A stretch of DNA of 64,000 nucleotides from an uncultured Poribacteria bacterium (GTDB lineage Bacteria > Poribacteria > WGA-4E > WGA-3G): assembly GCA_951828515.1 (NCBI GenBank), contig OX639992.1, positions 62,001-126,000 of the forward strand. The letters are read 5' to 3'. Shown piece after piece: positions 1 to 64,000 of this stretch; position 1 is the first letter of the stretch, and the number at the start of each line of letters is the position of its first letter. The notes beneath the pieces were generated by a model, which was given only the letters and a program-made list of their open reading frames with translations, did not search any database and was not told where the DNA came from. A program made the translations under genes and the position numbers.

Positions 1-173
1 CTAAAGAATATCGACGCGCAGATGGTTCCTATATCAAATTCGACCAAAACGCCGCAGTTCTCATTGATCCGCAGAATCAACCGCGAGGCACTCGAATTTT
101 TGGACCCGTTGCACGTGAATTGAGAGAAAAGGCGTTTACCCGAATTGTCTCGCTTGCGCCCGAGGTCATTTAG
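1..173 (+). CDS. rplN: 50S ribosomal protein L14 (C-terminal part)
   Basis: The window opens inside this gene; the readable frame begins at base 3 and gives the last 56 residues. These include [36 protein letters not shown] and the ending IVSLAPEVI, which are the standard C-terminal blocks of uL14. L14 is a large-subunit protein at the subunit interface. The stop codon overlaps the Shine-Dalgarno sequence (taggagg) of the next gene, rplX, so the two are tightly coupled as in a normal spc operon. The N-terminal half lies outside the window. Confidence 0.97.
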
Positions 174-183
174 GAGGCCAATT

Positions 184-417
184 GTGACACATCAAAAACT
201 GCACATCAAAAAGAACGACACAGTCATAGTCCTCAGTGGGCAAGATAGAGGTAAACAAGGGGTCGTTTTAGAGGTGTTCCCAAAGAAACAGCGAGCAATC
301 GTTGAAGGTGTTCATATAATTGTCCGCCATCTCCGACCAAACCAAGCAGGACAAGGCGGTATCGTTGAACGTGAGGGCACTATCCACGTTTCGAACCTGA
401 AAAAGATTGATGGCTAA
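184..417 (+). CDS. rplX: 50S ribosomal protein L24
   Basis: A 77-residue L24 (uL24), an assembly-initiating protein of the large subunit. The KOW-type block is clear: KKNDTVIVLSGQDRGKQGVV followed by EGVHIIVRHLRPNQ and the ending GTIHVSNLKKIDG. A GTG start at 184 is chosen because aggagg lies about seven bases upstream, overlapping the rplN stop, and because family members begin close to HIKKND. A longer frame from 145 would run into rplN and add non-homologous residues. Length is slightly below the usual ~100 because the C-terminal extension is short. Confidence 0.95.
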   Translation: MTHQKLHIKKNDTVIVLSGQDRGKQGVVLEVFPKKQRAIVEGVHIIVRHLRPNQAGQGGIVEREGTIHVSNLKKIDG

Positions 418-602
418 CAGAAACAGAGTATTCCAGCCCTGCTGAAGAATTACATTGAAAATAGCCGTCGGTTCTCCATCAGCAGTCAGCGGTCAGAATG
501 AGAGTGTAATTTCACCAGAAACCCTCTTTACTGATGGCTAATAGTCGATGGTTTCCGACAGCCATTCTACGGAAAATGAAATCTCTATAGGATACAAGGC
601 TT
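418..602. repeat. Wide rplX-rplE gap with short GTCAG-type repeats
   Basis: This 185-bp gap is unusually large for the spc operon, where these genes normally almost touch. It carries short direct repeats (agcagtcagcggtcag) and a matching degenerate opposite-strand arm (ctgatggctaatagtcgatgg), the same motif pair found at 3661-3800, 6291-6400, 9341-9376 and 31935-32035. No gene or promoter was recognised. Confidence 0.6.
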
Positions 603-1166
603 ATGAGCCCATTCAAAGAATTTTACCAAACGGAAGTCATGCCCGCATTGCAACAGCATTTTGATTATAGAAATGTGATGCAGATTCCGAAAGTGGACAA
701 AGTTACACTGAATATCGGTGTTGGTATAGCAGTTCAGAATCCAAGTGCATTGGAAGATGCCGTAGAAGAACTGACACTTATTGCGGGTCAACGTGCGGTG
801 ATTACCCGTGCGAAAAAATCCATCTCTGCGTTTAAAATCAGAGGTCCATCAAAGTTGGGACGCACTCCCGGTATGGCGATTGGATGTAAGGTTACACTAC
901 GGAAGCAAAGGATGTATGAATTTCTGAATCGTTTAATCAACGTCGTGCTCCCGCAGATTCGGGACTTCCGCGGTATATCCCCGGACGCTTTTGACGGGCG
1001 CGGCAATTATTCCCTGGGTCTTACGGAACAGTTAATCTTCCCCGAAATTGATTACGACCAGGTTAACGATATTCGCGGACTGAATGTAACCATCGTTACC
1101 ACCGCCCCAACTGACGAAGAAGGTCACGAGTTACTAACACTCTTAGGGATGCCTTTCCGAAAATAG
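603..1166 (+). CDS. rplE: 50S ribosomal protein L5
   Basis: A 187-residue uL5, which binds 5S rRNA in the central protuberance. Diagnostic blocks are [18 protein letters not shown] near residue 25, the loop [19 protein letters not shown], and the C-terminal [20 protein letters not shown] followed by FPEIDYD. Length is typical (about 180). The ATG follows the wide repeat-bearing gap. It sits in the usual position after rplX and before rpsN. Confidence 0.97.
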
Positions 1167-1288
1167 ATAAGATCTTTCGCTAAACTTCAGGAAAAGATTT
1201 TACAGGTATCCTTTACCAGCCCCTCCTGTTTAACAGCCGGAGGCAACACCCGTAGGTATTACGGGTAAACAAAAAAGGAGTATCCAGG

Positions 1289-1474
1289 TTGGCAAGTAAA
1301 TCATGGATTGCCAAACAGAAAAGAACCCCGCGGTTCCGAACCCGAGAATACAGTCGTTGTAAAACTTGCGGCAGATCGCGTGGGTATCTTCGCAAGTTTG
1401 AGTTGTGTCGTATCTGTTTCCGTCTCTTTGCCCGCGCCGGTAAAATCCCTGGTGTCCGAAAGGCAAGTTGGTAG
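1289..1474 (+). CDS. rpsZ: 30S ribosomal protein S14, zinc-binding type
   Basis: A 61-residue short-form uS14 of the small-subunit head. The zinc ribbon is intact, with cysteines at 24, 27, 40 and 43, and is followed by [17 protein letters not shown], the invariant C-terminus of the family. The start is TTG, supported by the perfectly placed aaaaggag about eight bases upstream; the next in-frame ATG lies too far downstream to retain the conserved N-terminus. The zinc-containing short form rather than the long Cys-less form may matter under zinc limitation. Its place between rplE and rpsH is canonical. Confidence 0.96.
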
Positions 1475-1559
1475 AGGACTTGATGAGTTGTACCTCTCTA
1501 CACAAACATGATAGGCACAACAGCTATTCAAAACGAGAACAAAATAAGGAGAATCTTTC

Positions 1560-1961
1560 ATGTCGATGACCGATCCGATTGCTGATATGCTAACACGTAT
1601 CCGCAATGCCAACATGGCAGGACATGAACGCGTCGAAATCCCCTCTTCTAAAGTTAAATCTGAGATTGCGCGCATTCTTGTAGAGGAAGGTTTCGTCAGA
1701 AATTATCGTTTAATCGAAGATGGGAAACAGGGGATTTTAAGAATCTACTTGAAATACGGAAACACGAAAAAAGAGAAGGTCATCACAAACCTGAGACGTA
1801 TCAGCAAACCCGGCAGGAGGGTTTACGCCAAATCCGATAAGTTGCCACGGGTTTTCGGAGGACTCGGAGTCGCTATTTTGTCAACGTCCAATGGACTCAA
1901 AACGATCCCCCAGTGCCGTCAGGAGAAAATCGGCGGTGAAGTTCTTTGTTACGTCTGGTAA
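1560..1961 (+). CDS. rpsH: 30S ribosomal protein S8
   Basis: A 133-residue uS8, a primary 16S rRNA-binding protein. It opens with [20 protein letters not shown], has the middle block [20 protein letters not shown], and ends with GGEVLCYVW, all diagnostic. The start carries an extra MS before the usual MTDPIAD, and aggag lies upstream. In many bacteria S8 represses its own operon; no comparable target was identified here. Confidence 0.97.
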
Positions 1962-1999
1962 CATCTTGATGATGACACGCAACGAGTGGGAGAAACAGA

Positions 2000-2569
2000 A
2001 TGTCACGTATCGGACTAACACCGATTCCAGTACCCGATAAGGTGGAAGTTGCTTTAAACAACAGCGACGTGCAGGTAGACGGACCGAAAGGGAGTCTCAA
2101 TTGGAAGCTTCCGGAAGGCATCAATGCGACGCTTGAGGAAAACGTTCTGACCGTCCAAAGAACGAGTGAACTCAAACAGTACAAAGCACTGCACGGATTG
2201 GCGCGTAGCCTTATTGCCAATATGGTTACTGGTGTTTCAGAAGGCTTTGAGAAAAAACTACGAGTCGTCGGTATGGGTTATCGTGCTGAGGTCAATCGTG
2301 AGAACGATCTGGTTCTCGACGTTGGCTATTCGCATTCCGTCACCTACTCTCCACCAGACGGAATAACCCTGAACGTTGAACCCGCTGAAACAGTAGATGG
2401 GCAGACCCATACACTGATCGTTGTCAGTGGTATCGACAAACAATTGGTCGGACAAGTGGCGGCTTCTATTCGTCAAGTTAAGAAACCGGAGATTTATAAA
2501 CCTTGTAAAGGTATTCGTTACGATGGCGAGCGCGTCCGAGATAAAGAAGGGAAAGCTGCTGCTGGTTAA
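2000..2569 (+). CDS. rplF: 50S ribosomal protein L6
   Basis: A 189-residue uL6 from the large subunit near the factor-binding site. Visible blocks are MSRIGLTPIPVPDKVEV at the start, VDGPKGSLNWKLP, the central GLARSLIANMVTGVSEGFEK, and the C-terminal motif KPCKGIRYDGERVRDKEGKA, in which the family's usual YKGKGIRY is slightly altered. The gene is 38 bases after rpsH with a gggag-type ribosome-binding site. Confidence 0.97.
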   Translation: MSRIGLTPIPVPDKVEVALNNSDVQVDGPKGSLNWKLPEGINATLEENVLTVQRTSELKQYKALHGLARSLIANMVTGVSEGFEKKLRVVGMGYRAEVNRENDLVLDVGYSHSVTYSPPDGITLNVEPAETVDGQTHTLIVVSGIDKQLVGQVAASIRQVKKPEIYKPCKGIRYDGERVRDKEGKAAAG

Positions 2570-2628
2570 CGTTGTTAGATTTGCGCGCTGGCAGATAGAA
2601 AGCGCGTGTATAGTGATAAGGAGACCCC

Positions 2629-2997
2629 TTGGTAATTACAAAAAAGAAACGGATGAGCCATTTACGGCGCCGCAAGCGAGTCCGCCAAAAAATTAGCGGC
2701 ACCGGGGACAGACCGAGGCTCTCTGTTTTTCGAAGCTCAAAACATATCTATGCGCAGCTCATTAATGATGAACTTGGCGTGACGGTAGCCGAAGCCTCTA
2801 CTTTATCCCCCGAACTGAGAGCGGCTCTCTCAAACGGTGGCAACGTTAAGGCAGCGGAGAGCGTTGGCGCGCTTATTGCGCAAAAAGCCAAGCAGCAACA
2901 AGTTGAGATAGTTGTCTTTGACCGGGGCGGACATCTCTACCATGGACGCATAAAAGCCCTTGCTGAAGCTGCCAAGGCGGAAGGATTAAAGTTCTAA
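2629..2997 (+). CDS. rplR: 50S ribosomal protein L18
   Basis: A 122-residue uL18, which binds 5S rRNA together with L5. Diagnostic blocks are [33 protein letters not shown], and the C-terminal [20 protein letters not shown]. The frame starts at a TTG preceded by taaggag; the first in-frame ATG is at codon 9 (MSHLRRR) and cannot be excluded. It follows rplF as expected. Confidence 0.95.
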
Positions 2998-3141
2998 TCT
3001 TTTGTTTCTGCTCTGCCCTCCATTACATTTCGGTCAGGTTTTCAGTGGGTTCTGTATTCCTTAGTTACAGGTAAACAGGAATTTCACCAGAAACCCAGCG
3101 AAACGAAGTGGAGCGAGGCCCAGGAGACTATAGCTTAAAAT

Positions 3142-3654
3142 ATGCTGAAAGATAAAATCAACCCTGATGACTATGAATTTGAGGAACGCATGATTACAAT
3201 CAACCGTGTGATGCGAGTTGGTAAGGGGCGGCGAACGCCGAGTTTTAACTCACTCACCGTTGTTGGAAATCGTGATGGTATTGTTGGTATCGGCTTTGGT
3301 AGCGCGAGCGAAGTCGCTGGTGCGCTCCGAAAAAGTTTCGCAGATGCTCGAAAAAATCTTATTCGGGTTCCAATCACCAATGGTACGCTCCCACATGAGA
3401 TCATCAGCGAATTTAAATCCGCCAAAGTCTTGCTAAAACCAGCAAGCCCGGGAACAGGTATTATCGCAGGACATGCTACGCGTGCTATCCTTGAATTTGC
3501 AGGCGTTCGAGATGCCCTAACAAAATGCCTTTCCTCTCGGAACGTGAAAAATATCGCTGAAGCTACTATGCTCGGATTGAAAAGCCTCAAAGATGTTAAT
3601 GAAGTCGCTCGGTTACGAGGCTTACCTGTTGAAGAACTTCTCAAGAAACGCTAA
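3142..3654 (+). CDS. rpsE: 30S ribosomal protein S5
   Basis: A 170-residue uS5, a small-subunit protein at the mRNA entry and decoding region. It contains FEERMITINRVMRVGKGRR, the glycine-rich stretch NRDGIVGIGFGSASEVAGAL, and PGTGIIAGHATRAILEFAGV. The loop usually reading KGGRRFSF is KGRRTPSF here. The ATG is preceded by an in-frame stop two codons upstream, so it is the earliest possible start; caggag lies about 15 bases before it, a rather long spacing. The expected next gene rpmD (L30) is not present in the following gap. Confidence 0.96.
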   Translation: MLKDKINPDDYEFEERMITINRVMRVGKGRRTPSFNSLTVVGNRDGIVGIGFGSASEVAGALRKSFADARKNLIRVPITNGTLPHEIISEFKSAKVLLKPASPGTGIIAGHATRAILEFAGVRDALTKCLSSRNVKNIAEATMLGLKSLKDVNEVARLRGLPVEELLKKR

Positions 3655-3824
3655 ATTAGTCGTCAGTTGTCAGTTTTAACCATCAACTCGTGCTTTAGCA
3701 TAAGTATCTGTAGACGAGTTGATGGTTAAAGTTAAGAGGGTGCTGGTTAAATCAGATACCTCTTTAACTCATAACCGATAACTGAAAACTGAAAACTATT
3801 GGATAAAGAATGGAGTAAATCCTG
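3655..3824. repeat. rpsE-rplO gap with 17-bp perfect inverted repeat
   Basis: The gap occupies the usual place of rpmD, but no L30 frame exists here. It holds a perfect 17-bp inverted repeat (3675-3691 and 3714-3730, arm TTTAACCATCAACTCGT) with a 22-base loop, flanked on the left by gtcagttgtcag and on the right by ataaccgataactgaaaactg. In the transcript this would be a stable hairpin between two ribosomal genes. It lacks a following U-tract, so it is not an obvious terminator. Confidence 0.75.
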
Positions 3825-4301
3825 ATGAAATTGAACGAACTTAAACCTGCCCCGGGCGCGAACCGCTCAAGAAAGCGTGTAGGTAGAGGCAACGCTTCAG
3901 GCTGGGGCGGTACCTGTGGACGCGGACATAAGGGTCAAAAATCCCGATCCGGTGCTTCAATCCCCGCATGGTTTGAAGGTGGACAGATGCCGCTCGTCCG
4001 ACGGCTTCCCAAGCGTGGCCCGCGACGCACCGGACACAAACGACTCGAGTACGATATCATCAACGTAGAAACCCTCAACATTTTTGAAGATGCTGCGGTT
4101 ATCAGCCCTGAAGTCCTTCGCGAAGCGGGAATAATCAAACGGAAAAACGGTCTGATAAAGATACTCGGTGACGGTGAACTCGAAAAACAGTTGAAAGTCC
4201 AAGCACATCGCTTCTCAAAATCTGCAATCCAGAAAATTGAATCCAAAGGCGGCACAACCGAGGTCCTCGGGATGCATGCGAACCCTAACGCCCCTGCTTA
4301 A
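3825..4301 (+). CDS. rplO: 50S ribosomal protein L15
   Basis: A 158-residue uL15, a late-assembling large-subunit protein. It begins MKLNELKPAPGANRSRKRVG, then RGNASGWGGTCGRGHKGQKS, then FEGGQMPLVRRLPKRG, all hallmark glycine- and arginine-rich blocks; the C-terminal half is the usual globular domain ending in an Ala/Pro tail. The ATG is preceded by a purine-rich tract after the repeat-bearing gap. It is followed by a short REP-like hairpin and then secY. Confidence 0.97.
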   Translation: MKLNELKPAPGANRSRKRVGRGNASGWGGTCGRGHKGQKSRSGASIPAWFEGGQMPLVRRLPKRGPRRTGHKRLEYDIINVETLNIFEDAAVISPEVLREAGIIKRKNGLIKILGDGELEKQLKVQAHRFSKSAIQKIESKGGTTEVLGMHANPNAPA

Positions 4302-4305
4302 GCAT

Positions 4306-4333
4306 GGTAGGGGCTGGGTTACCCAGCCCGTAC
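4306..4333. repeat. REP-like hairpin before secY
   Basis: A compact hairpin, GGGCTGGG / CCCAGCCC with a three-base TTA loop, carries GTAG directly at its 5' foot (ggtaggggctggg). It is squeezed between the rplO stop and the secY ribosome-binding site. GTAG at the foot of a small palindrome is the signature of REP sequences moved by RAYT (REP-associated tyrosine) transposases; assignment here is by resemblance. Confidence 0.6.
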
Positions 4334-4350
4334 AGGAGGAAAAAAAATAA

Positions 4351-5682
4351 GTGATTAAGGCAGTTCAAAACGCTTTTAAAATACCGGAATTGCGGAAACG
4401 CATCATTTTTACAGCGTTGCTCTTGATTGTTTACCGCCTTGGTGCCCACATCACACTTCCGGGTATTGACGACCAAGCCCTCGAAGCTTTTTTTCAACAG
4501 CTCATGGAGCGTGGTGGGAATGTCATTGGCTTCATCGACCTGTTTTCTGGTGGTGCGTTTAGTCAGATGACTATTTTCGCACTCGGCATACAACCGTATA
4601 TCAGTGCCTCAATCATTATGCAGCTCCTCGCCGTCATTGTGCCCTCATTGGAGAAACTCTCCAAAGAACCTGACGGTCGGAAGAAAATTACGCAATATAC
4701 CCGATACGGAACGGTTGTACTGAGTATCATTCAGGGTATAACGATTAGCATTGTCTTGCGAAATCCAGAAAATATAACTGGCGAGGCTGGCGAAATCGTG
4801 AGCAATCCCGACCTCTGGTGGCATTTCCTCGTCGTTATAACACTCACTGCTGGAACCTCCTTTGTTATGTGGTTGGGGGAACAGATCACAGAGCGCGGTA
4901 TTGGACAGGGTATTTCATTAATTATTACAGTCGGCATTATTGCTGGACTGCCCGGCGGTGTCACAACCGTTTTCAACAATCTTGTGACCAGACCGGAGTT
5001 CGGAATTCTACAATTGGCACTTTTAGTTGCCCTTGTTGTTGTAGCCGTTATGGGAACTGTGTTCATCACACTTTCCGTTCGGAAGATTCCGGTACAATAC
5101 GGCAGGCAGATTCGGGGTCGAAGAGTGATCGGTGGACAATCAACGCACCTGCCACTCCGTGTTAACGCAGCCGGCATGATTCCAATCATCTTTGCTGTGA
5201 CGCTGATCCAATTTCCGCCGACTGTCCTCGGTTTTCTACCACGGGACTGGGGTTGGGTAGCCGGTGTGGAAACACTCATCGCTCCGGGGACACCGTTGTA
5301 CCTTACCGTTTACGCGTTGTTAATTATTGGTTTCACCTATTTCTACACAGCTGTGCAAATCAATCCGATACAAATGGCAGAGGACTTACAGAAATACGGC
5401 GGTTTTATTCCGGGTATACGAGCAGGTAAACAAACCGCAGATTACATCAACACTACGCTTACACGCATCACACTCCCAGGGGCGGTCTTTCTTGCGGCTA
5501 TCGCTGTGATTCCGATTATCATCACAAGCCAACTTCAAGTTGGAAACATGGTGGAAGGTGCTTCTATCTTGATCGTTGTGGGGGTCGTGTTAGATACAGT
5601 GTCACAAATCGAATCCTATTTAACGGTACGCCATTACGAAGGGTTCTTAAAAGATCGAAAACTCAGAGGCAGACGGCGTTAA
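4351..5682 (+). CDS. secY: Protein translocase subunit SecY
   Basis: A 443-residue SecY, the channel-forming subunit of the Sec translocon in the inner membrane. Ten hydrophobic segments can be traced. Family signatures include [20 protein letters not shown] at the N-terminus, [20 protein letters not shown] (plug and TM2 region), the TM5-6 loop [10 protein letters not shown] and the C-terminal [15 protein letters not shown]. The start is GTG, well supported by aggagga ten bases upstream. The usual downstream genes adk, map and infA are absent; rpmJ follows after 25 bases. Confidence 0.98.
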
Positions 5683-5707
5683 ACGCTTTCACCTGAAAGA
5701 GGACACC

Positions 5708-5824
5708 ATGAAAGTCAGACCTTCCGTCAAAAAGATGTGTAACCAGTGTAAAATTGTTAAACGAAAAGGGATAATCCGCGTCATTTGTTCTTCAAACCCG
5801 AAGCACAAACAACGCCAAGGCTAA
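5708..5824 (+). CDS. rpmJ: 50S ribosomal protein L36
   Basis: A 38-residue bL36, too short for most gene callers. The protein begins [20 protein letters not shown] and ends [12 protein letters not shown]. It keeps the zinc ribbon ligands C11, C14, C27 and H33. The ATG follows gaggacacc and lies between secY and rpsM, exactly where rpmJ belongs after loss of adk-map-infA. Sequence, length and position all agree. Confidence 0.96.
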
Positions 5825-5858
5825 TTCTTAAAGGGACATAGAAAACAGGAGGAAACCC

Positions 5859-6251
5859 ATGGCAAGGATCGCAGGGGTTGATTTACCCCGCAACAAACGG
5901 GTGGATATTGCCTTGACGGCAATTTATGGCATTGGTCGTTACACCGCAGTGCAAATTGTCACCGATCTGGATCTCGATCCCGGGAAAAAGGTTGACAGCC
6001 TCGCCGAAAACGAGATTGGTCAACTCCGAGACAAAGTTCAAGAGTACAAAATCGAAGGTGATTTGCGTCGTGACATCGATCAGAATATCAAACGACTGAT
6101 GGACATCAACAGTTATCGCGGTTTACGACATCGTCGACAGTTACCTGTCCGCGGACAGCGCACGAATACTAACGCCCGTACCCGTAAAGGAAAGGCACGA
6201 ACCATCTCTGTTGGTAGAAAAGCCAAAGAGGCAGCACGTAAAAGTGGTTAG
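5859..6251 (+). CDS. rpsM: 30S ribosomal protein S13
   Basis: A 130-residue uS13 in the small-subunit head, which contacts L5 and tRNA. It shows [20 protein letters not shown], the helix-hairpin-helix region [12 protein letters not shown], and the C-terminal [20 protein letters not shown]. One departure is that the common YIxGI reads IYGI. An aggagg ribosome-binding site lies eight bases upstream. It starts the alpha-operon part of the cluster. Confidence 0.97.
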
Positions 6252-6510
6252 TGTTAATGGTTATCAGTTCGGTTTTTTCCCGAAAAACCTTTCAGTTGTC
6301 AGTTGTCAGTTGTCAGTTAAGACCTTGTGGACCTTACAGGAAACTTTACCACCACAAGAGACTTCTTTACCTGATAACCGACAACCGATAACTCTGAGTC
6401 GGATGGCTGATAGCCACTCCATTGATAACCTTTACCATCAGCTCGCACATTGATAGAAGTGTTAAGGGACGACTTGATGGTAAAACTACTGATAAGAAAG
6501 GAGAATCGTT
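6252..6510. repeat. rpsM-rpsK gap with GTCAG tandem repeats and inverted arms
   Basis: This 259-bp gap contains a heptamer tandem (TCAGTTG repeated three times near 6295-6320). Its opposite-strand counterpart, ctgataaccgacaaccgataact, lies near 6370-6392. A second inverted pair follows: tttaccatca at 6431-6440 and tgatggtaaa at 6475-6484. The organisation parallels 3655-3824. The heptamer tandems resemble the short tandemly repeated repetitive sequences known from cyanobacteria; no gene was recognised. Confidence 0.65.
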
Positions 6511-6882
6511 TTGCGTGGAAGAAGACGAGAACGTAAGAACGTTCCCGAGGGTATCGCACATATACAAGCGACCTTCAACAACACAATCATTACAATCACA
6601 GACTTAAGCGGAAACACTGTTGCTTGGGCGAACGCTGGGATGACTTTCACAGGTTCACGGAAGTCAACACCTTTTGCCGCACAACAGACAGCGGAATCAT
6701 GTGCGCGCAGAGCAATGGATCACGGCATGAAACGCGTGGAAGTTAGAGTCAAAGGCCCCGGATCCGGGAGAGAGTCTTCTATACGAGCACTCGCTGCAGC
6801 CGGACTCGACATTACCTTAATGAAGGACGTAACTCCTATCCCACATAATGGATGTCGTCCCCCGAAGAGACGACGGGTTTAA
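6511..6882 (+). CDS. rpsK: 30S ribosomal protein S11
   Basis: A 123-residue uS11 of the small-subunit platform. Blocks include [54 protein letters not shown] and the ending [18 protein letters not shown]. The start is TTG with aaaggag nine bases upstream; the arginine-rich opening [13 protein letters not shown] matches the usual N-terminus. It follows rpsM after a repeat-filled gap. Confidence 0.97.
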
Positions 6883-6958
6883 GTTGCCCCGCGACTCGAC
6901 TCCGATACAAGCCTTAAAAGCACGAGTTGAGGGTTAAACTCACACACAAGGAGAGGGA

Positions 6959-7594
6959 ATGAGTAGATATTTAGATTCAGTCTGTAAATTATGCCGACGG
7001 GAAGGTGAAAAACTCTTTCTGAAAGGGCGTCGATGCAACGGACCTAAATGTTCTTTTGAACGCCGCAGCTACCCACCCGGCGAACACGGTCAGACACCAC
7101 CTCGCAGAAGTCGCGGGGACAATTTCCGTCGGCAGTTGCGTGCGAAACAGAAAGTCAAACGCACTTATGGTGTTTTTGAGAAACAATTTCGGAACTATTA
7201 TTTCAAAGCCGCTCGTCAAACAGGTATCGCTGGCGAGAATTTAATTAGTTTCCTTGAACGCAGGTTAGACAATGTCGTTTACCGACTCGGCTTCGCAACC
7301 TCCCGAAATCAGGCGCGTCAACTCGTGAAGCACAACCACTTCACTGTCAACGGCAAGCGGGTTAATATTCCATCTTATATCGTGAAAGTTGGCGATATCA
7401 TCACACCTCGCGAACGGAGCCGAAACCTTGCGACGATTCAAGAGGCATTAGAATATACGCAGCATCGCGGTGCACCTGAATGGCTGGAAATTGATACGGA
7501 CAAAGCAGAAGGGCGTGTTCAAGGAGCACCCGTGGTAGAGCAAATCGCCATCGACCTTGAAACGCAACTCATCATTGAACTTTACTCCCGATAG
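6959..7594 (+). CDS. rpsD: 30S ribosomal protein S4, zinc-containing
   Basis: A 211-residue uS4 that nucleates assembly of the 16S 5' domain. The N-terminus has the zinc-ligand set C9, C12, C26, C31, so this is the C+ form. The S4 RNA-binding domain is clear (LERRLDNVVYRLGFATSRNQ then ARQLVKHNHFTVNGKRVNIP). The ATG follows aaggagagg. In many bacteria S4 is the repressor of the alpha operon; no control site was identified here. Confidence 0.97.
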   Translation: MSRYLDSVCKLCRREGEKLFLKGRRCNGPKCSFERRSYPPGEHGQTPPRRSRGDNFRRQLRAKQKVKRTYGVFEKQFRNYYFKAARQTGIAGENLISFLERRLDNVVYRLGFATSRNQARQLVKHNHFTVNGKRVNIPSYIVKVGDIITPRERSRNLATIQEALEYTQHRGAPEWLEIDTDKAEGRVQGAPVVEQIAIDLETQLIIELYSR

Positions 7595-7809
7595 ATATAT
7601 CCTGTATACCTGGGCGTTATAGTTTTCAGTTAAAAGACGGACTTGAAAGCTACAAAAGTTTCTTGTTCCTGACGACTGATGGCTATTTTGGGGATGTCAA
7701 AAAATACAATACAGATAGAAAATTAAGAGTCCGTGCGCGTTACAATGGACACCACGCCTCAGTTTGTACGTATTTTAACACTTAATTTAATTCTTATAGG
7801 AGGAAATCG

Positions 7810-8901
7810 ATGATAAGGTCCGAGCTGGAAATGCCCGATCGGCTAAGAACTGATACAGATACCTTACGCCCTAATTATGCAAAGTATACCGCTGAACCTT
7901 TTGAGCGCGGATTCGGAACAACCCTCGGCAATTCGCTACGCCGAGTCCTCCTTTCCTCAATTAAAGGCGCGGCGATTATAGCCATTCAAATTGAACAAGT
8001 AAAACATGAATACGCTACGATTCCCGGTGTCGTGGAAGATGTCGTCCAGATTATTCTCAACCTCAAAGAGATTCGTCTAAATATAACAACCGACGACCTA
8101 ACACGACTCACATTAAAAGCGGAAGGATCTGGTGAAGTTACAGCAGCAGATATCCGTTCTAACGCACACGTTGAGATTATAAATCCTGACCGGCATATCG
8201 CGACACTCAATGAATGCGAAGGATTGGACATAGAGATTTATGCCCAAACAGGCAGAGGATACTCTCTCGCCGAAGAACACAGGCCCACCGTAGAACAGCT
8301 TATAGTGGAAACACTCAAGAACAATAGAGGGTCCTCTCTTGTTGAAGAGGAAAGGCTCGTAGGACCCGACCTCGGATTGATTCCGGTTGATGCGAAGTTC
8401 TCACCCGTTGAAAAAGTGAACTACTGGGTAGAAGAAACCCGCGTCGGTGATATGACGAATTTCGATAAGCTCAACTTCGAAGTCTGGACGGATGCCACCA
8501 TCACAGCGAAGGAAGCTGTCACACGGGCTGCTAACATTCTACTGCAACAACTCGAGATCTTCACAGAATTCGACGAAAGTTACGTTGAACCGGAACCTGA
8601 GATTGATGAGGCGAAACTCCGGCGCAATCGATACCTCGCCAAACCTGTCTCTGAACTCGAACTCTCGGTCCGAGCCAGTAACTGTCTCGAAACGGCAAAT
8701 ATCAAAACTATACGACAACTCGTCACAAAAGAGGAAAAGGATATGTTGGAATACAAGAATTTTGGGCGAACATCGCTAAATGAGATCAAAGATCAACTCG
8801 CCAACATGGGGCTTTCCCTCGGAATGAAATTGGACGAATTAGACGATGCGGAAATCAGCGAAGAAGATATGGCACAAGCACCTTTGCAACCGCTTGTGTA
8901 A
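7810..8901 (+). CDS. rpoA: DNA-directed RNA polymerase subunit alpha
   Basis: A 363-residue alpha subunit that dimerises to start RNA polymerase assembly. The N-terminal domain holds PFERGFGTTLGNSLRRVLLS, the dimer and assembly signature. An acidic linker around residues 255-265 leads to the C-terminal domain (NCLETANIKTIRQLVTKEE, then GRTSLNEIKDQLANMGLSLG), the part that contacts UP elements and activators. It is longer than typical (~330) because of an acidic tail. An ataggagg ribosome-binding site precedes the ATG. Confidence 0.98.
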   Translation: MIRSELEMPDRLRTDTDTLRPNYAKYTAEPFERGFGTTLGNSLRRVLLSSIKGAAIIAIQIEQVKHEYATIPGVVEDVVQIILNLKEIRLNITTDDLTRLTLKAEGSGEVTAADIRSNAHVEIINPDRHIATLNECEGLDIEIYAQTGRGYSLAEEHRPTVEQLIVETLKNNRGSSLVEEERLVGPDLGLIPVDAKFSPVEKVNYWVEETRVGDMTNFDKLNFEVWTDATITAKEAVTRAANILLQQLEIFTEFDESYVEPEPEIDEAKLRRNRYLAKPVSELELSVRASNCLETANIKTIRQLVTKEEKDMLEYKNFGRTSLNEIKDQLANMGLSLGMKLDELDDAEISEEDMAQAPLQPLV

Positions 8902-8934
8902 TTCTTTGCGACAACGCGTAAATGGAGGAAGACG

Positions 8935-9339
8935 ATGCGTCACAGAAAACGCGGACGGAAATTGGGACGAACAGCAAGCCATCGGAAAGCTCTTTTCCGC
9001 AACCAAGCCACCGCGCTATTTGAACACGAACAAATTCGGACAACACTCCCAAAGTGTAAAGAACTTCGGCGTGTCGCTGAAAAGTTGATTACGCTCGCTA
9101 AACGCGGGAACTTACCCGCACGCCGACAAGCCGCAAAACTGCTCTATGGGACCAATCTACATTACACGCCCAGAAGAGGAGAAGAAGTGAGTGGTGTCGA
9201 CAAACAGGCCATCCTACGGAAACTGTTTGATGACATCGGACCTCGGTACCAAGACCGAAGCGGCGGATATACACGCATCATACGAGGTGAACTCCGAAAA
9301 GGCGACGGAGCACAGATGGGCTACATTCAATTGGTTTAA
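8935..9339 (+). CDS. rplQ: 50S ribosomal protein L17
   Basis: A 134-residue bL17. It shows [40 protein letters not shown], and the C-terminal [20 protein letters not shown] followed by YIQLV, all diagnostic. It lies 33 bases after rpoA with a gaggaag ribosome-binding site and closes the ribosomal cluster; a strong terminator follows. Confidence 0.97.
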
Positions 9340-9381
9340 TGGCTGTCGGAAACTATCGGCTATCAGCAGTCAGTAAAATGC

Positions 9382-9415
9382 ACGGGCGGAGGTAAAACTC
9401 CGCCCGTTTCTGCTT
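9382..9415 (+). terminator. Rho-independent terminator of the ribosomal operon
   Basis: A perfect nine-base stem (ACGGGCGGA / TCCGCCCGT) with an eight-base loop is followed by ttctgctt. It lies just after rplQ, where the long co-directional cluster ends and the next gene is on the opposite strand. Confidence 0.8.
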
Positions 9416-9525
9416 AAACCATAGTTCGATACAAAGATACCGCCAGTAGTTACCAAGAAAGGAAAACCATCCACCCACTGACAGTAAGCGCAGCGAACGT
9501 CCCGAGAGTCGACTGCTGACAACTC

Positions 9526-10806
9526 TTAAAACCGATAGGCTGCGGATGCAAACACGCGATGTGTAAGCCGTTCCGTCGTCAAGTCATTCCTGCTCCGCTG
9601 CCAAGTTCCCAACATATACCCTACATCAAACTTCAGTGAATCTTCAAATATCTTTCCGACACCTACTGTTAAGAAATCGCGGGCATTCTCAACCTCAGCA
9701 TCGGTAAACGGAATCGTGTCCCGAAAATACCCCAAACGGACATGTGTATCAATAGTAGGTACCCTATATTCGACCCCAAGGCGTGCCTGAAGCGTTGTGG
9801 CATAGAACTCCTGAAAATTATCCTGCGAAATGTCATCCGCTGGCGCTGGATCGTAGCGAGTCTGCGTCCAATCTGTGAGTTGGACATCACCTGCGAAAAT
9901 CAATTGCTCGTTAAATAATTTCACAGCAATTCCGGTTCCAATTTCAAAGGGTCTCTCAATATCAAACGCCTGTGTTCCATCTGCAACATCCGACATCTCT
10001 TCGCCGTCATCATAAACTGCCCGAGTCGATTGATACCAGAATTCATCAACGCCCAATTCAACAGGCGCGACCAAGGTTAGACCGACACTAATAGCATCGG
10101 TTAGGTGCGCCAGAAGTCCTATCCGAGCCCCTAACCCCGAGTACTCTCGGTCAATTTCGTCATCGTATCTGAAGCGTGACAACTCGCTATCGATCTTCAA
10201 GAGATCCGTCGCTGTCGTATCCAACTCATTCAGGCTATTGCCCTGCCAGAAGTCTAACGACCCGCCAACGAGAATGCGTTTTGAAACGTACACGCTCGTG
10301 CCGAAGCTCCAAATCCCAATGCCGCCACTGTTCACGTCAGTCTCATCAACAGCCAATCCACTGAATTCAGTGTCAGAACTCGGATCAATTCCTTGAATTG
10401 CGGTCTGATAGTCAAAGTTCTGTGGACGATTGTAGCCGAAAGCGATCGCCCATCCTCCCCGTTTTGCATGGAATGGATACACAAACCCGATGGAATTCGG
10501 ACGCATCTGTGAGCGGGTCGTTCCAGTCATCTCATCACCGGCGAAGTATGCCTCCGTATTCGCCGTGTTATGCGAAAAGCTACTAAACAATTCAAATTTT
10601 TGGATCTGCGCCATCCCAGCTGGATTCCAATAGAGTGCTGTGAAATCATCAGCGAGTGCAAGTGATGCGCCGCCCATTCCCATCGTCCGAGCACCAACAC
10701 CGAACGTATTTCCGATCGCCATCTCTTCTACTTGCGCTACGCTGACAGTCGTCCAGAACACTGCCGCAAATAAAAAAATAAAGATAATATACATCGTTCG
10801 TTTCAT
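9526..10806 (-). CDS. FadL/OmpP1-like outer-membrane beta-barrel protein
   Basis: A 426-residue protein with an N-terminal signal peptide (hydrophobic residues 4-22, likely cut near VSVAQ). The opening mature region GARTMGMGGASLALADDFTA followed by LYWNPAGMAQ is the hallmark of the FadL/OmpP1/TodX family of hydrophobic-compound channels. The rest alternates short amphipathic strands and ends in Phe (ASAAYRF), a beta-barrel insertion signal. It faces the ribosomal cluster convergently. GGAGGAA lies about nine bases before the ATG. Substrate unknown. Confidence 0.85.
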   Translation of the reverse strand: MKRTMYIIFIFLFAAVFWTTVSVAQVEEMAIGNTFGVGARTMGMGGASLALADDFTALYWNPAGMAQIQKFELFSSFSHNTANTEAYFAGDEMTGTTRSQMRPNSIGFVYPFHAKRGGWAIAFGYNRPQNFDYQTAIQGIDPSSDTEFSGLAVDETDVNSGGIGIWSFGTSVYVSKRILVGGSLDFWQGNSLNELDTTATDLLKIDSELSRFRYDDEIDREYSGLGARIGLLAHLTDAISVGLTLVAPVELGVDEFWYQSTRAVYDDGEEMSDVADGTQAFDIERPFEIGTGIAVKLFNEQLIFAGDVQLTDWTQTRYDPAPADDISQDNFQEFYATTLQARLGVEYRVPTIDTHVRLGYFRDTIPFTDAEVENARDFLTVGVGKIFEDSLKFDVGYMLGTWQRSRNDLTTERLTHRVFASAAYRF

Positions 10807-11002
10807 CGTTCCGATTCCTCCATTTTTTAATTTTTAATTTTACCTTGCGGTTCGGCGAGGTATGTTAGATGCATAACGTTCCTCTTCGTATATCCGCCCT
10901 CCGCTACGCTTACGGGCTACAGTTTCGTTATCGAGATAAAAACACATTAAAATTCGCGAAATTTGTGTCATCCGCGATTCAGATGATTTTTTACTCATAC
11001 CA
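10807..11002. repeat. Recurrent leader element upstream of the FadL-like gene
   Basis: The segment has a T-rich stretch, then accttgcggttcggcgagg, and further on atatccgccctccgctacgc. The same ordered blocks recur at 19589-19710, 27039-27125 and 28862-28955, in each case just upstream of a minus-strand gene. No gene was seen in this gap. Confidence 0.6.
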
Positions 11003-11626
11003 TCACCTTTCGTTCCGATTTCTCGTTCGCCGCTGTGGTCGTTCCGATCTTGATTTTGGTGAAGTTACACTCCGTGAACTCCGAGAACGTCGGTTCTCAG
11101 GTCGCCAGTCGCGTCTATTGTAAGTCCGCCGTGAGAGGGGGACATATCGGCTCCGACCGTAATGCCGTCGATAGACATTCGTATATGGATAATACCCTCT
11201 ATAATGGCGGTAATACGGCGAGTAACCGTAATAGGACCCGTACCTGTAAAACCAAGGGTGTGAATAATAGGGCATAACAGGCAGATAATAACCATACGGA
11301 TACGGTGCGTAAACTCCGGAATAGGTGTCGTAGTGCCTGTGTGGATACACGTATGTCTCACGACGGGTATACTTCCGTCGCCCATAATAGCCTTCCGACT
11401 CTTCAGTATCGGTATGCTCTGATTCCAATTCTTCCGACTCTATTTCAGCGTGCTCCTCCGTTTTATCTTCCTCCAAAACCGTCCGGTATTCCCGCTGGTA
11501 ATCCGAAGACGCTCTTCCAATATGGGCTTGCAAGCCATGCTCTTGATAACCGAGTTGCGTATAACACCCGGCAAACGCCACCATCGCCAAAAACAACGAC
11601 AGTACGAAAGTTATTTGCAACTTCAT
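11003..11626 (-). CDS. Tyr/Arg-rich lipoprotein of unknown function
   Basis: A 207-residue protein with a lipoprotein signal peptide (residues 1-20, FAG before Cys21). After a short stretch it has an acidic region (Glu-rich, about residues 50-80), then a long Tyr/His/Pro-rich segment (about 85-160, repeated PYYRHYRGYYPY-like runs), and a strongly basic Arg/Ser-rich tail. No family was recognised; low-complexity, opposite-charge blocks suggest an unstructured surface or cell-wall-associated protein. AAAGGAG precedes the ATG at normal spacing. Confidence 0.75.
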   Translation of the reverse strand: MKLQITFVLSLFLAMVAFAGCYTQLGYQEHGLQAHIGRASSDYQREYRTVLEEDKTEEHAEIESEELESEHTDTEESEGYYGRRKYTRRETYVYPHRHYDTYSGVYAPYPYGYYLPVMPYYSHPWFYRYGSYYGYSPYYRHYRGYYPYTNVYRRHYGRSRYVPLSRRTYNRRDWRPENRRSRSSRSVTSPKSRSERPQRRTRNRNER

Positions 11627-11970
11627 GTCTCTTTCTCCTTTAGATTTATCCGTCAGTCCCGACTATTATAACATATTATACGAGAGACCCCTAAAAAAAG
11701 TTTACATCTGCCTCTCCAATTCCTTCCCTCTTTCGCTGACAGGTTTCTAAATTCGGCCAGTAACCTACCGACAACCCAAGTTGCTACCTATGTAAACGCC
11801 GCTTTATATTGGAAATTGCGAAAGCAATCGGTCTCTCTTGTTCCGCTATTGAGGAGTGTGTGAAACGTGTGATAGCACAATGGAAGAAAGCCGCAGAGGA
11901 GAATCCCACGAATCCCGTTGCCGCAATGGCTCATAACGAGAGATGAATTATTTAACTTTTCGCGCTTCGT

Positions 11971-11999
11971 TTGACAAAACTTCAAAAAGGCGATACATT
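11971..11999 (+). promoter_or_regulatory. Strong sigma70-type promoter for the GspC-like gene
   Basis: TTGACA (11971-11976), a 17-base spacer and TACATT (11994-11999) put the start of transcription near 12006, about 27 bases before the chosen ATG at 12033. This position argues against the longer reading frame that starts at 11943. The rest of the 11627-12032 gap holds one MITE end (acccaagttgctaccta near 11773) and a 45-codon open frame with no recognised family. Confidence 0.75.
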
Positions 12000-12032
12000 A
12001 ACGTGAGATTGGAACTATGGAAGAACGGCATC

Positions 12033-12548
12033 ATGTTTTTCGGCACATATAGGCTTTGGTTGTTTCTACTACTCATCGGCTACTGTCTTGTGGGTTTCTA
12101 TTACCGACACGCCGAGACGGATTCGCACCCGATGGAGCGGGTCGTCTCTGTTGCCGAAGAAACGGTAAGCACTCGGGAAGTGGTGAACCTATCCGCCGAG
12201 AATGCGAGACATCGGTCACGGTTTGAAAATGACATTAACACGGACTTCTACCAAACTATCATAGACAATAACCTTTTTGCGCCGCTCGGCACGGTGCTAA
12301 ACCCCACGCCGAAACCGGGTGCGAATCTGACGCTACTTGCGACGTTTCTCCGAGAAGATCCTGCGGTTTCCACGGCATTGATTGAAAACCGCACCACCGG
12401 TCGCCAGCACGTGTTGGCTGTCGGTGAAAGTTTCGGTGATTTCCAACTCACCGAAATCGCAGAGAAAAACGTTACACTCTCTCACAACAAGGAAGAGATT
12501 CGCTTAGCTTTGTCCCCGATTTTCTTTCTCAACACACAAAGGAGATAA
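12033..12548 (+). CDS. GspC-like type II secretion system protein (PulC domain)
   Basis: A 171-residue inner-membrane protein. Residues 1-22 form one membrane segment (TYRLWLFLLLIGYCLVGFYY). The rest is extracytoplasmic and matches the GspC homology region: FYQTIIDNNLFAPLG, LTLLATFLREDPAVSTALIE, a Gly-containing turn AVGESFGDFQLTEI and ending VTLSHNKEEIRLAL. In type II secretion GspC links the inner-membrane platform to the GspD secretin. The ATG at 12033 is chosen over 11943 because of the promoter position and GGAAG nine bases upstream. No gspD follows; two small genes do, nearly abutting, suggesting an operon. Confidence 0.65.
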   Translation: MFFGTYRLWLFLLLIGYCLVGFYYRHAETDSHPMERVVSVAEETVSTREVVNLSAENARHRSRFENDINTDFYQTIIDNNLFAPLGTVLNPTPKPGANLTLLATFLREDPAVSTALIENRTTGRQHVLAVGESFGDFQLTEIAEKNVTLSHNKEEIRLALSPIFFLNTQRR

Positions 12549-12552
12549 ACAG

Positions 12553-13416
12553 ATGTTTAAGAAACTTTTATCCGACAACCGTATCTTCGGTGGGATTGTC
12601 TGCGTCTTAGCCTTCATCGCCGGCGGACTACTGTATTTGCAATTCGTCCAACGCCAAGCCTCACGCGATATCCAACGCGCTCAAGATATCCTTGAACAGC
12701 GGGACAACCTGCAAACAGGGGAAGCTGAACCTCAAACTGAGGCCAGCGGGCACTTTCACGCCGATGGGACATGGCACACGGAACCACATGCCCCTACCAC
12801 ACCAAACACGCCACCGAATGCTGTAACCGCTGATACGCAAGTTTCGTCTCTCGATGAACGCCCGAATACGTCAAAACAAGGGGCAGCTCCCGTCGCGGCA
12901 CCGGTAGATGTCGATCGCATCAAAGCAGCGTATGAGGCGTTGCGGGCGAAGTATCCCGAGCAGACAAACAACCCACACCCCTTTGAGAATCTGCCCGTGG
13001 ATTTACAGGACTTTGAAGCCACAAAAGAAGCGTTTATGGATCACTTAAACTTCTACGTGGAACATGATGGGGGAAAAGCTGAAGTTTTTAATAGTAGCCG
13101 TGAGATACGCATCGCAAACGCAGTCCTGATGAATATTGCAAACGCCGCAGATGCGGATGTTGATCGGACGTCTCTTGTTGGGGATGATTCGTTCCTACCC
13201 TTTACCCTTGAACAGTCTAAGGAAATCCAGTCAATGTATCGGCGTTGGCGTGAGTCTGAAGGTTATATTTCACCCGTTGAGAAGATAATGGCTGAAAAAG
13301 GTGTAACGCGTGATGAAGCCCATCGGATTTCGATTTACGAAAGGTTAAAGTCTAAAGGCTGGAGTGACGAAGATATACCTGCCCACTATCGGGAGGCGAT
13401 CAATGAAGCAAAATAG
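12553..13416 (+). CDS. Membrane-anchored protein of unknown function
   Basis: A 287-residue protein with an N-terminal membrane anchor (about residues 11-31, GGIVCVLAFIAGGLLYLQFV) and a short helical stretch after it. A His-rich motif, GHFHADGTWHTEPH, sits near residue 66, followed by a Pro/Thr-rich linker. The C-terminal half is helical with charged segments and ends in two predicted helices (EKIMAEKGVTRDEAHRI, LKSKGWSDEDIPAHYRE). No known family was recognised. It starts four bases after the GspC-like gene, with an overlapping ggagat ribosome-binding site, so the pair is co-transcribed. Confidence 0.75.
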   Translation: MFKKLLSDNRIFGGIVCVLAFIAGGLLYLQFVQRQASRDIQRAQDILEQRDNLQTGEAEPQTEASGHFHADGTWHTEPHAPTTPNTPPNAVTADTQVSSLDERPNTSKQGAAPVAAPVDVDRIKAAYEALRAKYPEQTNNPHPFENLPVDLQDFEATKEAFMDHLNFYVEHDGGKAEVFNSSREIRIANAVLMNIANAADADVDRTSLVGDDSFLPFTLEQSKEIQSMYRRWRESEGYISPVEKIMAEKGVTRDEAHRISIYERLKSKGWSDEDIPAHYREAINEAK

Positions 13417-13699
13417 ACGAATCGGAATAGTGATAGGGCTTATCTGTCCCCTTTTTATAGGCGGCATCGCAGATGCACAAAGCATCAACGCACTTCGACA
13501 AGCCGTAGATAACGCACTGGATGCGGTAGTTGATGAGAAAGATCGTCATGGAATTTCCAACAATCATTTGAATGAGATGATCACAAAACTCTTCGCTTCA
13601 CCGTTTTGTGTTTCGTTTATAGTAAAGCCCACAATTAAGTTCACACTCTCTAATGTGGCGAGGTTCGGAAACCTCGCCAGCAAGTTTTGTATTTCCTAA
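13403..13699 (+). CDS. Small secreted protein with a repeat-derived C-terminus
   Basis: A 98-residue frame. The ATG overlaps the 3' end of the preceding gene and follows gggagg. Residues 1-26 are a signal peptide (IGIVIGLICPLFIGGIADAQ). A short amphipathic region follows. From about residue 73 (VKPTIKFTLSNVARFGNLAS) the protein is encoded by a mobile repeat (13618-13728), so the original C-terminus appears to have been replaced or truncated. It may be a degraded remnant of a longer secreted protein. Function unknown. Confidence 0.55.
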   Translation: MKQNRRIGIVIGLICPLFIGGIADAQSINALRQAVDNALDAVVDEKDRHGISNNHLNEMITKLFASPFCVSFIVKPTIKFTLSNVARFGNLASKFCIS

Positions 13700-13728
13700 A
13701 GTGTCCAAGTATTTTCAGGTTTTACTAT
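13618..13728. repeat. TATAGTAAA-type miniature inverted-repeat element, copy 1
   Basis: Terminal inverted repeats tatagtaaagccc and ggttttactat bracket about 110 bp. The core is a hairpin, GGCGAGGTT / AACCTCGCC around a CGGA loop. Related copies lie at 14759-14876, 20027-20142, 41681-41840, 52125-52241 and 62126-62369. The left half is read as codons of the gene at 13403-13699. Confidence 0.8.
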
Positions 13729-13748
13729 TTATACACTCTTAGAGAAGA

Positions 13749-13776
13749 GTCGGGAATCGGAGTTCCCTCCTACAGA
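13749..13776. repeat. REP-like hairpin (GGGAAT stem)
   Basis: Stem GGGAAT / GTTCCC with a CGGA tetraloop followed by TCCTACAG. On the other strand this gives GTAG at the 5' foot of the hairpin, as in REP sequences. It belongs to the same family as the tandem array at 20172-20433. Confidence 0.7.
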
Positions 13777-13810
13777 AGAATTGAATGATGCTGCATACTA
13801 AGGATTTTTC

Positions 13811-13839
13811 TTGCATCCATCCGACCGTCATGCTAAACT
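13811..13839 (+). promoter_or_regulatory. Promoter that would give a leaderless cytochrome mRNA
   Basis: TTGCAT, a 17-base spacer and TAAACT are followed by exactly six bases (gaggtt) and then the ATG. Transcription would start at or next to the start codon. The gagg is too close to the ATG for a normal Shine-Dalgarno site. Confidence 0.6.
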
Positions 13840-13845
13840 GAGGTT

Positions 13846-14751
13846 ATGAGAGTTTTCATCCAAATCGGACACGGTATCGTCGGTGCTGCTGTTATCTCAG
13901 GTTTATGCATCTGGCAGGCGGGTAGTTTCGGTGAAGCGAGACACACTCTCAGCATTATCGGTGCAATCGCTATTGTCATTGCGAGTCTTTATCTGCTACG
14001 AAGCCGCTGGATTCGATGGGGCAATCGGCAGACCTGGCTCAGATACCACCAACGGCTCGCTTCGTTAGGTTTGTGCTTGGTGCTACTGCATTCGGCGTTC
14101 CAACCGCTCGTGTGGCATTCATGGCTTACCTTTTTGCTCGCTTTGTCGAACTTAGGCACGGGTATCGCTGTGAGTCTGACATCTCGCGGGGCGCGCCGAA
14201 TTTTGCTCCGATGCCACCTCGTCCTTGCCCCGATCTTACTCGTTAGCATCGTGTTCCACGGACAAAAGAAACTGGAGCATGACGAATTCTTACCACTCAC
14301 AGAAGCTCACGATGTGCCTTGCGCGAGATGCCATACGCCTGAACGCCTTCTGTTCCATATCAGTACAACTTTTCCTGAAGAGATGGACACATCAGACACC
14401 ATTCCTGAGGACTTGCACTTTTGGTTCTTACAAAACGAAAGCAGGGTCCCCACAACTGCTCCTATCTCGGTCAAGGAGCCCGGAAACGCTTGGACAGTCA
14501 CCGACCCGAAAAATAAACGCACCTACCACATCCGGAGGGCGACAGATCAAATCGCCATCTATGCCGATTCCGATTACGGGAGTTATACCTGTATCAAATG
14601 CCATGTGCATAACACAGAAGAAATTCAGTTAGTGCATGAGCTGCACGGCGTCACCGAAGCCCATAGATGCTTCGTCTGCCACCAGACCGAAATTGACGGC
14701 ACGCGTTATGGACGACAACGTTTCGATTGGGAATATGCCCCGCACCGATAG
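13846..14751 (+). CDS. Ferric-reductase-like membrane protein with three c-type hemes
   Basis: A 301-residue fusion. The N-terminal half has four or more membrane segments with two His pairs, H68/H82 and H124/H138, each 14 residues apart; this spacing fits the bis-His b-heme sites of ferric-reductase-like domains. The C-terminal half is soluble and has three CxxCH heme sites, CARCH (C159-H163), CIKCH (C249-H253) and CFVCH (C275-H279). The arrangement suggests electron transfer across the inner membrane from b hemes to periplasmic c hemes. No FAD/NAD domain is present and no signal peptide is needed. Partner enzyme unknown. Confidence 0.75.
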   Translation: MRVFIQIGHGIVGAAVISGLCIWQAGSFGEARHTLSIIGAIAIVIASLYLLRSRWIRWGNRQTWLRYHQRLASLGLCLVLLHSAFQPLVWHSWLTFLLALSNLGTGIAVSLTSRGARRILLRCHLVLAPILLVSIVFHGQKKLEHDEFLPLTEAHDVPCARCHTPERLLFHISTTFPEEMDTSDTIPEDLHFWFLQNESRVPTTAPISVKEPGNAWTVTDPKNKRTYHIRRATDQIAIYADSDYGSYTCIKCHVHNTEEIQLVHELHGVTEAHRCFVCHQTEIDGTRYGRQRFDWEYAPHR

Positions 14752-14758
14752 ATCCAGA

Positions 14759-14876
14759 TATAGTAAAACCGGTAATTACTTATACACTAACGCAAGGGCG
14801 AGGTTAGAAACCTCGCCAGCGGCAGTGGGTGCTTGTTCACTGACGAACTGTAAACATATTTTTGGATTTTACTATA
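14759..14876. repeat. TATAGTAAA-type miniature element, copy 2
   Basis: Inverted ends tatagtaaaacc and ggattttactata with a central hairpin GGCGAGGTT / AACCTCGCC (AGA loop). It starts eight bases after the stop of the cytochrome gene. Confidence 0.8.
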
Positions 14877-14923
14877 AACAAACGGCTTGGACACAAGAAA
14901 ACCCTGTGCGCAAGCCGTTTGTT
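14877..14923. terminator. Bidirectional terminator-like hairpin
   Basis: A 13-base perfect stem (AACAAACGGCTTG / CAAGCCGTTTGTT) with a 21-base loop sits between the plus-strand cytochrome gene and the minus-strand LamG remnant. T and A tracts flank both sides, so it could serve both directions. Confidence 0.65.
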
Positions 14924-14982
14924 ACTTAGCTTGGAGTAGGGCGCAATTGATCGCCCTAGAATCCGTCAATGCCTAAAAAATC

Positions 14983-15264
14983 TTACCGTCGTGCTTTAAG
15001 GCTACCCCAAGTCGTGGCGAGTTTATCTGCCGGTTCCACTGACAGAAATTCTCCGTCCATGACTTCTTTAATTTCATTTTCGGATAACGCGCGAGCGAAT
15101 ATATAGAATTCGTCCATCAACCCATCGAACCACCGACTGTTCTTATGGTGTCCGATTTCGGCTTGGACTCCCCAATTGTCGGAGAGTTCGCCGTTCCCTT
15201 TCGCCTCATGCGTCATTTTCCCATCAATGTATGTTTTCGCGTCACCGCTCTTGCTACGGAATTT
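14983..15264 (-). pseudogene. LamG-domain protein remnant (C-terminal part only)
   Basis: The minus strand is open for about 93 codons from an in-frame stop at 15265-15267, without a proper start. The reading runs SGDAKTYIDGKMTHEAKGNG, then GLMDEFYIFARALSENEIKE, typical of the last strands of a LamG/concanavalin-like domain, and ends KLATTWGSLKARR. The intact LamG gene at 33231-33998 has the same order (KIYIDGK, GVIDEVTVWDRALSEDDIK, KLATTWASVKASH) but about 160 more N-terminal residues and a signal peptide. The missing front half abuts a miniature element at 15311-15519. Confidence 0.75.
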
Positions 15265-15310
15265 TTAATTCGCGAACCCCATAGACCATGACTGTCACAC
15301 ATGTTAATAT

Positions 15311-15519
15311 ATAACGTGAGTTTGACATAAGCGTATCGTTGGAAACCTGCCTCATTTTTATAGGGGCCGCGGTGGATTGTCGGGTTTCGCTGTGTTTATT
15401 TTTCTGAATGTGTCCTGAAAAAGGAGACGTTTGTGGTGAAACTGAAGGTTTCTGGGACCTTCATCGCTCTACCCGACCTACGGGGTCCCTTGCAATTTTT
15501 ATTATCAAACTCACGTTAT
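15311..15519. repeat. ACGTGAGTTTGA-type miniature inverted-repeat element
   Basis: Perfect 15-bp terminal inverted repeats (ATAACGTGAGTTTGA and its complement) enclose about 180 bp without coding sequence. A relative at 35372-35575 shares the interior and the right end; single ends occur near 33095 and 62113. The remaining 15520-15771 gap contains a REP-like hairpin and the promoter of the next gene. Confidence 0.75.
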
Positions 15520-15631
15520 ATAGTCAATGTGTTCACTTACTATGGGAGATTTTAGAGCCACTTAGATGTCCTAAAGAAGCGAGGTTAGATGAAGTTTAAG
15601 AAAATATTTCGGTAATTCCATAACTATATCC

Positions 15632-15658
15632 GGTGCGGTTAGGAAACCGCACCTACCG
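15632..15658. repeat. REP-like hairpin (GGTGCGGTT stem)
   Basis: Stem GGTGCGGTT / AACCGCACC with an AGGA tetraloop followed by TACC, giving GTAG at the 5' foot on the other strand. Related arms are at 29452-29475 and 39511-39532. Confidence 0.65.
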
Positions 15659-15724
15659 GACTCAGGGGATTAAAACGTAGAGAAAAGGGAAAACTAAATA
15701 GCCCCATCTGTTTTTAATGCTCCG

Positions 15725-15753
15725 TTGACAATTTCCCATATTCTCTATATAAT
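15725..15753 (+). promoter_or_regulatory. Consensus sigma70 promoter
   Basis: Perfect TTGACA and TATAAT hexamers separated by 17 bases. Transcription should begin near 15760, about 12 bases before the ATG of the next gene, so the leader is very short. Confidence 0.85.
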
Positions 15754-15771
15754 GAAGATGGGAAACCAAAA

Positions 15772-17730
15772 ATGTCAAACAACTTTCATAGAGCGAGTTT
15801 TGGCTCTCAAACTTCGCCAAAAGTCAGCTTCCGCGCTGTCCTACTCGCGCTCCTCATCACCATCCCGAACTCCTACTGGCTCATGATTAACTGGGGTCCC
15901 AGCGGTTATGGCACAGGTCAGAGTTTCCCGACTGTCTCCACCGTTTACTTCAACGTCATTTTTGTGGTGCTAATCTTGATGGCAGTAAATCCTTTGCTGC
16001 GAGCCATTGGGAAAAATGCAAGCCTTACCGATGCAGAATTGATGGTGATCTACCTACTCGTATCCATCGCTTCTTCCATCGCTGGACACGACACACTCCA
16101 GATATTGTGGCCCTTGCTCACTTATCCCATCTGGTTCGCGAGTCCTGAGAATGAATGGGGAGAACTGTTCCATCGGCACATGCCGGATTGGCTGACCATC
16201 AAAGAACGGAACGCGCTGGCAACTTTTTATCAAGGGGACGACTCCCTCCACACAGTCCAACATTTAGAACTCTGGATGCCTCCTGTGCTCTGGTGGTCGG
16301 CCCTGATCATTGTGCTAACGTGTATGATGCTCTGCATCACAATCCTGATTCGACACCAATGGGTGAACCACGAAAAACTCAGCTACCCGGTCATTCAAAT
16401 CCCGCTGCATTTGACGGAAAATGGGGGACGCGTCCTCCTGAGCAATCGGCTATTTCTGCTGGGTGCTGTGCTTGCAGGCGGGATAAACCTCCTCAATGGG
16501 CTTCATTTTCTATTCCCTGTTGTGCCTGGACTGGGTGGAAGCCTCCACAACTTAGGACAGTATTTCCAGACAAAACCCCTGAACGCCATTGGCAATCTCC
16601 CCTTCGCCGTCTACCCATTTGCTATCGGGATGAGTTTCTTTATTCCGTTGGAACTCTCGTTCTCTATCTGGTTTTTCTATCTCTTTCACAAAATGACGCG
16701 TGTATGGGGCACGATGGCAGGCATCGGCCATTTACCGGGATTCCCATTCCTCGATGCGCAATCGTTCGGTGCGTGGTTCTGCTTAGGGCTCTCCGCGATA
16801 TGGCTCACCCGAAAGTTTATCGTGCGACAGGTGAAAAACGCTTTTCGCGGCGGTAATGGAGAACCAGACACAATGGATACACCTTCAGCACACACCCGAT
16901 ACGCGATTATCGGGTTAATACTCGGCGGCATCTTTATCCTTGTGTTCTTCAAGAGTACAGGCACACCGATCTTCAGTATTCTCGGCTACTTTACACTTTT
17001 CTTTGCGTTAGCCATCGCTATTACCCGTATTCGTGCTGAAGTCGGACCCCCCGCGCACGATGTGCCGTGGCGACCGGACAAGGTACTCGTCTCCTTTCTC
17101 GGTACCCGTCGCATTGGTGCAGAGGGATTAACCACGTTTAGTATGTTCCACGGTTTCAACCGGTCCTATCGCTCCCATCCGATGCCGATTATGTTGGAGG
17201 GTTTCAAGGTAGCACAGGTCCGTGGACTGTCGCATAATCGCTTTATCGTTGCCATCATCTTGGTGACGATTGTCGGCACGATTTCATCAGCGTGGGCATA
17301 CTATGCACAAGGCTATCATTACGGGGGGGCAGTCTATGGTGAACAGGCGCAATGCCGCTGGACCTATGAGCAGCTGAAGCAGTGGCTCATTAACCCACAA
17401 TCCATAGATGTCGGTGCGGTTTCCGCTTCTGGTGGCGCGATTGCCTTGACAACGCTCCTGATGATACTACGCCGCCGCTTCATCTGGTGGCCCTTTCATC
17501 CTGCAGGCTACGCCTTATCACTGAGTTTTTGGAATACGAGTTGGTATTGGTTCTCGATCTTCTTATCGTGGGGGATAAAAGCGATTCTCTTCCAGACGGG
17601 AGGACTCCGCACCTATCGTCGTGCGATGCCGTTCTTCATCGGTTTAGTCATTGGCGAGTTTCTGCTTGGTGCTATCTGGACCCTAATCGGTATCGCCTTA
17701 GAACGCCCAATGTATCGGTTCATGTTTTAA
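15772..17730 (+). CDS. DUF6785-like polytopic membrane protein
   Basis: A 652-residue integral membrane protein with roughly 13-14 hydrophobic segments, starting near residue 20 (FRAVLLALLITIPNSYWLMI). Large loops contain motifs such as HEKLSYPVIQIPLHL, RAEVGPPAHDVPWRPD and RRRFIWWPFHPAGYALS. This pattern matches DUF6785/DUF6784 proteins, distantly reminiscent of oligopeptide (OPT-type) transporters; the family assignment is from memory. No substrate is known. Expressed from a consensus promoter directly upstream; the next gene (a sugar isomerase) is co-directional but 187 bases away. Confidence 0.7.
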   Translation: MSNNFHRASFGSQTSPKVSFRAVLLALLITIPNSYWLMINWGPSGYGTGQSFPTVSTVYFNVIFVVLILMAVNPLLRAIGKNASLTDAELMVIYLLVSIASSIAGHDTLQILWPLLTYPIWFASPENEWGELFHRHMPDWLTIKERNALATFYQGDDSLHTVQHLELWMPPVLWWSALIIVLTCMMLCITILIRHQWVNHEKLSYPVIQIPLHLTENGGRVLLSNRLFLLGAVLAGGINLLNGLHFLFPVVPGLGGSLHNLGQYFQTKPLNAIGNLPFAVYPFAIGMSFFIPLELSFSIWFFYLFHKMTRVWGTMAGIGHLPGFPFLDAQSFGAWFCLGLSAIWLTRKFIVRQVKNAFRGGNGEPDTMDTPSAHTRYAIIGLILGGIFILVFFKSTGTPIFSILGYFTLFFALAIAITRIRAEVGPPAHDVPWRPDKVLVSFLGTRRIGAEGLTTFSMFHGFNRSYRSHPMPIMLEGFKVAQVRGLSHNRFIVAIILVTIVGTISSAWAYYAQGYHYGGAVYGEQAQCRWTYEQLKQWLINPQSIDVGAVSASGGAIALTTLLMILRRRFIWWPFHPAGYALSLSFWNTSWYWFSIFLSWGIKAILFQTGGLRTYRRAMPFFIGLVIGEFLLGAIWTLIGIALERPMYRFMF

Positions 17731-17917
17731 TTTTTCCTTGCGGGTAAATAGCGTGAGTTTGGGCTTTAAAGTCCCTTTCTCGAATCCGCTCTCCATTTCA
17801 TTACGAGCTACGTTTTCTGGACTATGTCTATAGAAAATGGTATATTCAAATAACCACACTTTCTTCGGAAACCTGCTATGTCTATAGAACGTCTAAACCA
17901 CCAAAGGAAAACACACA

Positions 17918-18748
17918 ATGAAACTTAGTTGCCTTCCCGTCTCGCTTTACGATGACATCTTCACAGGAAAAAGCACCGTCGCCGATTGGATTCAGCTCGG
18001 TGCAGGATTAGGACTGGACGCAGTCGATTTCAGTATCAAATTCTTCCCAAAACGCGATGCAGAAACGATAAAAAACACACGCGCCGTCCTCGAAAAGTCC
18101 AATATAGAACCGTGTATGCTCGCCTGTTATTGCGACTTCACACATCCCGACGCAGGACAACGCGCACAAGAGTTATCCGATCTGAAAGCGGACATCGGAC
18201 TGGCAAAAGCATTAGGCGTAAAGTTCATTCGGGTGACAGCAGGACAAAACCATCCCGGCACCGAACGCGAAGTAGGTGTGCGTTGGGTGACAGACGGATT
18301 CCGTCGCGCCCTTGACGCAGCAGAGAAACACGGTATCACGCTCGCATACGAGAATCATACCAAAGGCGCGCCTTGGGATTACTGGGATTTCTCGCAACCC
18401 ACAGAAATTTTCTTAGAAATCTTAGATGCGCTTGCCGATACACCTCTCGGTGTCTGTTTCGATACCGCAAATCCGCTCGTACTGGGTGAAGATGTACTCG
18501 CACTTTTGGATAAAGTTATCCACCGGATCGTCGTGCTGCATATCTTCGACCTGCGGGCAGTTAGGGTGTTTGAACCCGTCCGCGTCGGCACTGGTGCCTC
18601 ACCGATTCCACAAATCTTTTCGCGCGTGAGACAAACAGGCTACGACGGTTGGCTCAGCATCGAAGAAGCCAGTCGTTCAGGACAGAAAGGATTTGAAAAG
18701 TCAATCGCATACGTTCAAAACACTTGGGAACAGGCATCACCCGCGTGA
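17918..18748 (+). CDS. Sugar phosphate isomerase/epimerase-like TIM barrel
   Basis: A 276-residue protein of the xylose-isomerase-like (AP endonuclease 2) barrel family. The metal/substrate set is visible at the ends of strands: E145 (LAYENH), D182 (VCFDTAN), H208 (VLHIFD) and E249 (LSIEE). Such enzymes isomerise or epimerise free or phosphorylated sugars and often sit next to Gfo/Idh/MocA genes; the actual substrate cannot be told. AAAGGAAA lies upstream of the ATG. Its 3' end overlaps the convergent PhyH gene by 12 bases. Confidence 0.8.
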   Translation: MKLSCLPVSLYDDIFTGKSTVADWIQLGAGLGLDAVDFSIKFFPKRDAETIKNTRAVLEKSNIEPCMLACYCDFTHPDAGQRAQELSDLKADIGLAKALGVKFIRVTAGQNHPGTEREVGVRWVTDGFRRALDAAEKHGITLAYENHTKGAPWDYWDFSQPTEIFLEILDALADTPLGVCFDTANPLVLGEDVLALLDKVIHRIVVLHIFDLRAVRVFEPVRVGTGASPIPQIFSRVRQTGYDGWLSIEEASRSGQKGFEKSIAYVQNTWEQASPA

Positions 18749-19588
18749 CGGCTCATCCATCCGCTCTTGTGCTTGGCGCGTGAGTTCAGCGAGATGCCCA
18801 TCGTTTGCCCGCACCTGTTCAAGATGTACCCACCGTTCAGGTGTCGCTGTACCTATCATCTTCTCGCCATACTTCCGATCAATCCAGAAACGTGCAGATC
18901 CAGCGATATAGGCTTGCAACTTATCGAGTTTATCGTCAGGATAGCGTTGACAGAGATTCATCGTAAACATACGTCGCCGCGTGCCACCACCGTACGCCGC
19001 ATGCTTGGTGTTGTGGTTAAACAGGACCAGATCGCCGGGGGTTGTCTCAAAGACCGTCGCCGGGACATCTTTCCCGTGTATTTCCCAAAAGTCCTGGCTC
19101 TTCCCAGCCTGTTTAGAGAGTGCATCGGCATAGTTATCGCCGAAGAGATGACTTCCCGGAATCACGCGAAGCGCGCCAGTATCGCGAGTCAAGGGGTCGA
19201 GGTAGAACGCAATCTTGATGTGCATCGGATCTTCCAGTTTATGCCCACCATCCGAGTGCCACCCGGTATCGCCGACGTAGAAATTGCCGTCGCTGCCCAT
19301 GTAGTTGAAATCATCACCGATCAACGCCTTCGCGATCCCTAAAATCCTTGGATCATCCAATAGTGATGCCAACTCCTCACTCTGATCGATGAATGGCACA
19401 ATGCAGGAACGTGCAGTGCCTTCATGCGGTTTACCGTTATGTCCGCCGCCTCTCTCTTCCCAGACCCCTTCAAAAGCGTCTTGGATTGCGGTAATCCGAT
19501 CCGCCATCAGTTGCGGGAAACTGAGATAACCGAACGTCTTGAAAAAATTCATCTCCGATTCGGTGATACTGAAATCGTGCTGATTCAT
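18737..19588 (-). CDS. Phytanoyl-CoA dioxygenase (PhyH)-family oxygenase
   Basis: A 283-residue Fe(II)/2-oxoglutarate-dependent oxygenase. The iron facial triad is evident: H111-x-D113 (GWHSDGG) and distal H196 (NHNTKHAAYGG), with R205 placed to bind 2-oxoglutarate. RVIPGSHLFGDN is the typical PhyH strand. These enzymes hydroxylate small molecules; substrate unknown. There is no normal Shine-Dalgarno; a -10-like AATAAT is six bases before the ATG. Its 3' end overlaps the convergent isomerase gene. Confidence 0.82.
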   Translation of the reverse strand: MNQHDFSITESEMNFFKTFGYLSFPQLMADRITAIQDAFEGVWEERGGGHNGKPHEGTARSCIVPFIDQSEELASLLDDPRILGIAKALIGDDFNYMGSDGNFYVGDTGWHSDGGHKLEDPMHIKIAFYLDPLTRDTGALRVIPGSHLFGDNYADALSKQAGKSQDFWEIHGKDVPATVFETTPGDLVLFNHNTKHAAYGGGTRRRMFTMNLCQRYPDDKLDKLQAYIAGSARFWIDRKYGEKMIGTATPERWVHLEQVRANDGHLAELTRQAQERMDEPSRG

Positions 19589-19594
19589 TTTTTA

Positions 19595-19600
19595 ATTATT
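19595..19600 (-). promoter_or_regulatory. -10-like element six bases before the PhyH start
   Basis: On the minus strand AATAAT is followed by TAAAAA and then ATG. The same geometry is seen before the genes starting at 27038 and 28861. The stretch upstream, to about 19760, repeats the accttgcggttcgg and ccattacattac blocks. From there to 19906 no feature was recognised. Confidence 0.5.
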
Positions 19601-19906
19601 CCTTTTTTAATTTTACCTTGCGGTTCGGTAAGGTGAATTGAATGAACGACGATTCTCCCCGTAGAATCAAGAAACGCCCAAGCAAAAACCCTTCCATTAC
19701 ATTACAGGCTCCTGATATCGATCAAAAACCTATCCGTAATGTAATGGAGAGCAACTCAGAAGTACATAGTTCAAAACCTTAACGCCAGAAAATCCGGCAC
19801 AAGCTTCTATAGGAAACCTACGGGACAATACTGATACGCTATGATAGCATATTTTTCCATAATTTTGCAATCCGAACTACAAATAACATCAGGACTATTT
19901 ATAGCA

Positions 19907-20024
19907 GGACTTACGCAAAATCAGCTTCCGTGCCAAAATTGACGAGATATTCCGCAAGAAGGCGCAATGAATTGCGCTACTACGAACCGAAGACCGCGGG
20001 AAAATGGGAAAACTGCGTAAGTCC
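19907..20024. repeat. GGACTTACGCA-type miniature element, copy 1
   Basis: Terminal inverted repeats GGACTTACGCA and its complement enclose about 96 bp. Inside is a REP-like hairpin GCGCAA / TTGCGC with a TGAA loop followed by TACTACGAACC. Other copies: 29238-29356, 34061-34178, 41541-41659. It abuts a TATAGTAAA element at 20027. Confidence 0.8.
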
Positions 20025-20026
20025 TA

Positions 20027-20142
20027 TATAGTAAAGTTTAGAATTAATTAGACACTCTAAAGAGGCGAGGTTGGAAACCTCGCCAGCGGCGGGGTGGGTG
20101 TTTCGTTGCGCAACTGTCTACATATTTTTCGACTTTACTATA
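20027..20142. repeat. TATAGTAAA-type miniature element, copy 3
   Basis: Inverted ends tatagtaaag and ctttactata, with the central GGCGAGGTT / AACCTCGCC hairpin. It lies two bases from the preceding element, forming a compound block. Confidence 0.8.
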
Positions 20143-20171
20143 GTTTTCGGTTTCGATCTTGGTTTTCGTTT

Positions 20172-20433
20172 GCGGAGGTGTCGGGAATCGGAGTTCCCTC
20201 CTACAGGAATAGCAAGCGGAGGCGTCGGGAATCGGAGTTCCCTCCTACAGGAATAGCAAGCGGAGGCGTCGGGAATCGGAGTTCCCTCCTACAGGAATAG
20301 CAAGCGGAGGCGTCGGGAATCGGAGTTCCCTCCTACAGGAATAGCAAGCGGAGGCGTCGGGAATCGGAGTTCCCTCCTACAGGAATAGCAAGCGGAGGCG
20401 TCGGGAATCGGAGTTCCCTCCTACAGGAATAGC
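20172..20433. repeat. Six-copy 44-bp tandem array of a REP-like hairpin
   Basis: Six almost identical 44-bp units follow each other; the last loses its end at about 20433. Each unit carries the GGGAAT / GTTCCC hairpin (CGGA loop) and TCCTACAG. There are no unique spacers, so this is not CRISPR. A partly decayed seventh unit interrupted by extra bases lies at 20455-20515. Long reading frames through the array are by-products of the period. Confidence 0.9.
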
Positions 20434-20540
20434 CGTCAGCCGTCAGCGGGCAGCAAGCGTCGGGAATCGGGGTGTTTTTGCTTGGGTGCTTCCCTCCGTA
20501 TACAGGAGAACTGAATGGCTCTGCATATCCGAAACAAAAC

Positions 20541-20569
20541 TTGCGAAACTCCCAAATTAATGTTAATAT
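20541..20569 (+). promoter_or_regulatory. Probable promoter of the ABC-2 permease gene
   Basis: TTGCGA, a 17-base spacer and TAATAT lie 34 bases upstream of the ATG at 20603. Confidence 0.5.
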
Positions 20570-20602
20570 TATCTAAGATTAACATCCATTGAAAGGTTAG
20601 AG

Positions 20603-21397
20603 ATGGCTCTCAACACAAATTCTTTTCCCGCCTACTATTTACTCTTTAAAGTAACATTCCGCCAGATGTTTTGGAGTCGACGAACCGTCCTGATTCTACT
20701 CGGATGTCTGCTATCACTTGCCATAGCACTCGCATTTCGGTTCATAGCACGAGGGGGCGGAAGTGTCAATCGGTTCATCCCACAGATAACGTTGGCACTT
20801 TATGGACTCTTGGTGAACTTATCGGCAATTTTCTATGGCACCGCAATCATCTCAGATGAAATCGATGGAAAAGGCTTGACGTATCTTCAGATGCGTCCGC
20901 TCCACAAATCGACGATTCTCCTGAGTAAATTCGCGGCGTACCTCGTCGGGACTGTCGTACTTATCGGAACATCTCACCTGATTCTGACGGGTATTATGAT
21001 AACACATCCGAAACTACAGAACGGCGTGTTTTTTCAGTTGGGTATGAGTTTGCGCTACATCGCCTCAATGGCATTGGCACTGTTAGTCTACGGGGCACTC
21101 GCTGCAGTTCTGGCAGTCAAATTCAAGAATCCAGTACTGTGGGGACTGCTATTTGTGACGGGGTGGGAAAATATTGCCGCAAGTCCTGTGATGGCGATGG
21201 GAATCAAGAGACTCTCTATATCACACTATCTTTTCACGCTATTTCCAGATTATAAACTGCCACGTAGTGATCTCAATGGATTCTTAGGGACCTCACCACC
21301 ACCAGCGTGGGTAGCCCTCCTCGTAATCTTCATATTGACAGCAGTGCTGCTGTGGCTTGCCATCCGAATTTTCCGGGAACGTGAATATCTGATGTGA
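20603..21397 (+). CDS. ABC-2 type transporter permease
   Basis: A 264-residue membrane protein with six hydrophobic segments, the first at about residues 28-48 (TVLILLGCLLSLAIALAFRF). Between TM2 and TM3 it has ISDEIDGKGLTYLQMRPLHK, the permease motif in which an acidic/Gly coupling loop precedes a Thr-Leu-rich helix. It ends with a cytosolic IRIFREREYLM tail. Such permeases pair with an ATPase; none is adjacent, so the partner must be elsewhere. The convergent acetate kinase-like gene ends eight bases away. Confidence 0.8.
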   Translation: MALNTNSFPAYYLLFKVTFRQMFWSRRTVLILLGCLLSLAIALAFRFIARGGGSVNRFIPQITLALYGLLVNLSAIFYGTAIISDEIDGKGLTYLQMRPLHKSTILLSKFAAYLVGTVVLIGTSHLILTGIMITHPKLQNGVFFQLGMSLRYIASMALALLVYGALAAVLAVKFKNPVLWGLLFVTGWENIAASPVMAMGIKRLSISHYLFTLFPDYKLPRSDLNGFLGTSPPPAWVALLVIFILTAVLLWLAIRIFREREYLM

Positions 21398-21404
21398 ACG
21401 ATTT

Positions 21405-22607
21405 TTAATCGCGATCTTTGAGAACTCGTGCGGTCTCACGTGAAACGACCAACTCCTCATTCGTAGCGACAACAAGGATTTTGGCACGGCTGCCATCGGC
21501 GGAAAGGTCTACCTCGCCAGTAAATTGCTCATTCTTTACGGCATCCAAGTGAATACCGCACCATTCAAGTCCTTCACAGATTTTCGCTCGTGTGATTGGA
21601 CTTTTCTCACCGATACCACCTGCAAAAGCGATCACATCCACCCCGCCAAGTGCAGCGATATACGCACCGATATATTTTTTCACACCGTAAACGTAAGTAT
21701 CGAGTGCCAATCGGGCATCATCGTTGCCTGCCTCGATCGCCGCCTCTATATCACGCATATCACCGCTCGTACCGGAGATCCCTTTTAACCCAGAATCCTC
21801 GATCAACTGACGACGAACCTCATCGGTAGAGAACCCCTCTTTGTCGATCATATACAGCACCGCAAACGCGTCCAACTCGCCGCAACGGGTAGACTGGATC
21901 ATCCCGTATTGCGTAGACGTTCCCATTGATGTATCAATAGATTCCCCGTCTTTGATGGCGCAGAGCGATGAACTGCCACCGAGATGGCAAGAGATAATAC
22001 GTAACCCTTCCGCTGTCTCCCGTCCGAGCAGTTGCGGCACGCGTTCAGAGATGTATCGGTGCGAAGCTCCATGGTAGCCGTAACGACGGATGTCGTGTTG
22101 TTCCACCCAGAAGCGAGGCACACCGAATTCGGCGGCGTAATCCGGGATCGTTTGATGGAACCATGTTTCAAAAACGGCAACGAGCGGTGTCGCAGGGAGC
22201 AGTTCCTGGAAGGCACGGATAGAGGCGATATAAGCGGGGTTATGCATCGGCGCGAGTGGTGTAGATATCTCCAGCGCGGTTATCACATCTTCGGTGATTC
22301 GTGCGGAACGCCAGTATCCTCTGGCAAGAATGGTTTTGAATCCGACACCGTCCAATTGTCCGAAGTCTTCAAGGCATCCGACCTCGGCATCAGTGATCAG
22401 CTCCATAGCGTGCGCAATCGCTGCAGTATGTGTGGGTGCATCGATTTCACCTTCGCGGGACGGTTTCCCTGGCACGGCATGTGTGAAGGCGGATGGTGAA
22501 TTGCCGATACGCTCCACGCCTCCCTTGACGAGAGAGGTTGTGGTTTCCATATCAATAATTTGGTATTTGAACGAGGTGCTTCCTACGTTCGCACAGAGTA
22601 TACGCAT
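21405..22607 (-). CDS. Acetate/propionate kinase-family protein, divergent
   Basis: A 400-residue ASKHA-fold kinase. It keeps N7 (CANVGSTSFKY), the Gly-rich nucleotide blocks ISCHLGGSSSLCAIKDG and DTSMG, R in STRCGELD, FAGGIGEKS and the C-terminal TNEELVVSRET. Two sites differ from AckA: the usual HRVVHGG segment with its essential Arg reads FKTILARG, and the catalytic Asp in FDTAFH is Glu in FETWFH. It may therefore use another acyl or sugar substrate, or be impaired. The start overlaps the end of the upstream UPF0175 gene by 25 bases; no phosphotransacetylase is nearby. Confidence 0.8.
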   Translation of the reverse strand: MRILCANVGSTSFKYQIIDMETTTSLVKGGVERIGNSPSAFTHAVPGKPSREGEIDAPTHTAAIAHAMELITDAEVGCLEDFGQLDGVGFKTILARGYWRSARITEDVITALEISTPLAPMHNPAYIASIRAFQELLPATPLVAVFETWFHQTIPDYAAEFGVPRFWVEQHDIRRYGYHGASHRYISERVPQLLGRETAEGLRIISCHLGGSSSLCAIKDGESIDTSMGTSTQYGMIQSTRCGELDAFAVLYMIDKEGFSTDEVRRQLIEDSGLKGISGTSGDMRDIEAAIEAGNDDARLALDTYVYGVKKYIGAYIAALGGVDVIAFAGGIGEKSPITRAKICEGLEWCGIHLDAVKNEQFTGEVDLSADGSRAKILVVATNEELVVSRETARVLKDRD

Positions 22608-22909
22608 AATGGTTCTTCATCGTCTTGGTTATTCAAAACCTTTAGAGCTGTTTCGACTTCAGCGTTAAGATCTTCAACACTGAGTTCAGCAAAAGGAGAA
22701 ATTCCAGCTGCAGACATCAAGTCTGAGAGATCCCATCGCGAAATATCGAGGAGTTTTGCAGCCCTACCGGCACTAATATCCCCATGCCGAAGGAGTTCAA
22801 GCACAAAAGCCTCCTTCGCCTTACGTTCCGCATCGGTTTTGTGTTGCAAAAAACTCTCGTCAATAGGCAGTGTAAATGTGAATTGGACTTCAACTTCCGC
22901 TTTTGCCAT
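22583..22909 (-). CDS. UPF0175 family small protein
   Basis: A 108-residue protein whose core, AKEAFVLELLRHGDISAGRA then AKLLDISRWDLSDLMSAAGI, matches UPF0175, small helical proteins with an HTH-like segment often found beside PIN-type toxins. No PIN gene is adjacent. GAGGTAG precedes the ATG. Its stop lies inside the acetate kinase-like gene, so the two are probably translationally coupled. An antitoxin or regulator role is only a guess. Confidence 0.75.
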   Translation of the reverse strand: MAKAEVEVQFTFTLPIDESFLQHKTDAERKAKEAFVLELLRHGDISAGRAAKLLDISRWDLSDLMSAAGISPFAELSVEDLNAEVETALKVLNNQDDEEPLCVYSVRT

Positions 22910-22995
22910 AAGACTACCTCACTTACCCGTTTTCTTTCACAAACAACCGCATTTGCATCCAAGAAGAAAAAATTTACTTGAACTATTGGCTTCAA

Positions 22996-23403
22996 TCAAG
23001 ATACGGGCGGTTCAATTACTTGCGCTATACTTTTCTCCACAGTCGTATTTACGTCTGTTTCGTCTTCGCGCTTAGATTCAACACAGGAGTCCGTGTCTGC
23101 TACCGGTCGAATCAAGAGTCTACATCCCAACGCGTTGAGAATAGTGCTGAGCGTGTCAATCCGCGGTGCCTCGTTGCTGGACAGAATGTCGGAGAGGGAT
23201 TCTGGGGCGATTCCGGTTTTCTTGGCGAGTGTAGAAACCCCGCCCTGCGATTCCACGACAGTCCGCAACGCCAGCAGCAGCAAAGGCGTGTCACCGTCAA
23301 CTTGGTATTCTTCAAGTGAGAACTTGAGATACCGAATTGCCGCCTCTTGATCGGCAGCAAACCGTTCCGTTAGATATACACGCCACGTTCTCAGTTTTCT
23401 CAT
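22996..23403 (-). CDS. HigA-type HTH antitoxin
   Basis: A 135-residue DNA-binding antitoxin. The ATG at 23403 follows AAGGAG and overlaps the toxin stop by four bases (ATGA). The helix-turn-helix is GGVSTLAKKTGIAPESLSDI followed by SSNEAPRIDTLSTILNALG. It should neutralise the adjacent toxin and repress the pair. A longer C-terminal tail (about 35 residues after LLIRP) is polar. An upstream in-frame start at 23430 is less likely because it would overlap further into the toxin. Confidence 0.8.
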   Translation of the reverse strand: MRKLRTWRVYLTERFAADQEAAIRYLKFSLEEYQVDGDTPLLLLALRTVVESQGGVSTLAKKTGIAPESLSDILSSNEAPRIDTLSTILNALGCRLLIRPVADTDSCVESKREDETDVNTTVEKSIAQVIEPPVS

Positions 23404-23738
23404 TGTTGTGTCTCCTTGTATTCTAACCAATAGTTTTTTGCGCGTTCAATATCCCGTGTCTGCGATGATTTATCACCGCCACAAAGCAAAAGTACAATTG
23501 TATTATCCACTTCTCCAAAATAAACACGATAGCCTGCTCCGAAATGAATACGGAGTTCAAAAACCCCACCCCCAACAGTTCTACAATCACCAACATTGCC
23601 AAGGGCGAGCCGGTCAAGCCGCTTTTGAATTCTGTCATGCGTCTCCTGATTCTGAATTGATTCAAACCAATCAGTAAAAGGTTCCCGCCCGTTTGGTGTC
23701 TGGTAGAACTGTAGTTCTCTTGGGTGTATACGCCGCAT
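23400..23738 (-). CDS. RelE/HigB-type toxin (Gp49-like)
   Basis: A 112-residue protein of the RelE/ParE superfamily, 'addiction module killer' branch. Diagnostic blocks are GREPFTDWFESIQNQETHDR, IQKRLDRLALGNVGDCRTVG, and FELRIHFGAGYRVYFGE, then LLLCGGDKSSQTRDIERAKN. The fold cleaves mRNA on the ribosome in many members; activity not shown here. Toxin precedes antitoxin, as in HigBA. There is no clear Shine-Dalgarno; AATAAT lies five bases before the ATG. Confidence 0.82.
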   Translation of the reverse strand: MRRIHPRELQFYQTPNGREPFTDWFESIQNQETHDRIQKRLDRLALGNVGDCRTVGGGVFELRIHFGAGYRVYFGEVDNTIVLLLCGGDKSSQTRDIERAKNYWLEYKETQQ

Positions 23739-23765
23739 TATTAATTATTGCTTACACATATCATA

Positions 23766-26700
23766 TCACGCTTTCGGGAGTGTGGGCAAGGTCAAACGCG
23801 GACGCTCACCGAAATTGGGGACTTCGGGCGGATTCTCCTCCATCTGGCGGAGAAGTTCTTCAATTCCTCGGTCAAGCTGCGGATCGCCTTCTGTGGCATA
23901 GTCTTGCGGACGATAATCTACTTCAATATCCGGATCAGTTCCGTAGTTCTCAACACTCCAGCCAACATCAACAAACCAGAACGAATACTCTGGTTGCGTT
24001 GTGCCACCTCTATCCACAAACGCCTGATGCGGTGAGATACCGATAACGCCACCCCATGTCCGCTTCCCGATGAGTAACCCCAACTCCATCAACTTGAAGC
24101 AGTGCGAGAAGATATCGCCATCGGAACCCGCATTCTCGTTCGTGACAGCCACCATCGGCCCCAAAACGGAAGCGTCTGGATAGGGATGTGGTGTCCCCCA
24201 CCGCGGAACGTCATATCCAATGCGTCGGCGGGACAATTTCTCTAAAAGTAGTTGCGAGACGTGCCCACCCCCATTGTAGCGGACATCGACCAGCAAAGCC
24301 GGATAACTCACTTCAGCGAGAAAACCGCGGTGAAATTCTGCATATCCGCGCTGTCCCATATCAGGAATATGGACATACCCGACTTTACCCTCCGTTTTTT
24401 CATGGACGTATCGCCGATTATCGGATACCCATTCGCGATACCGAAGTTCGCTTTCACTACGCAAAACCTTGAGCGTGACGACGCGTTCTTCACCCTCGTC
24501 CGCACTTCGGAACGTTGCTTGAACCTCCTGATTTGCGAGACTGACGAGCAGTTCACCCGGCGAAACGGTTTCGCTGACCCGCTGTCCGGCAATAGCAAGC
24601 AAAACATCGCCTTCACGGATATTAATCCCAGGGGCATTGAGTGGTGAATCCTTCGTTGCCTCCCAACCATCGCCGAGTGGGATATGTGTGATACGATACC
24701 CATTACTCTCCGCATCGTAAGCAAAATCGGCACCGAGAAACCCTTGTGCGTAATTCGGCGAACTCCGATAATCCCCACCCATCTCATAGGCATGTGAGGT
24801 ACCGAGTTCTCCCTGCATCTCCCACATCAAGTCCGAAAATTCACCACGCGTTGCGATCCGTTCAAGGAGCGGCAGATAGCGTTGATAGACATGCTCCCAA
24901 TCCACACCAGACATATCCTCTGTCCAGAAATATTCCCGCTGAAGCCGCCATGCCTCGCGATACATCTGACGCCACTCGGCTGTCGGAACGATGGAGGCTT
25001 TAACACGACTCAGATCAATCCAACCCGTCTGTCGACTCGGACCCCCTCTACGCTCGGACTTGGAATCACTATCAGCCTTTTTGCCCGCCTTGATAACCCG
25101 CAACCGATTTCCCGTGGAATAGACGAGTGTTTTCGCATCACGCGAGAGTTGAAAATCATTAATGCCAGAGACAAGCGACTCCTTTTTCTGCTCCTTGAAG
25201 TCGTAAGCATGAAGGACACCTCTCGGTCTGCTATCCTCATCGTCTGGAGGTGTATCTTGCATCGGAAACGCCGTAAAAATCGCTTTACCTTCAATACCGG
25301 CGATCTGCCCATAACGTCCGTGCGGGTACGGAAACGCGACGACGCGCTGCGTAATACCTTCCACATCTATCGTAATCAGTTTCTCCGTTTCCTGCTCAGA
25401 TTTCTCGCCAGATGCCTTATCCTCGCCGTTCTGTTCCTTCCCTTCTTCCTCCTCCTCCTCCTTATCTTCCTTCTCCTCCTCAAGCGGACGAGGTTCAGGG
25501 ATGAAAGGATTGCCCAAGATTTTTTGCAAGGTCACGAGCAACGGACGCATCGCCGTAGGAAACCCAAGATCGAAGTGGAGCGCATCATAGACCGGATTGA
25601 ACTCGCGATAGGAGAGAAAATAGAGATACTTCCCCTCCGGATCCCACGCTGGACCGAAATCGCTGAATTCTGGATCCGTAACGAACCACGTTTCACCTGT
25701 TTCAATCTTGCAGAGTTTGATTGAACGTGTGGTTTCCGTAGATGCAAAACTATACGCACACCATTTACCATCAGGCGCCCACGCGACATCTCGAATATTC
25801 TGATAATGCCCCTTGTCAAGCACCCGCATCCCTTGCGTCTCTAAATCGATGTGCAAAAGTTCAAGACGATTATTGATAAGGAGCAACCGATCCTTCTCGT
25901 CGCCTTCGGTTTGCGGAGCAACCGCGAGTTGCCGAATATGCCCGATGTCAAGGGTGTCAAGCCGAACAACGTCAGCACTGCCATCGCGTGTATGGATTTC
26001 AAGTGCCTCTTCACCCTCAGCATCGGATAATGTAACAAGGTGTTTACCGTCGTTGAGCCACTCAGTAAAGCGATAGCGTGTTCCGTTGCGCTCGCCGTGC
26101 TGGAGAACCGCGCCCTCCCAATTCGCCATTGTAAAGGGTTTCCCTCGGACGGTCACTGCCAATGCGTGCCCATCGGGTGTCGCGGCATAATCCTGTAGAT
26201 AGCGCGATGGACTGACGAACTTCCGTTGTCGTTGGGTACGCGGGCTTCGGAATTCGACCTCAACGCGGACTTCAGCATCATTCTCGATTTCATAAACGAA
26301 CAGGTCAGCTCCGGCGTGGTAGACAATACGTGTGCCATCCGTCTGAGCGGAACGGCAGTAGTAGGTATCCTGATGCGTGTGGCGTTGAATATCTTCACCC
26401 GTAGGAAGGCAAGAATAGATATTGCCGACCCCTTCATGATCAGAAATAAAATAGATACGTTCACCGATCCACATCGGTGTCGTGAAATTACTATCTACGG
26501 GTGCGAGCGGCTGAAATTGCCCATCCCCTTCCGGGTCAACCCAGAGTTGCCCCGCAGTGCCGCCGCGATAGCGTTTCCAGCGCGCCGGTTCACGGGTCAG
26601 TCTACCGACGACAACACCGCCGGTACCGCTGAAATCAATATGATTCGCGGGACCGTAGGATAGACGTTGCGGTTCGCCGCCATCGGCGCAAATTTTCCAT

Positions 26701-27038
26701 ATCCACGGATCAAATGCCAAACCGGCATTACTGGCATAGAGAATTGTCTTGCTATCGGCATCCCAGTTGACGATGGCAGCATTGCTCCCTTGATAGGTGA
26801 GCCGTTTCGCCTCGCCGCCGAGTGCGGGCATAACATAAACCTCTGCCGGTCCTTCTTCACGTCCTGTAAAGGCAAGTAGCTCACCATCGTGTGATAAGCG
26901 CGGAGAACTCGCTGTACCGAGATTCGACGTAAGCCGTCTCGCAAACCCACCTTCAACGGGAACCGTCCATAAATCATCTTCACACACAAAAACAATGGTA
27001 TCCTGACAAATTGTTGGAAATCTATAATATCCTGACAT
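23766..27038 (-). CDS. Tricorn-like serine protease
   Basis: A 1090-residue protease resembling archaeal tricorn. It has beta-propeller repeats over residues 1-680, a PDZ domain around 790-860 and a C-terminal hydrolase domain. The active site is readable: S748-H749 (ELGTSHAYE), nucleophile S972 (NENAGSDGD) and E1030 (SVENYGTDPDIEV). The 58-residue gap between the last two equals that in Thermoplasma tricorn (S965, E1023). Tricorn processes peptides made by the proteasome or other proteases. A Glu/Lys-rich insert lies at about 519-553. No signal peptide, so cytosolic. It lacks a Shine-Dalgarno; see the -10-like element at its start. Confidence 0.9.
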   Translation of the reverse strand: MSGYYRFPTICQDTIVFVCEDDLWTVPVEGGFARRLTSNLGTASSPRLSHDGELLAFTGREEGPAEVYVMPALGGEAKRLTYQGSNAAIVNWDADSKTILYASNAGLAFDPWIWKICADGGEPQRLSYGPANHIDFSGTGGVVVGRLTREPARWKRYRGGTAGQLWVDPEGDGQFQPLAPVDSNFTTPMWIGERIYFISDHEGVGNIYSCLPTGEDIQRHTHQDTYYCRSAQTDGTRIVYHAGADLFVYEIENDAEVRVEVEFRSPRTQRQRKFVSPSRYLQDYAATPDGHALAVTVRGKPFTMANWEGAVLQHGERNGTRYRFTEWLNDGKHLVTLSDAEGEEALEIHTRDGSADVVRLDTLDIGHIRQLAVAPQTEGDEKDRLLLINNRLELLHIDLETQGMRVLDKGHYQNIRDVAWAPDGKWCAYSFASTETTRSIKLCKIETGETWFVTDPEFSDFGPAWDPEGKYLYFLSYREFNPVYDALHFDLGFPTAMRPLLVTLQKILGNPFIPEPRPLEEEKEDKEEEEEEGKEQNGEDKASGEKSEQETEKLITIDVEGITQRVVAFPYPHGRYGQIAGIEGKAIFTAFPMQDTPPDDEDSRPRGVLHAYDFKEQKKESLVSGINDFQLSRDAKTLVYSTGNRLRVIKAGKKADSDSKSERRGGPSRQTGWIDLSRVKASIVPTAEWRQMYREAWRLQREYFWTEDMSGVDWEHVYQRYLPLLERIATRGEFSDLMWEMQGELGTSHAYEMGGDYRSSPNYAQGFLGADFAYDAESNGYRITHIPLGDGWEATKDSPLNAPGINIREGDVLLAIAGQRVSETVSPGELLVSLANQEVQATFRSADEGEERVVTLKVLRSESELRYREWVSDNRRYVHEKTEGKVGYVHIPDMGQRGYAEFHRGFLAEVSYPALLVDVRYNGGGHVSQLLLEKLSRRRIGYDVPRWGTPHPYPDASVLGPMVAVTNENAGSDGDIFSHCFKLMELGLLIGKRTWGGVIGISPHQAFVDRGGTTQPEYSFWFVDVGWSVENYGTDPDIEVDYRPQDYATEGDPQLDRGIEELLRQMEENPPEVPNFGERPRLTLPTLPKA

Positions 27039-27044
27039 TTTTTA

Positions 27045-27050
27045 ATTATA
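27045..27050 (-). promoter_or_regulatory. -10 element six bases before the tricorn start
   Basis: On the minus strand a perfect TATAAT is followed by TAAAAA and then ATG, so transcription would begin at the start codon. No Shine-Dalgarno is present and no clear -35 was found 17 bases upstream. The hexamer is part of the recurring leader element. Confidence 0.6.
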
Positions 27051-27189
27051 CCTTGCGGTTTGGTTAGCTGGATTGGAATCTGAAAGTTCCTCTCCATTTA
27101 TCCGTCCTCCATTACATTACGGACTACACACTTGTTGTTACATTTGTTGCAGAAAATTACAATTCAACCCTGTAAATGCTGATTCAGCA

Positions 27190-27996
27190 TTAACCACTCC
27201 TTTTCAGCCTACCCACGCGTTTGGCGTATTTTTCACCCAAATGGAAAACCCAAAACCCAAGTGGAATGAGTAGGATACCAATGATGAGTAGTAAAGACAG
27301 ATTGCCCACTTGACTCTCAACAGACGCGTTGTCAAGCATCGCCGCACGAATCGACCTGAGTGTATACGTGGCAGGCGAAATTTTGGAAATCGGTTGAATC
27401 CACGTCGGTAACACTTCAATTTCATAGTAAATACCAGAGACTAAGAGTAGCATCGACTCAATGATCCCCGTTGCGGCTTGTCCTTTTTCCGGCGAGAGTA
27501 ATGGAAAGATCGCCGCCATCAGCCCGATGCCGATGAAAGAGAGACTGGAGATAAGAACAGTGACCCCTAATGTTATCCAATTCGCATTGCTTAAGTCGAT
27601 GTGTTCCCCAAAAAAGAACGGAATTATCGCCAAAACTAAGGCTGTCCGCAGCAATCCATACAGAATTGCAAATAGACAAGAACCGACGAGGTGTGTGATG
27701 CGGTAAATCGGTGCCATAAAGGTATATTCAATCGTCCCTTCCCATCTCTCCCATGTAATCGCATCGCTCACTTCACGCATCATAATGGAGAGAAACCCCC
27801 AGACGAGTGCCCCAATGACAAGGTAAAGCACATCTTCACTGCTGCCACGCCCTACCATAATCAGACCGATTGTTAGCGCATTGACGATGGAATAACTGAA
27901 AAAGAGGATTTCCCAACTCAGATACCGCTTCAGCAGATTGAAGTTGCGTTCAATGAAGGCGTAAGAGACTATCGTTTCTCGGATAAGATTCAGCAT
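27190..27996 (-). CDS. ABC-2 type transporter permease
   Basis: A 268-residue membrane protein with six segments; SWEILFFSYSIVNALTIGLI and LISSLSFIGIGLMAAIFPLL are clear helices. The loop AITWERWEGTIEYTFMAPIY, followed by RITHLVG, is the classic ABC-2 coupling motif. It starts five bases after the stop of the ATPase gene, with GAGGAGG inside the end of that gene. The ATPase-permease pair forms a two-gene exporter. An upstream TTG start would overlap the ATPase and is less likely. Confidence 0.88.
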   Translation of the reverse strand: MLNLIRETIVSYAFIERNFNLLKRYLSWEILFFSYSIVNALTIGLIMVGRGSSEDVLYLVIGALVWGFLSIMMREVSDAITWERWEGTIEYTFMAPIYRITHLVGSCLFAILYGLLRTALVLAIIPFFFGEHIDLSNANWITLGVTVLISSLSFIGIGLMAAIFPLLSPEKGQAATGIIESMLLLVSGIYYEIEVLPTWIQPISKISPATYTLRSIRAAMLDNASVESQVGNLSLLLIIGILLIPLGFWVFHLGEKYAKRVGRLKRSG

Positions 27997-28000
27997 GGCT

Positions 28001-28861
28001 TCACTCTTCCTCCTCAATCCCTTTACCTGTTAGCGCAATAAACACATCCTCCAATGTTGGTGGCACGCCGTTCTGTGATGGTGCATTCGCGATGAGTTCC
28101 TCGACCGTTCCTTCTTCGATAAACCGTCCTTTATCAATAATGGCGATCTTGTCGCACAATCTCTCTGCCTCCACCATATCATGCGTCGTTAGGAGTATGA
28201 CAGCGTTCCGTTCTTGGCGGATCTCCTCAATAAAGGCTTGCACATCGCGTTTAGATTTCGGATCAAGTCCTGTCGTCGGTTCATCGAGCAGGAGAAGCAT
28301 GGGGGTGGTGAGTAGGGCGCGCGCGATGGCGACTTTCTGTTGCATCCCACGCGAGAGATGCTCCATCTCCTCGTTCATCCGATCTGAATCAAAACCGAGT
28401 CTTTCCAAAATCTGTTTCGATCTGCGTTCGGCTTCGGGAGCAGGGATACCGTAGAGGCGGGCAGCGTAAATCAGGTTCTCTTCCGAAGAGAGACGTTTAA
28501 AGAAGGATGCCTCAACAGAGACGCGATTCATCACCTGTCGAACCTTGAGACTATTTGTCACCACGTCGTCCCCGAAGACCTGAATACTTCCAGCATCGGG
28601 CAGTAGCAGTGTCGAAATGAGACGAATCAGCGTCGATTTCCCGGAACCATTCGCGCCGAGAATCCCGTAGATTTCTCCGATGTTCACCTCTAAGGAGATG
28701 TCGTCAACTGCGCGGATGACTTCCTTCTCACGCCTGAACATACGCTGAAGCTTCTGATGAAACTGCAGTTTATCGTTGGTTCGCTTGGTTCGACGAAAAT
28801 GCTTCGTTACCCCGCGAACCGTCAATCCATAGATAGGTTGCTCCACCCTTTTCCCTTTCAC
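28001..28861 (-). CDS. ABC transporter ATP-binding protein
   Basis: A 286-residue ATPase. Walker A is GANGSGKST near residue 74, the signature is LSRGMQQK, Walker B is LLLLDEPTTGLDP, and a switch His is in TTHDM. About 45 residues before the core include a basic stretch (FRRTKRTNDKLQFHQKLQRM). The start is GTG, six bases after TATAAT, with no Shine-Dalgarno. It is the first gene of a two-gene operon with the ABC-2 permease. Confidence 0.93.
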   Translation of the reverse strand: MKGKRVEQPIYGLTVRGVTKHFRRTKRTNDKLQFHQKLQRMFRREKEVIRAVDDISLEVNIGEIYGILGANGSGKSTLIRLISTLLLPDAGSIQVFGDDVVTNSLKVRQVMNRVSVEASFFKRLSSEENLIYAARLYGIPAPEAERRSKQILERLGFDSDRMNEEMEHLSRGMQQKVAIARALLTTPMLLLLDEPTTGLDPKSKRDVQAFIEEIRQERNAVILLTTHDMVEAERLCDKIAIIDKGRFIEEGTVEELIANAPSQNGVPPTLEDVFIALTGKGIEEEE

Positions 28862-28960
28862 TTTTTAATTATACCTTGCGGTTCGGTGAGGTGGATTTCG
28901 TACTTGACGCGCATTTCCGTATATCCGCCCTCCATTACATTACGGGCTACGTTTTGAATG
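28862..28960. repeat. Recurrent leader element, best-preserved copy
   Basis: Reads ttttaattataccttgcggt, tcggtgaggtgga, then tatccgccctccattacatt and acgggctac. Copies of these blocks lie at 10826-10915, 19589-19710 and 27039-27125, and shorter ones at 17726-17810 and 30612-30632 downstream of genes. When upstream of minus-strand genes it supplies a -10-like hexamer. Confidence 0.6.
28868..28873 (-). promoter_or_regulatory. -10 element six bases before the ABC ATPase start
   Basis: On the minus strand TATAAT is followed by TAAAAA and then GTG. The spacing is identical to that at the tricorn gene and places transcription start on the start codon. Confidence 0.6.
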
Positions 28961-29044
28961 GAAGGGTATCATCTACAAAATCTGTATCATCCGCTATTCA
29001 GATCATTGGAAAACTCAGGGACTCTGGATCCACCTCTAAAACCC

Positions 29045-29073
29045 TTGACATTACATATAGACTTTTATATATT
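29045..29073 (+). promoter_or_regulatory. Orphan consensus-like promoter
   Basis: TTGACA, a 17-base spacer and TATATT point rightward, with a predicted start near 29080. The nearest recognised gene starts about 480 bases further at 29559, beyond a miniature element at 29238. It may drive that gene with a long leader, a small RNA, or a lost gene. Confidence 0.5.
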
Positions 29074-29237
29074 ATACCCAAAGTTCGTGATGATTTGGTA
29101 ATTATTTTCCACCGATTTGAAACTGAGTCTTTTTAATAATTCGCTAAGCGTTAAACAACCAAGCGAGTTCAATGACGATCTTCTGTTATTCTGCGCCTTC
29201 CACTCCGTTTCAGGCTTGCGGATACATGTTATAAACA

Positions 29238-29356
29238 GGACTTACGTAATTTTGAGCGTCGCCCGCGTCCTGAAAGAGAGATCGTATAAAAAACGCAGAC
29301 GGGTTCTTGACACACCCTAACAGGTCATGCTACAAAAGAGCAACCTGCGTAAGTCC
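29238..29356. repeat. GGACTTACGCA-type miniature element, copy 2
   Basis: Ends ggacttacgta and tgcgtaagtcc with a diverged interior lacking the GCGCAA hairpin. It is followed by a taataccaattctgatt end of another family and, near 29452, an arm of the GGTGCGGTT REP-like hairpin. Confidence 0.7.
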
Positions 29357-29558
29357 TAATACCAATTCTGATTGATGATTCCTCTTAAAAGGTCCTACTG
29401 TTTTTGGTTATGCCCGGTGTCCCTTCCCAGTAACGGGTGGGAACCCTGGTTAGGAAACCGCATCTACCGGGGTCCGGATGAACGTCGCGGTTAATGCAAT
29501 ATAAACTTTACCTCTTACATGGTTAGCGTTTACACACAAATACAGGAGCACAGGAACA

Positions 29559-30608
29559 ATGCCGAAAATCAAAGGTCCAGCTATCTTCCTCGCCCAATTC
29601 ATGCGGGACGAGGCACCATACGACACGATGGAAAATATCGGGAAATGGGTTGCGGGCTTGGGATACAAAGGTGTCCAAATTCCCAATTGGGACGATCGCG
29701 TCATTGACATCGGAAAAGCCGCGGAATCTAAAACCTATTGCGATGAATTTAAAGGGACGCTCAATGAGATGGGGCTTGAAGCGACAGAGGTCGCTGGTTA
29801 TCTCGCCGGACAGGTCTTGGCTGTGCATCCGGCGTATGAAGTTATGTTTGAGGCGTTCCATCCTCCCAGTTTACGAGGTGCCGAAAGGACAGCGTGGGCG
29901 GCAGATGAATTAACGAAATGCATCCATGCTTCGGTGAATATGGGACTGGATGTCATTCCTGTGCTTTCAGGCGGTTTCGCGTGGCACACCGTCTACCCAT
30001 GGCCCCAACGCCCAGATGGAATTATTGAAGAGGCATTCAAAGAACTCGCCGCACGCTGGTTGCCACTTCTGGATCTGGCGCGCGATAACGGTCAGGTCTT
30101 CGCTTATGAACTCCACCCGGGTTCGGACATTTACGATGGGGCGACCTACGAGATGTTCTTAGATTACACAGACAACCATCCCGCTGCCTGTCTTAACTAC
30201 GACCCAAGCCATTTTCTCCTTCAACAACTCGATTATATCGACTTCATCCGACTTTACAGCGAACGCATCAAGGGGTTTCACGTTAAGGACGCGGAGTTCC
30301 GTCCGACAGGTCGGGTTGGGGTCTACGGTGGTTATCAGTCATGGGTAGGACGTGCTGGAAGATTCCGTTCACTCGGTGATGGGCAAGTGGATTTCACACA
30401 AGTGTTCACACTCCTCACCGAAGCGGGTTACGACAGTTGGGCAGTCCTGGAATGGGAATGCTGCGTGAAAAGTCCAGAACAAGGGGCGGCAGAGGGCGCG
30501 CCGTTTATCGCCAAACACATCATCGAAACGACCGATGTCGCCTTTGATGATTTCGCAGGCGGAGAGACCGACACGGCACGGAATCGGGATATTCTCGGCT
30601 TGAGTTAA
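29559..30608 (+). CDS. Sugar phosphate isomerase/epimerase-like TIM barrel
   Basis: A 349-residue xylose-isomerase-like barrel. Metal ligands appear as E184 (FAYELHPG), D215 (LNYDPSHF), H241 (GFHVKD) and E298 (VLEWEC). A long C-terminal region (VYGGYQSWVGRAGRFRSLGD) is typical of members near Gfo/Idh/MocA genes in sugar catabolic clusters. A caggaac ribosome-binding site lies upstream. It is followed by a Gfo/Idh/MocA gene 165 bases downstream; joint action on a keto- or oxidised sugar is likely but unproven. Confidence 0.83.
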   Translation: MPKIKGPAIFLAQFMRDEAPYDTMENIGKWVAGLGYKGVQIPNWDDRVIDIGKAAESKTYCDEFKGTLNEMGLEATEVAGYLAGQVLAVHPAYEVMFEAFHPPSLRGAERTAWAADELTKCIHASVNMGLDVIPVLSGGFAWHTVYPWPQRPDGIIEEAFKELAARWLPLLDLARDNGQVFAYELHPGSDIYDGATYEMFLDYTDNHPAACLNYDPSHFLLQQLDYIDFIRLYSERIKGFHVKDAEFRPTGRVGVYGGYQSWVGRAGRFRSLGDGQVDFTQVFTLLTEAGYDSWAVLEWECCVKSPEQGAAEGAPFIAKHIIETTDVAFDDFAGGETDTARNRDILGLS

Positions 30609-30773
30609 AAGATTTTTAATCTTACCTTGCGGAGGAATGACATTGATTAGAGCTTTGACGGACATCCCTTAAATCTTGAGGAAACATCCAAGCAAAAACC
30701 CTGCGCCGTTGTTGCAGGCTGCGGTTGAGGAACGAAGTAGATATAATTAAAATCCTGTTTGGAGTAAGACATT

Positions 30774-31934
30774 ATGGAATCTTGGAACCGAAAATTACGA
30801 ATGGGCATGATAGGTGGCGGGCAGGGCGCGTTTATTGGTGGTGTCCACCGAATCGCTGCCACACTCGATCAGCAAATTGAAGTCGTCGCCGGATGTTTTT
30901 CACGCGACCCAGAAAACACACGAATCACCGGTGCTGAGTTGTATCTCGATTCAAACCGTTGCTACAACAGTTATGCAGAGATGGCGGCAACCGAAGCCTC
31001 GCTCCCCGAAGACGAGCGTATCGACTTTGTAAGCATCGTCACACCAAATATCTCCCACTTTGAGATTGCAAAGACGTTTTTGGACGCGGGTTTCCACGTC
31101 GTCTGCGATAAACCGATGACTTACAGTCTCGATGAAGCCGAGGCACTTGTAAAACTCGTTGAAGATTCGGGTCTTGTCTTCGCATTGACCCACAATTACA
31201 CGGGGCATCCGCTTGTGCGGCACGCGCGAGCGTTGTTCGCTGAAGGCTCAATGGGGCAAATTCGTAAGGTTATCGTCGAATATCTCCAGGAGTTCCTGAT
31301 GGTCCCGCACGAGAAACTCGGTCAGAAGCAAGCGGCGTGGCGTGTTGATCCAACGCAATCAGGTATTGGAGGCACGATGGGTGATGTCGGCACACACTGC
31401 GTGAACCTGCTTGAGTACGTCACTGGCGACCCGATTACCGAACTCTGTGCTGACAAGAGTACTTTCCTCCCCGACAGAGTATTGGATGAGGATGTCAACG
31501 CCTTACTCCGTTTCAACGGTGGCGGTAAAGGCGTTTTAAGCATAAGTCAGGTTGCTACTGGCGAGGAAAATGGACTTACGCTCCGCGTCTATGCCGAACA
31601 GGGCGCGGTGAAATGGGCGCAAGAAAATCCGAACTACCTCGAACTCTATCGTTACGGTGAACCGAGACAGACGCTTACTCGTGGTCAGGGATACCTATCC
31701 GATGCAGCGGCGGCAGGTGCGCGTATCCCCACCGGTCATCCCGAAGGGTACTTGGAAGCGTTTGCGACGATTTATGTTGGGGTTGTCGAAGCCATTCGCC
31801 GATACATTGACGGCGATTCTATGGATACCGAGGCATACGATTTTCCGACGGTCTATGACGGATTGCGGGGTATGCAGTTCATTTACAAAGCCGTTGAGTC
31901 TTGTGAGAACGGCTCGACGTGGGTTTCAATGTAA
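30774..31934 (+). CDS. Gfo/Idh/MocA-family oxidoreductase
   Basis: A 386-residue NAD(P)-dependent dehydrogenase. The Rossmann fold starts GMIGGGQGAFIGGVHRIA; VVCDKPMT is the family EKP motif with D in place of E; GGTMGDVGTHCVNLLEYVTG is the catalytic segment with the conserved D-x3-H. These enzymes oxidise or reduce hydroxyls of sugars, inositols or amino sugars. The gene sits between the sugar isomerase and a second, degenerate Gfo/Idh/MocA protein. TTTGGAG precedes the ATG. Confidence 0.88.
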   Translation: MESWNRKLRMGMIGGGQGAFIGGVHRIAATLDQQIEVVAGCFSRDPENTRITGAELYLDSNRCYNSYAEMAATEASLPEDERIDFVSIVTPNISHFEIAKTFLDAGFHVVCDKPMTYSLDEAEALVKLVEDSGLVFALTHNYTGHPLVRHARALFAEGSMGQIRKVIVEYLQEFLMVPHEKLGQKQAAWRVDPTQSGIGGTMGDVGTHCVNLLEYVTGDPITELCADKSTFLPDRVLDEDVNALLRFNGGGKGVLSISQVATGEENGLTLRVYAEQGAVKWAQENPNYLELYRYGEPRQTLTRGQGYLSDAAAAGARIPTGHPEGYLEAFATIYVGVVEAIRRYIDGDSMDTEAYDFPTVYDGLRGMQFIYKAVESCENGSTWVSM

Positions 31935-32049
31935 GTAGCGATCAGCGATCAGCGGTCAGCAGTCAGCAAAGAGGGTTTTTGTTTATGCTTCCCGTCTTAT
32001 TACTGATTGCCGATAACCGACAGCCGACTGCCATTAAAAGGAGATAGTC
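31935..32049. repeat. GATCAGC/GTCAGC short tandem repeat
   Basis: Reads agcgatcagcgatcagcggt then cagcagtcagcaaag. An opposite-strand relative (gattgccgataaccgacagc) follows near 32009. This is the same motif pair as in the ribosomal operon gaps. The ribosome-binding site of the next gene (aaaggag) is at the end. Confidence 0.6.
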
Positions 32050-33084
32050 ATGCAAGCACCTAACTCTGAACCTTTCCGTGTCGGATTTCTGAACGTAGAT
32101 TCATATTCACACATGCCGTTGTGGGCACCGCACATCAATCCACGTCCTGGTGAGAAAGATACGCCATTCACAGGGATGCGGATCACCCACTGCTGGGACA
32201 TTGAATACGAAAAGGCGAAAGCGGTTGCTGAACCTTACGGTTGCGAAGTCGTCAAGAATTTTGACGATATGTTGGGGAAGGTAGATGGCGTGATCTCCGG
32301 TGGTTACTATAATCATCCATGGAACCACATCCTTCATGAACCGTATCTCGAAGCGGGTTTGCCGAATCTCATCAACCGTCCGTTTGCGAACTCCCTCTCG
32401 AAAGCACAGCAAATGGTTGAACTGGCACGAAAGAACGGCGCGACGATCCTTGCCCCATCGAGTCATGAGCACAACGACGCCATTTCACGTGCCAAGGCGT
32501 GGGCAAGCGATAAACAAATCATCTGCTACACAGCGACCAACTCGTTCGACGACTATCCGACGCACGGCATCCATGGTCTTTATATGGTCTGCAGAGCAGT
32601 GGCAGAAGCGGGGAATCCGGTTGTGTCCGTCGCATATCAAACGGATAGTTGGCACAGCCCGCCTGGTGTTCTCACCTTTGAACATGTTGATAGCGATGGT
32701 CGCCAATTCTACGGGACACTTCATCAAGTGGGTGGTTCGTGGGGAACAGTGCAGCTTCACACACAGGAAGCCTACGGTGGTGAGAACTTCAGAATCTACA
32801 CCGGCACGGGTTATCCGTTCGACAAGACGGAGATCTGGTTGCCGACGATTTGGGCGTTCCAGAACATGGCACTCCATAACGAAATGCCACAGACGTTTGA
32901 TCAGATTTTACACAAGACGAACGTCTTCCTTGCAGGCTGGAAATCGGTTCTGGAAAACGATGGCAAACCTGTGAAATTAACAGATGTTGCCGAAGAATGG
33001 GAAGCCCCTGCTGAACTGCCGAATCATCCCGAACACGACACGGTCTCTCTATTCGAGAAAAAGTTCGGGGACGCTTCAGTATAG
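32050..33084 (+). CDS. Gfo/Idh/MocA-like protein lacking the usual cofactor motif
   Basis: A 344-residue relative of the Gfo/Idh/MocA family. The N-terminal fold reads FRVGFLNVDSYSHMPLWAPH instead of a GxGxxG loop, and the EKP motif is replaced by INRPFANSLSKAQQMVELA. The C-terminal half (GGSWGTVQLHTQEAYGGENF) follows the alpha/beta domain. NAD binding may be weak, so it could be a binding or regulatory paralogue of the neighbour. AAAGGAG precedes the ATG. A strong convergent terminator follows. Confidence 0.75.
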   Translation: MQAPNSEPFRVGFLNVDSYSHMPLWAPHINPRPGEKDTPFTGMRITHCWDIEYEKAKAVAEPYGCEVVKNFDDMLGKVDGVISGGYYNHPWNHILHEPYLEAGLPNLINRPFANSLSKAQQMVELARKNGATILAPSSHEHNDAISRAKAWASDKQIICYTATNSFDDYPTHGIHGLYMVCRAVAEAGNPVVSVAYQTDSWHSPPGVLTFEHVDSDGRQFYGTLHQVGGSWGTVQLHTQEAYGGENFRIYTGTGYPFDKTEIWLPTIWAFQNMALHNEMPQTFDQILHKTNVFLAGWKSVLENDGKPVKLTDVAEEWEAPAELPNHPEHDTVSLFEKKFGDASV

Positions 33085-33138
33085 AACACAGGATGACGTG
33101 AGTTTGATAAAAGGCTTCTAACTGAATTGGCAAAAAAT

Positions 33139-33175
33139 AAAGTGAAGTGGCACAATTGCTGCGCCACTTCACTTT
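33139..33175. terminator. Bidirectional terminator
   Basis: A perfect 13-base stem (AAAGTGAAGTGGC / GCCACTTCACTTT) with an 11-base loop lies between convergent genes ending at 33084 and 33231. It is A-rich to the left and T-rich at the right arm, suitable for both strands. Confidence 0.85.
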
Positions 33176-33230
33176 AATACTACACGGCAAATGCGGTGGT
33201 GAAAACCGTGATTTGAACTAAGAGCGAAAT

Positions 33231-33998
33231 CTAATGCGATGCCTTGACACTTGCCCATGTGGTTGCGAGTTTACCCGCGGGATCTACAGCGAAAGCACTT
33301 AGATCTTCCATACTCTGTTTAATATCGTCTTCCGACAAAGCTCGATCCCAGACCGTGACCTCGTCAATCACACCGTTGAACTTTTGGCCTGTTGCCCCCC
33401 ATGAGCCGATCATCGTATCTCCAGCCGTTCCCAGGTACTCAATTCCAGCCTTACCTGCGTCTTCAACTGTGTCCTTGCCGTCAATGTATATCTTTCGGGA
33501 TTTGCCCTTCACATCCAACCAGAAAGTGATATGTGCCCACTTGTCAGCTTTGACTGCATTAGGGGCATCAAGGTCATTGCCATAAAACCCCATACGAACA
33601 GTGCCGCTGTTGTAGATACGGTAGTGAAGACTCGTATTTAAGGCATTAACCTGTGTCTGTGTGAAAACACACTGTTGATCTCCTCCGCTCAATGCTGGCT
33701 TGACCCACATCGTTACCGTAAAACTCTTTTCGTTGAGTTCAATATAAGGAGCCTTGACCTCACCGGCTTGATCGAACCCCAAGGCTTTCTCGAATTTACC
33801 ATCAACCCAATCAGCATCTCCGACCAGTTCTGCGTCGTTCCCATGTGGAGAAAAATCTTCTATCGCATTTCCCTTGCCTTCATTGAATGACAAATACAGC
33901 AGCAGCTCCTTATCCTTTGGATCTAACGCGGTAGCACTGAAGGGCATCAGTGCCAATCCGGCGAGGATCAAAAAGGATAGTAATATCCGATATATCAT
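33231..33998 (-). CDS. Secreted LamG-domain protein with KLATTW tail
   Basis: A 255-residue secreted protein. Residues 1-24 are a signal peptide (LLSFLILAGLALMPFSATAL). A LamG/concanavalin-like jelly roll follows: LLLYLSFNEGKGNAIEDFS, FTVTMWVKPALSGGDQQCVF, RKIYIDGK and FNGVIDEVTVWDRALSEDDI. Such domains bind glycans or proteins. The last 13 residues (KLATTWASVKASH) match the tails of the LamG remnant at 14983-15264 and the unrelated protein at 37073-37801. A start-proximal AGGAG lies upstream. Carbohydrate recognition in the nearby sugar cluster is plausible. Confidence 0.85.
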   Translation of the reverse strand: MIYRILLSFLILAGLALMPFSATALDPKDKELLLYLSFNEGKGNAIEDFSPHGNDAELVGDADWVDGKFEKALGFDQAGEVKAPYIELNEKSFTVTMWVKPALSGGDQQCVFTQTQVNALNTSLHYRIYNSGTVRMGFYGNDLDAPNAVKADKWAHITFWLDVKGKSRKIYIDGKDTVEDAGKAGIEYLGTAGDTMIGSWGATGQKFNGVIDEVTVWDRALSEDDIKQSMEDLSAFAVDPAGKLATTWASVKASH

Positions 33999-34060
33999 GA
34001 TAAACTATCTCCTCCAAGGTAGATATACGTGATGTTCCTTTAACTAATTTCATACCTATA

Positions 34061-34178
34061 GGACTTACGCAACATTGGCTTCCATGCCAAGATTGAGGGG
34101 ATATTCCCGAAGAAAGCGCAATGAATTGCGCTACTACGAACCAAAGACTGCGCGAAAACGGGTCAACTGCGTAAGTTC
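34061..34178. repeat. GGACTTACGCA-type miniature element, copy 3
   Basis: Inverted ends ggacttacgca and tgcgtaagttc, with an internal GCGCAA / TTGCGC hairpin at 34116-34131 (TGAA loop) followed by TACTACGAACC. It closely resembles the copy at 19907-20024 throughout. Confidence 0.8.
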
Positions 34179-34283
34179 TAACCTATTTAGTTTAACGCAA
34201 AAATTCGGGAATGTCAAGAGTCTTCTGTGAACGTGGCAGCACCGTTCAGTTCTCGGCTTTCTGCTCGTTTTAGATAGAATGTC

Positions 34284-34340
34284 GCGACCAGGAGGTCGCT
34301 CTTACAGAAGAAGGAATCGGGAATCGGAATTCCCTCCTAC
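34284..34340. repeat. Two adjacent REP-like hairpins with different stems
   Basis: The first has GCGACC / GGTCGC with an AGGA loop followed by TCTTACAG. The second has GGGAAT / ATTCCC with a CGGA loop followed by TCCTAC. The stems differ completely while loop and tail are kept. The remainder of the 33999-34418 gap shows nothing else but the miniature element at 34061. Confidence 0.7.
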
Positions 34341-34418
34341 GGAAGAACTGAATGCCTCTGGTGAATGTAAAGAGTATTTTTGTGGGAAAATCGTGGATAA
34401 CACATTAGCGTATCATCA

Positions 34419-35321
34419 TCAGTTCGACGTGAATTGCCGATTCCAGTCGTGATGGGACTTGGTAATACCCTCAGGATTCAACCGACTCCGAGCGATGAAA
34501 CCGGGAACATTTTCGCGACCCGTTGGCAACCCGATTTGGCTATAGCGTGTATCAACACTCCAACGGACGGTGTCGGAACGGTTTGGAAGTCCACGGTGGA
34601 CCACCCGTTCACTCGTCAGCAAAACATCCCCTGCCTCAAGTTCAGCAGTAACGACATCGCCGGGTGGCAATTCTTCATCGCTGATGCCTCTGCCACCCGT
34701 ATGCCCAGGTGTCTGATCTTGGTAGTTGTGCGCAATCAGATTGTGGCGGTGTGAACCTCGGATGACTTGCATACATCCACTCTCTTCCGTTGCCCGAACG
34801 AGCGGAAGCCATACGTTCACAACCAATGTATCACCTGCCTCTTCCGGAATGAGATACGCCAAATCTTGATGCCATGGGATAACAGTAATCGCTTGGTCGG
34901 GCAGTTTAGCACGGTAATTAAACTGCGGATGCGCAAAGATCTCCTCACCGATGAGAGCACCAACGACATCGAGTAGCGTGGGTGCCGTCCTGAGCGTGAA
35001 CATCCCGGCGGTTCGGATTTTCTGGTCTCGGAAATAGTTGCTCCAAATCCAGTTCGGGTCGGAACAAGCGTTCGAGACGCGTGCCAATCTCGTTTCAAAC
35101 GACTCGTCATTATAAGTATCTGACGGGTCAAGGATTCCTTGTTTGATTGCCGCCTGAGTTCCCTCATCAACCAACTGTGCTAACTCATCAATCAACGGTT
35201 GAAGTGCCTCATTTGGCAGCACATTTCGGACGAATAGAAAGCCATCGTCGTGAAATTGCTGCTTCTGCTGAGGTGTGAGTCCGTTCTGCTGAGGTGCTTC
35301 CGAATTGTATTGTGTAGACAT
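34419..35321 (-). CDS. Phytanoyl-CoA dioxygenase (PhyH)-family oxygenase
   Basis: A 300-residue Fe(II)/2-oxoglutarate oxygenase. Iron ligands are H151-x-D153 (IPWHQDLAY) and H242 (RVVHRGLPN), with R253 (TVRWSVD) as the likely 2-oxoglutarate anchor; CMQVIRGSHRHN is the typical PhyH strand. The ATG at 35321 (MSTQYNSE) is preferred because AGGAGG lies upstream, although the spacing is long (about 14). A longer frame from 35372 runs into repeat DNA. Substrate unknown; only about 29% of short motifs are shared with the other PhyH protein at 18737 by eye, so they are distinct enzymes. Confidence 0.83.
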   Translation of the reverse strand: MSTQYNSEAPQQNGLTPQQKQQFHDDGFLFVRNVLPNEALQPLIDELAQLVDEGTQAAIKQGILDPSDTYNDESFETRLARVSNACSDPNWIWSNYFRDQKIRTAGMFTLRTAPTLLDVVGALIGEEIFAHPQFNYRAKLPDQAITVIPWHQDLAYLIPEEAGDTLVVNVWLPLVRATEESGCMQVIRGSHRHNLIAHNYQDQTPGHTGGRGISDEELPPGDVVTAELEAGDVLLTSERVVHRGLPNRSDTVRWSVDTRYSQIGLPTGRENVPGFIARSRLNPEGITKSHHDWNRQFTSN

Positions 35322-35371
35322 CTTTTTATTTATGTCCTCCTGGGTTGCTGCGTCCGTTTGCTTCGCATACA

Positions 35372-35575
35372 CTCTAAAGTGGCGAGGTTGGGAAACCTCG
35401 CCAGCGGTGGATTGTCGGGTTTCGCTCTGTTTATTTTCTCAATGAGTCATGAAAAAAGAGGCGTTTCTGGGTAAACTGAAGGATTCTGGGGCCTTCATCG
35501 CTCTACCTGGCGGAAACACCCAAGCAAAAACACCTACAGAGTCTCTTTCAATTTCTATTATCAAACTCACGTTAT
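35372..35575. repeat. Chimeric miniature element (two families joined)
   Basis: The left part is the core of the TATAGTAAA family (acactctaaagtggcgaggt then GGAAACCTCGCC). The right part matches the interior and right end of the ACGTGAGTTTGA element at 15311-15519 (tggattgtcgggtttcgct, ccttcatcgctctacc, tcaaactcacgttat). A lone right end of the GGACTTACGCA family follows at 35629-35640. Confidence 0.65.
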
Positions 35576-35641
35576 TTTAGTTATTTAACCCCCTAAATCC
35601 CCCTTATCAGGGGGACTTTAAGAGGAAATGCGTAAGTCCTA

Positions 35642-36697
35642 TTAGAAAGACTGAATAGGAACAGCAGTACCAATCTCGCTGGATTTCATTGCGCCATCGA
35701 GCATTTGCATAAGCATCACTGCCTGCGAACCGGGATTCAGGGATTCATCCCCGTCTCGAATTGCCCGAATGAATTCCCGTGCCTGAAGCGTTATATCATC
35801 CGCCTTTTGTGGCGGAGCTTTTATGGGTTTGACCTTAACACCGTCGGGTGTCCCCACCAGTAACTTTCCACTTTCGAGCCCTGCCTTCGTGCCGTAAAGT
35901 TGAAACTCCTGCGTCTCGCTTTTGACCAGATCGCTTCCGTCTGCTGGCACTTGTCGATTTGTCGTATTCAGCGAAAACGCGACAGCAAAATGCAGGGTAC
36001 ACCCGTTCTCAAACCGTACAAACCCACACGCAGCATCATCCGCAGTGTAGGTCTGTTCAGGAGGTGCGAGGTCAGAAAATGTACAGTAGAGTCCAGCCAT
36101 AACCTCTGTCGGACGTGGATTGCCCATCATAAACCAGACGTTGTCAATGGCGTGAATACCGAGATCAAGGAGTACCCCGCCACCTTTTGCTTTATCGTGC
36201 CGCCATCCGCGTGCGGAACACCACCGTGTGCGTATCCACCGAGTCTCAGCATAATATACGTCACCGAGTTCTCCAGCCTGCACAAGCCTGCGCCCCTCCA
36301 TCAACTGAGACGTGAACCGCGATTGGCGGACAAACATATAAACAAGACCTTTGGTCTCAGCGAGCTGGGTGACCGGCATTAACTCCGTGGCATTGTTTGA
36401 AGGAGGCTTTTCGCAGAGCACATGTAATCCAAGTTGCACTGCTTCCTGCGAGACTGGCGCGTGCATCCACGTGGGAAGTCCAATGCAGACTGCGTCTAAA
36501 TCGCAGGCATCGAACATCTGACGATAATCATCGAAAACGCGGACCCCTTTAATCCCATCCAAGACCCTTTTCCTACGTGTGGCGTCTGGATCCGCTAACG
36601 CGACGAGTTCTACATTCGGCTCACCGGCGAGAATAATAGTCGTGCTACTGATTGTTCCACCGAGACCAATGATCCCAACTCTGATTACATCTTTCAT
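35642..36697 (-). CDS. Gfo/Idh/MocA-family oxidoreductase
   Basis: A 351-residue NAD(P)-dependent dehydrogenase. VGIIGLGGTISSTT is the Rossmann loop, LHVLCEKPPSNNA the EKP motif, and GGGVLLDLGIHAIDNVWFMM the catalytic segment with D-x3-H. The ATG at 36697 is chosen because GGAGG lies six bases upstream; the preceding in-frame GTG at 36703 overlaps that site. It belongs with the sugar catabolic cluster; its stop lies next to a lone miniature-element end. Confidence 0.88.
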   Translation of the reverse strand: MKDVIRVGIIGLGGTISSTTIILAGEPNVELVALADPDATRRKRVLDGIKGVRVFDDYRQMFDACDLDAVCIGLPTWMHAPVSQEAVQLGLHVLCEKPPSNNATELMPVTQLAETKGLVYMFVRQSRFTSQLMEGRRLVQAGELGDVYYAETRWIRTRWCSARGWRHDKAKGGGVLLDLGIHAIDNVWFMMGNPRPTEVMAGLYCTFSDLAPPEQTYTADDAACGFVRFENGCTLHFAVAFSLNTTNRQVPADGSDLVKSETQEFQLYGTKAGLESGKLLVGTPDGVKVKPIKAPPQKADDITLQAREFIRAIRDGDESLNPGSQAVMLMQMLDGAMKSSEIGTAVPIQSF

Positions 36698-36831
36698 CCA
36701 CACCCTCCATTTCTATCAACGCAGTTTGAACACACTACAGGCGCGATCTCCGAATCACGACACACCACTCATCAGAACGATCAGAGCCATTCAGTTTTCG
36801 ATTTTTTGGGCGTTTTCGCGGTGACATCGCG

Positions 36832-36855
36832 AGCTGGAGCTCGCTCCTACAGTAA
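36832..36855. repeat. REP-like hairpin (GCGAGC stem)
   Basis: Stem GCGAGC / GCTCGC with a TGGA loop followed by TCCTACAG. It is strikingly similar to known Pseudomonas REP sequences (GCGAGC...GCTCGCTCCTACA), by recollection. Confidence 0.7.
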
Positions 36856-36913
36856 AGATATCTCCAGCAGAAATCCGAAATTATGGGAGAACTGAATGCC
36901 TCTGTCAGAACGC

Positions 36914-36942
36914 TTGACCTTTCTTGTATATTCCTATAGAAT
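36914..36942 (+). promoter_or_regulatory. Promoter of the secreted tail-bearing protein
   Basis: TTGACC, a 17-base spacer and TAGAAT give a predicted start near 36949. The leader to the ATG at 37073 is about 125 bases, and it contains no obvious hairpin that is not part of coding-like sequence. Confidence 0.65.
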
Positions 36943-37072
36943 ATATCTGAATTCGATCTGGAATCCAATCAAATTCCGTGGAAGGATCTGCCACACACTA
37001 CGTAGTTGTAAGCAATTGTCTGCGGGTGCTTCCACACCCCTAAGCCCAATCCAAAAGGAGGAAATTCTTCTC

Positions 37073-37801
37073 ATGTATCGTCCCTTTTTTCTATCGATTT
37101 TCGTGCTACTCTTTGCTGTAAGTTCCGTCATCGCTGAGGGTGAAAAACTTGTCCTCGTTGGCTCCGGTGAACCCGATCCGAAGGACATTCCTCTTATAGA
37201 ACACCTCGAAGAGTGGGGTTATGTCGTTGAACCGCATCAGGATTTGGCAAAACACCCTGTTAACCTCGCAGATATAGATGTTGTCTTTATCTCAGAATCA
37301 ACTTCCAGTGCCAATATTTTGGACGCATACAAAGACTCAGCCGTCCCAGTCGTCAATGCCGAGACGTGGACATACGATGATATGGGATTTGCGGCAGACG
37401 GTACGTTCAACTCCGATCCAGGCGACGACCTCACTGTCATTGATCCCGAGCATCCAATCATGGAAGGTTTTAAGGGCGACATCACAGTTAGCAAACCCGC
37501 GATAGCACTCATGACGTGCAGCGGATTTGAAGGCGATGTTGACATATTAGCGGTGCGCGCCGACAACGATGATCTTGTGGCTATCTCTGTCTACGAAGAG
37601 GGGGCAAAACTACTGAAAGGGACAACGAAGGCACGCCATGTTAACATTTGGCCCCACTCTACCGGCTGGCTGCAGGTAACAGACGATGGATGGGAACTCA
37701 TCCACCGCTCAATTCTCTATGCCCTCGGTCAGATTCCATTTGATGTCGCGCCACAAGACAAACTCGCTGTCACTTGGGGACAGATTAAAGCAGCGCGTTA
37801 G
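37073..37801 (+). CDS. Secreted protein of unknown function with KLAVTW tail
   Basis: A 242-residue exported protein. Residues 1-20 are a signal peptide (FFLSIFVLLFAVSSVIAE). The mature part alternates strands and helices (LVLVGSGEPDPKDIPLIEHL, IDVVFISESTSSANILDAYK, VPVVNAETWTYDDMGFAADG) in a flavodoxin/ThuA-like alternating pattern; this fold is only suggested. It ends DKLAVTWGQIKAAR, the same tail as the LamG proteins. AAAGGAGG lies before the ATG, and its stop is 27 bases from the convergent deaminase gene. Function unknown. Confidence 0.75.
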   Translation: MYRPFFLSIFVLLFAVSSVIAEGEKLVLVGSGEPDPKDIPLIEHLEEWGYVVEPHQDLAKHPVNLADIDVVFISESTSSANILDAYKDSAVPVVNAETWTYDDMGFAADGTFNSDPGDDLTVIDPEHPIMEGFKGDITVSKPAIALMTCSGFEGDVDILAVRADNDDLVAISVYEEGAKLLKGTTKARHVNIWPHSTGWLQVTDDGWELIHRSILYALGQIPFDVAPQDKLAVTWGQIKAAR

Positions 37802-37828
37802 CTGGCAGCGACAGGTCTTTACCACTTT

Positions 37829-38560
37829 CTACAATAAAGATGCCGACCCCGCGTCCAGAAGCACGGCACAATCTGGGTGCGTCTGCAAAATTGAAGCCGG
37901 GTGCATTGGCGTTATCTCGCCGTGTAAGCAATTCCGCACGGCTTCCGCCTTCCGTTCATCTGGCACAGTGCATACAATTGCTTTCGCCTTCATGATTTGG
38001 GAAATGGACATTGAAATCGCTTGGGTCGGCACATCATCAATTCCAGTAAACCAACCCTCGCCGACCTGCTGAAGGCGGCACGCTTCATCTAATTCGACCA
38101 AAATATACGGATCTTCTGTCTCAAAATCCGCTGGTGGATCGTTGAAGGCGAGATGTCCATTCTCACCGATACCTACGAACGCCACGTCAATCTGATGTTG
38201 CGAGATAATTCGATTGAGTCGATCACATTCGGCTTGCGATTCTCCTGCTTCCCCGTCAAGAAAATGGACGGTTCCGGGGTGAACAATATCCACGAGGCGT
38301 TCTCGCAGATACTTGCGAAAACTGGCGGGATGTGTCTCAGGAATACCGATGTACTCGTCGAGATGGAACATTGTCGTGTTGTCCCAATTGATCGTTTTAT
38401 CAGCAGTAAGTGCGGCGAGGAAGTCAAATTGAGACGCGCCCGTTGCAACGATGAAACTGGCATGTCCATTCGCATCCAACGCCTCGCGAAGCTTATTACT
38501 TGCGAGATGTGCGGCTGCTTCGCTTGCTTCGCGTTTGGTTGTTGCTTTAAAAATATTCAT
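37829..38560 (-). CDS. nagB: Glucosamine-6-phosphate deaminase-like protein
   Basis: A 243-residue sugar-phosphate isomerase-fold deaminase, which converts glucosamine-6-phosphate to fructose-6-phosphate and ammonia. Diagnostic blocks: [36 protein letters not shown] with the catalytic Asp, and [17 protein letters not shown] with the catalytic His. The usual FNEP Glu is Asp. The ATG at 38560 overlaps the stop of the MOSC gene by four bases (ATGA), so translation is coupled; an upstream TTG frame is unlikely. It suits use of amino sugars. Confidence 0.85.
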
Positions 38561-39198
38561 TTCTTCAAAATTTTTGTGAAATCCCTTTTCCAACTCGGCG
38601 AGAGCGCAGGTAGTTTCCTGGCTCGTCCGATTTTCTCGTGGTTGTCCCTATCAAAATAACGTAGGTTGACTATCTCTGTGACGCTCATGGATTCCGATGC
38701 AACTCCAATGCGGACAATCGCATCGCCAGCAGTGATTTCGCCTTCTTCAAGCACCCGAAAATAGAAACCGACGCGCCGACTCTCTAAAAACTGTTTGGCG
38801 AACTCTGGCAGCCCCATCTTGTATGCAAGCTTGAAACACGGCACACGGGGTTGCGTAATCTGTAATTTTACCGTTGAACCGATCTGAAAGACGTCCCCTA
38901 TATGAACTGACGTTTCCAGTAGCCCTTCAACGGTGAGATTTTCGCCGAACTGTCCATAAGTCAAGTCGTCTCTTTGCAACTCCTGTTGCCAGTGTGGGTA
39001 ATGCTCAAACGGATAGCCGTAGATGGCTTTATAGGTGCCGCCATGTACCCGTAGATCGCCCTGTCCATCACCGTCGATGTTCTTCTCTCTGAGCATGATA
39101 GTGCCTGACACGGGTTCTTTGAAAATCCCTGTCTGGATCGTCTTACCGCCGTATTGAATAGGCTTTGGTTTTGAGACATTTATAGATAAAAGTTTCAT
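38557..39198 (-). CDS. MOSC domain protein (YiiM-like)
   Basis: A 213-residue MOSC-domain protein. YiiM relatives use the molybdenum cofactor to reduce N-hydroxylated compounds. Visible blocks: [59 protein letters not shown], and [20 protein letters not shown] with the conserved Cys that binds molybdenum. It is coupled to the deaminase gene, an uncommon pairing. AAAGGA precedes the ATG. No molybdenum cofactor genes are in view. Confidence 0.85.
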
Positions 39199-39528
39199 TA
39201 TGTCCTTTAATATACTGATTTTTCTAAGTTATGTCAAGCAAACATTTCAGTTCTACAGAGATGCCACCCCTACGGGGTTGAAGAGGAAACAGGTCAAAAA
39301 TCCGGTTAGAATCTCTCACACAAGAGAAGACAAAGGCTAATGCCAAAAACTTTACACACTCTTTCAGCACTGTTGTGTTTGATTTTTCACATTTTTTTCC
39401 GCTATGCAACCTTTTGCCTTTTAAATCGCGTCCTTAATAGTAACAGCAGTACGATGGTCGCGCATTAAATGAAGATTAAGAATTTAATCGGGTAATTTTC
39501 ACCAGTACTCGGTGCGGTTGGGAAACCG

Positions 39529-40286
39529 CACCATAGGTGTCAATTTAGCGGTTTCGGGTCCCGTAGGTTGGGTAGAGCGGAACGCAAAAAGAAGACGTAG
39601 GGGTGCCAAATACGCCTCAAATACGACATGCCGGCATACCCACTCAATACCCCAGCGAAACCCAACGTCATACCCGCAGAGGTCCCGGCACTTGACGCCG
39701 AAAGCGTTGGGTTTCGCTCGGTTTCTGATCAATGGGGCGTGTATGGACCGACCTTCGCTTTCTATGATATTTACGGGTTTGGTGGCATCCGTTCTACCCA
39801 ACCTACGAGACTCAAGAGGCGAGGTTAGAAACCTCGTCAGCGGCGGGGTGGGTTTTGAAGCCATAGGGGCCAATTTTAGAAAAAGATGACTTGTTTATGG
39901 AGACATGTAGGTGTTCATCGTCTGAATCAGGATTTACAGGATTCAAGGATTTACAAGATGATGGAGTCTTCTTGATTCGTTTTCTATAGACATAGCACTC
40001 CTAATGAGGATTAACAAATAAATTGGGTAATCTTGGACCACACGACGTGCGATGAATCGCACGACTACGAACCTTCCTGCTTGTCGTTGTCCTATTGATA
40101 AACCGTTCAGAAATTACCCGATTAAATTCTTAAACTTCATACGGGGTGCGGTTGCTGGCATACGCCGCTTTCTATTCTCACTGCGAAGCAATAGCACCCC
40201 TACGGGGTTTGGTGGCATCCGTTCTACCCAGCCTACGAGACGACGACCAAGGGCTGTAAAATATCCCTAAATTGACACCTATGGTG
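39529..40286. repeat. 758-bp block bounded by perfect 20-bp inverted repeats
   Basis: CACCATAGGTGTCAATTTAG at the left end recurs as its exact complement at 40267-40286. The interior has no convincing gene. It includes an inverted pair (ccgtaggttgggtag near 39557 and ctacccaacctacgag near 39795), a GGCGAGGTT hairpin arm near 39820, a REP-like hairpin at 40047-40073 (GTGCGA / TCGCAC, TGAA loop, then GACTACGAACC), and a second ttctacccagcctacg. The right end touches the TnpB remnant. The 39199-39528 stretch holds only a CACCCC/GGGGTG hairpin and a ttatgcaaccttttgcc repeat. Confidence 0.65.
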
Positions 40287-40660
40287 TTCATAAGGAAATC
40301 ACCCATAGGAGACGCGATTGGTTCTTCAAATTGGCACTTCGGCTTGTACGTAAATATGATACACTTGCGATAGAGACCCTGAACCTTGAGGGGATGAAAC
40401 GCCTCTGGGGACGCAAAATCTCTGATATAGCCTTCGGTGAGTTTGCTTTGATACTCCAATGGACTTTTGCGAAACATGGTAAAACATTCTTGAAAGCGGG
40501 ACGTTGGGCAGCGACGACAAAACCGTGTTCGGCTTGTGGACATCCCAATGAAAATCTAACACTCCAAGATAGGCAGTGGATATGCCCTGACTGTGGTTCA
40601 CACCACGATAGAGACGTAAACGCTGCTATCAACATTTTGCAGGCTGGGGTACCCGCGTAA
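40271..40660 (+). pseudogene. TnpB (IS200/IS605 family) C-terminal remnant
   Basis: About 130 codons without a real start. The reading HRRRDWFFKLALRLVRKYDT, then LAIETLNLEGMKRLWGRK, matches the TnpB RuvC-II region with its catalytic Glu; AATTKPCSACGHPNENLTLQ and WICPDCGSHHDRDVNAAINI give the CxxC...CxxC zinc ribbon and final catalytic Asp. The N-terminal wedge, REC-like part and first RuvC Asp are missing, so RNA-guided DNA cutting is not expected. It is followed by a typical IS605 right-end hairpin. Confidence 0.85.
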
Positions 40661-40812
40661 CAATGCGCGATAAAACCGTTCGATCACAACTTCGTGAGTG
40701 TGGCGGAGACGGAATAAGAGCCTGCGGGTGGAGCGACAGTCAGACGGTGGACTCTCTGAGAAAACCGCAGTCGCTATGAAACCGAAGCCCACGCCTTTAG
40801 GCGTTGGGTAGT
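40661..40812 (+). ncRNA. Probable omegaRNA scaffold and right end of the IS605 element
   Basis: After the TnpB stop the sequence runs to a hairpin CCCACGCC / GGCG..GGG with a TTTA loop (40788-40808), the typical end of IS200/IS605 insertions, where the TnpB guide RNA (omegaRNA) normally ends and the guide starts. Without tnpA or a full tnpB this is a fossil. From 40813 to 40964 no gene is recognised. Confidence 0.5.
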
Positions 40813-40964
40813 ATCACCAATAGAATCACCCCTTTTTTTGAAGGAAGTCATCTCAAGATCCAACAAAGAAGACGATGCCATCGTTCATCAGATAACGTGG
40901 CAGCCCCGCTGTGTTCTGGAACGGATCAACAGTATTTTTTCACCTCAAGTATAGGAGAGAAATC

Positions 40965-41402
40965 ATGACCTTACCCTTTGCATCGCGTCTCACCCTCATC
41001 TGCATGTTAATATTTTCCACCTTATCGGTAAATGTCTCAATCGCCACCCCCCTCAAAGAAACCAATAATTCCTTCACCCGTGAAAAAAGTAACCCTCTCA
41101 TTGGACTTCCCACCCTCGTTGTAATGGGCGTGACCTCCTTCGGACGCTGGCTCACACCGTTAGATGAATGGCAAGCACAGATCCACAGACTTAATGAGGA
41201 TGAACTGTTTGTTCAACGTTGGATGCTGGTTAACAATGACCTCACCTCCCGTGAAAAAGGAAAAAGAACAATTATGAGAATCCAAAAGCGAAGGAATGCC
41301 ATCGAGAAAAAACGCAACCGATTCCTATGGTGGTATTACCCGAGCATAGCTGTCATCGGAGCAGGAGCGATGGCACTAACCCTCTGGTTTCAAAGAGATT
41401 AA
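40965..41402 (+). CDS. Small membrane protein of unknown function
   Basis: A 145-residue protein. Residues 1-28 form a signal peptide (LTLICMLIFSTLSVNVSIAT). After a hydrophobic patch (LIGLPTLVVMGVTSFGRWL) comes a basic helical region (REKGKRTIMRIQKRRNAIEK, continuing KKRNR), then a C-terminal membrane segment (WWYYPSIAVIGAGAMALTLW). AGGAG precedes the ATG. No family was recognised; it may be a small envelope protein. It is 800 bases upstream of the sigma-propeller gene and separated by repeats. Confidence 0.65.
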   Translation: MTLPFASRLTLICMLIFSTLSVNVSIATPLKETNNSFTREKSNPLIGLPTLVVMGVTSFGRWLTPLDEWQAQIHRLNEDELFVQRWMLVNNDLTSREKGKRTIMRIQKRRNAIEKKRNRFLWWYYPSIAVIGAGAMALTLWFQRD

Positions 41403-41451
41403 CCCTGTTTAAACACGGAAGTAAATTAACAAAAAAATCCGTTTCATAATT

Positions 41452-41500
41452 ACAGCCAAGCCGTTGTAGGAATTGCAGGATTCCTTACAGGCTTGGCTGT
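41452..41500. repeat. ACAGCCAAGCC long hairpin, copy 1
   Basis: Outer stem ACAGCCAAGCC / GGCTTGGCTGT and inner stem tgtaggaat / attccttaca around tgcagg. A near-identical hairpin is at 48106-48154. Both follow a gene and precede other repeats, so they may act as terminators or processing sites, though no T-tract follows. Confidence 0.65.
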
Positions 41501-41540
41501 TCTGTATTCCGCTGAAAATCTGCCCTCGTCAACTATAATC

Positions 41541-41659
41541 GGACTTACGCATGATGCGATAAATCGCATCACTACAAACAGAAGGACCTTTGAAGGATAC
41601 CGTTTTTCAAAAGGAGCATGGTTCGTAGTCGCGCAATTCATTGCGCTTTGCGTAAGTCC
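41541..41659. repeat. GGACTTACGCA-type miniature element with two inverted REP-like hairpins
   Basis: Ends match the family. Inside, GATGCGA / TCGCATC (TAAA loop) with ACTACAAAC lies in one orientation, and a GCGCAA / TTGCGC hairpin with GGTTCGTAGT lies in the other. This inverted pair has the layout of REPINs (REP doublets) described in Pseudomonas. Confidence 0.75.
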
Positions 41660-41680
41660 TGTATAATTTATAATTTGCGT

Positions 41681-41840
41681 TATAGTAAAACCCATAATTA
41701 AGTTTACACTCTGTAATGCGACGAGGTTAGGGGGAAAATTGAGGAAACACCCTATCAAAAACCCCTATCAAAAACACCTCGCCAGCAATGTGGGGTTTTG
41801 TGTTTTCGAGAGTGTGCAAGTATTTTCGGGCTTTACTATA
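41681..41840. repeat. TATAGTAAA-type miniature element, copy 4 (expanded)
   Basis: Inverted ends tatagtaaaaccc and gggctttactata. The central hairpin is interrupted by about 45 extra bases containing ccctatcaaaaa twice. From 41841 to 42052 the gap carries a ttatgcatccttctgtt repeat and no gene. Confidence 0.75.
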
Positions 41841-42052
41841 AAACGAGAGTTCAATATAAAAATACAGCCGAGTTCTCCAAAAACAACCCGTAAATTCTGC
41901 TCTGCACTATATCAAGAAAAACATTTTAGTGTAGTTGTGATATAATTTTTCCATTATTTTTCTCGTTATGCATCCTTCTGTTCTTTAAATTACGTCATTA
42001 ATTAGTGACAGCAGTACGATAGTCGCGCGCTAAAAGCGTACATCTGTATCTT

Positions 42053-42188
42053 ATACCAAATCTGAAAAATAAATTCGCATTTCAGTGGTTTTGAAACGCA
42101 TTAAAAGTTTCCGCACGCAAGAGCGCAATGAATTGCGCTACTACAAACCGGGTTTTCGTTAATGAGGAGCGTTTATTCAGAAATGGTA
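42053..42188. repeat. ATACCAAATCTGAA-type miniature element, copy 1
   Basis: Ends ataccaaatctgaaaaataa and tttattcagaaatggtat are imperfect inverted repeats. Inside is GCGCAA / TTGCGC (TGAA) followed by TACTACAAACC. It ends about 18 bases before the sigma-propeller gene. The same element lies at 48227-48364 before the TonB receptor. Confidence 0.75.
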
Positions 42189-42205
42189 TTACATAGGAAA
42201 ACTTA

Positions 42206-45151
42206 ATGAAAAACGAAGATGCTCAACTGGTTAACCAATTTTTGACAGGTGACGAGAGTGCCTTTACGACACTGGTACAAAAATACCAGAAAAGTGTCCA
42301 CGCGCTCGTATGGCGGAAAGTTGGCGATTTCCATACTGCAGAGGAACTCACACAGGACACCTTCCTCAAGGCTTACCAGAAACTTGGAACATTGAAGAAT
42401 CCGAATCGGTTCGCTGGATGGCTCTATGTCATCGCTGATCGGACGTGTATTGACTGGCATCGAAATCGGAAACCCTCAATGGAATCCTTGGAAACCACCA
42501 GTGGAGAAGAGATTGAAGAATCCTCCTATCGGTACTACGAAGACGAACAACGTGAGGAAGCCTCTATTGAACATCGTCGTGGACGCGTAAAAAATCTCTT
42601 AGAAAAACTGCCGGAGAGCGAACGCACGGTTGTGACACTTCACTACCTTGGGGAAATGACATATAAAGCGATCAGTGAGTTTTTAGGTGTGTCTCCAAAC
42701 ACAGTTAAAAGTCGTCTCCAACGTGCCCGGAACCGTTTAAAGCAGGAAGATGATATAGTGCGCGAAACTCTTGGCAATGTAGATTTACCTATGGCTTTCA
42801 CCGAAAACATTGTAAAGCAAGTTGCCAATCTAAAGCCGGTAACTCCTACGAATAGCAAACCCTTAATACCTTGGGCAATCTCTGCGGCAACAGCCATTTT
42901 CATTTTTCTTATAATAGGTGTAGGGTCACAATACCTCGCCCGATTTCAGAAACCGTACAATCTGAACTCACAATCGGAAACCACGGTTGAAATCATCGAT
43001 GCTCCGATTGTCCTTGATACACAAGCAAAATCCGATTTACGGAACCAAGCCGGACGTTTTGATACCACTGGTAAAAGTGGCGGTGCCGGATCACAAATCT
43101 CAGAACCCGTTGTATCTGCGGCTGCACAAGTAGAGAAGGAAACGCTCCCATCAACAAGGCAACAGTGGGTACAAACAAACGCTCCAGAAGGAGGGACAGT
43201 ATCTGGGTTACTCCTAAGCTCGACTGGAGATATCTACACTGCTGCCCCAGCAGGTATCTACAGATTAGTGCCAAATGCGTCTGTATGGGCACTCGTGAGT
43301 CCCTTACCTCCAGAGGCTTCCTCAGACTACAGTTGGAAACCAATGGCAGAACATAGCAGCACGCTCTACCTTGTATCCACTGATAAAGTGTGGGCTTCAA
43401 CCGATAGCGGCGAGAATTGGAAATCACTTGGCACGCGCCCAAAAGGAAATGCCATTGGACTCGTGGTAACGGATGAAGGTCTATATCTTGCCCTTGAGAA
43501 CCAGATTTTCCGATCTGAAAACGCAGGTAAACAGTGGATTCCGATGAACGATGGGATAGTAAACGAAAACACCCACATTCTCACACTTATTGCTATAGAA
43601 AACAGTGTGTTTGCAGGCATGAACCATGGACTCTACCGTTCGCGTTCAAGGACATGGGAAAAATTGCCGGTGGATACCACAAAAGCGATTCACTCCTTGG
43701 CAGTCTCTGAAAACGGTCTCTATGTCGGGACAGGTCCCGATCTTTCTCAATTAAACACTCCTGAAGGCGTTGGGGCGTACATCGGTCAAATTATGAGCAG
43801 CGACACCCCAAGTTCGTGGGAGATCTTCCACTCGACCGACTTGGGTGATACATGGACGGAGCTAACACCGAAAAGCACTGCGTTCACAATGAAAATGTCC
43901 CCGGGTGCTAAAGTTTTGGCGGCTGGAGAAACGTTGTTAGTATTAGGAATCACCACATTCCGCTCCACGGATGGCGGGAAAACCTGGACCGACTTCGGGT
44001 TTGACAAGTCAGACATGAATTCGATGATGAACTCGATGACACTCAGTATGTTCCCTACATTAACAGTGGACAAAAACACATTTTTTAAAGTTGGGATCCG
44101 TGACGGACTCATCCGTTCAACCGATGGTGGCGAGTCGTGGCACCCGTTTACGAAAGGGATAGTCGGCACCCGAGTGTTTGACTTGGTAACTTTCAAAAAC
44201 ACACTCTACGCAAATACCGGCTCAGGTATCGCCAAGTCCACTGATAGCGGTGAATCTTGGGAAACCCTTTCCATGAATTCCGCAGAACTCGAAATTAAAT
44301 CGTTAGACATGACCAGTCCTACGGATATGTTGCTTTCCCCCAGATTAGCGATCTCTGGTGATGTACTTTACGTCATCTCATCGGCATTAAGCTCACAAAA
44401 TGAACCTCGCCTCTTTCGCGTTTCGATGCGCGGAAACGTGTTAGTGCCTATCCAAGTACCGACCACTTTCGGTGGCGATCTCTCCATAACAGACATAATA
44501 GGTCTGGCGAATGTAACTCGGCAGATGGAAAAATTCTCTGGCGCATTCGCAGTCAGTGGCGAGACGTTCTATACAGAATATAAAAGACGGCTTTTCCGGT
44601 GGAAACGCGGGGAGCCAGAGTGGTTCAATACCGGATTGATGGATAAAACCAAACTTCCTGACAATTATGCCGATGCTGCGAAAAATAACCAGATACGTAT
44701 AGCACTTGCTGTTTCAGGAGAGACCGTCTATGTTGGAAAACGGGACGGACATCTCTTTCAGTCGTTTGATAGTGGCAACACATGGAAAGACCTAACGTCA
44801 AACCTACCCCTACGCTTCAAGCACTTTAAAGGGATAGTCTTTGCGGGTACAACGATATACGTCGCCACAGACGCAGGGGTCTTAACCTCAGAAACGGGTG
44901 AACATTGGCGATCGATAACCGATACAACTGGGACGTATACCGTTATAGATCGCATCGCTGTGGCTGGTGCTTCAGTTTACGGTGCTGGCGATGAAGGTGC
45001 CTATCACTTGAATCGTCGTGGTGAATGGAAAAAGATTTCGCCAGAAGTGCCAGATAGCGTCATTTCTCTCGTAATCAATGGCAATAAACTCTATGCTGTA
45101 ACAGAAAAGCGCGGGATGTTTCAGGTCTCGCTTGAAGAGGAAAACGACTAA
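42206..45151 (+). CDS. Membrane-tethered ECF sigma factor fused to an Asp-box beta-propeller
   Basis: A 981-residue chimera. Residues 8-85 are sigma region 2 (DFHTAEELTQDTFLKAYQKL, FAGWLYVIADRTCIDWHR) and 126-178 are region 4 (LPESERTVVTLHYLGEMTYK, VSPNTVKSRLQRARNRLK), together an ECF sigma factor. Residues 221-240 form one membrane segment. From about 320 a large BNR/sortilin-type propeller has at least eight Asp boxes (STDSGENW, STDLGDTW, STDGGKTW, STDGGESW, STDSGESW, SFDSGNTW). No anti-sigma gene is near. Likely topology: sigma inside, propeller outside, so a signal would need to free the sigma part. Followed at once by an S55-type peptidase gene. A paralogue is at 55441-58437. Confidence 0.88.
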   Translation: MKNEDAQLVNQFLTGDESAFTTLVQKYQKSVHALVWRKVGDFHTAEELTQDTFLKAYQKLGTLKNPNRFAGWLYVIADRTCIDWHRNRKPSMESLETTSGEEIEESSYRYYEDEQREEASIEHRRGRVKNLLEKLPESERTVVTLHYLGEMTYKAISEFLGVSPNTVKSRLQRARNRLKQEDDIVRETLGNVDLPMAFTENIVKQVANLKPVTPTNSKPLIPWAISAATAIFIFLIIGVGSQYLARFQKPYNLNSQSETTVEIIDAPIVLDTQAKSDLRNQAGRFDTTGKSGGAGSQISEPVVSAAAQVEKETLPSTRQQWVQTNAPEGGTVSGLLLSSTGDIYTAAPAGIYRLVPNASVWALVSPLPPEASSDYSWKPMAEHSSTLYLVSTDKVWASTDSGENWKSLGTRPKGNAIGLVVTDEGLYLALENQIFRSENAGKQWIPMNDGIVNENTHILTLIAIENSVFAGMNHGLYRSRSRTWEKLPVDTTKAIHSLAVSENGLYVGTGPDLSQLNTPEGVGAYIGQIMSSDTPSSWEIFHSTDLGDTWTELTPKSTAFTMKMSPGAKVLAAGETLLVLGITTFRSTDGGKTWTDFGFDKSDMNSMMNSMTLSMFPTLTVDKNTFFKVGIRDGLIRSTDGGESWHPFTKGIVGTRVFDLVTFKNTLYANTGSGIAKSTDSGESWETLSMNSAELEIKSLDMTSPTDMLLSPRLAISGDVLYVISSALSSQNEPRLFRVSMRGNVLVPIQVPTTFGGDLSITDIIGLANVTRQMEKFSGAFAVSGETFYTEYKRRLFRWKRGEPEWFNTGLMDKTKLPDNYADAAKNNQIRIALAVSGETVYVGKRDGHLFQSFDSGNTWKDLTSNLPLRFKHFKGIVFAGTTIYVATDAGVLTSETGEHWRSITDTTGTYTVIDRIAVAGASVYGAGDEGAYHLNRRGEWKKISPEVPDSVISLVINGNKLYAVTEKRGMFQVSLEEEND

Positions 45152-45186
45152 TGTTCCATAAAATCTCTGTCTTTGGAGGAATCAAA

Positions 45187-47181
45187 GTGAAACGTATTTT
45201 CATTTTTGCCAGCATTGCTATTACGATGCTATATCAACTCGGTTGCTCTCCTGATGAACAGCAAACACAACATGAAAATCCAATAGCTGACGATTCAATA
45301 GCAAAATTTAACGCCCCACGCTTTGTCGGAGACGTTGTATTGGAAAATATGTACGAGGATGAAGTCCGGAAACTGGCGAGTAAGACACCGCTGGAAATCA
45401 TTACCGTGCTTGAAGGCACCAGCAAGGTTATCCTTCAGGCTCGATTTCGATCAGTTCGAGATGGTCCCTATGGATCACCCGTCTATGAGTGCGAACTGAT
45501 TGACGAATCAGCAGAGGCTTTAGGTGGTGTTGCGGCAGGAATGTCGGGCAGTCCTGTCGGTCCGCCGGGTCGTGTTATGGGTGCTCTCGCTTTCGCGTAT
45601 CTGTTTAGTAAGCCGCCGTATCGGTTCCTGGTCACACCTATTGATTATATGGAGGAAGCGATCGAACACCCAACGTTTGGTGAGTTTCTGGAGGAAGAGG
45701 CGGCACCCGCGGCACCCGCACTGGCGATTAATTCCTTGTATGCACCCGTTAAAACACCTATGATGATTACAGGGGTTCAGCCTCACAGGATTCAAGAACT
45801 GTCTTCATATTTCTCCGATTCAAGATTCAATTTCGTTGAATTGCTTGGCGATATTGGGGGTGCCCCTGGAGCACCGCCTGCAGGTGCCACAACAAAACTT
45901 TCCGCGGGAGATATGATTGGTGCCGCCGTCGCTACAGGAGATGTTACGAACCTCATTGGTTTTGGAACAGTGACACAGGTTTATGACGATACATTTGTGG
46001 CGTTCGGTCACCCTTTCTTGGCTGATGGAAAGTCTACATTACCGGTATACCGAGCTGTGACGCATGGAACCATGCCCAGCCTGGTGTTCTCAACGAAATC
46101 TGTCTCGGCGTATGGAAACCCGATCGGGACAATAACGAAAGACCTATATCCTGCGATTGTAGGCGAACGCGGCCCGGGACCGCCAATGATTCCAGTGAAA
46201 CTCTCTTATCGTCCTGTTAATAACACGCCAATAGAAAAACACCACGTTGTGGCTTATGGGCAAGAATGGGCGATTCCGTTCGTTGCGGCAGTGACAATGG
46301 ATGCAATTCGGCTGGAGAGGAACGCGGCAACAGTTGAAGGGACTGTGACACTTCACTTTCAAGAAACCGAAACTGTCTATACAGAAACGTTTCGGACAGC
46401 CTCTCCAAACCCGTTTTTCGATGTGTTCATAGGAACGGGTTCAATTATTACTTCGTTCACTAATACACTTACAAACAGTGCTGGCAAAGCGACCTTGAAA
46501 GCGGTGTCGATCTCTATCAAAGACAAACCGCAAATCGCCAAAGCCGAGATTGACGAAATTAGTGTGCCTGCTGAAGTGATGCCTGGGGAGAGCCTCACGG
46601 TCTCGGTTGTGCTACTTCCGCACTGGAGTACTGCTGGTGCAGAGCGGACGATTCAAAGAGAAGTTATACTTGACATCCCTGACGACTTCCCTGTGGGTGA
46701 AGCAACCCTCACGGTTTCCGCCGAAGCATCGGCTGACGACACGGAATTTGAACAACTTTTCGGCAACATTTTGGATGACATCTTGGATATGGAGGAAGAA
46801 GAAGAAAAACCGTTGCCAAGGAATCTCGACGAACTCATCCAGCAGAAGATAGAAGATCAGATGGATGCGGGGTTAATCACAATAACGCTTGAACCAGCGG
46901 GCTTTGCCGGATTACCGCTACCGGAAGGTTTCCCGTTGAACATACCGGAAGCTGGCGATGCAGATGAAATTCCAGAGGGTTTTCCATTCATAGAAGGTTT
47001 CCCACTACCAGAAGACCTCCCAGTTCCAGATGATTCTGAGGAGGAGAACGTAGTGGAAACTGAACTCATTATTGAAGGCTTTATCGTGACTGGATCGAAA
47101 GAGGAACAGATTACCATTACAGTCGGAGACATAGGAGACGGTGTAGTGCCAATAGAAGGCTTAGAAGGCGCACAACAATAA
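45187..47181 (+). CDS. SpoIVB/S55-peptidase-like lipoprotein
   Basis: A 664-residue exported protein. GTG at 45187 is chosen: GGAGGA lies six bases upstream and the first 20 residues (MKRIFIFASIAITMLYQLGC) form a lipoprotein-like signal; the ATG at 45151 would add 12 residues before it. The S55 hallmarks are GGVAAGMSGSPVGPPGRVMG followed by ALAFAYLFSKPPY, and later DTFVAFGHPFLADGKSTLPV. In Bacillus SpoIVB such a peptidase starts intramembrane release of a sigma factor. The C-terminal third is acidic, with Pro-rich repeats (LPEGFPLNIPE, EIPEGFPFIEGFPLPEDLP). Whether it is proteolytic is untested. Confidence 0.75.
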   Translation: MKRIFIFASIAITMLYQLGCSPDEQQTQHENPIADDSIAKFNAPRFVGDVVLENMYEDEVRKLASKTPLEIITVLEGTSKVILQARFRSVRDGPYGSPVYECELIDESAEALGGVAAGMSGSPVGPPGRVMGALAFAYLFSKPPYRFLVTPIDYMEEAIEHPTFGEFLEEEAAPAAPALAINSLYAPVKTPMMITGVQPHRIQELSSYFSDSRFNFVELLGDIGGAPGAPPAGATTKLSAGDMIGAAVATGDVTNLIGFGTVTQVYDDTFVAFGHPFLADGKSTLPVYRAVTHGTMPSLVFSTKSVSAYGNPIGTITKDLYPAIVGERGPGPPMIPVKLSYRPVNNTPIEKHHVVAYGQEWAIPFVAAVTMDAIRLERNAATVEGTVTLHFQETETVYTETFRTASPNPFFDVFIGTGSIITSFTNTLTNSAGKATLKAVSISIKDKPQIAKAEIDEISVPAEVMPGESLTVSVVLLPHWSTAGAERTIQREVILDIPDDFPVGEATLTVSAEASADDTEFEQLFGNILDDILDMEEEEEKPLPRNLDELIQQKIEDQMDAGLITITLEPAGFAGLPLPEGFPLNIPEAGDADEIPEGFPFIEGFPLPEDLPVPDDSEEENVVETELIIEGFIVTGSKEEQITITVGDIGDGVVPIEGLEGAQQ

Positions 47182-47196
47182 TTTCGGAACGCTATT

Positions 47197-47226
47197 GTAT
47201 GGACAGGTATCCTCGCCTGTCCATAC
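47197..47226 (+). terminator. Hairpin between S55 gene and lipoprotein gene
   Basis: An 11-base stem GTATGGACAGG / CCTGTCCATAC with an eight-base loop follows the peptidase stop by 15 bases. No T-tract follows, so it may limit rather than end transcription into the next gene. Confidence 0.5.
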
Positions 47227-47267
47227 GGCATCAAACCCCATCACTGATAACACGAAAAGGACAAACA

Positions 47268-48059
47268 ATGCAGTATTCTCTACGTTTCACAGTTTTTATA
47301 TTTTTGGCTATCATTACTTGGCAATTGTTGGGATGCTCAGAAGACCCCGACCCTGACACAACGTCTGTCGAAAAAGTTATTGCCGAACCTATACCCGCCA
47401 AACCCACACCCGAAGACACGTTTGCGAAACTAAAGATGTTGTTTCCGAAACCCATTTTTGATGGAGATTTCACAGCCATGGGTGAGGTGACAACTTCTAA
47501 AACATATTTGGACTTTCTTACCGAAGAATATCGGACGGAAAAACCGTTTAAAACGTTGGCAGACTACCTCATTGTAGCAAAGCCTGCTCCGGAAAGATAC
47601 AAACCCTTTTTGAAAGAATCTATCGGGAAATCTAACGAAGAAGACATCGCCATTATTCATCAGATGACCTTAAATTACCGCTGTGCGAATGCAATACTCT
47701 ATCAGATGGTGCACGGTGAAGACGATAGAAAAGGTGCCCTCAAGGCGATATTTGCTATGATCGAAAAAAGACTATCAATCTTTGATGAAGCACCTGTAAA
47801 GGCATGGATGGAAATACATCTACCCAATCAAGATCAAGCAAAAGAATTCCTCACTGCCCTTGAACATTTCGTAACTGAAACCGAAGAGAAGGACGCGCTT
47901 TTGATACAAGAACAGTTTGCGCAACACGGAAAAGATGACGGGCTTTTATGGCTCGCCGTGCACAATCCTGCGCTAACCGCAGAGATTCTTAATAATTTCA
48001 CAAATACGAATGTGTTTCTGAGATGGACTGAGGGCACTTTTTTTCAACAAAATCCATAG
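47268..48059 (+). CDS. Lipoprotein of unknown function
   Basis: A 263-residue lipoprotein. The signal peptide ends LLGC with lipidated Cys23. A Pro/Thr/acidic linker is followed by a helical domain (DYLIVAKPAPERYKPFLKES, ANAILYQMVHGEDDRKGALK, AIFAMIEKRLSIFDEAPVKA). No family was recognised. AAAAGGA precedes the ATG at 47268; an upstream in-frame ATG at 47199 would cross the hairpin and lacks a ribosome-binding site. Position between the S55-like gene and the TonB receptor suggests a role in the same envelope system. Confidence 0.75.
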   Translation: MQYSLRFTVFIFLAIITWQLLGCSEDPDPDTTSVEKVIAEPIPAKPTPEDTFAKLKMLFPKPIFDGDFTAMGEVTTSKTYLDFLTEEYRTEKPFKTLADYLIVAKPAPERYKPFLKESIGKSNEEDIAIIHQMTLNYRCANAILYQMVHGEDDRKGALKAIFAMIEKRLSIFDEAPVKAWMEIHLPNQDQAKEFLTALEHFVTETEEKDALLIQEQFAQHGKDDGLLWLAVHNPALTAEILNNFTNTNVFLRWTEGTFFQQNP

Positions 48060-48105
48060 AATCCATAGGAGAAAGATAAGGAAAAACATATTCCGCTTGA
48101 CCATT

Positions 48106-48154
48106 ACAGCCGAGCCATTATGGGAATTGCAGGATTCCTTATAGGCTTGGCTGT
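48106..48154. repeat. ACAGCCAAGCC long hairpin, copy 2
   Basis: ACAGCCGAGCC pairs with GGCTTGGCTGT (one G-U), with an inner tgggaat / attccttata. Flanks (cataattacagcc versus gaccattacagcc; tgttctg(t/c)(a/g)ttc) are shared with 41452-41500. Confidence 0.65.
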
Positions 48155-48226
48155 TCTGCGTTCTGCTGATAAAAGCGATCTCCGTGTCAACTGGAACATT
48201 TAATTTAGCGTTAAAGCCTACAACTC

Positions 48227-48364
48227 ATACCAAATCTGAAAAATAAACTCGCATTTCAGATATTTTGAAACGCTATGAGGTTTCCGATTGTCCCCAGCGC
48301 AATGAATTGCGCCACTACGAACCGGTTTTTTGATAACGAGAAACGGTTATTCAGAAATGATATC
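48227..48364. repeat. ATACCAAATCTGAA-type miniature element, copy 2
   Basis: Ends ataccaaatctgaaaaataa and ttattcagaaatgatatc; internal GCGCAA / TTGCGC hairpin at 48297-48312 followed by CACTACGAACC. It ends 30 bases before the TonB-dependent receptor start. Confidence 0.75.
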
Positions 48365-48393
48365 AGGTTCCAAGCGGAGGTCCAAACCCTTTT

Positions 48394-50868
48394 ATGAAAT
48401 TTCGCTTATATCCAGTTCTGTTTATTGTACTCATGATGCCGTTCTCTGTTTCCGCTGAAACGGAGAGTCCTAAAGAAGATGAACCCCGAAAAACGAAAAG
48501 AAGCATCTGGCAGCGAGTTTTCCCGCGCACCGGTGATATAGAAGGCACTATCTATCAGCACGACACCGACACACCGTTAGTTGAAGCAGAGGTGCGCATT
48601 GTTGAAACCGATCAGCAGCAAAAAACGGGTAAAGACGGCACATTTCGGTTCATTGAAATTCCCGTCGGCACATATACGCTGTCCATATCCTATCCAACTT
48701 ACAACACACCCACTAAAATCCCGATTGAGATTCGCGCCGGTGAGACGCTTCAAAGGCGATTTTCCATCAATACAGAAGGCGTGTTGGTCGAAACCCTCGA
48801 TAGTCGGGAGGCGGCAACACGACTTGACCCCATTCTTGTAGAAGGGCAGCGTCTACTACCGCCGACAATTAGCCGTAAAGAGATTCAAGGCAGCGAGTTG
48901 ACACGAATTCCCGGGACTGGGCGTGATGCGCTCAAGGGACTCACGACGCTGCCGAGCATCGGTATCCCCAACGATTTTTTCGGTATCCTCTATATTCGTG
49001 GGAGTGCACCGGGGGAGACACTCCTCTATTTTGACAGAACGCCACTCGGTTACCCGTTCCACTTCGGTGGACTCTTCTCAACGATTAATTCACATAGTAT
49101 TGAAGATATCCAGATTTACGCTGGTGGGTACGGTGCCGAATTCGGATTAGACTCACAATCGGTTATTGATATCCGCTCGCGTGAACGCGTGAAAAAACAG
49201 TGGGCAGGCGTAATAGACTTGAACATTTTCTCCCCATCTGGTTTCATTGAAGCCAAAATTGGAGACAAGGGTTACGCGTCCGTTGCCGGGCGATTCAACA
49301 CCCTTAATCTCATATTAGGACCTTTCTTTGATTGGAGCTTTCCGACCTGGTCGGACTATCAACTCAAATTTGCATATCAACTTACGCCAAAGCACCACCT
49401 GACGCTCAACGGCTTAGGCGCGACAGATCATTTTGATTTCTCTAACTTTGGGTCGGAAGAGATCGAAGACGTAGGTGACTTCTCCGCCTATTTCAAAAAC
49501 GGGTTTGAAGCGGAAGGCATTCATCTCCGTTCTGATTTCACTGATAAACTCACATCCCACTTATCCGTTACGCGTTCCCACAATTTTCTCAATATCAATC
49601 TCGGTGGCGGCACAAGCCAAGATGATAGACTTACCGATGAAAAATTTATCTACAACGTCCAAGTTAACACCCCAATGTATACCCTTCGCGAAGACGCGTT
49701 TTACAAATTAACACGGACGTTTCAACTTGAACCGGGACTCCTTCTCGCCATCAGCCCGACCAAAAGCCATACACACACCTCTTCTCCAGAAAACATAGAT
49801 TTTGCTGATGACGAGGAACCGTCATGGATGCAGAAACTTGACGATTTTAATTATACGTTTCGGCGTGCTGAGGGGTACCTACAGGCGCGTTATGATCCGC
49901 TATCGTTTCTGTCAGTCGCACTCGGTGCGCGGTTTGATTATCTCAATTTGACAGAAGAACTCTCAATTCAGCCGCGCGGGAGTCTCAGTCTCACACTGCC
50001 AACAACTTCCACACTCCGATTCGCTTACGGCAGATACGAACAGAGTCCATTAGCGTATCAGGTGCTAAAGGCGGATGGAAACCGAGACCTAAAATCGAGC
50101 CTGACCCAGCATTATGTTATGGAATTAGAACACGAATTATCACCACAAACGGAACTTAAATTCGCTGTTTACTACAAGGATATGCAAAGATTAGTCACGA
50201 GAACTGTCAATCTTGACGCATTTTTTGATGACTCGAACGCAGTGGTTACAACTGCATATCTCAATCAAGGAAGTGGGTTTGTGAATGGAGCAGAAGTGTT
50301 CCTGCGACATCGTATTAGCGAAAAGTTTTTCGGATGGGTATCTTATGCCTACACCCACGCCGAACGGCGTGAGACACCCGACGATGTCTACCAACCATTC
50401 CTCTTCGATAACACACACATTGTTAGCATTGTTGCCAACTACAGTCCAACGACAAAAACTGAGATCGGCGCGAAATGGCAATATGTAAGCGGCACTTCCG
50501 CGGTTCCCCTAAGCACACTTCTGATGATTCAAGACCCTGTGACTCTTGGCATGCATCCACTTCTCTCTGATGTTGCAGGATTGATTGTCCCAACGGAACT
50601 TCAGGCGTATCATCGCTTGGACTTCCGTTTTACGCGCAAAAGAAAGTGGTGGGGCCTTCCTGTGACGATGTTTACCGAAATCTGGAATGTCTACAACAGC
50701 AAAAACAAGATAAGGTTCAATTTCGCCGACAAACTCGTGAAGGAAATCAACGCGGCAGCGGTTGAGAATGCAGAAGACTTCGAGTTGAAGTTGGAATCAC
50801 CCACTGAATATACGAGTCTTGTGCGATTCCCTTTTAGTATCAATGTCGGAATCATATATGAATTTTAA
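48394..50868 (+). CDS. TonB-dependent receptor
   Basis: An 824-residue outer-membrane receptor for energised uptake of large or scarce solutes. Signal peptide about 1-21 (ending SVSA). Residues 47-130 are a carboxypeptidase-regulatory-like domain (GDIEGTIYQHDTDTPLVEAE, GKDGTFRFIEIPVGTYTLSI). The plug follows (IPGTGRDALKGLTTLPSIGI, LYIRGSAPGETLLYFDRTPL), then beta-barrel strands ending in FSINVGIIYEF. Substrate unknown. The gene follows a lipoprotein and lies 3.2 kb from the sigma-propeller gene, a layout that recalls FecI-type control of a receptor. Confidence 0.9.
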   Translation: MKFRLYPVLFIVLMMPFSVSAETESPKEDEPRKTKRSIWQRVFPRTGDIEGTIYQHDTDTPLVEAEVRIVETDQQQKTGKDGTFRFIEIPVGTYTLSISYPTYNTPTKIPIEIRAGETLQRRFSINTEGVLVETLDSREAATRLDPILVEGQRLLPPTISRKEIQGSELTRIPGTGRDALKGLTTLPSIGIPNDFFGILYIRGSAPGETLLYFDRTPLGYPFHFGGLFSTINSHSIEDIQIYAGGYGAEFGLDSQSVIDIRSRERVKKQWAGVIDLNIFSPSGFIEAKIGDKGYASVAGRFNTLNLILGPFFDWSFPTWSDYQLKFAYQLTPKHHLTLNGLGATDHFDFSNFGSEEIEDVGDFSAYFKNGFEAEGIHLRSDFTDKLTSHLSVTRSHNFLNINLGGGTSQDDRLTDEKFIYNVQVNTPMYTLREDAFYKLTRTFQLEPGLLLAISPTKSHTHTSSPENIDFADDEEPSWMQKLDDFNYTFRRAEGYLQARYDPLSFLSVALGARFDYLNLTEELSIQPRGSLSLTLPTTSTLRFAYGRYEQSPLAYQVLKADGNRDLKSSLTQHYVMELEHELSPQTELKFAVYYKDMQRLVTRTVNLDAFFDDSNAVVTTAYLNQGSGFVNGAEVFLRHRISEKFFGWVSYAYTHAERRETPDDVYQPFLFDNTHIVSIVANYSPTTKTEIGAKWQYVSGTSAVPLSTLLMIQDPVTLGMHPLLSDVAGLIVPTELQAYHRLDFRFTRKRKWWGLPVTMFTEIWNVYNSKNKIRFNFADKLVKEINAAAVENAEDFELKLESPTEYTSLVRFPFSINVGIIYEF

Positions 50869-50893
50869 CGCAGACGCGCCGCTTATTTAAGAG

Positions 50894-50922
50894 TTGCAAT
50901 CCACCTCAAAAGCTGCTATGAT
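50894..50922 (+). promoter_or_regulatory. Probable promoter of the 50955 gene
   Basis: TTGCAA, a 17-base spacer and TATGAT predict a start near 50929, about 26 bases before the ATG. Confidence 0.6.
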
Positions 50923-50954
50923 GCGGTTATAGTATTCAACAGAAAGGGACTTCA

Positions 50955-51764
50955 ATGAAAAAACCGGTCTTTTTAATTCTTATCGGTGTAGGCGTTGCAC
51001 TTCTCGTTGTTGGAGTCGTATTTGTCGTCCCGTGGTTCGGTAAGATGTTAGACGAGATGGAGCAGGTAACTGAACAACACAGGCAGCACAGACGCGCATT
51101 AAGAATGTCTGCCCGCGAACCCTTGACCCAAGAACAGGCAAACCTCCTGTCCCAACTCCTTGAAATCACAGATGAAACACAAGCCTCGCAAACCCCAAAC
51201 GACTTAGAAGTGGTCTTGTCAAGCGAACCTTATCTGGCATATATAAAAGCGCAGGAAGGGGAGACCTACGAAAATTTTCTGGGGTATGTCGATGCCATGC
51301 CAACAGCAAACATGGAAGTCACCGCTCTCTCCAGAATCAAAGCCACACTTGGACCGGATAAAGGAGATACAGAATTAGACGTATGGACGCACTACTATTT
51401 CATCGTCAGAGAATGGGGAATCACGATTGAAGATCCGCGCGACAACCTAAGAGAACTCAATGAACTCCAACAGACCCACTTGATTGCACCGTTAATGGAG
51501 AGCGATGCAGAGGTATCCGAGTTGCATACCAAAATCGTCCAAATCGGTATGTCTTCTATATTCATGACAGAGGACAACAACGTGTTCAAAGAGGCATGGC
51601 GTGACCGTTTAGAGACGCACGGGGACCAAGCGGGACTTCTGCGGTGCGCAATTGCCGCTCCGGGTGAATTCGCGCTTATGCGATCGTTTTTTGCGGATAT
51701 GACAGCCTTCCAAGAATGGATACTCGCACGTCCAGAACCGGAAGAACCAGAACCGGAACAATAG
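50955..51764 (+). CDS. Membrane-anchored protein of unknown function
   Basis: A 269-residue protein with an N-terminal membrane segment (residues 4-26, PVFLILIGVGVALLVVGVVF). A basic helical stretch follows (EQHRQHRRALRMSAREPLTQ), then a mostly helical soluble domain with an acidic surface, and a Pro/Glu tail (RPEPEEPEPEQ). No family was recognised. AAAGGGA precedes the ATG; it likely has its own promoter and ends the TonB-receptor stretch. Confidence 0.75.
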   Translation: MKKPVFLILIGVGVALLVVGVVFVVPWFGKMLDEMEQVTEQHRQHRRALRMSAREPLTQEQANLLSQLLEITDETQASQTPNDLEVVLSSEPYLAYIKAQEGETYENFLGYVDAMPTANMEVTALSRIKATLGPDKGDTELDVWTHYYFIVREWGITIEDPRDNLRELNELQQTHLIAPLMESDAEVSELHTKIVQIGMSSIFMTEDNNVFKEAWRDRLETHGDQAGLLRCAIAAPGEFALMRSFFADMTAFQEWILARPEPEEPEPEQ

Positions 51765-51858
51765 CACCTACCACAGCCTGACGATAACACAACACCCCTT
51801 TCCATCGCTGATGGACTTCCTAACCCGATCACCCAAAACTTCTACATCATAACCTCTA

Positions 51859-51939
51859 CCATCGCTGGCGAGGTTTCCGGGGAAACCCCGAAGCAAAACA
51901 CCTCGCCCGTAATGCCCAAATATTGTAGATTTCACTATA
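51859..51939. repeat. Degenerate TATAGTAAA-type element
   Basis: Only the right end (tgtagatttcactata) and an expanded core (ctggcgaggtttccgggg then cacctcgcc) remain. It is followed by a diverged ttatgcaccctttcttgc repeat to 52050. No gene is seen between 51765 and 52124. Confidence 0.55.
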
Positions 51940-52124
51940 ATTTCAAGCAATTCTCCTATTTTTTTGATAAAAATGCAGATTTTTCGCTTTATGCACCCTT
52001 TCTTGCTCAAGGCGGTATCATTAATTATAAAAGGGGATCATACACCACTTCACGGAAAATGGTTTCAAAAGAACCCAATCCTCTGAGCGGCGCACGAAAG
52101 GGCATCCCTACCGTAATATAGCGT

Positions 52125-52241
52125 TATAGTGAAGCCCATAATTACCTATACACCAACGGAGGACGAGGTTAGAAACCTCGCCAGCGAAGGAGAGGTGTGT
52201 TGTGTTCCCAGAGTGTTCACATATTTTCTGGCTTCACTATA
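52125..52241. repeat. TATAGTAAA-type miniature element, copy 5
   Basis: Inverted ends tatagtgaagccc and ggcttcactata. The central hairpin is GACGAGGTT / AACCTCGCC-like. Its right end touches the ribosome-binding site (aaaggag) of the next gene. Confidence 0.8.
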
Positions 52242-52255
52242 AAGGAGAAATCACC

Positions 52256-53668
52256 ATGTTAATGACGTTGATTAAAAAAGAGATGATGCATCATATCCTG
52301 AGTGTCCGGTTCATCGCGCTTCTTCTGATGTGTCTTTTGCTCGTCCCGCTCACACTCTCTATCAATCATCGGAACTATCGCCAAAATCTTGTTGACTATC
52401 AGGAAGCTGTTAAACTGGCGAACATTGAAGAAACGACAGTAAACTTGAAGATGCCATTGGAACCAGACTTGGAGGTCTCCAAGCTCATCCTCAAACCAAC
52501 ACCGCTGAGCGTTTTCGCAAATGGATTAGCTGACGCCCTGCCAAGTTATCTTGGAATAACCCGCAATGGCGTTACACAGGGTCCACCCGCCCTGGTCTCG
52601 GCATCCCTCTCCTATCTGTTAGGGCACCTCGACTTTCTATTTATCGTCGGAACGGTTTTCAGTCTGTTGGCACTTCTGTTTACGTTTGATGCCGTTGCCG
52701 GGGAACGAGAAGCGGGCACTCTTCGGATCACCTTATCAAATTCCCTTCCGCGCGATGTCTTCCTCTGGAGCAAGTTGATTGGCGGATACCTTGTGTTCGT
52801 AGTTCCATTCTTGATCTCGCTTCTATTCGGTTTACTTGTGCTCGTCTGGCAAGGATTTCCCCTCGGGGAACCCGATATTTTTCCACGAGTGCTCATGCTA
52901 ACTTTTGCTTCACTACTCTACATTGCAGTGTTTTTTGCGATCGGAACGGTGATCTCTACCTACTTAGATAACTCTAAGACGGCACTCATCTTCGCCTTCA
53001 CGGTCTGGGTGTTCGCAGTGCTGATCACACCACGCGTTGGTTTCCTCGCAGCGAAGATCATTGCTCCAACACGGACCTCACAGAGCATCTATATGGCAAA
53101 GAAAGCCATGCGGGATGATTTCAATGCTGAACTTGACAAGCAAAAAATGAAATTCATCATGGAGGTGCCCCCAGATAAGAACGGTGCTCGCCATATAGGT
53201 GGGGAGATTGCGGAAAAAATTGAGGAACGCATGAAACCTCTGGAAGAAGAACAGCGATCAAAATTTCAGGATCAATCTAACGAACTTGACCGGAACTACC
53301 AACGTGAAACAGAACAACAAGAACAGATGGGTGAGACCCTCTCCCGAATATCACCTACCTCTTCGCTCATCTATCTCGCTACAAATTTAACACAGACGGG
53401 AAAGGGGACAAGAAGCAACTACTCTCAAGCAGGTGATCGCTATCATGACATGCTCCATACAGATGTGTTCAGTAAAATTAGGGATCATGTCACTGCAAGA
53501 ATAATTAGACCAGAGGATACTGTCACAATCACGCAACCTCCTCGCGTGGAAATCGCAACCTTAGATGAGACCTTCCGTGAATCGGTGGTGGACGTGCTAC
53601 TTCTCTGTTTCTTCGCAGTCGTGCTGACTACAGTAGCGTTTCTGAAATTCTTCCGATCCGATATTTGA
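52256..53668 (+). CDS. ABC-2 type permease with large extracytoplasmic domain
   Basis: A 470-residue membrane protein. TM1 is near residues 16-36, a soluble domain of about 90 residues follows, then TMs from 118 with the coupling motif TFDAVAGEREAGTLRITLSN, further TMs, a second long charged loop (about 265-425, MKPLEEEQRSKFQDQSNELD) and a last TM at the C-terminus. The GERE-x-GTL motif marks NatB/ABC-2 (DUF3526-type) permeases. No ATPase gene is adjacent. The ATG follows aaaggag at the edge of a miniature element. Function unknown; two relatives are at 58792 and 60317. Confidence 0.8.
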   Translation: MLMTLIKKEMMHHILSVRFIALLLMCLLLVPLTLSINHRNYRQNLVDYQEAVKLANIEETTVNLKMPLEPDLEVSKLILKPTPLSVFANGLADALPSYLGITRNGVTQGPPALVSASLSYLLGHLDFLFIVGTVFSLLALLFTFDAVAGEREAGTLRITLSNSLPRDVFLWSKLIGGYLVFVVPFLISLLFGLLVLVWQGFPLGEPDIFPRVLMLTFASLLYIAVFFAIGTVISTYLDNSKTALIFAFTVWVFAVLITPRVGFLAAKIIAPTRTSQSIYMAKKAMRDDFNAELDKQKMKFIMEVPPDKNGARHIGGEIAEKIEERMKPLEEEQRSKFQDQSNELDRNYQRETEQQEQMGETLSRISPTSSLIYLATNLTQTGKGTRSNYSQAGDRYHDMLHTDVFSKIRDHVTARIIRPEDTVTITQPPRVEIATLDETFRESVVDVLLLCFFAVVLTTVAFLKFFRSDI

Positions 53669-53697
53669 TACGAAGCACTTACGACACGGTGTAATAA

Positions 53698-53855
53698 TAA
53701 CCTAAGTTGCCACCTATTTATGAACATAGCACTCCGCTGGAGTGCAAGAGGTTGAACACACGATTTTCTATAGACATACCACCCCTTTGGGGTGAAGAAA
53801 GGTGCTGAAAAGGGCTCTTCAAACATGCAAAACCCATTAGTAGCAACTTGGGTAA
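53698..53855. repeat. AAGTTGCCACCTA-type miniature element, copy 1
   Basis: Ends taacctaagttgccacctat and gtagcaacttgggtaa form imperfect inverted repeats. Inside are two small hairpins, GCACTCC / GGAGTGC and CACCCC / GGGGTG, each after acata. The other copy is at 55219-55374. Confidence 0.75.
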
Positions 53856-53967
53856 TAATAGCCGAATTGCCGGCAACGTTTAAAACGCGTCTTTAAAATA
53901 CAGACGCATACTGTCAAAGGTTAAATTTCAAACATGAGGCAACATAACGCCTCTGAAGGAGAAAAAA

Positions 53968-54903
53968 ATGAAAAGCATTTTTCACGGGAGAAAAGCTCTG
54001 GCAAGGCTTTCACTCTTCGCAACTTTAGGACTCGCCATTTTTTGGGGTGTCTCTATCTATCTATCTGCATACGGTCATGAGGTTGGATCGCCGAATATGC
54101 AGTTACGTGAACACATTGAACTCGACTCAGAAGCACCGTTCGTGTATAAAAAGTATACCGGTCCCCAAAACGCGCAGGAATTGATGAAAGCGTTGGATGC
54201 GGATTACAATAAAAGCCTGGCAAAGACCAGCGTGAGTGTATCCGGTAAGTTCACTGCAAAAACCACGAGTGCTGGTAAGGTCACAGGTGCCAAAACCACG
54301 ACTTATAGTAGCGACCTCACACTCAGTGAGATAGATGCGAGGTATCCACGGGCGGAATGGCTTCAGCTGCTTTTGGATAAAGGCATCACTATAGATGATT
54401 CCTTCAAGTACGCGTCCATGTTGTCAAAGCGTTACACTTTGGCACTCTTGGAAGACAATCCAGATCTGCAGCAGTCAGGGTTTCTCGGTATTCCACCAAC
54501 GGATGATTGGGAAACTTATAAAGCCGCTTATATTGATAAGTTGGTAAACGATCACGCCAAGATCCAAGAAGCTACAGAACAGATTGCACGCGGTAAGAAG
54601 GCAGTTGAACGTGCGAAAGCGCAGATTGAACAGAATGAAGAGCACGCCAAACTTGCTATCGAACGCAGTAAGGAAGCAGTTGAACGTGCCAAGACTCAGA
54701 TTCAACACAGCAAAGAGCAAATTGAACGCGCCATGGCTCAACTCGAACGTAGCATGGAACAACTCAAAAGTGCTCAGAAAGCGTTGAATTCACAACAACT
54801 CTTACACATCAAGAAGCAGGTTGGGGGCATACAAGAGACCTTAAGTGCCCCCCAAAAACCGACACCTCCACAGGAACCGATTCCTCCGCAGGGGTCAAAC
54901 TAA
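53968..54903 (+). CDS. Membrane-anchored coiled-coil protein
   Basis: A 311-residue protein. A membrane segment spans about residues 13-33 (RLSLFATLGLAIFWGVSIYL). The extracytoplasmic part has a helical region (TLSEIDARYPRAEWLQLLLD) and from about 206 a long coiled coil made of seven-residue steps such as ERAKAQI, ERAKTQI, ERAMAQL, ERSMEQL. The tail is Pro-rich (PTPPQEPIPPQ). GAAGGAG precedes the ATG. The gene lies between two miniature elements and upstream of the second sigma-propeller gene. Role unknown; a spacer or scaffold in the envelope is a guess. Confidence 0.75.
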   Translation: MKSIFHGRKALARLSLFATLGLAIFWGVSIYLSAYGHEVGSPNMQLREHIELDSEAPFVYKKYTGPQNAQELMKALDADYNKSLAKTSVSVSGKFTAKTTSAGKVTGAKTTTYSSDLTLSEIDARYPRAEWLQLLLDKGITIDDSFKYASMLSKRYTLALLEDNPDLQQSGFLGIPPTDDWETYKAAYIDKLVNDHAKIQEATEQIARGKKAVERAKAQIEQNEEHAKLAIERSKEAVERAKTQIQHSKEQIERAMAQLERSMEQLKSAQKALNSQQLLHIKKQVGGIQETLSAPQKPTPPQEPIPPQGSN

Positions 54904-55218
54904 AATATGTATCTCGTCGATACTGCGAGGCTTACACACTGTACACTTCTCCGGATGCTGTCTAAGCAAACAACAGAAGTGCGGCATTCGCGTAAGCCTT
55001 TAAAAACCCAGGTTTTTCTTATTTTTTCTTGGATTATGCACCTTTTTGTCTCAAAATCGTATCTTTAATTATAGAAGGGCAATGCAATGTTCCAAATTTA
55101 AGGGTTTGAGTTTTACTATTAAGTCTGGTATACTCCGTACGAAGAACCAAAAAAACAGCCTCGTGTGGACGTAATGACTAACGGGTGTATGGTCGATATA
55201 GCGAGACTTTTTCTATAT

Positions 55219-55374
55219 TAACCCAAGTTGCCAGTTGTTTATCTACATAGCACTCCGCTGGAGTGCGGGAACAAGAAAGCTCCTTTTCTATAGACATAGC
55301 ACCCCTACGGGGTGGCGAAAGAGATTGCAAACTTGTTTAAACATCTATAATTCATTAGGTAGCAACTTGGGTTA
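55219..55374. repeat. AAGTTGCCACCTA-type miniature element, copy 2
   Basis: Ends ttaacccaagttgccagttg and ggtagcaacttgggtt. The internal CACTCC / GGAGTG and CACCCC / GGGGTG hairpins are conserved. It lies about 65 bases before the second sigma-propeller gene. The preceding 54904-55218 holds only a ttatgcacctttttgtc repeat. Confidence 0.75.
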
Positions 55375-55440
55375 TATTACCACTATGTCTGTCCACAACC
55401 AGCGGAGTATCATCGTAATCGCTAATCATGGAGTCTTCTA

Positions 55441-58437
55441 ATGGAAACAAAAAACGATGTTCAACTGATTCGTAGGATCTTGTCCGGCGATGACGCGGCA
55501 TTTAATGCCTTAGTCCGAAAGCACCAAAAGGGTATTCACGCCCTGGCGTGGCGAAAAGTTGGCGATTTTCACATCGCTGAAGAGATTGTCCAAGATACTT
55601 TCCTCCAAGTCTACAAGAATCTCGCGCAACTCAAGAACCCGAATCAGTTTTCCGGATGGATGTATGTCATCGCCAGCCGACTCTGCCTTAAATGGCTTCA
55701 AAAGAACAAGAACACATCTGCGATGCACTCATTGGAGGACACACCTGTGGCAGAAATCGAAGAATCCTCTTACACACATTACGTATCGGAACAACGGATG
55801 ACAGAGAGCACGGAGCGTCGTCAGGAACTCGTCAAAAAACTTCTGGCAAAGCTACCGGAGAGCGAGCGCACCGTGGTAACACTCTACTTTCTCGGAGAGA
55901 TGACAGCGAAAGAGATTGGGAAACTCTTAGGTGTGTCGGTGAACACGATTAAGAGTCGACTTCGCCGGGGACGGAAACGTTTACAGGAACAACAAGAGGA
56001 GCTCTTGGTTCGCGAAACACTCGGGAGCATCCCATTCCCTGCCCACGTGACGGAGCGTATCATGGAACAAGTGGCTAACATGCAACCGACCCCGGCTCCG
56101 GTTGGAAAGCCATTGGTGCCATGGATGGCTTTCGGTACGGCTGTGGTTTTTGTTATCTTGATGCTCGGCATGAGCGATCAGTATCTTTCCAGATTTCAGA
56201 AGCCGTATAGTTTCGAGGCGGAATCTGAACCCACAATTGAAATTGTCGATGCCCCTATTGTCCTTGATATTGTATCAAAGCCATCTATACGCAATCAGTT
56301 CGGACGGGCTGCCACCCCGGGTAAACGCAATAGTGCTGGTATTCAGGTCTCTGAATCAGTTATGAGATCCAGTGCACTGGAGGATTCTCTTAGGTTTGGG
56401 ACTTCCTCGCAGTGGACGCAGGGAAATGCGCCGCCAGGGGGACGTATACAGGATATGTTCGCGACATCCGATGGAACTGTCTATGCTGTTGCGCCAACAG
56501 GAATGTACAGATCAGAGGTAGACGCAACTGCATGGACGCGCGTTAACGCAAGCGTTCCGATTGGCAATTCTCGAATGCCGATGGCAGAGCATAATGGAAG
56601 CCTTTATATCGCCTCTGTGGATGAAATACTTACGTCAGATGATCGCGGTGAAACGTGGAATACGCTGGGTCCCCGCCCAAAAGGACACACAGTTGGACTC
56701 ATCATCACGGATGAGACGCAAGCACGTTCTACGATGTATCTGGCACTTAGAGATGAAGGGGTTTTCCGATCCACAGATGGCGGAACACACTGGCATCCGC
56801 TTAACGATGGATTGACAGGCAAAACAATTTCCACAATGGCTGCTATAGGAGAAACAGTATTTACGGGGACAGGAAGGGGTCTCTACCGTCTCGATTCAGG
56901 TATGTGGGCAAAGTTGCCGGTGGAAACATCAAGAGCCGTCTATTCTTTGGCAGTGTCCGAGAATAATCTCTATGTTGGAACCGGTCCCGATCTGTTGGGA
57001 TTCACGCCGATAAAAACAGGGCAGGTGGTGCCAAAAGCCGAGTCGCATGTACTTAAGCTTTTCCATTCGGTTGACTTGGGAGCGTCTTGGACTGAAATAA
57101 CACCGAGTTATCAATCTGATAATCATGGGATACCCTCTGGCATAACAGTTTTGGCTGCCGGTGAAACGCTCTTCACGTCAAGTGTCAAACACCAATATCG
57201 TTCAACAGATGGTGGACACACCTGGACAGAACTGTCAGGAGACACGAATATGATCATGATCAATAGTCTTCCAGCTGTGGCGGCGAACGAGAGGACATTT
57301 TACAGAACGGGCCCATACGGCATTTTTCGGACAACGGATGGGGGTAAGTCATGGGTTCTATTTGTAGATGGGATGGCAGGCACACGCCTAAAGGATATGG
57401 TTGTCCTCAACAACAGATTCTACGCGCATACAGGTTATGAGGTTTATCAATCAACCGACGAAGGTGTTTCGTGGGAAAAACTTGTGATTGACGGGGGCTT
57501 TTCGGTGGAATCTACTAATTTTGAATGGTCAGAAAAAGATAAGAACGAGGTTCGCGTCCATATCTTTTTTTATTCAAAACTGATAGTGGATGGCAATTGC
57601 CTTTATTTTCTTACACGTGAAGACAACAACCTGAAAATTTTTCGCTTATCTACAGATGGCAATACACTCAGTCTCGTTCAAGGCATACCTACCTTCGATG
57701 ATAAAGCATTAGCCCCCGAATTGTGGATAAGTGGCACGGGGACAAAGCCAACGCACGCATCCGATAGCTCGAAAAAAGACAATGAGCCAATCACTACATC
57801 TTTTGTGCCTGGAGGTGTGGACATCAAAACGGTTGCAGTCAGTAGTGATGTATTCTACGTGGAATACAAACACAGTCTTTTCAAATGGAGACTTGGAGAT
57901 CCAGAGTGGATAAATACTGGATTGATAGATACGAGTCACATGTCCGATGGTAATTCCAGAAAGGGACTCAAGATAGCGGTTTCGGGAGAAACTGTCTATG
58001 TAGGCAAGCGAGATGGTAAATTATTTCAGTCACTTGATGGCGGGAACAGTTGGAGAGACATCACACCAAACCTGCCTCTTGGCTTTACCTGCTTCAATGA
58101 GATAGCGTTTGCAGGAACGACCGTCTATGTGTCAACAGATGTGGGAGTCTTGAGTTCACAAACCGGCGAACACTGGAGCGTGCTAACCAATAGCGTGAGA
58201 GCACACACTATCATAGACAGATTTGCAGTAGAGGGCACGAAAGTTTATGGTATCGGCGATACAGGAATCTATCATTTGGACGCTCGTCGTCAATGGAAAC
58301 AGGTTGCTTCAGAAGTGCCAGATGAAATCAATGCGCTCGCCATCGCTAACAATAAGCTTTATAGTGCTACTGAAGATCGGGGGATATTGCACATCACTAT
58401 TGATGAAGAATCTTACAACGAATTATCTCACAAATAG
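55441..58437 (+). CDS. Second membrane-tethered ECF sigma factor-propeller chimera
   Basis: A 998-residue paralogue of 42206-45151. Sigma regions: 8-86 (DFHIAEEIVQDTFLQVYKNL, FSGWMYVIASRLCLKWLQ) and 132-182 (LPESERTVVTLYFLGEMTAK, VSVNTIKSRLRRGRKRLQ). One membrane segment lies at about 226-244. The propeller starts near residue 330 with Asp boxes such as SDDRGETW, STDGGTHW, SVDLGASW, STDGGHTW, TTDGGKSW, STDEGVSW, SLDGGNSW. Just after the membrane both chimeras share RFQKPY and DAPIVLD. A weak GGAG lies upstream. No peptidase is adjacent; ABC-2 permease genes follow. Confidence 0.88.
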   Translation: METKNDVQLIRRILSGDDAAFNALVRKHQKGIHALAWRKVGDFHIAEEIVQDTFLQVYKNLAQLKNPNQFSGWMYVIASRLCLKWLQKNKNTSAMHSLEDTPVAEIEESSYTHYVSEQRMTESTERRQELVKKLLAKLPESERTVVTLYFLGEMTAKEIGKLLGVSVNTIKSRLRRGRKRLQEQQEELLVRETLGSIPFPAHVTERIMEQVANMQPTPAPVGKPLVPWMAFGTAVVFVILMLGMSDQYLSRFQKPYSFEAESEPTIEIVDAPIVLDIVSKPSIRNQFGRAATPGKRNSAGIQVSESVMRSSALEDSLRFGTSSQWTQGNAPPGGRIQDMFATSDGTVYAVAPTGMYRSEVDATAWTRVNASVPIGNSRMPMAEHNGSLYIASVDEILTSDDRGETWNTLGPRPKGHTVGLIITDETQARSTMYLALRDEGVFRSTDGGTHWHPLNDGLTGKTISTMAAIGETVFTGTGRGLYRLDSGMWAKLPVETSRAVYSLAVSENNLYVGTGPDLLGFTPIKTGQVVPKAESHVLKLFHSVDLGASWTEITPSYQSDNHGIPSGITVLAAGETLFTSSVKHQYRSTDGGHTWTELSGDTNMIMINSLPAVAANERTFYRTGPYGIFRTTDGGKSWVLFVDGMAGTRLKDMVVLNNRFYAHTGYEVYQSTDEGVSWEKLVIDGGFSVESTNFEWSEKDKNEVRVHIFFYSKLIVDGNCLYFLTREDNNLKIFRLSTDGNTLSLVQGIPTFDDKALAPELWISGTGTKPTHASDSSKKDNEPITTSFVPGGVDIKTVAVSSDVFYVEYKHSLFKWRLGDPEWINTGLIDTSHMSDGNSRKGLKIAVSGETVYVGKRDGKLFQSLDGGNSWRDITPNLPLGFTCFNEIAFAGTTVYVSTDVGVLSSQTGEHWSVLTNSVRAHTIIDRFAVEGTKVYGIGDTGIYHLDARRQWKQVASEVPDEINALAIANNKLYSATEDRGILHITIDEESYNELSHK

Positions 58438-58791
58438 GACCCGCACAACTTCTTATCATAAAAGAGTACATTTCACCGGAAAAGCACCAGACGAAACTGA
58501 TCTTCTCGATGCCACACCCGACAGCGAAACCGATAAGTGTTGAGAAGGTTTGCGACCATCGCGGTATTTATTGGTATCACCCACGTAAACTTACGCAAGG
58601 ACTTTGAATCACATATCTACAATCGCAAATCAGGGGATAGCGATTTTCTACGAGTTCCACAGAAACACAAACTCGCAGAATATTACCACTCTTTTCAACA
58701 AGATAACACTTTGCCCTTTGATAAGGCTGCTTGAATACTATAATATTGTCCAAACTTTTTTTAGTATCTTATACGTATTGAGATATAATTA
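58438..58791. other. Gap after the second chimera
   Basis: No convincing gene; short frames here (for example from 58537) lack ribosome-binding sites and family resemblance. A possible promoter TTGTCC - 18 bases - TATACG lies at 58746-58775, before the next permease gene. Confidence 0.5.
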
Positions 58792-60293
58792 ATGCTAACG
58801 ACCCTCATCCGGCAAGAACTCCTGAGTTATCTGATGACCTTCCGGTTCGCCGCCGCCGTCTTTATTATGTTATTGCTGGTTGTCACCAATACCAACGTAC
58901 TCCTCGAAGACTACGAGCAGCGACTCGCAGGCTACAATACGGCTGTGAAAACACACCAACAGCTCCTACGCACATCAAAAACCTATTCAGACGATGTATT
59001 GGTTGTTAACCGCCCCCCAACCCTTTAAGTATTTTCAACGTCGGTCTGGATAAACGGATCGGGAACCTCGTTGAGATATCTATCGACTTTGTTCCGACCC
59101 TCTGGGATGCCCATACACACGGCGGAGATAATCCGTTTCTCAATGTTTTCACATCCATGGATCTCGTCTTTATCTTTGAAGTCGTTCTTAGCCTCATCGC
59201 ATTCATGTTTGCCTACGATGCCATCGCAGGCGAACGTGAGCAGGGAACCTTACGTTTGCTCCTGACACATCCACTTCGGCGGGGGCATATCCTGATTGCA
59301 AAATACATCAGCGCAATGCTCTGCCTGCTCGTACCGCTCTTGCTGAGTCTACTTTTCGCACTGATTTTGCTAACCACCTCTCCCTCTTTTTCGCTGAGCA
59401 TACACGATTTTCTCTGCCTCGGCGGGATTATTCTCTCTTCCCTCGCCTATTTGTCGGTTTTCTACCTCATCGGCATGCTGATTTCCGCATCAACGCGCTC
59501 CACCAGCATCGCACTCATGCTCTCCATGTTCGTCTGGGGGTTTTTAGTTATAGCATACCCAAATATGATTCTTACCGCAATTGAAACCACGCCACCGGCA
59601 GGCACCGGGCTTTCCACTTACAATCAAATCAAACAGATATGGGAAGAATTTGACACGGAACGCAAGCAGTTTCTCATTGATGACAAAATGCCAGGCGAGG
59701 ATTGGACTTTTGACATCATGGGGCGCGGCTACAGTTTTCGTTCCAGTAAAGACAATTTATCAGCATTGCTGTATTACAACCAACTCGGATTATACTATGA
59801 GACGCTTCTCGACGAATCTCAACCCCAAGTGCCCCACGCCCAGAACTATTATCGCTTCGTGGGCAGACGCACACTCGACATCGCCAACAAAACATGGATC
59901 GTCCGCAAACCCGCTCTGGAGGTAATTTACGTCCAGCCAGCAACACTGGAGACATCCTGGTTAAAACTCTCGCCCGTTGGGATCTATGATACCGCAACAC
60001 AAGCCTGGGCAGGTACCGATATACGCGGAGTCCGGGACTTTTTTGATGCCGCTCGACGCTACCGACAGATTGTCACCGACTACTTCTACGATACCGATGC
60101 CTTTGGATCCCGACAATGGTTCTCCGCAGACAAGGGAGCGGCGGATTGGACCAGACTACCCCAGTTCTCTTTTCAAAGAAACGATGTCGGGGTAAATGCA
60201 AAACGCGCACTACCGAACCTCTTTCTACTGCTAATGATTAACGCTGTTCTGTTCACAATAACTTTTCTGGTTTTCCTCAAAATCGAGGTATAA
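58792..60293 (+). CDS. ABC-2 permease, frameshifted at a C6 run
   Basis: Two frames make one permease. Codons 1-78 give TM1 (FRFAAAVFIMLLLVVTNTNV) and end RPPTL-stop. The next frame, entered at a run of six C (59013-59018), continues PLSIFNVGLDKRIGNLVEIS and FMFAYDAIAGEREQGTLRLL through five TMs to LVFLKIEV. The join mirrors the intact paralogue at 52256-53668 (KPTPLSVFANGL). The 0 frame reads CGC CCC CCA, a possible slippery heptamer for -1 frameshifting; a sequencing error in a homopolymer or a true mutation is equally possible. No ATPase adjacent. Confidence 0.75.
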
Positions 60294-60316
60294 GCAACAC
60301 GAGGCATGAGAAAAAG

Positions 60317-61717
60317 ATGGTATGGCACATTGTAAAACGTGAATTCTATGATAATCTCAACAGCCTACGATTTTCACTGACAACCGGCTTGCTTTTGGCA
60401 TTGATGCTCACCAATGCACTCGGACATCTCAGTAACCATCCAAAGCGGTTACAGACCTATCGCAAGGCTGTCACGGAATCCTTGAGCGCATTAACCTCAC
60501 GGTCGGATCTATATGAACTGGCACAACAGGGCCCCGGAAATCTTTACAAAAAACCCGCCGTACTCTATTTCTGTGCCGATGGCGGTGAACCCTTCTTTCC
60601 CAACGTCGTTGATGCAGGACGTTTCTTTACCTACACCGAGGACCTTAAAGGCTTCTGGCAACTGGCATATCCAGATGCCCCCCTGAATCGAAAGAATCTG
60701 CGTCCGGACGTTAACAAAGTGGATTGGGCATTTATCATCGCTTACGTTTTAAGTCTCGTCGCCATTCTTTTCTCCTTTGATGCAATTTCGGGGGAACGCG
60801 AGCGAGGTACGCTACGCTTGATGTTGTCAAATTCCATCCCACGCTACACTATCCTGATCGGAAAGTTTTTCGGCGCATTCATCAGCATCAGCATCCCTTT
60901 CACACTTGCCGCATTGGTAAACCTTTTGCTGATTTCTACATCCCTTGATGTCCACCTCACTACCCAGGCGTGGGGACGTTTAGCGACCATCTTCTGTATC
61001 GCTCTCCTTTATACCTCGCTCTTTCTCGCGTTAGGGTTGCTCGTGTCGACACGCGCACAACGAAGTGCCGTCAGCCTTGTGATCCTTCTATTGACGTGGG
61101 TTACCTTTGTCGTTTTCATACCCAGCACCTCTGCCGCAATCGCAAGCAGATTTTCAAAACCCATGTCCTCCGATCAATTTTGGGAACAGAGGTCGCAGCT
61201 TCATGATGAACTCTCGAGTGAATACAGCGGTCAAATATGGGCAGATGAATCCTACAAAAGAACGCAGGCAAGGAGTGAATTTATCCTCAAGGACACCGCA
61301 CAGCAGGAGCAATGGCGGAAAACATATTTAACCCAACAGATCACACAGATCCAACGCGCTCGCACGCTAACCCGTATTTCACCCACTGCGATACTCCAGC
61401 ACCTTTTGGAAGCCTTCGCCGGGACCGGACTCCAACGGCATGTCCAATTCGTGGAGAATACGCAGCGTTACGCCGAGGTATACCGGCGATTCATTGTTGA
61501 TACTGATAGAGCCGACCCCCAGAGTCTCCATCTCATAGGGGTTCGGGAAGGGATTTCCAAGAAACCCGTTAGTCCAGAGGCGATACCGAAATTTGAAGAT
61601 ACGCTCAGTTTTGGTAGAGATCTCAACACAGCAACTGTAGATTTGCTACTGTTAGTTCTATATTTCTTGGTGCTTCTGTCTGGAGCGAATCTCGCGTTTG
61701 TAGGTGTTGAGGTATAA
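60317..61717 (+). CDS. ABC-2 type permease with large extracytoplasmic domain
   Basis: A 466-residue relative of 52256-53668 and the frameshifted gene, which ends 23 bases upstream; the two are probably co-transcribed. TM1 is near residues 19-38, a soluble domain of about 100 residues follows, then TMs with SFDAISGERERGTLRLMLSN (GERE-x-GTL motif), a second charged loop, and a C-terminal TM ending ANLAFVGVEV. As for the others, no ATPase is next to it. Function unknown. Confidence 0.8.
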   Translation: MVWHIVKREFYDNLNSLRFSLTTGLLLALMLTNALGHLSNHPKRLQTYRKAVTESLSALTSRSDLYELAQQGPGNLYKKPAVLYFCADGGEPFFPNVVDAGRFFTYTEDLKGFWQLAYPDAPLNRKNLRPDVNKVDWAFIIAYVLSLVAILFSFDAISGERERGTLRLMLSNSIPRYTILIGKFFGAFISISIPFTLAALVNLLLISTSLDVHLTTQAWGRLATIFCIALLYTSLFLALGLLVSTRAQRSAVSLVILLLTWVTFVVFIPSTSAAIASRFSKPMSSDQFWEQRSQLHDELSSEYSGQIWADESYKRTQARSEFILKDTAQQEQWRKTYLTQQITQIQRARTLTRISPTAILQHLLEAFAGTGLQRHVQFVENTQRYAEVYRRFIVDTDRADPQSLHLIGVREGISKKPVSPEAIPKFEDTLSFGRDLNTATVDLLLLVLYFLVLLSGANLAFVGVEV

Positions 61718-62125
61718 TACTAAGGTTCGGTGCTGCACACTTTAGAGTCAGTTAAGCATGACATATACCGCAATCATAAACCCAAGAACCGATCCATCTG
61801 AAATACATACAAAAACGACAGAACTTCCCTTAGATTTAATACGCTTGGAACACCAAACAGTTTTCAAAAAACAATTTGCAAACGGTATTGTATGTTTAGG
61901 CAGGTTTCGGGTTGGACGGGATCTGCCATGTCTGCGTACTGCAGGATCACTACGCCTATATTGTCTCCAATCGGCTGCGTCTGTTGTCCATGTGAACATC
62001 GTTTCTATGTTGATAGCGTATACGTATTTACAGAAAACTCTCACTGAAACTCCAAGAACTTGAGCAACTTAACGACTGTTTTCCAACTTTCTGGAAATGC
62101 TAAAACTTTTTTCAAACTCACGTAT
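61718..62125. other. Gap after the permease genes
   Basis: A frame of 101 codons from 61758 has no recognisable domain and no ribosome-binding site, so it was not called. One end of the ACGTGAGTTTGA family (tttcaaactcacgtatt) is at 62111. Confidence 0.4.
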
Positions 62126-62369
62126 TATAGTAAAGTCCACAATTATAGTAGAGCCCGTAATTACTTATACACCCTTAGGAGCAGAGTCGGGAATCGGAGT
62201 TCCCTCCTACAGGGTTCATGAAGCAGGACGCGGGTTTTCCAAAATGTAAACTTATTTTCGGATTTTACTATAAGTTTACATTCTCTAATGTGGCGAGGTT
62301 AGGAAACCTCGCCAGCGGGGCGGGAGGCTTTAAATCTCCCGTGTTCACATATTTTCGGTTTTTACTATA
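62126..62369. repeat. Two fused TATAGTAAA-type elements with a REP-like hairpin
   Basis: The first unit (from 62144, with a duplicated left end at 62126) has in its middle the REP-like GGGAAT / GTTCCC hairpin with TCCTACAG (62189-62212) instead of the GGCGAGG core. The second runs from 62272, lacks its left end, has the GGCGAGGTT / AACCTCGCC core with AGGA loop, and ends tttactata at 62369. This shows the core can be exchanged between families. Confidence 0.75.
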
Positions 62370-62437
62370 ATTTTTAAGTGATTTTTTTCAAAACCTTCGG
62401 ATTAAACCCCGTAGGTTATTTTTTTTGGAGAGAAAAA

Positions 62438-64000
62438 ATGGATAGCAACAACACACATTCCCCCAACACAGCATCAGAACCTCGTCCGTCTGCCGTCCAG
62501 ACGTTGCGCCGTTTTTTCTTTGTCGCGTGGCGAGTGAGTCCATTTGGCGCCATCGCACAGTCACTTTTGACACTCTTCCATGGGTTTATCCCGATTGGTA
62601 TCCTCTGGGCAAGTCGGGGATTGGTGAACCTCATCACAGCGATTCTTGCGAAGGAAACGGAACCGAGTTTAGAGACCGCAGCACCTTGGGTAATCGCGTT
62701 GGTCTCTTTGGCACTTCTTAGAAATATAAGTGGCACTTATGACGGTTACTTGCGATGGAAAATGCAGAACCGTATTAAAGTTTATCAACAACGCGCCTTG
62801 ATTGAAGCCGCGACACATATCGACTTCGCTCTCTTCGATCAGCCACAGACGTATGATCTGATACAACGGGCGCGACAGGCTCTTGACCATCGACTCACCA
62901 ATTTCCTGCGATTTCTAACGGAGATTGGACAACTCTGCGTAACACTCGTGGGATACGGTGTTCTGCTCTGGATCGCGGACCCGCTGCTCGTGCTTGTGGT
63001 GGTGTTGCCGGCAATCCCTTCCGCTTGGTTCAAAGTTAAGACAGCCGAAAAGCAATACATCTACGATTACCATACAACCCCCGTTCGTCGTATGATGGAT
63101 TACATGCTCGGTCTACTGCTCGGTTCATCCTCTGGGCAGGAAGTTCGACTCTATGGACTCTTTGGTCGCTTTTTTGGACGCTGGCGAACGAATCATCGTC
63201 AATGGCGGAAAGAATCCGTCTCAATGATTTGGGCGGAAATACGGGCTTCTATCGGCACAACTGTCGCCGAAATCGTTGCATACGCGATAGCAATTGGCAT
63301 ACTTGCGGCACGTATTGTAGACGGTGATCTCACGCTTGGAGATTACGTTGTGCTTACCGGGGCAGCGGCGACCTTTCAAGGAAATATGGAGGGATTGCTG
63401 GGAAATATACAAAGCATACTCATAGACCTACCGCTACTTCGGGACCTGCATTCCTTCTTAGCGGGCGCAGAAAAGACCCGCACACAGGCGGGGACAGAGA
63501 CGTTCCCGAAGCCCTTACAACAAGGCGTAGAGGTTCGTAATCTACGCTTCCGTTACCCAGAGGGAACTGATGATGTGCTACAAGACATAAACTTCCACGT
63601 GCGTCCCGGGGAAGTCGTGAGCATTGTGGGTGTCAACGGGGCGGGAAAATCGACACTCATCAAATTGTTGCTCGGTCTCTATAAACCCGATAACGGAACA
63701 ATCCGCTATGATGGCGTAGATGCGGCATCAATTGCCCCGGAACAGATAGCCCTTAACTGTGCCGCCGTTTTCCAAGATTTTACGCGGTTCCGTAGACCCG
63801 TGAGGGAAGAACTCGTGCCGGGACCGCCAGGTCTCCAGATTGACGATGATACCCTCTGGCAGGTTATTAATGCCGTTGGCATCGAGGATCGTTTTCAAAC
63901 TCTTCCACACGGTTTAGATACATATCTGGACCCTTCACTTGGCGAAGATGGCGAAGGTGCTGAGTTATCTGGCGGCGAATGGCAAAAAGTCGCGCTTGCG
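62438..64000 (+). CDS. ABC exporter, fused permease-ATPase (cut by the window end)
   Basis: 521 codons are present before the window ends. Several membrane helices occur in residues 35-340 (SPFGAIAQSLLTLFHGFIPI, FLRFLTEIGQLCVTLVGYGV). The ATPase starts near residue 366: FRYPEGTDDVL, Walker A GVNGAGKST, Q-loop VFQDFTRFRRP, signature LSGGEWQKVALA at the edge. Walker B lies beyond. The arrangement is a type IV-style exporter half-transporter. The ATG is preceded by TTGGAGAG. Substrate cannot be predicted. Confidence 0.9.
   Translation, partial: MDSNNTHSPNTASEPRPSAVQTLRRFFFVAWRVSPFGAIAQSLLTLFHGFIPIGILWASRGLVNLITAILAKETEPSLETAAPWVIALVSLALLRNISGTYDGYLRWKMQNRIKVYQQRALIEAATHIDFALFDQPQTYDLIQRARQALDHRLTNFLRFLTEIGQLCVTLVGYGVLLWIADPLLVLVVVLPAIPSAWFKVKTAEKQYIYDYHTTPVRRMMDYMLGLLLGSSSGQEVRLYGLFGRFFGRWRTNHRQWRKESVSMIWAEIRASIGTTVAEIVAYAIAIGILAARIVDGDLTLGDYVVLTGAAATFQGNMEGLLGNIQSILIDLPLLRDLHSFLAGAEKTRTQAGTETFPKPLQQGVEVRNLRFRYPEGTDDVLQDINFHVRPGEVVSIVGVNGAGKSTLIKLLLGLYKPDNGTIRYDGVDAASIAPEQIALNCAAVFQDFTRFRRPVREELVPGPPGLQIDDDTLWQVINAVGIEDRFQTLPHGLDTYLDPSLGEDGEGAELSGGEWQKVALA

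Follow-up and report, generated by a model that had tools for sequence, protein, structure and literature searches.

Three genes that end in the same C-terminal tail lie in the window, which is the whole stretch of 64,000 nucleotides that was analysed (G000:C1:62001-126000) from a single-contig 5.85-Mb Poribacteria genome. The tail pattern has exactly three matches in the window, at the three sites for which the first-pass annotation had claimed a shared C-terminal tail, and all three are as it described them.

The first is a remnant of a LamG-domain gene (14983..15216, minus strand), in which the signal peptide has been lost and the tail, VEPADKLATTWGSLKARR (14986..15039, minus strand), is intact. 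It was identified by homology to intact tailed LamG proteins, which is found in one frame and over the last ~95-120 codons only, the upstream frames being broken. The codons that precede the tail are LamG-homologous, three residues follow the motif, and the remnant ends in LSVEPADKLATTWGSLKARR (codons 15024-14986) before the stop. The second gene (33231..33998, minus strand) is intact and encodes an exported LamG (ConA-like) protein of 255 aa, with a Laminin_G_3 match at residues 78-227 (E 4.6e-25) and a signal peptide at residues 1-24 (33927..33998, minus strand), called by heuristic and by reading of the sequence. Its C-terminus is AVDPAGKLATTWASVKASH, and the motif match gives the tail as VDPAGKLATTWASVKASH (33234..33287, minus strand). 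In the AlphaFold model of this protein most of the LamG domain has a pLDDT >90 and residues 241-255 fall to <50.

The third gene (37073..37801, plus strand) encodes an exported non-LamG protein of 242 aa that is present as a single copy in the genome, and in which a Pfam search found no domain. Its open reading frame was listed from 36896; translated from 37073 instead, the protein begins with a clear signal peptide, MYRPFFLSIFVLLFAVSSVIA, at residues 1-21 (37073..37135, plus strand; heuristic and sequence reading). The protein ends in DVAPQDKLAVTWGQIKAAR, with the motif match placing the tail, VAPQDKLAVTWGQIKAAR, at 37745..37798 on the plus strand.

Number, position and sequence of the tail

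A motif search of the whole genome found about 110-120 copies by strict pattern, against 0-5 for reversed patterns. A degenerate DNA pattern for L[AGST]xTWxx[FLIMV]K matched in 120 places, its reverse in five, and a stricter pattern in 108 places with none for its reverse. Translation of 1.7 Mb of stretches gave 122 motif matches; apart from a few due to chance, they lie 1-8 residues ahead of a stop codon, and the 109 full-length tailed proteins among these form the reference set from which a PSSM was built. For an unbiased sample, a contiguous tile of 959 kb (16 % of the genome) with 674 non-overlapping ORFs was used. The PSSM identified 43 tails in it, 43/43 within eight residues of the stop, and none in shuffled ORFs. 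Together with the reversed-pattern controls, this excludes chance. No internal match at a score of >=8 was found among the 674 tile ORFs, which upholds the earlier claim that the tail belongs to the C-terminus and not to protein interiors. Likewise, at loci from other genomes 172 of 173 matches end 0-8 residues from the stop. By extrapolation from the tile, there are about 260 tails per genome. Thirteen neighbouring pairs of tailed genes lie within 2 kb of each other, and gene remnants carry a few of the tails.

In the window genome the tail has the pattern V-[ED]-P-x-x-K-L-[AT]-T-T-W-[GA]-x-[LI]-K-x(1-8)-stop. It is a non-hydrophobic peptide of about 20 residues without a transmembrane helix. 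After the final Lys of its core come 1-8 variable residues, among which R, Q, S and A are frequent. The Trp lies 5-12 residues upstream of the protein end, and the end sequence is free. The first-pass annotation gave the tail as about 13 residues; the shared end is real, but the conserved part is longer, including also a Val at -6 and a Pro or Ala at -4 from the Leu.

Based on the 109 proteins, the PSSM consensus is a hydrophobic residue or Ala/Pro, then V, [ED], P or A, x, [GD], K, L, [AT], T, T, W, [GA], x, [LIV], K. The V is present in 94 of the 109, the K before L in 88, the first T in 82, and [GA] in 105. The L, second T, W, and final K are present in 109/109, as fixed by the search pattern. 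Among the PSSM matches the core L can be replaced by I, A, or V, and the core is least strict at the T preceding W (VW, SW, LW, MW, RW); W and K are kept in every match listed. Across the phylum, T, W, and K are nearly fixed.

The third-codon-position entropy within the tail is 1.7-1.9 bits at fourfold and sixfold codons, which is near random, and of the 27-mers of tail DNA 108/109 are distinct; the tail is therefore not a DNA repeat, and selection on it acts on the protein rather than the DNA. In seven pairs of divergent orthologues (<45 % body identity) the tail is 55 % identical compared with 37 % for the body, T and W being invariant and L and K almost so, while in close orthologues there is no contrast between tail and body identity. 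In an alignment of LamG proteins the tail supplies four of the nine invariant columns (K243, T247, W248, K252). The peptide was also considered as an amphipathic helix, a reading that is not supported by its helical moment of 0.29 against a strand moment of 0.38.

As in the LamG protein of the window, the last 22 residues of a tailed propeller have a pLDDT of ~30 in the AlphaFold model, which was built on three sequences only, and the domain is predicted with confidence. Because the tail is conserved yet has no predicted structure, it would be recognised by another molecule, and on the basis of these models a short linear motif is the best reading of it. Neither NCBIfam nor Pfam has a model for it, and in the literature, for which few subscription papers were covered, no paper was found on the motif or on any poribacterial sorting signal besides TIGR04183.

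Carrier proteins and taxonomic distribution

In the tile, signal peptides were called in 42 of the 43 tailed proteins, compared with 295 of the 674 ORFs (Fisher p 1.3e-6 for a strict subset of 20). The 43rd has, on inspection, a plausible signal-peptide-like segment further in, and the claim that the tail is confined to exported proteins is therefore borne out. The calls were made with a home-made heuristic rather than SignalP. As this takes any start codon and also catches transmembrane proteins, which is how 295 of the 674 come to pass, the enrichment is conservative.

The tail had also been claimed for proteins other than those with LamG domains, and this holds for the genome as a whole. 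Pfam domains in the 109 tailed proteins include 59 Laminin_G_3, 12 PD40 propellers, and nine 3-keto-disaccharide hydrolase-like domains, with F5/8 (discoidin), CBM4_9, CBM9, lamin-tail, and other domains in further carriers. When 255 tailed proteins from this and other genomes were compared without their signal peptides and tails, they fell into 31 BLAST clusters, some of which are possibly remote homologues. The largest cluster is LamG, with 138 of the 255, and in the tile the tail is present on 21/21 LamG-family proteins; part of the count is therefore due to paralogue expansion. The linker between the globular domain and the tail is variable.

Other means of attachment are absent from the tailed proteins. 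Among the exported proteins of the tile a lipobox is present in 0/42 tailed and 24/253 others (p 0.03), a further transmembrane helix (a segment after residue 40) in 0/42 tailed and 76/253 others (p 1.7e-6), and none of the tailed ones has a type IX CTD. Of the soluble non-lipoprotein exported proteins in the tile 42/197 are tailed, so that roughly one-fifth of poribacterial soluble exported proteins end with the tail, whatever their main domain.

By the stricter pattern the tail was found in 84/84 Poribacteria genomes, spanning 10 families and 21 genera, with 3-118 copies in each and 0-2 in the reversed control; one of the families, f7, is poor in tails. Many Poribacteria live in sponges as abundant symbionts, and there are free-living relatives. 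In a scan of named genomes, 78 of 80 records among the matches listed are Candidatus Poribacteria. The other two, L197 and L217, are named as other phyla and have real tails, but only two or three per genome; in 198 and 57 other genomes of these two phyla, respectively, the tail is at chance level. Since the LamG gene of L217 is 70 % identical to poribacterial ones and other members of the phylum are at chance, mis-binning is likely for L217, judging from the sequences. Horizontal spread was considered for both records, with other members of their phyla at chance; L197 is unresolved. As far as tested, the tail is phylum-wide and phylum-specific, although rare occurrence elsewhere is not excluded.

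Interpretation of the tail

The tail is probably a C-terminal sorting or localisation signal of Poribacteria in the form of a short linear motif, although there are no receptor, cleavage, or localisation data and all of the evidence is computational. A sorting or anchoring signal had been suggested from the three proteins of the window alone, and the checks on position, export, and domain spread all favour the motif as a sorting signal, without showing cleavage or anchoring. The carriers, as read from their sequences, consist of a Sec/SPI signal peptide, then a globular domain, which can be of many kinds, and a variable linker that leads to the terminal tail. Following Sec export, it is inferred, one receptor or a small number of shared ones would bind the tail, in the periplasm or at the outer membrane, in a many-to-one relationship. 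It is further inferred that these receptors would deliver the tailed protein to the outer membrane, the cell surface, or the exterior. The tail would replace the lipid anchor, transmembrane helix, or type IX CTD of the same cell's other exported proteins.

It is also conceivable, but unlikely, that the tail is a docking peptide that does not steer export and instead plugs the protein non-covalently into a periplasmic or surface scaffold or barrel, in the manner of a dockerin or a cargo peptide. A tail that is short, disordered, and conserved, and that is C-terminal on unrelated, mostly carbohydrate-binding-like domains, would suit this role, a single receptor would be enough for all, and the presence of 1-8 unconstrained residues beyond the Lys suggests that the carboxylate at the C-terminus is not itself read. 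However, no scaffold with repeated receptor modules has been identified, although there was no systematic search, and the lack of other anchors and export signals on tailed proteins fits delivery at least as well.

A covalent signal of the sortase or exosortase type, read by a classical enzyme (LPXTG, PEP-CTERM, GlyGly-CTERM, or MYXO-CTERM type), is very improbable. Such signals are likewise C-terminal on many secreted proteins and follow the same many-to-one logic, but the tail has neither a transmembrane helix nor a tripartite build, and the PF04203 sortase is found in 0/81 Poribacteria genomes, while the positive-control genomes gave matches. Exosortase, rhombosortase, and myxosortase each need a transmembrane segment that the tail lacks; this is an argument only, without a search for the enzymes. 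Transpeptidation of the tail by a PorU-like C25 enzyme is possible.

Very little also speaks for the tail as a structural element that completes or caps the fold of its carrier, or as an intramolecular chaperone. Its presence on every LamG-family protein of the tile would be consistent with this, but the tail is on unrelated folds behind a variable linker, is predicted to be disordered on both of the modelled folds, and is only ever C-terminal. Similarly implausible is a role in degradation or quality control, with the tail as a tag for a periplasmic protease of the Tsp/Prc or DegP type. Proteases of these types do read C-termini, and the window itself encodes an S41/tricorn-like protein (23766-27038). 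However, the tail is a genome-encoded conserved end on one-fifth of the soluble exported proteins, and, in contrast to known C-terminal degrons, it leaves both the sequence and the number of its last residues unconstrained. That the tail has no function, being due to the descent of one LamG family or to a mobile DNA repeat that ends genes, can hardly be maintained and is already contradicted by the codon data: although LamG is the largest cluster, and there are the tandem pairs and the tails on remnants, the 31 clusters, the near-random synonymous sites, the almost wholly distinct DNA stretches, and the near fixation of T, W, and K all stand against it.

With the tail read as a sorting signal, one undescribed peptide marks about one-fifth of the soluble exported proteins of the phylum, mainly lectin- and carbohydrate-binding-like ones. 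The proteins that probably make up the surface proteome of this uncultured phylum can readily be listed from it, and as a small peptide it could serve as bait to fish out the unidentified receptor.

Type IX-like genes and comparison with known systems

TIGR04183 matches have been reported on poribacterial WD40 proteins, with no Por structural genes (Kamke et al., 2014; PMC3909097). Whether Poribacteria use type IX secretion, undecided since 2014, becomes a live question again, as remote SprA, PorV-family, and PorU-like genes are now found. TIGR04189 (SprA/Sov) has significant matches in 80/81 Poribacteria genomes and 0/14 controls, mostly in ORFs of ~2,200 aa, although nearly all are below the curated cut-off. 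Two complete SprA-like proteins match over 4-5 stretches (E 1.8e-43 and 2.5e-46), also below this cut-off, and Pfam SprA_N matches two of the three SprA-like proteins checked (E 1e-5 to 1e-6). In the window genome the SprA-like gene (~2369869-2376732, minus strand) adjoins a tailed LamG gene. The PorV family is over the cut-off in 81/81 genomes, with 8-24 copies, although the family also takes in PorQ and others. PorU-like C25 peptidases give matches in 81/81, with best E-values of 1e-13 to 1e-105, none over the cut-off, and in the window genome the three best of these matches are in ORFs that also end in TIGR04183. The GldM model has no match in any genome, controls included, there being no positive control. 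The window genome encodes 73 TIGR04183 type IX CTDs, of the form NYPNPFNPETWIPYQL...RKMVILQ.

The shuttles of Bacteroidota, PorV and those of the PorP/SprF type, recognise C-terminal signals and determine where the protein ends up (PMC10202324, PMC12618676). Because such shuttles read C-terminal signals, and because SprA-like, PorV-family, and PorU-like genes are near-universal, a type IX-like route is the leading guess. Routing of the tail by a type IX-like outer-membrane translocon is nevertheless tentative, being inferred by analogy with no direct link to the tail. PorV-like and tailed genes are 1.3, 2.6, 24, 29, and 49 kb apart (n=5), with no consistent adjacency, and the number of tails has no obvious relation to PorV-family copy number; genome G009, for example, has three tails and 13 PorV. 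It is more doubtful still whether one type IX-like system reads two unrelated signals, a folded CTD (73 proteins) and a disordered peptide of ~20 residues (100-260), with dedicated members of an enlarged family of PorV/PorQ barrels as the reader of the peptide. If true, the tail would be a minimal form of type IX signal, without a known counterpart elsewhere.

The tail resembles the type IX CTDs, type A (TIGR04183) and types B/C alike, in being C-terminal on Sec-exported proteins with unrelated domains, and, on the reading as a sorting signal, a shared signal read by dedicated machinery would be a further likeness. However, known CTDs are domains of ~70-100 residues, Ig-like in type A, whereas the tail has ~20 disordered residues and an unrelated motif. 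The 25 families with the most matches to the 109 tailed proteins (E up to 1) do not include TIGR04183, and the tail is present on 0/9 of the CTD-like ORFs in the tile. In P. gingivalis, the final 22 residues of the HBP35 CTD are enough to have GFP secreted (PMC10202324). The signals reported by Kamke et al. (2014; PMC3909097) are, like the tail, C-terminal on poribacterial repeat proteins, WD40 above all, but they are TIGR04183, and the tailed proteins, propellers included, have no NCBIfam sorting-signal model among their top families.

PEP-CTERM, GlyGly-CTERM, and MYXO-CTERM signals consist of a motif, a transmembrane helix, and a basic end, and have an intramembrane partner enzyme (PMC1569441, PMC3237569, PMC11980579). 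Like the tail they are phylum- or clade-wide, with dozens of copies per genome on unrelated exported proteins, but the tail has no transmembrane helix (0/42 tile proteins) and is not tripartite. The signal of outer-membrane beta-barrels is a terminal aromatic residue on the last strand, whereas the Trp of the tail is internal and its carriers are lectin-like proteins and propellers, not barrels. The cargo-loading peptides of encapsulins and microcompartments are short and C-terminal, and seem similar to the tail in look and length; their cargo is cytosolic, whereas the tailed proteins have Sec signal peptides. The tail looks like an undescribed member of the C-terminal sorting signals, short, disordered, and without a transmembrane helix, unlike the PEP-CTERM-like and type IX signals.

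Duplication and loss among tailed genes

In L230, one of the separate DNA stretches, five tailed paralogues follow one another on the same strand (662-5365, minus strand), indicating that genes for proteins with the conserved C-terminal tail have also spread by tandem duplication. On the single contig (C1) of the window's genome, a 50-residue ORF at 4807607 (plus strand; 8006-8155 of stretch L123) encodes barely more than a signal peptide and the tail, and is apparently a tailed propeller gene that has lost its domain by deletion. At nine further places on this contig (77021, 1170295, 1766421, 3088663, 3268504, 3341274, 4557335, 4620376, and 5498686) the tail is present on short open frames of 21-114 codons without a signal peptide. 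These are gene remnants or frameshifts in which the tail is still intact.

Further genes in the window

A single 998 aa frame (window 55441-58437, plus strand) joins an ECF-type sigma factor, with regions 2 and 4, to a C-terminal BNR/sortilin-like propeller. The PorV/PorQ-family barrel-like protein at window 9526-10806 (minus strand; NF033709, E 1.1e-17, below cut-off; BamG-like match, E 8.5e-15) is one among many such copies in Poribacteria.

Type IX secretion components

The type IX CTD (TIGR04183), found at 73 places on C1, mostly in large proteins, is a second C-terminal tag, distinct from the tail. It is also present in three very large (1,736-2,173 aa) PorU-like C25 peptidase ORFs of this genome (2327156-2329057, 4198816-4200627, and 4923828-4925870). 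The SprA/Sov-like protein gene is at 2369869-2376732 (minus strand) on the same contig, with others at L331:6199-12999, L332:6644-13537, and L335:7676-14098 in separate stretches. Por structural genes were not found in Poribacteria by a 2014 study (PMC3909097), whereas in the present analysis 80 out of 81 Poribacteria encode a SprA/Sov-like protein (2,140-2,300 aa).

Follow-up and report, generated by a model that had tools for sequence, protein, structure and literature searches.

Can the sensor and the transcription factor of a membrane-crossing signalling system be one and the same protein? The question is raised by a gene at 42206-45151 of the window, the 64,000-nucleotide stretch of Poribacteria DNA analysed here, in which the initial annotation had seen an ECF sigma factor, a single membrane anchor and an extracytoplasmic β-propeller joined in one chain. 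This architecture is well supported, and the parts of the encoded protein are arranged as follows (coordinates are those of the window).

42206-45151, plus strand: fused ECF sigma-TM-double β-propeller protein, 981 aa, ATG start (ORF, Pfam, AlphaFold2, Foldseek)
42272-42472, plus strand: sigma region 2, residues 23-89 (Pfam PF04542, Sigma70_r2, 5e-15)
42584-42739, plus strand: sigma region 4, residues 127-178 (Pfam PF08281, Sigma70_r4_2, 3e-18)
42749-42862, plus strand: cytoplasmic linker of about 40 residues, 182-219, with no recognisable anti-sigma domain
42866-42922, plus strand: single predicted transmembrane segment, residues 221-239 (hydrophobicity and position in paralogues)
42926-43060, plus strand: conserved juxtamembrane segment, residues 241-285, consensus QYLxRFQKPYSFEAxSEPTIEIIDAPIVL (paralogue alignment)
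43166-45139, plus strand: tandem Asp-box β-propellers, GH74-like, residues 321-978, the proposed sensor (Pfam, AlphaFold2, Foldseek)

Sigma regions 2 and 4 are directly linked and both lie above the Pfam cut-off, and the protein passes the NCBIfam sigma70-ECF superfamily model TIGR02937 well above its cut-off, in agreement with the intact regions first described. The hydrophobic segment, originally placed at residues 221-240, lies at 221-239 and is the only strong one in the chain, with a Kyte-Doolittle peak of 2.28 against at most 1.35 elsewhere. The peak alone is within chance, as the maximum in 500 whole-protein shuffles was 2.79, and the charge bias across the segment is weak; the peak is significant because it recurs at the same place (220-243) in 30 paralogues. 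The propeller, initially assigned to the BNR/sortilin type, gives a Sortilin-Vps10 match at residues 539-651 (Pfam, 8e-13) and contains seven strict Asp boxes, S-x-[DNE]-x-G-x-x-W, at residues 398, 437, 543, 587, 638, 678 and 853, where shuffled versions of the protein contain 0.04 on average. The eighth box, at about 895 (SETGEHW), is degenerate, and the initial count of at least eight was thus slightly generous.

The AlphaFold2 model of the full protein, made from an alignment of 11 sequences, has pLDDT values of 71-83 for sigma region 2, a poor sigma region 4 and values mostly of 80-90 for the propellers (321-978), with residues 166-318 of low confidence except for short helices. A second model, of the N-terminal module with 30 sequences, gave a similar result, with pLDDT below 50 for residues 178-300. 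Low-confidence, unfolded stretches are found on both sides of the hydrophobic segment in place of a soluble domain, and a disordered tether is predicted between the segment and the propellers. Foldseek matched the full model to GH74 enzymes of the PDB, which comprise two seven-bladed propellers (E 2e-22, TM-score by target 0.63), and at lower rank to BT4663 and BT4673, sensors with a periplasmic propeller; the fold of the N-terminal module matched SigW, AlgU and RpoE. A PDB sequence search with the propeller returned generic BNR and Ycf48 proteins only, and no GH74 protein. A cytosolic anti-sigma domain in the linker was considered and rejected: it gave no profile or PDB match apart from one weak match to a TM peptide. 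The membrane topology, with the propellers on the periplasmic side, is a prediction from sequence.

The initial annotation described a single protein, which is one member of a large modular family; architecture and family are near certain. The genome, a Candidatus Poribacteria of 5.85 Mb in one contig, gives 63 Sigma70_r2 matches. Among the encoded proteins of more than 380 residues, thirty have a hydrophobic segment at 220-243 and align with the focal protein nearly gap-free to about residue 300, sharing a sigma-linker-TM-juxtamembrane module. Their C-termini are diverse: 16 BNR propellers and a truncated one, three LRR, two WD40, one each of Kelch, PD40, C-type lectin, M16-like and redoxin, and three with no Pfam match. 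Eight further long sigma-domain proteins lack the TM segment and continue into DnaN, FtsZ, FtsZ-DnaE, M61-PDZ, redoxin or unassigned domains. Of the 30 TM members, 25 have surface-type repeat or lectin domains, against none of the eight others (Fisher p 2.6e-5), which indirectly suggests that the segment does anchor the protein and that the C-terminus lies outside. Within the TM segment the letters vary among paralogues while hydrophobicity is retained. Members with unrelated sensors have the juxtamembrane consensus in common, and the PYS core of that consensus persists in other families of the same order; the simplest reading of this conservation is that the segment may serve as a shared partner or processing site. 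One of the paralogues lies in the same window.

55441-58437, plus strand: second sigma-TM-propeller paralogue, 998 aa, with ABC-2 permease genes downstream at 59157 and 60317

Several sigma-domain proteins without a sensor of this kind were also observed. A sigma-FtsZ-DNA polymerase III alpha fusion of 1352 aa (G000:C1:2920008-2924066, L064:3902-7960) has PHP, alpha and finger domains and a C-terminus shorter than that of stand-alone DnaE; it recurs nearly full length, at 77-82% identity, in 9 of 12 other same-genus genomes searched, and these relatives also have separate FtsZ and DnaE genes. A 406-aa fusion to the FtsZ GTPase domain (G000:C1:1584464-1585684, L033:12465-13685), which lacks a TM segment, has similar ORFs in most same-genus genomes searched. 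Sigma is joined to a complete DnaN sliding clamp in a 570-aa protein, likewise with no TM segment (G000:C1:1589095-1590807, L034:3096-4808). Three short sigma-family ORFs of 113-269 aa, with neither sensor nor TM segment (L055:12849-13544, L065:4344-5150 and L067:2374-2712), are probably truncated copies or remnants; two of the three have promoter sites upstream.

Relatives of the focal protein at E <= 1e-20 occur in 57 of 60 related genomes, some of the matches covering just the sigma part. When the linker-TM-juxtamembrane part of the module was scored as a profile over 85 Poribacteria genomes, 68 of them matched. The module is present in every genome of the focal family, in 1 to at least 53 copies (scoring stops at 53), and two other families of the order have 1-3 copies in most of their genomes; among the 85 genomes it is absent from a third family of the order and from other classes. 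The low-copy members of the other families are mostly Asp-box propellers as well, which makes the propeller form the probable ancestral one and the variety of sensors a later development. A scan of named genomes with near-exact patterns found 18 related loci, all in Poribacteria MAGs. Other same-genus genomes have the fusion intact, as do other families of this order, so the two parts are not split in all relatives and a local fusion artefact is ruled out. Comparison of the focal gene with five relatives gave dN/dS values of 0.07-0.11 for the sigma part, 0.02-0.17 for the juxtamembrane segment and 0.19-0.24 for the propeller, the larger dS values being rough owing to saturation. The low dN/dS points to purifying selection on the sigma part and supports a working sigma factor. 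Recent gene conversion was rejected as the source of the conserved juxtamembrane segment, since dS there is not consistently below that of neighbouring segments.

The upstream regions of the family genes share the motif TTATGCAmC-N16/17-CGTC(T/A)(T/C)TAA, a predicted promoter. ECF promoters are marked by AAC at -35 and CGT at -10 (PMC8103513); in TGCAmC-N16/17-CGTC the CGT agrees with this hallmark and the AAC only in part. The window holds the following sites and a likely target.

41966-42004, plus strand: ECF-like promoter of the focal gene, TTATGCATCC-N17-CGTCATTAATTA (leave-one-out PWM score 26.8)
51989-52027, plus strand: second promoter copy, upstream of the ABC-2 permease gene (PWM site)
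52202-53668, plus strand: ABC-2 family permease, likely target gene (Pfam PF12679 and promoter site)
55034-55071, plus strand: promoter motif of the second sigma-propeller gene (PWM site)

The promoter occurs in forms such as CGTCTTTAA and CGTCACTA. First-pass k-mer and regex searches missed it in many genes in which the PWM detected it. The leave-one-out PWM score exceeds 17 upstream of 21 of the 38 family genes, and 17 of the 38 have no recognisable site within 350 bp; shuffled upstream regions (n=1,140) reach 14.1 at the 99th percentile and 17.9 at most. Outside the training set, 12 of 16 focal orthologues or close paralogues in other genomes carry the promoter, placed some 100 or 57 bp ahead of the start. 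Genome-wide, a strict pattern gives 41 matches against 4 for the reversed pattern. At a PWM score above 20 there are 69 sites in 654 kb of the genome, compared with 0.7 in shuffled sequence and 0 for the reversed motif, a figure that is not a genome density because the loci were partly picked around family genes and sites. Of the 41 strict sites, 11 are situated no more than 1.5 kb upstream of a sigma-family gene. Others precede likely targets such as ABC-2 permeases, ABC exporters and PD40, Kelch and LamG-type secreted proteins, identities mostly read from N-terminal sequence.

A few further matches stand apart. A strong copy at 39402-39440 (plus strand) of the window has no clear gene behind it and is possibly left over from a copy since lost, because relatives hold tandem sigma-propeller genes at this place. 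A minus-strand match at 52262-52293, within the beginning of the ABC-2 gene (ATGCATCATCTCTTTTTTAATCAACGTCATTA), has near-identical copies at G000:C1:4868528 and in other genomes, which suggests a small repeat rather than a promoter. Two near-identical genes at G000:C1:562953 and 577741 (L224 and L225) lie behind strong sites (MFDFPKTLHQLHLFEADGVLYAADIEKVRVVE...) and have additional opposite-strand sites just upstream; their products look like peptide-maturation enzymes.

How such a protein might work is suggested by IutY of Pseudomonas putida, which consists of a cytosolic ECF sigma, one TM segment and a periplasmic domain, and whose sigma is freed by Prc and RseP (PMC5411451); truncated forms of IutY are constitutively active (PMC5411451). 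By this analogy the Poribacteria protein is likely to be a one-protein transmembrane sigma switch, first tethered and then released by intramembrane proteolysis. The cytoplasmic sigma would be joined covalently through one TM helix to the periplasmic double propeller, the sensor, and no separate anti-sigma factor would be used. At rest the tether would hold the sigma unproductive. A signal reaching the propeller would lead to a cut in the conserved juxtamembrane segment, an RseP-like M50 protease would then cleave in the membrane, and the freed sigma would transcribe from TTATGCAmC-N16/17-CGTC promoters, both its own, in a positive feedback, and those of envelope and secretion genes. Computation establishes the architecture, its conservation and modularity, selection on the sigma part, the promoter and its co-distribution with the family; topology, the tether as an off state, signal sensing and proteolytic release are inferred. 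Signal-driven release is proposed because of the IutY precedent (PMC5411451) and because the genome encodes one RseP-like M50 protease, with an HELGH motif and PDZ domains. The proposed lack of a separate anti-sigma factor agrees with where the zf-HC2 genes lie in the genome. All seven zf-HC2 anti-sigma matches lie beside short stand-alone ECF genes, and Pfam found none within the focal protein or near its gene, as the initial annotation had stated for the neighbourhood.

Rather unlikely, yet the strongest of the alternatives, is that the sigma acts while still membrane-bound: a signal-induced conformational change or clustering of the propellers would let the tethered sigma recruit RNAP at the membrane in the manner of one-component regulators of the ToxR or CadC type, with no proteolysis. 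The long disordered stretches predicted on either side of the TM segment would give the necessary reach, and a cognate site-1 protease was not found. Against this, IutY, the closest characterised analogue, requires RseP (PMC5411451), and members with unrelated sensors share a conserved juxtamembrane segment, as expected of a processing site.

Another possible reader of the promoter is one or more of the stand-alone ECFs. The genome also contains about 17 short ECF genes, and a promoter match by itself names no reader; the fused proteins would then be targets, decoys or inactive relatives. This is improbable in view of the purifying selection on the fused sigma domains, the sites directly upstream of the fused genes and their orthologues, and the way in which site counts follow the fused module. 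Over 85 genomes the strict site count correlates with the module count, capped at 53, at a Spearman coefficient of 0.87 (kinship ignored). The coefficient is 0.86 for the 38 genomes of the genus and 0.77 for 18 genomes of a second genus, while a weak correlation with module count (0.33) is seen for the control pattern too. The 17 module-free genomes have on average 0.5 strict sites against 0.8 for the control pattern, a background level. Within the genome the distance between -10 elements correlates with that between sigma domains (Mantel r 0.44, 0 of 5000 permutations), a correlation that inheritance after duplication could give too; no single sigma residue segregating with the -10 variant was found in the family. 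Sigma function and its link to the promoter are well supported by computation.

The genes that follow the focal one bear on a further proposal, concerning the protease.

45151-47181, plus strand: lipoprotein overlapping the focal stop codon (TAATG), with a GMSGSP motif (ORF; sub-threshold Peptidase_S55)
47199-48059, plus strand: small lipoprotein, the more conserved downstream neighbour (orthologue neighbourhoods)
48394-50868, plus strand: CarboxypepD_reg and TonB plug receptor-like protein (Pfam; similar genes follow the sigma gene in relatives)

SpoIVB takes part in the release of pro-sigmaK in Bacillus. It is very doubtful that the first of these lipoproteins, which resembles SpoIVB and the S55 peptidases, serves the focal protein as its own site-1 protease: the TAATG translational coupling, the GMSGSP motif, the weak Peptidase_S55 match and the SpoIVB role speak for it, but the match (16.6 bits over 28 residues) is under the Pfam cut-off of 25, the gene is missing beside orthologues of 84% identity, and the genome has just one other close homologue of it, with none beside the other paralogues. 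Because it adjoins only some focal orthologues, the lipoprotein is not a general part of the system, and no site-1 protease was identified. Least credible of all is a wholly cytoplasmic protein in which the hydrophobic segment is no anchor, as in the WD40-fused ECFs of Planctomycetes (PMC8567305): two TM-family members do carry WD40 and the peak alone is within the shuffle range, but the segment keeps its position in 30 paralogues and its hydrophobicity as the letters change, is missing from the DnaN and FtsZ fusions and is flanked by unfolded stretches, and the structural matches are to secreted GH74 enzymes and periplasmic sensor propellers.

A tethered switch released by proteolysis, the reading favoured here, has known relatives. 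Sigma-TM-periplasmic hybrids have been described before, and a sensor and a sigma in one protein is not a new idea because IutY already combines a sigma, one TM segment and a periplasmic domain. IutY, an ECF243 sigma/anti-sigma hybrid of cell-surface signalling, has the same one-chain layout with no separate anti-sigma factor; its periplasmic part is an anti-sigma/CSS domain partnered with IutA, whereas the Poribacteria protein has an unrelated BNR double propeller, and the Poribacteria sensors are interchangeable and number about 30 per genome. The actinobacterial ECF48, ECF52 (SCO4117) and ECF53 have C-terminal extensions with a zinc-finger anti-sigma and TM helices, and ECF52 has an extracytoplasmic carbohydrate-binding domain (PMC8999054). 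In these groups the zinc-finger anti-sigma lies between sigma and TM; in contrast, the Poribacteria proteins have at this place a linker of about 40 residues with no such domain. The WD40-fused ECF sigma factors of Planctomycetes (PMC8567305) are by description likewise an expanded ECF family with C-terminal β-propeller repeats, whereas most of the Poribacteria members have Asp-box propellers and other sensors are swapped onto the same module. The Bacteroides hybrid two-component sensors BT4663 and BT4673, found as structural matches, similarly carry a large periplasmic propeller and a regulator on one chain, but their propellers belong to another family and their output is of kinase type and not a sigma factor. 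In the papers searched, Poribacteria were not found mentioned together with 'ECF sigma'. The novelty lies in the scale on which Poribacteria use the design, in the swapping of sensors on one conserved cassette, in the conserved juxtamembrane segment and in a promoter tied to the family.

A wider picture is possible, if tentative, in which the family forms a cassette network: one sigma-TM-juxtamembrane module would carry dozens of surface sensors and, through one processing signal and a near-identical promoter code, would feed their cues into one shared envelope and secretion regulon, each sensor gene being under positive feedback as well. Two proteins are usually needed to control an ECF sigma factor across a membrane, and single-chain versions are known from scattered cases only. 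In an order of uncultured, largely sponge-associated bacteria the single-chain device is seemingly standard, with tens of sensors per genome. The combination of a sigma, a TM segment and any sensor is a natural modular scaffold for studying the off state of a tethered sigma and its release. What the propeller, LRR, lectin and Kelch sensors detect may be the sponge matrix or neighbours, and with a readable promoter code the regulons of unculturable organisms could be predicted from sequence.
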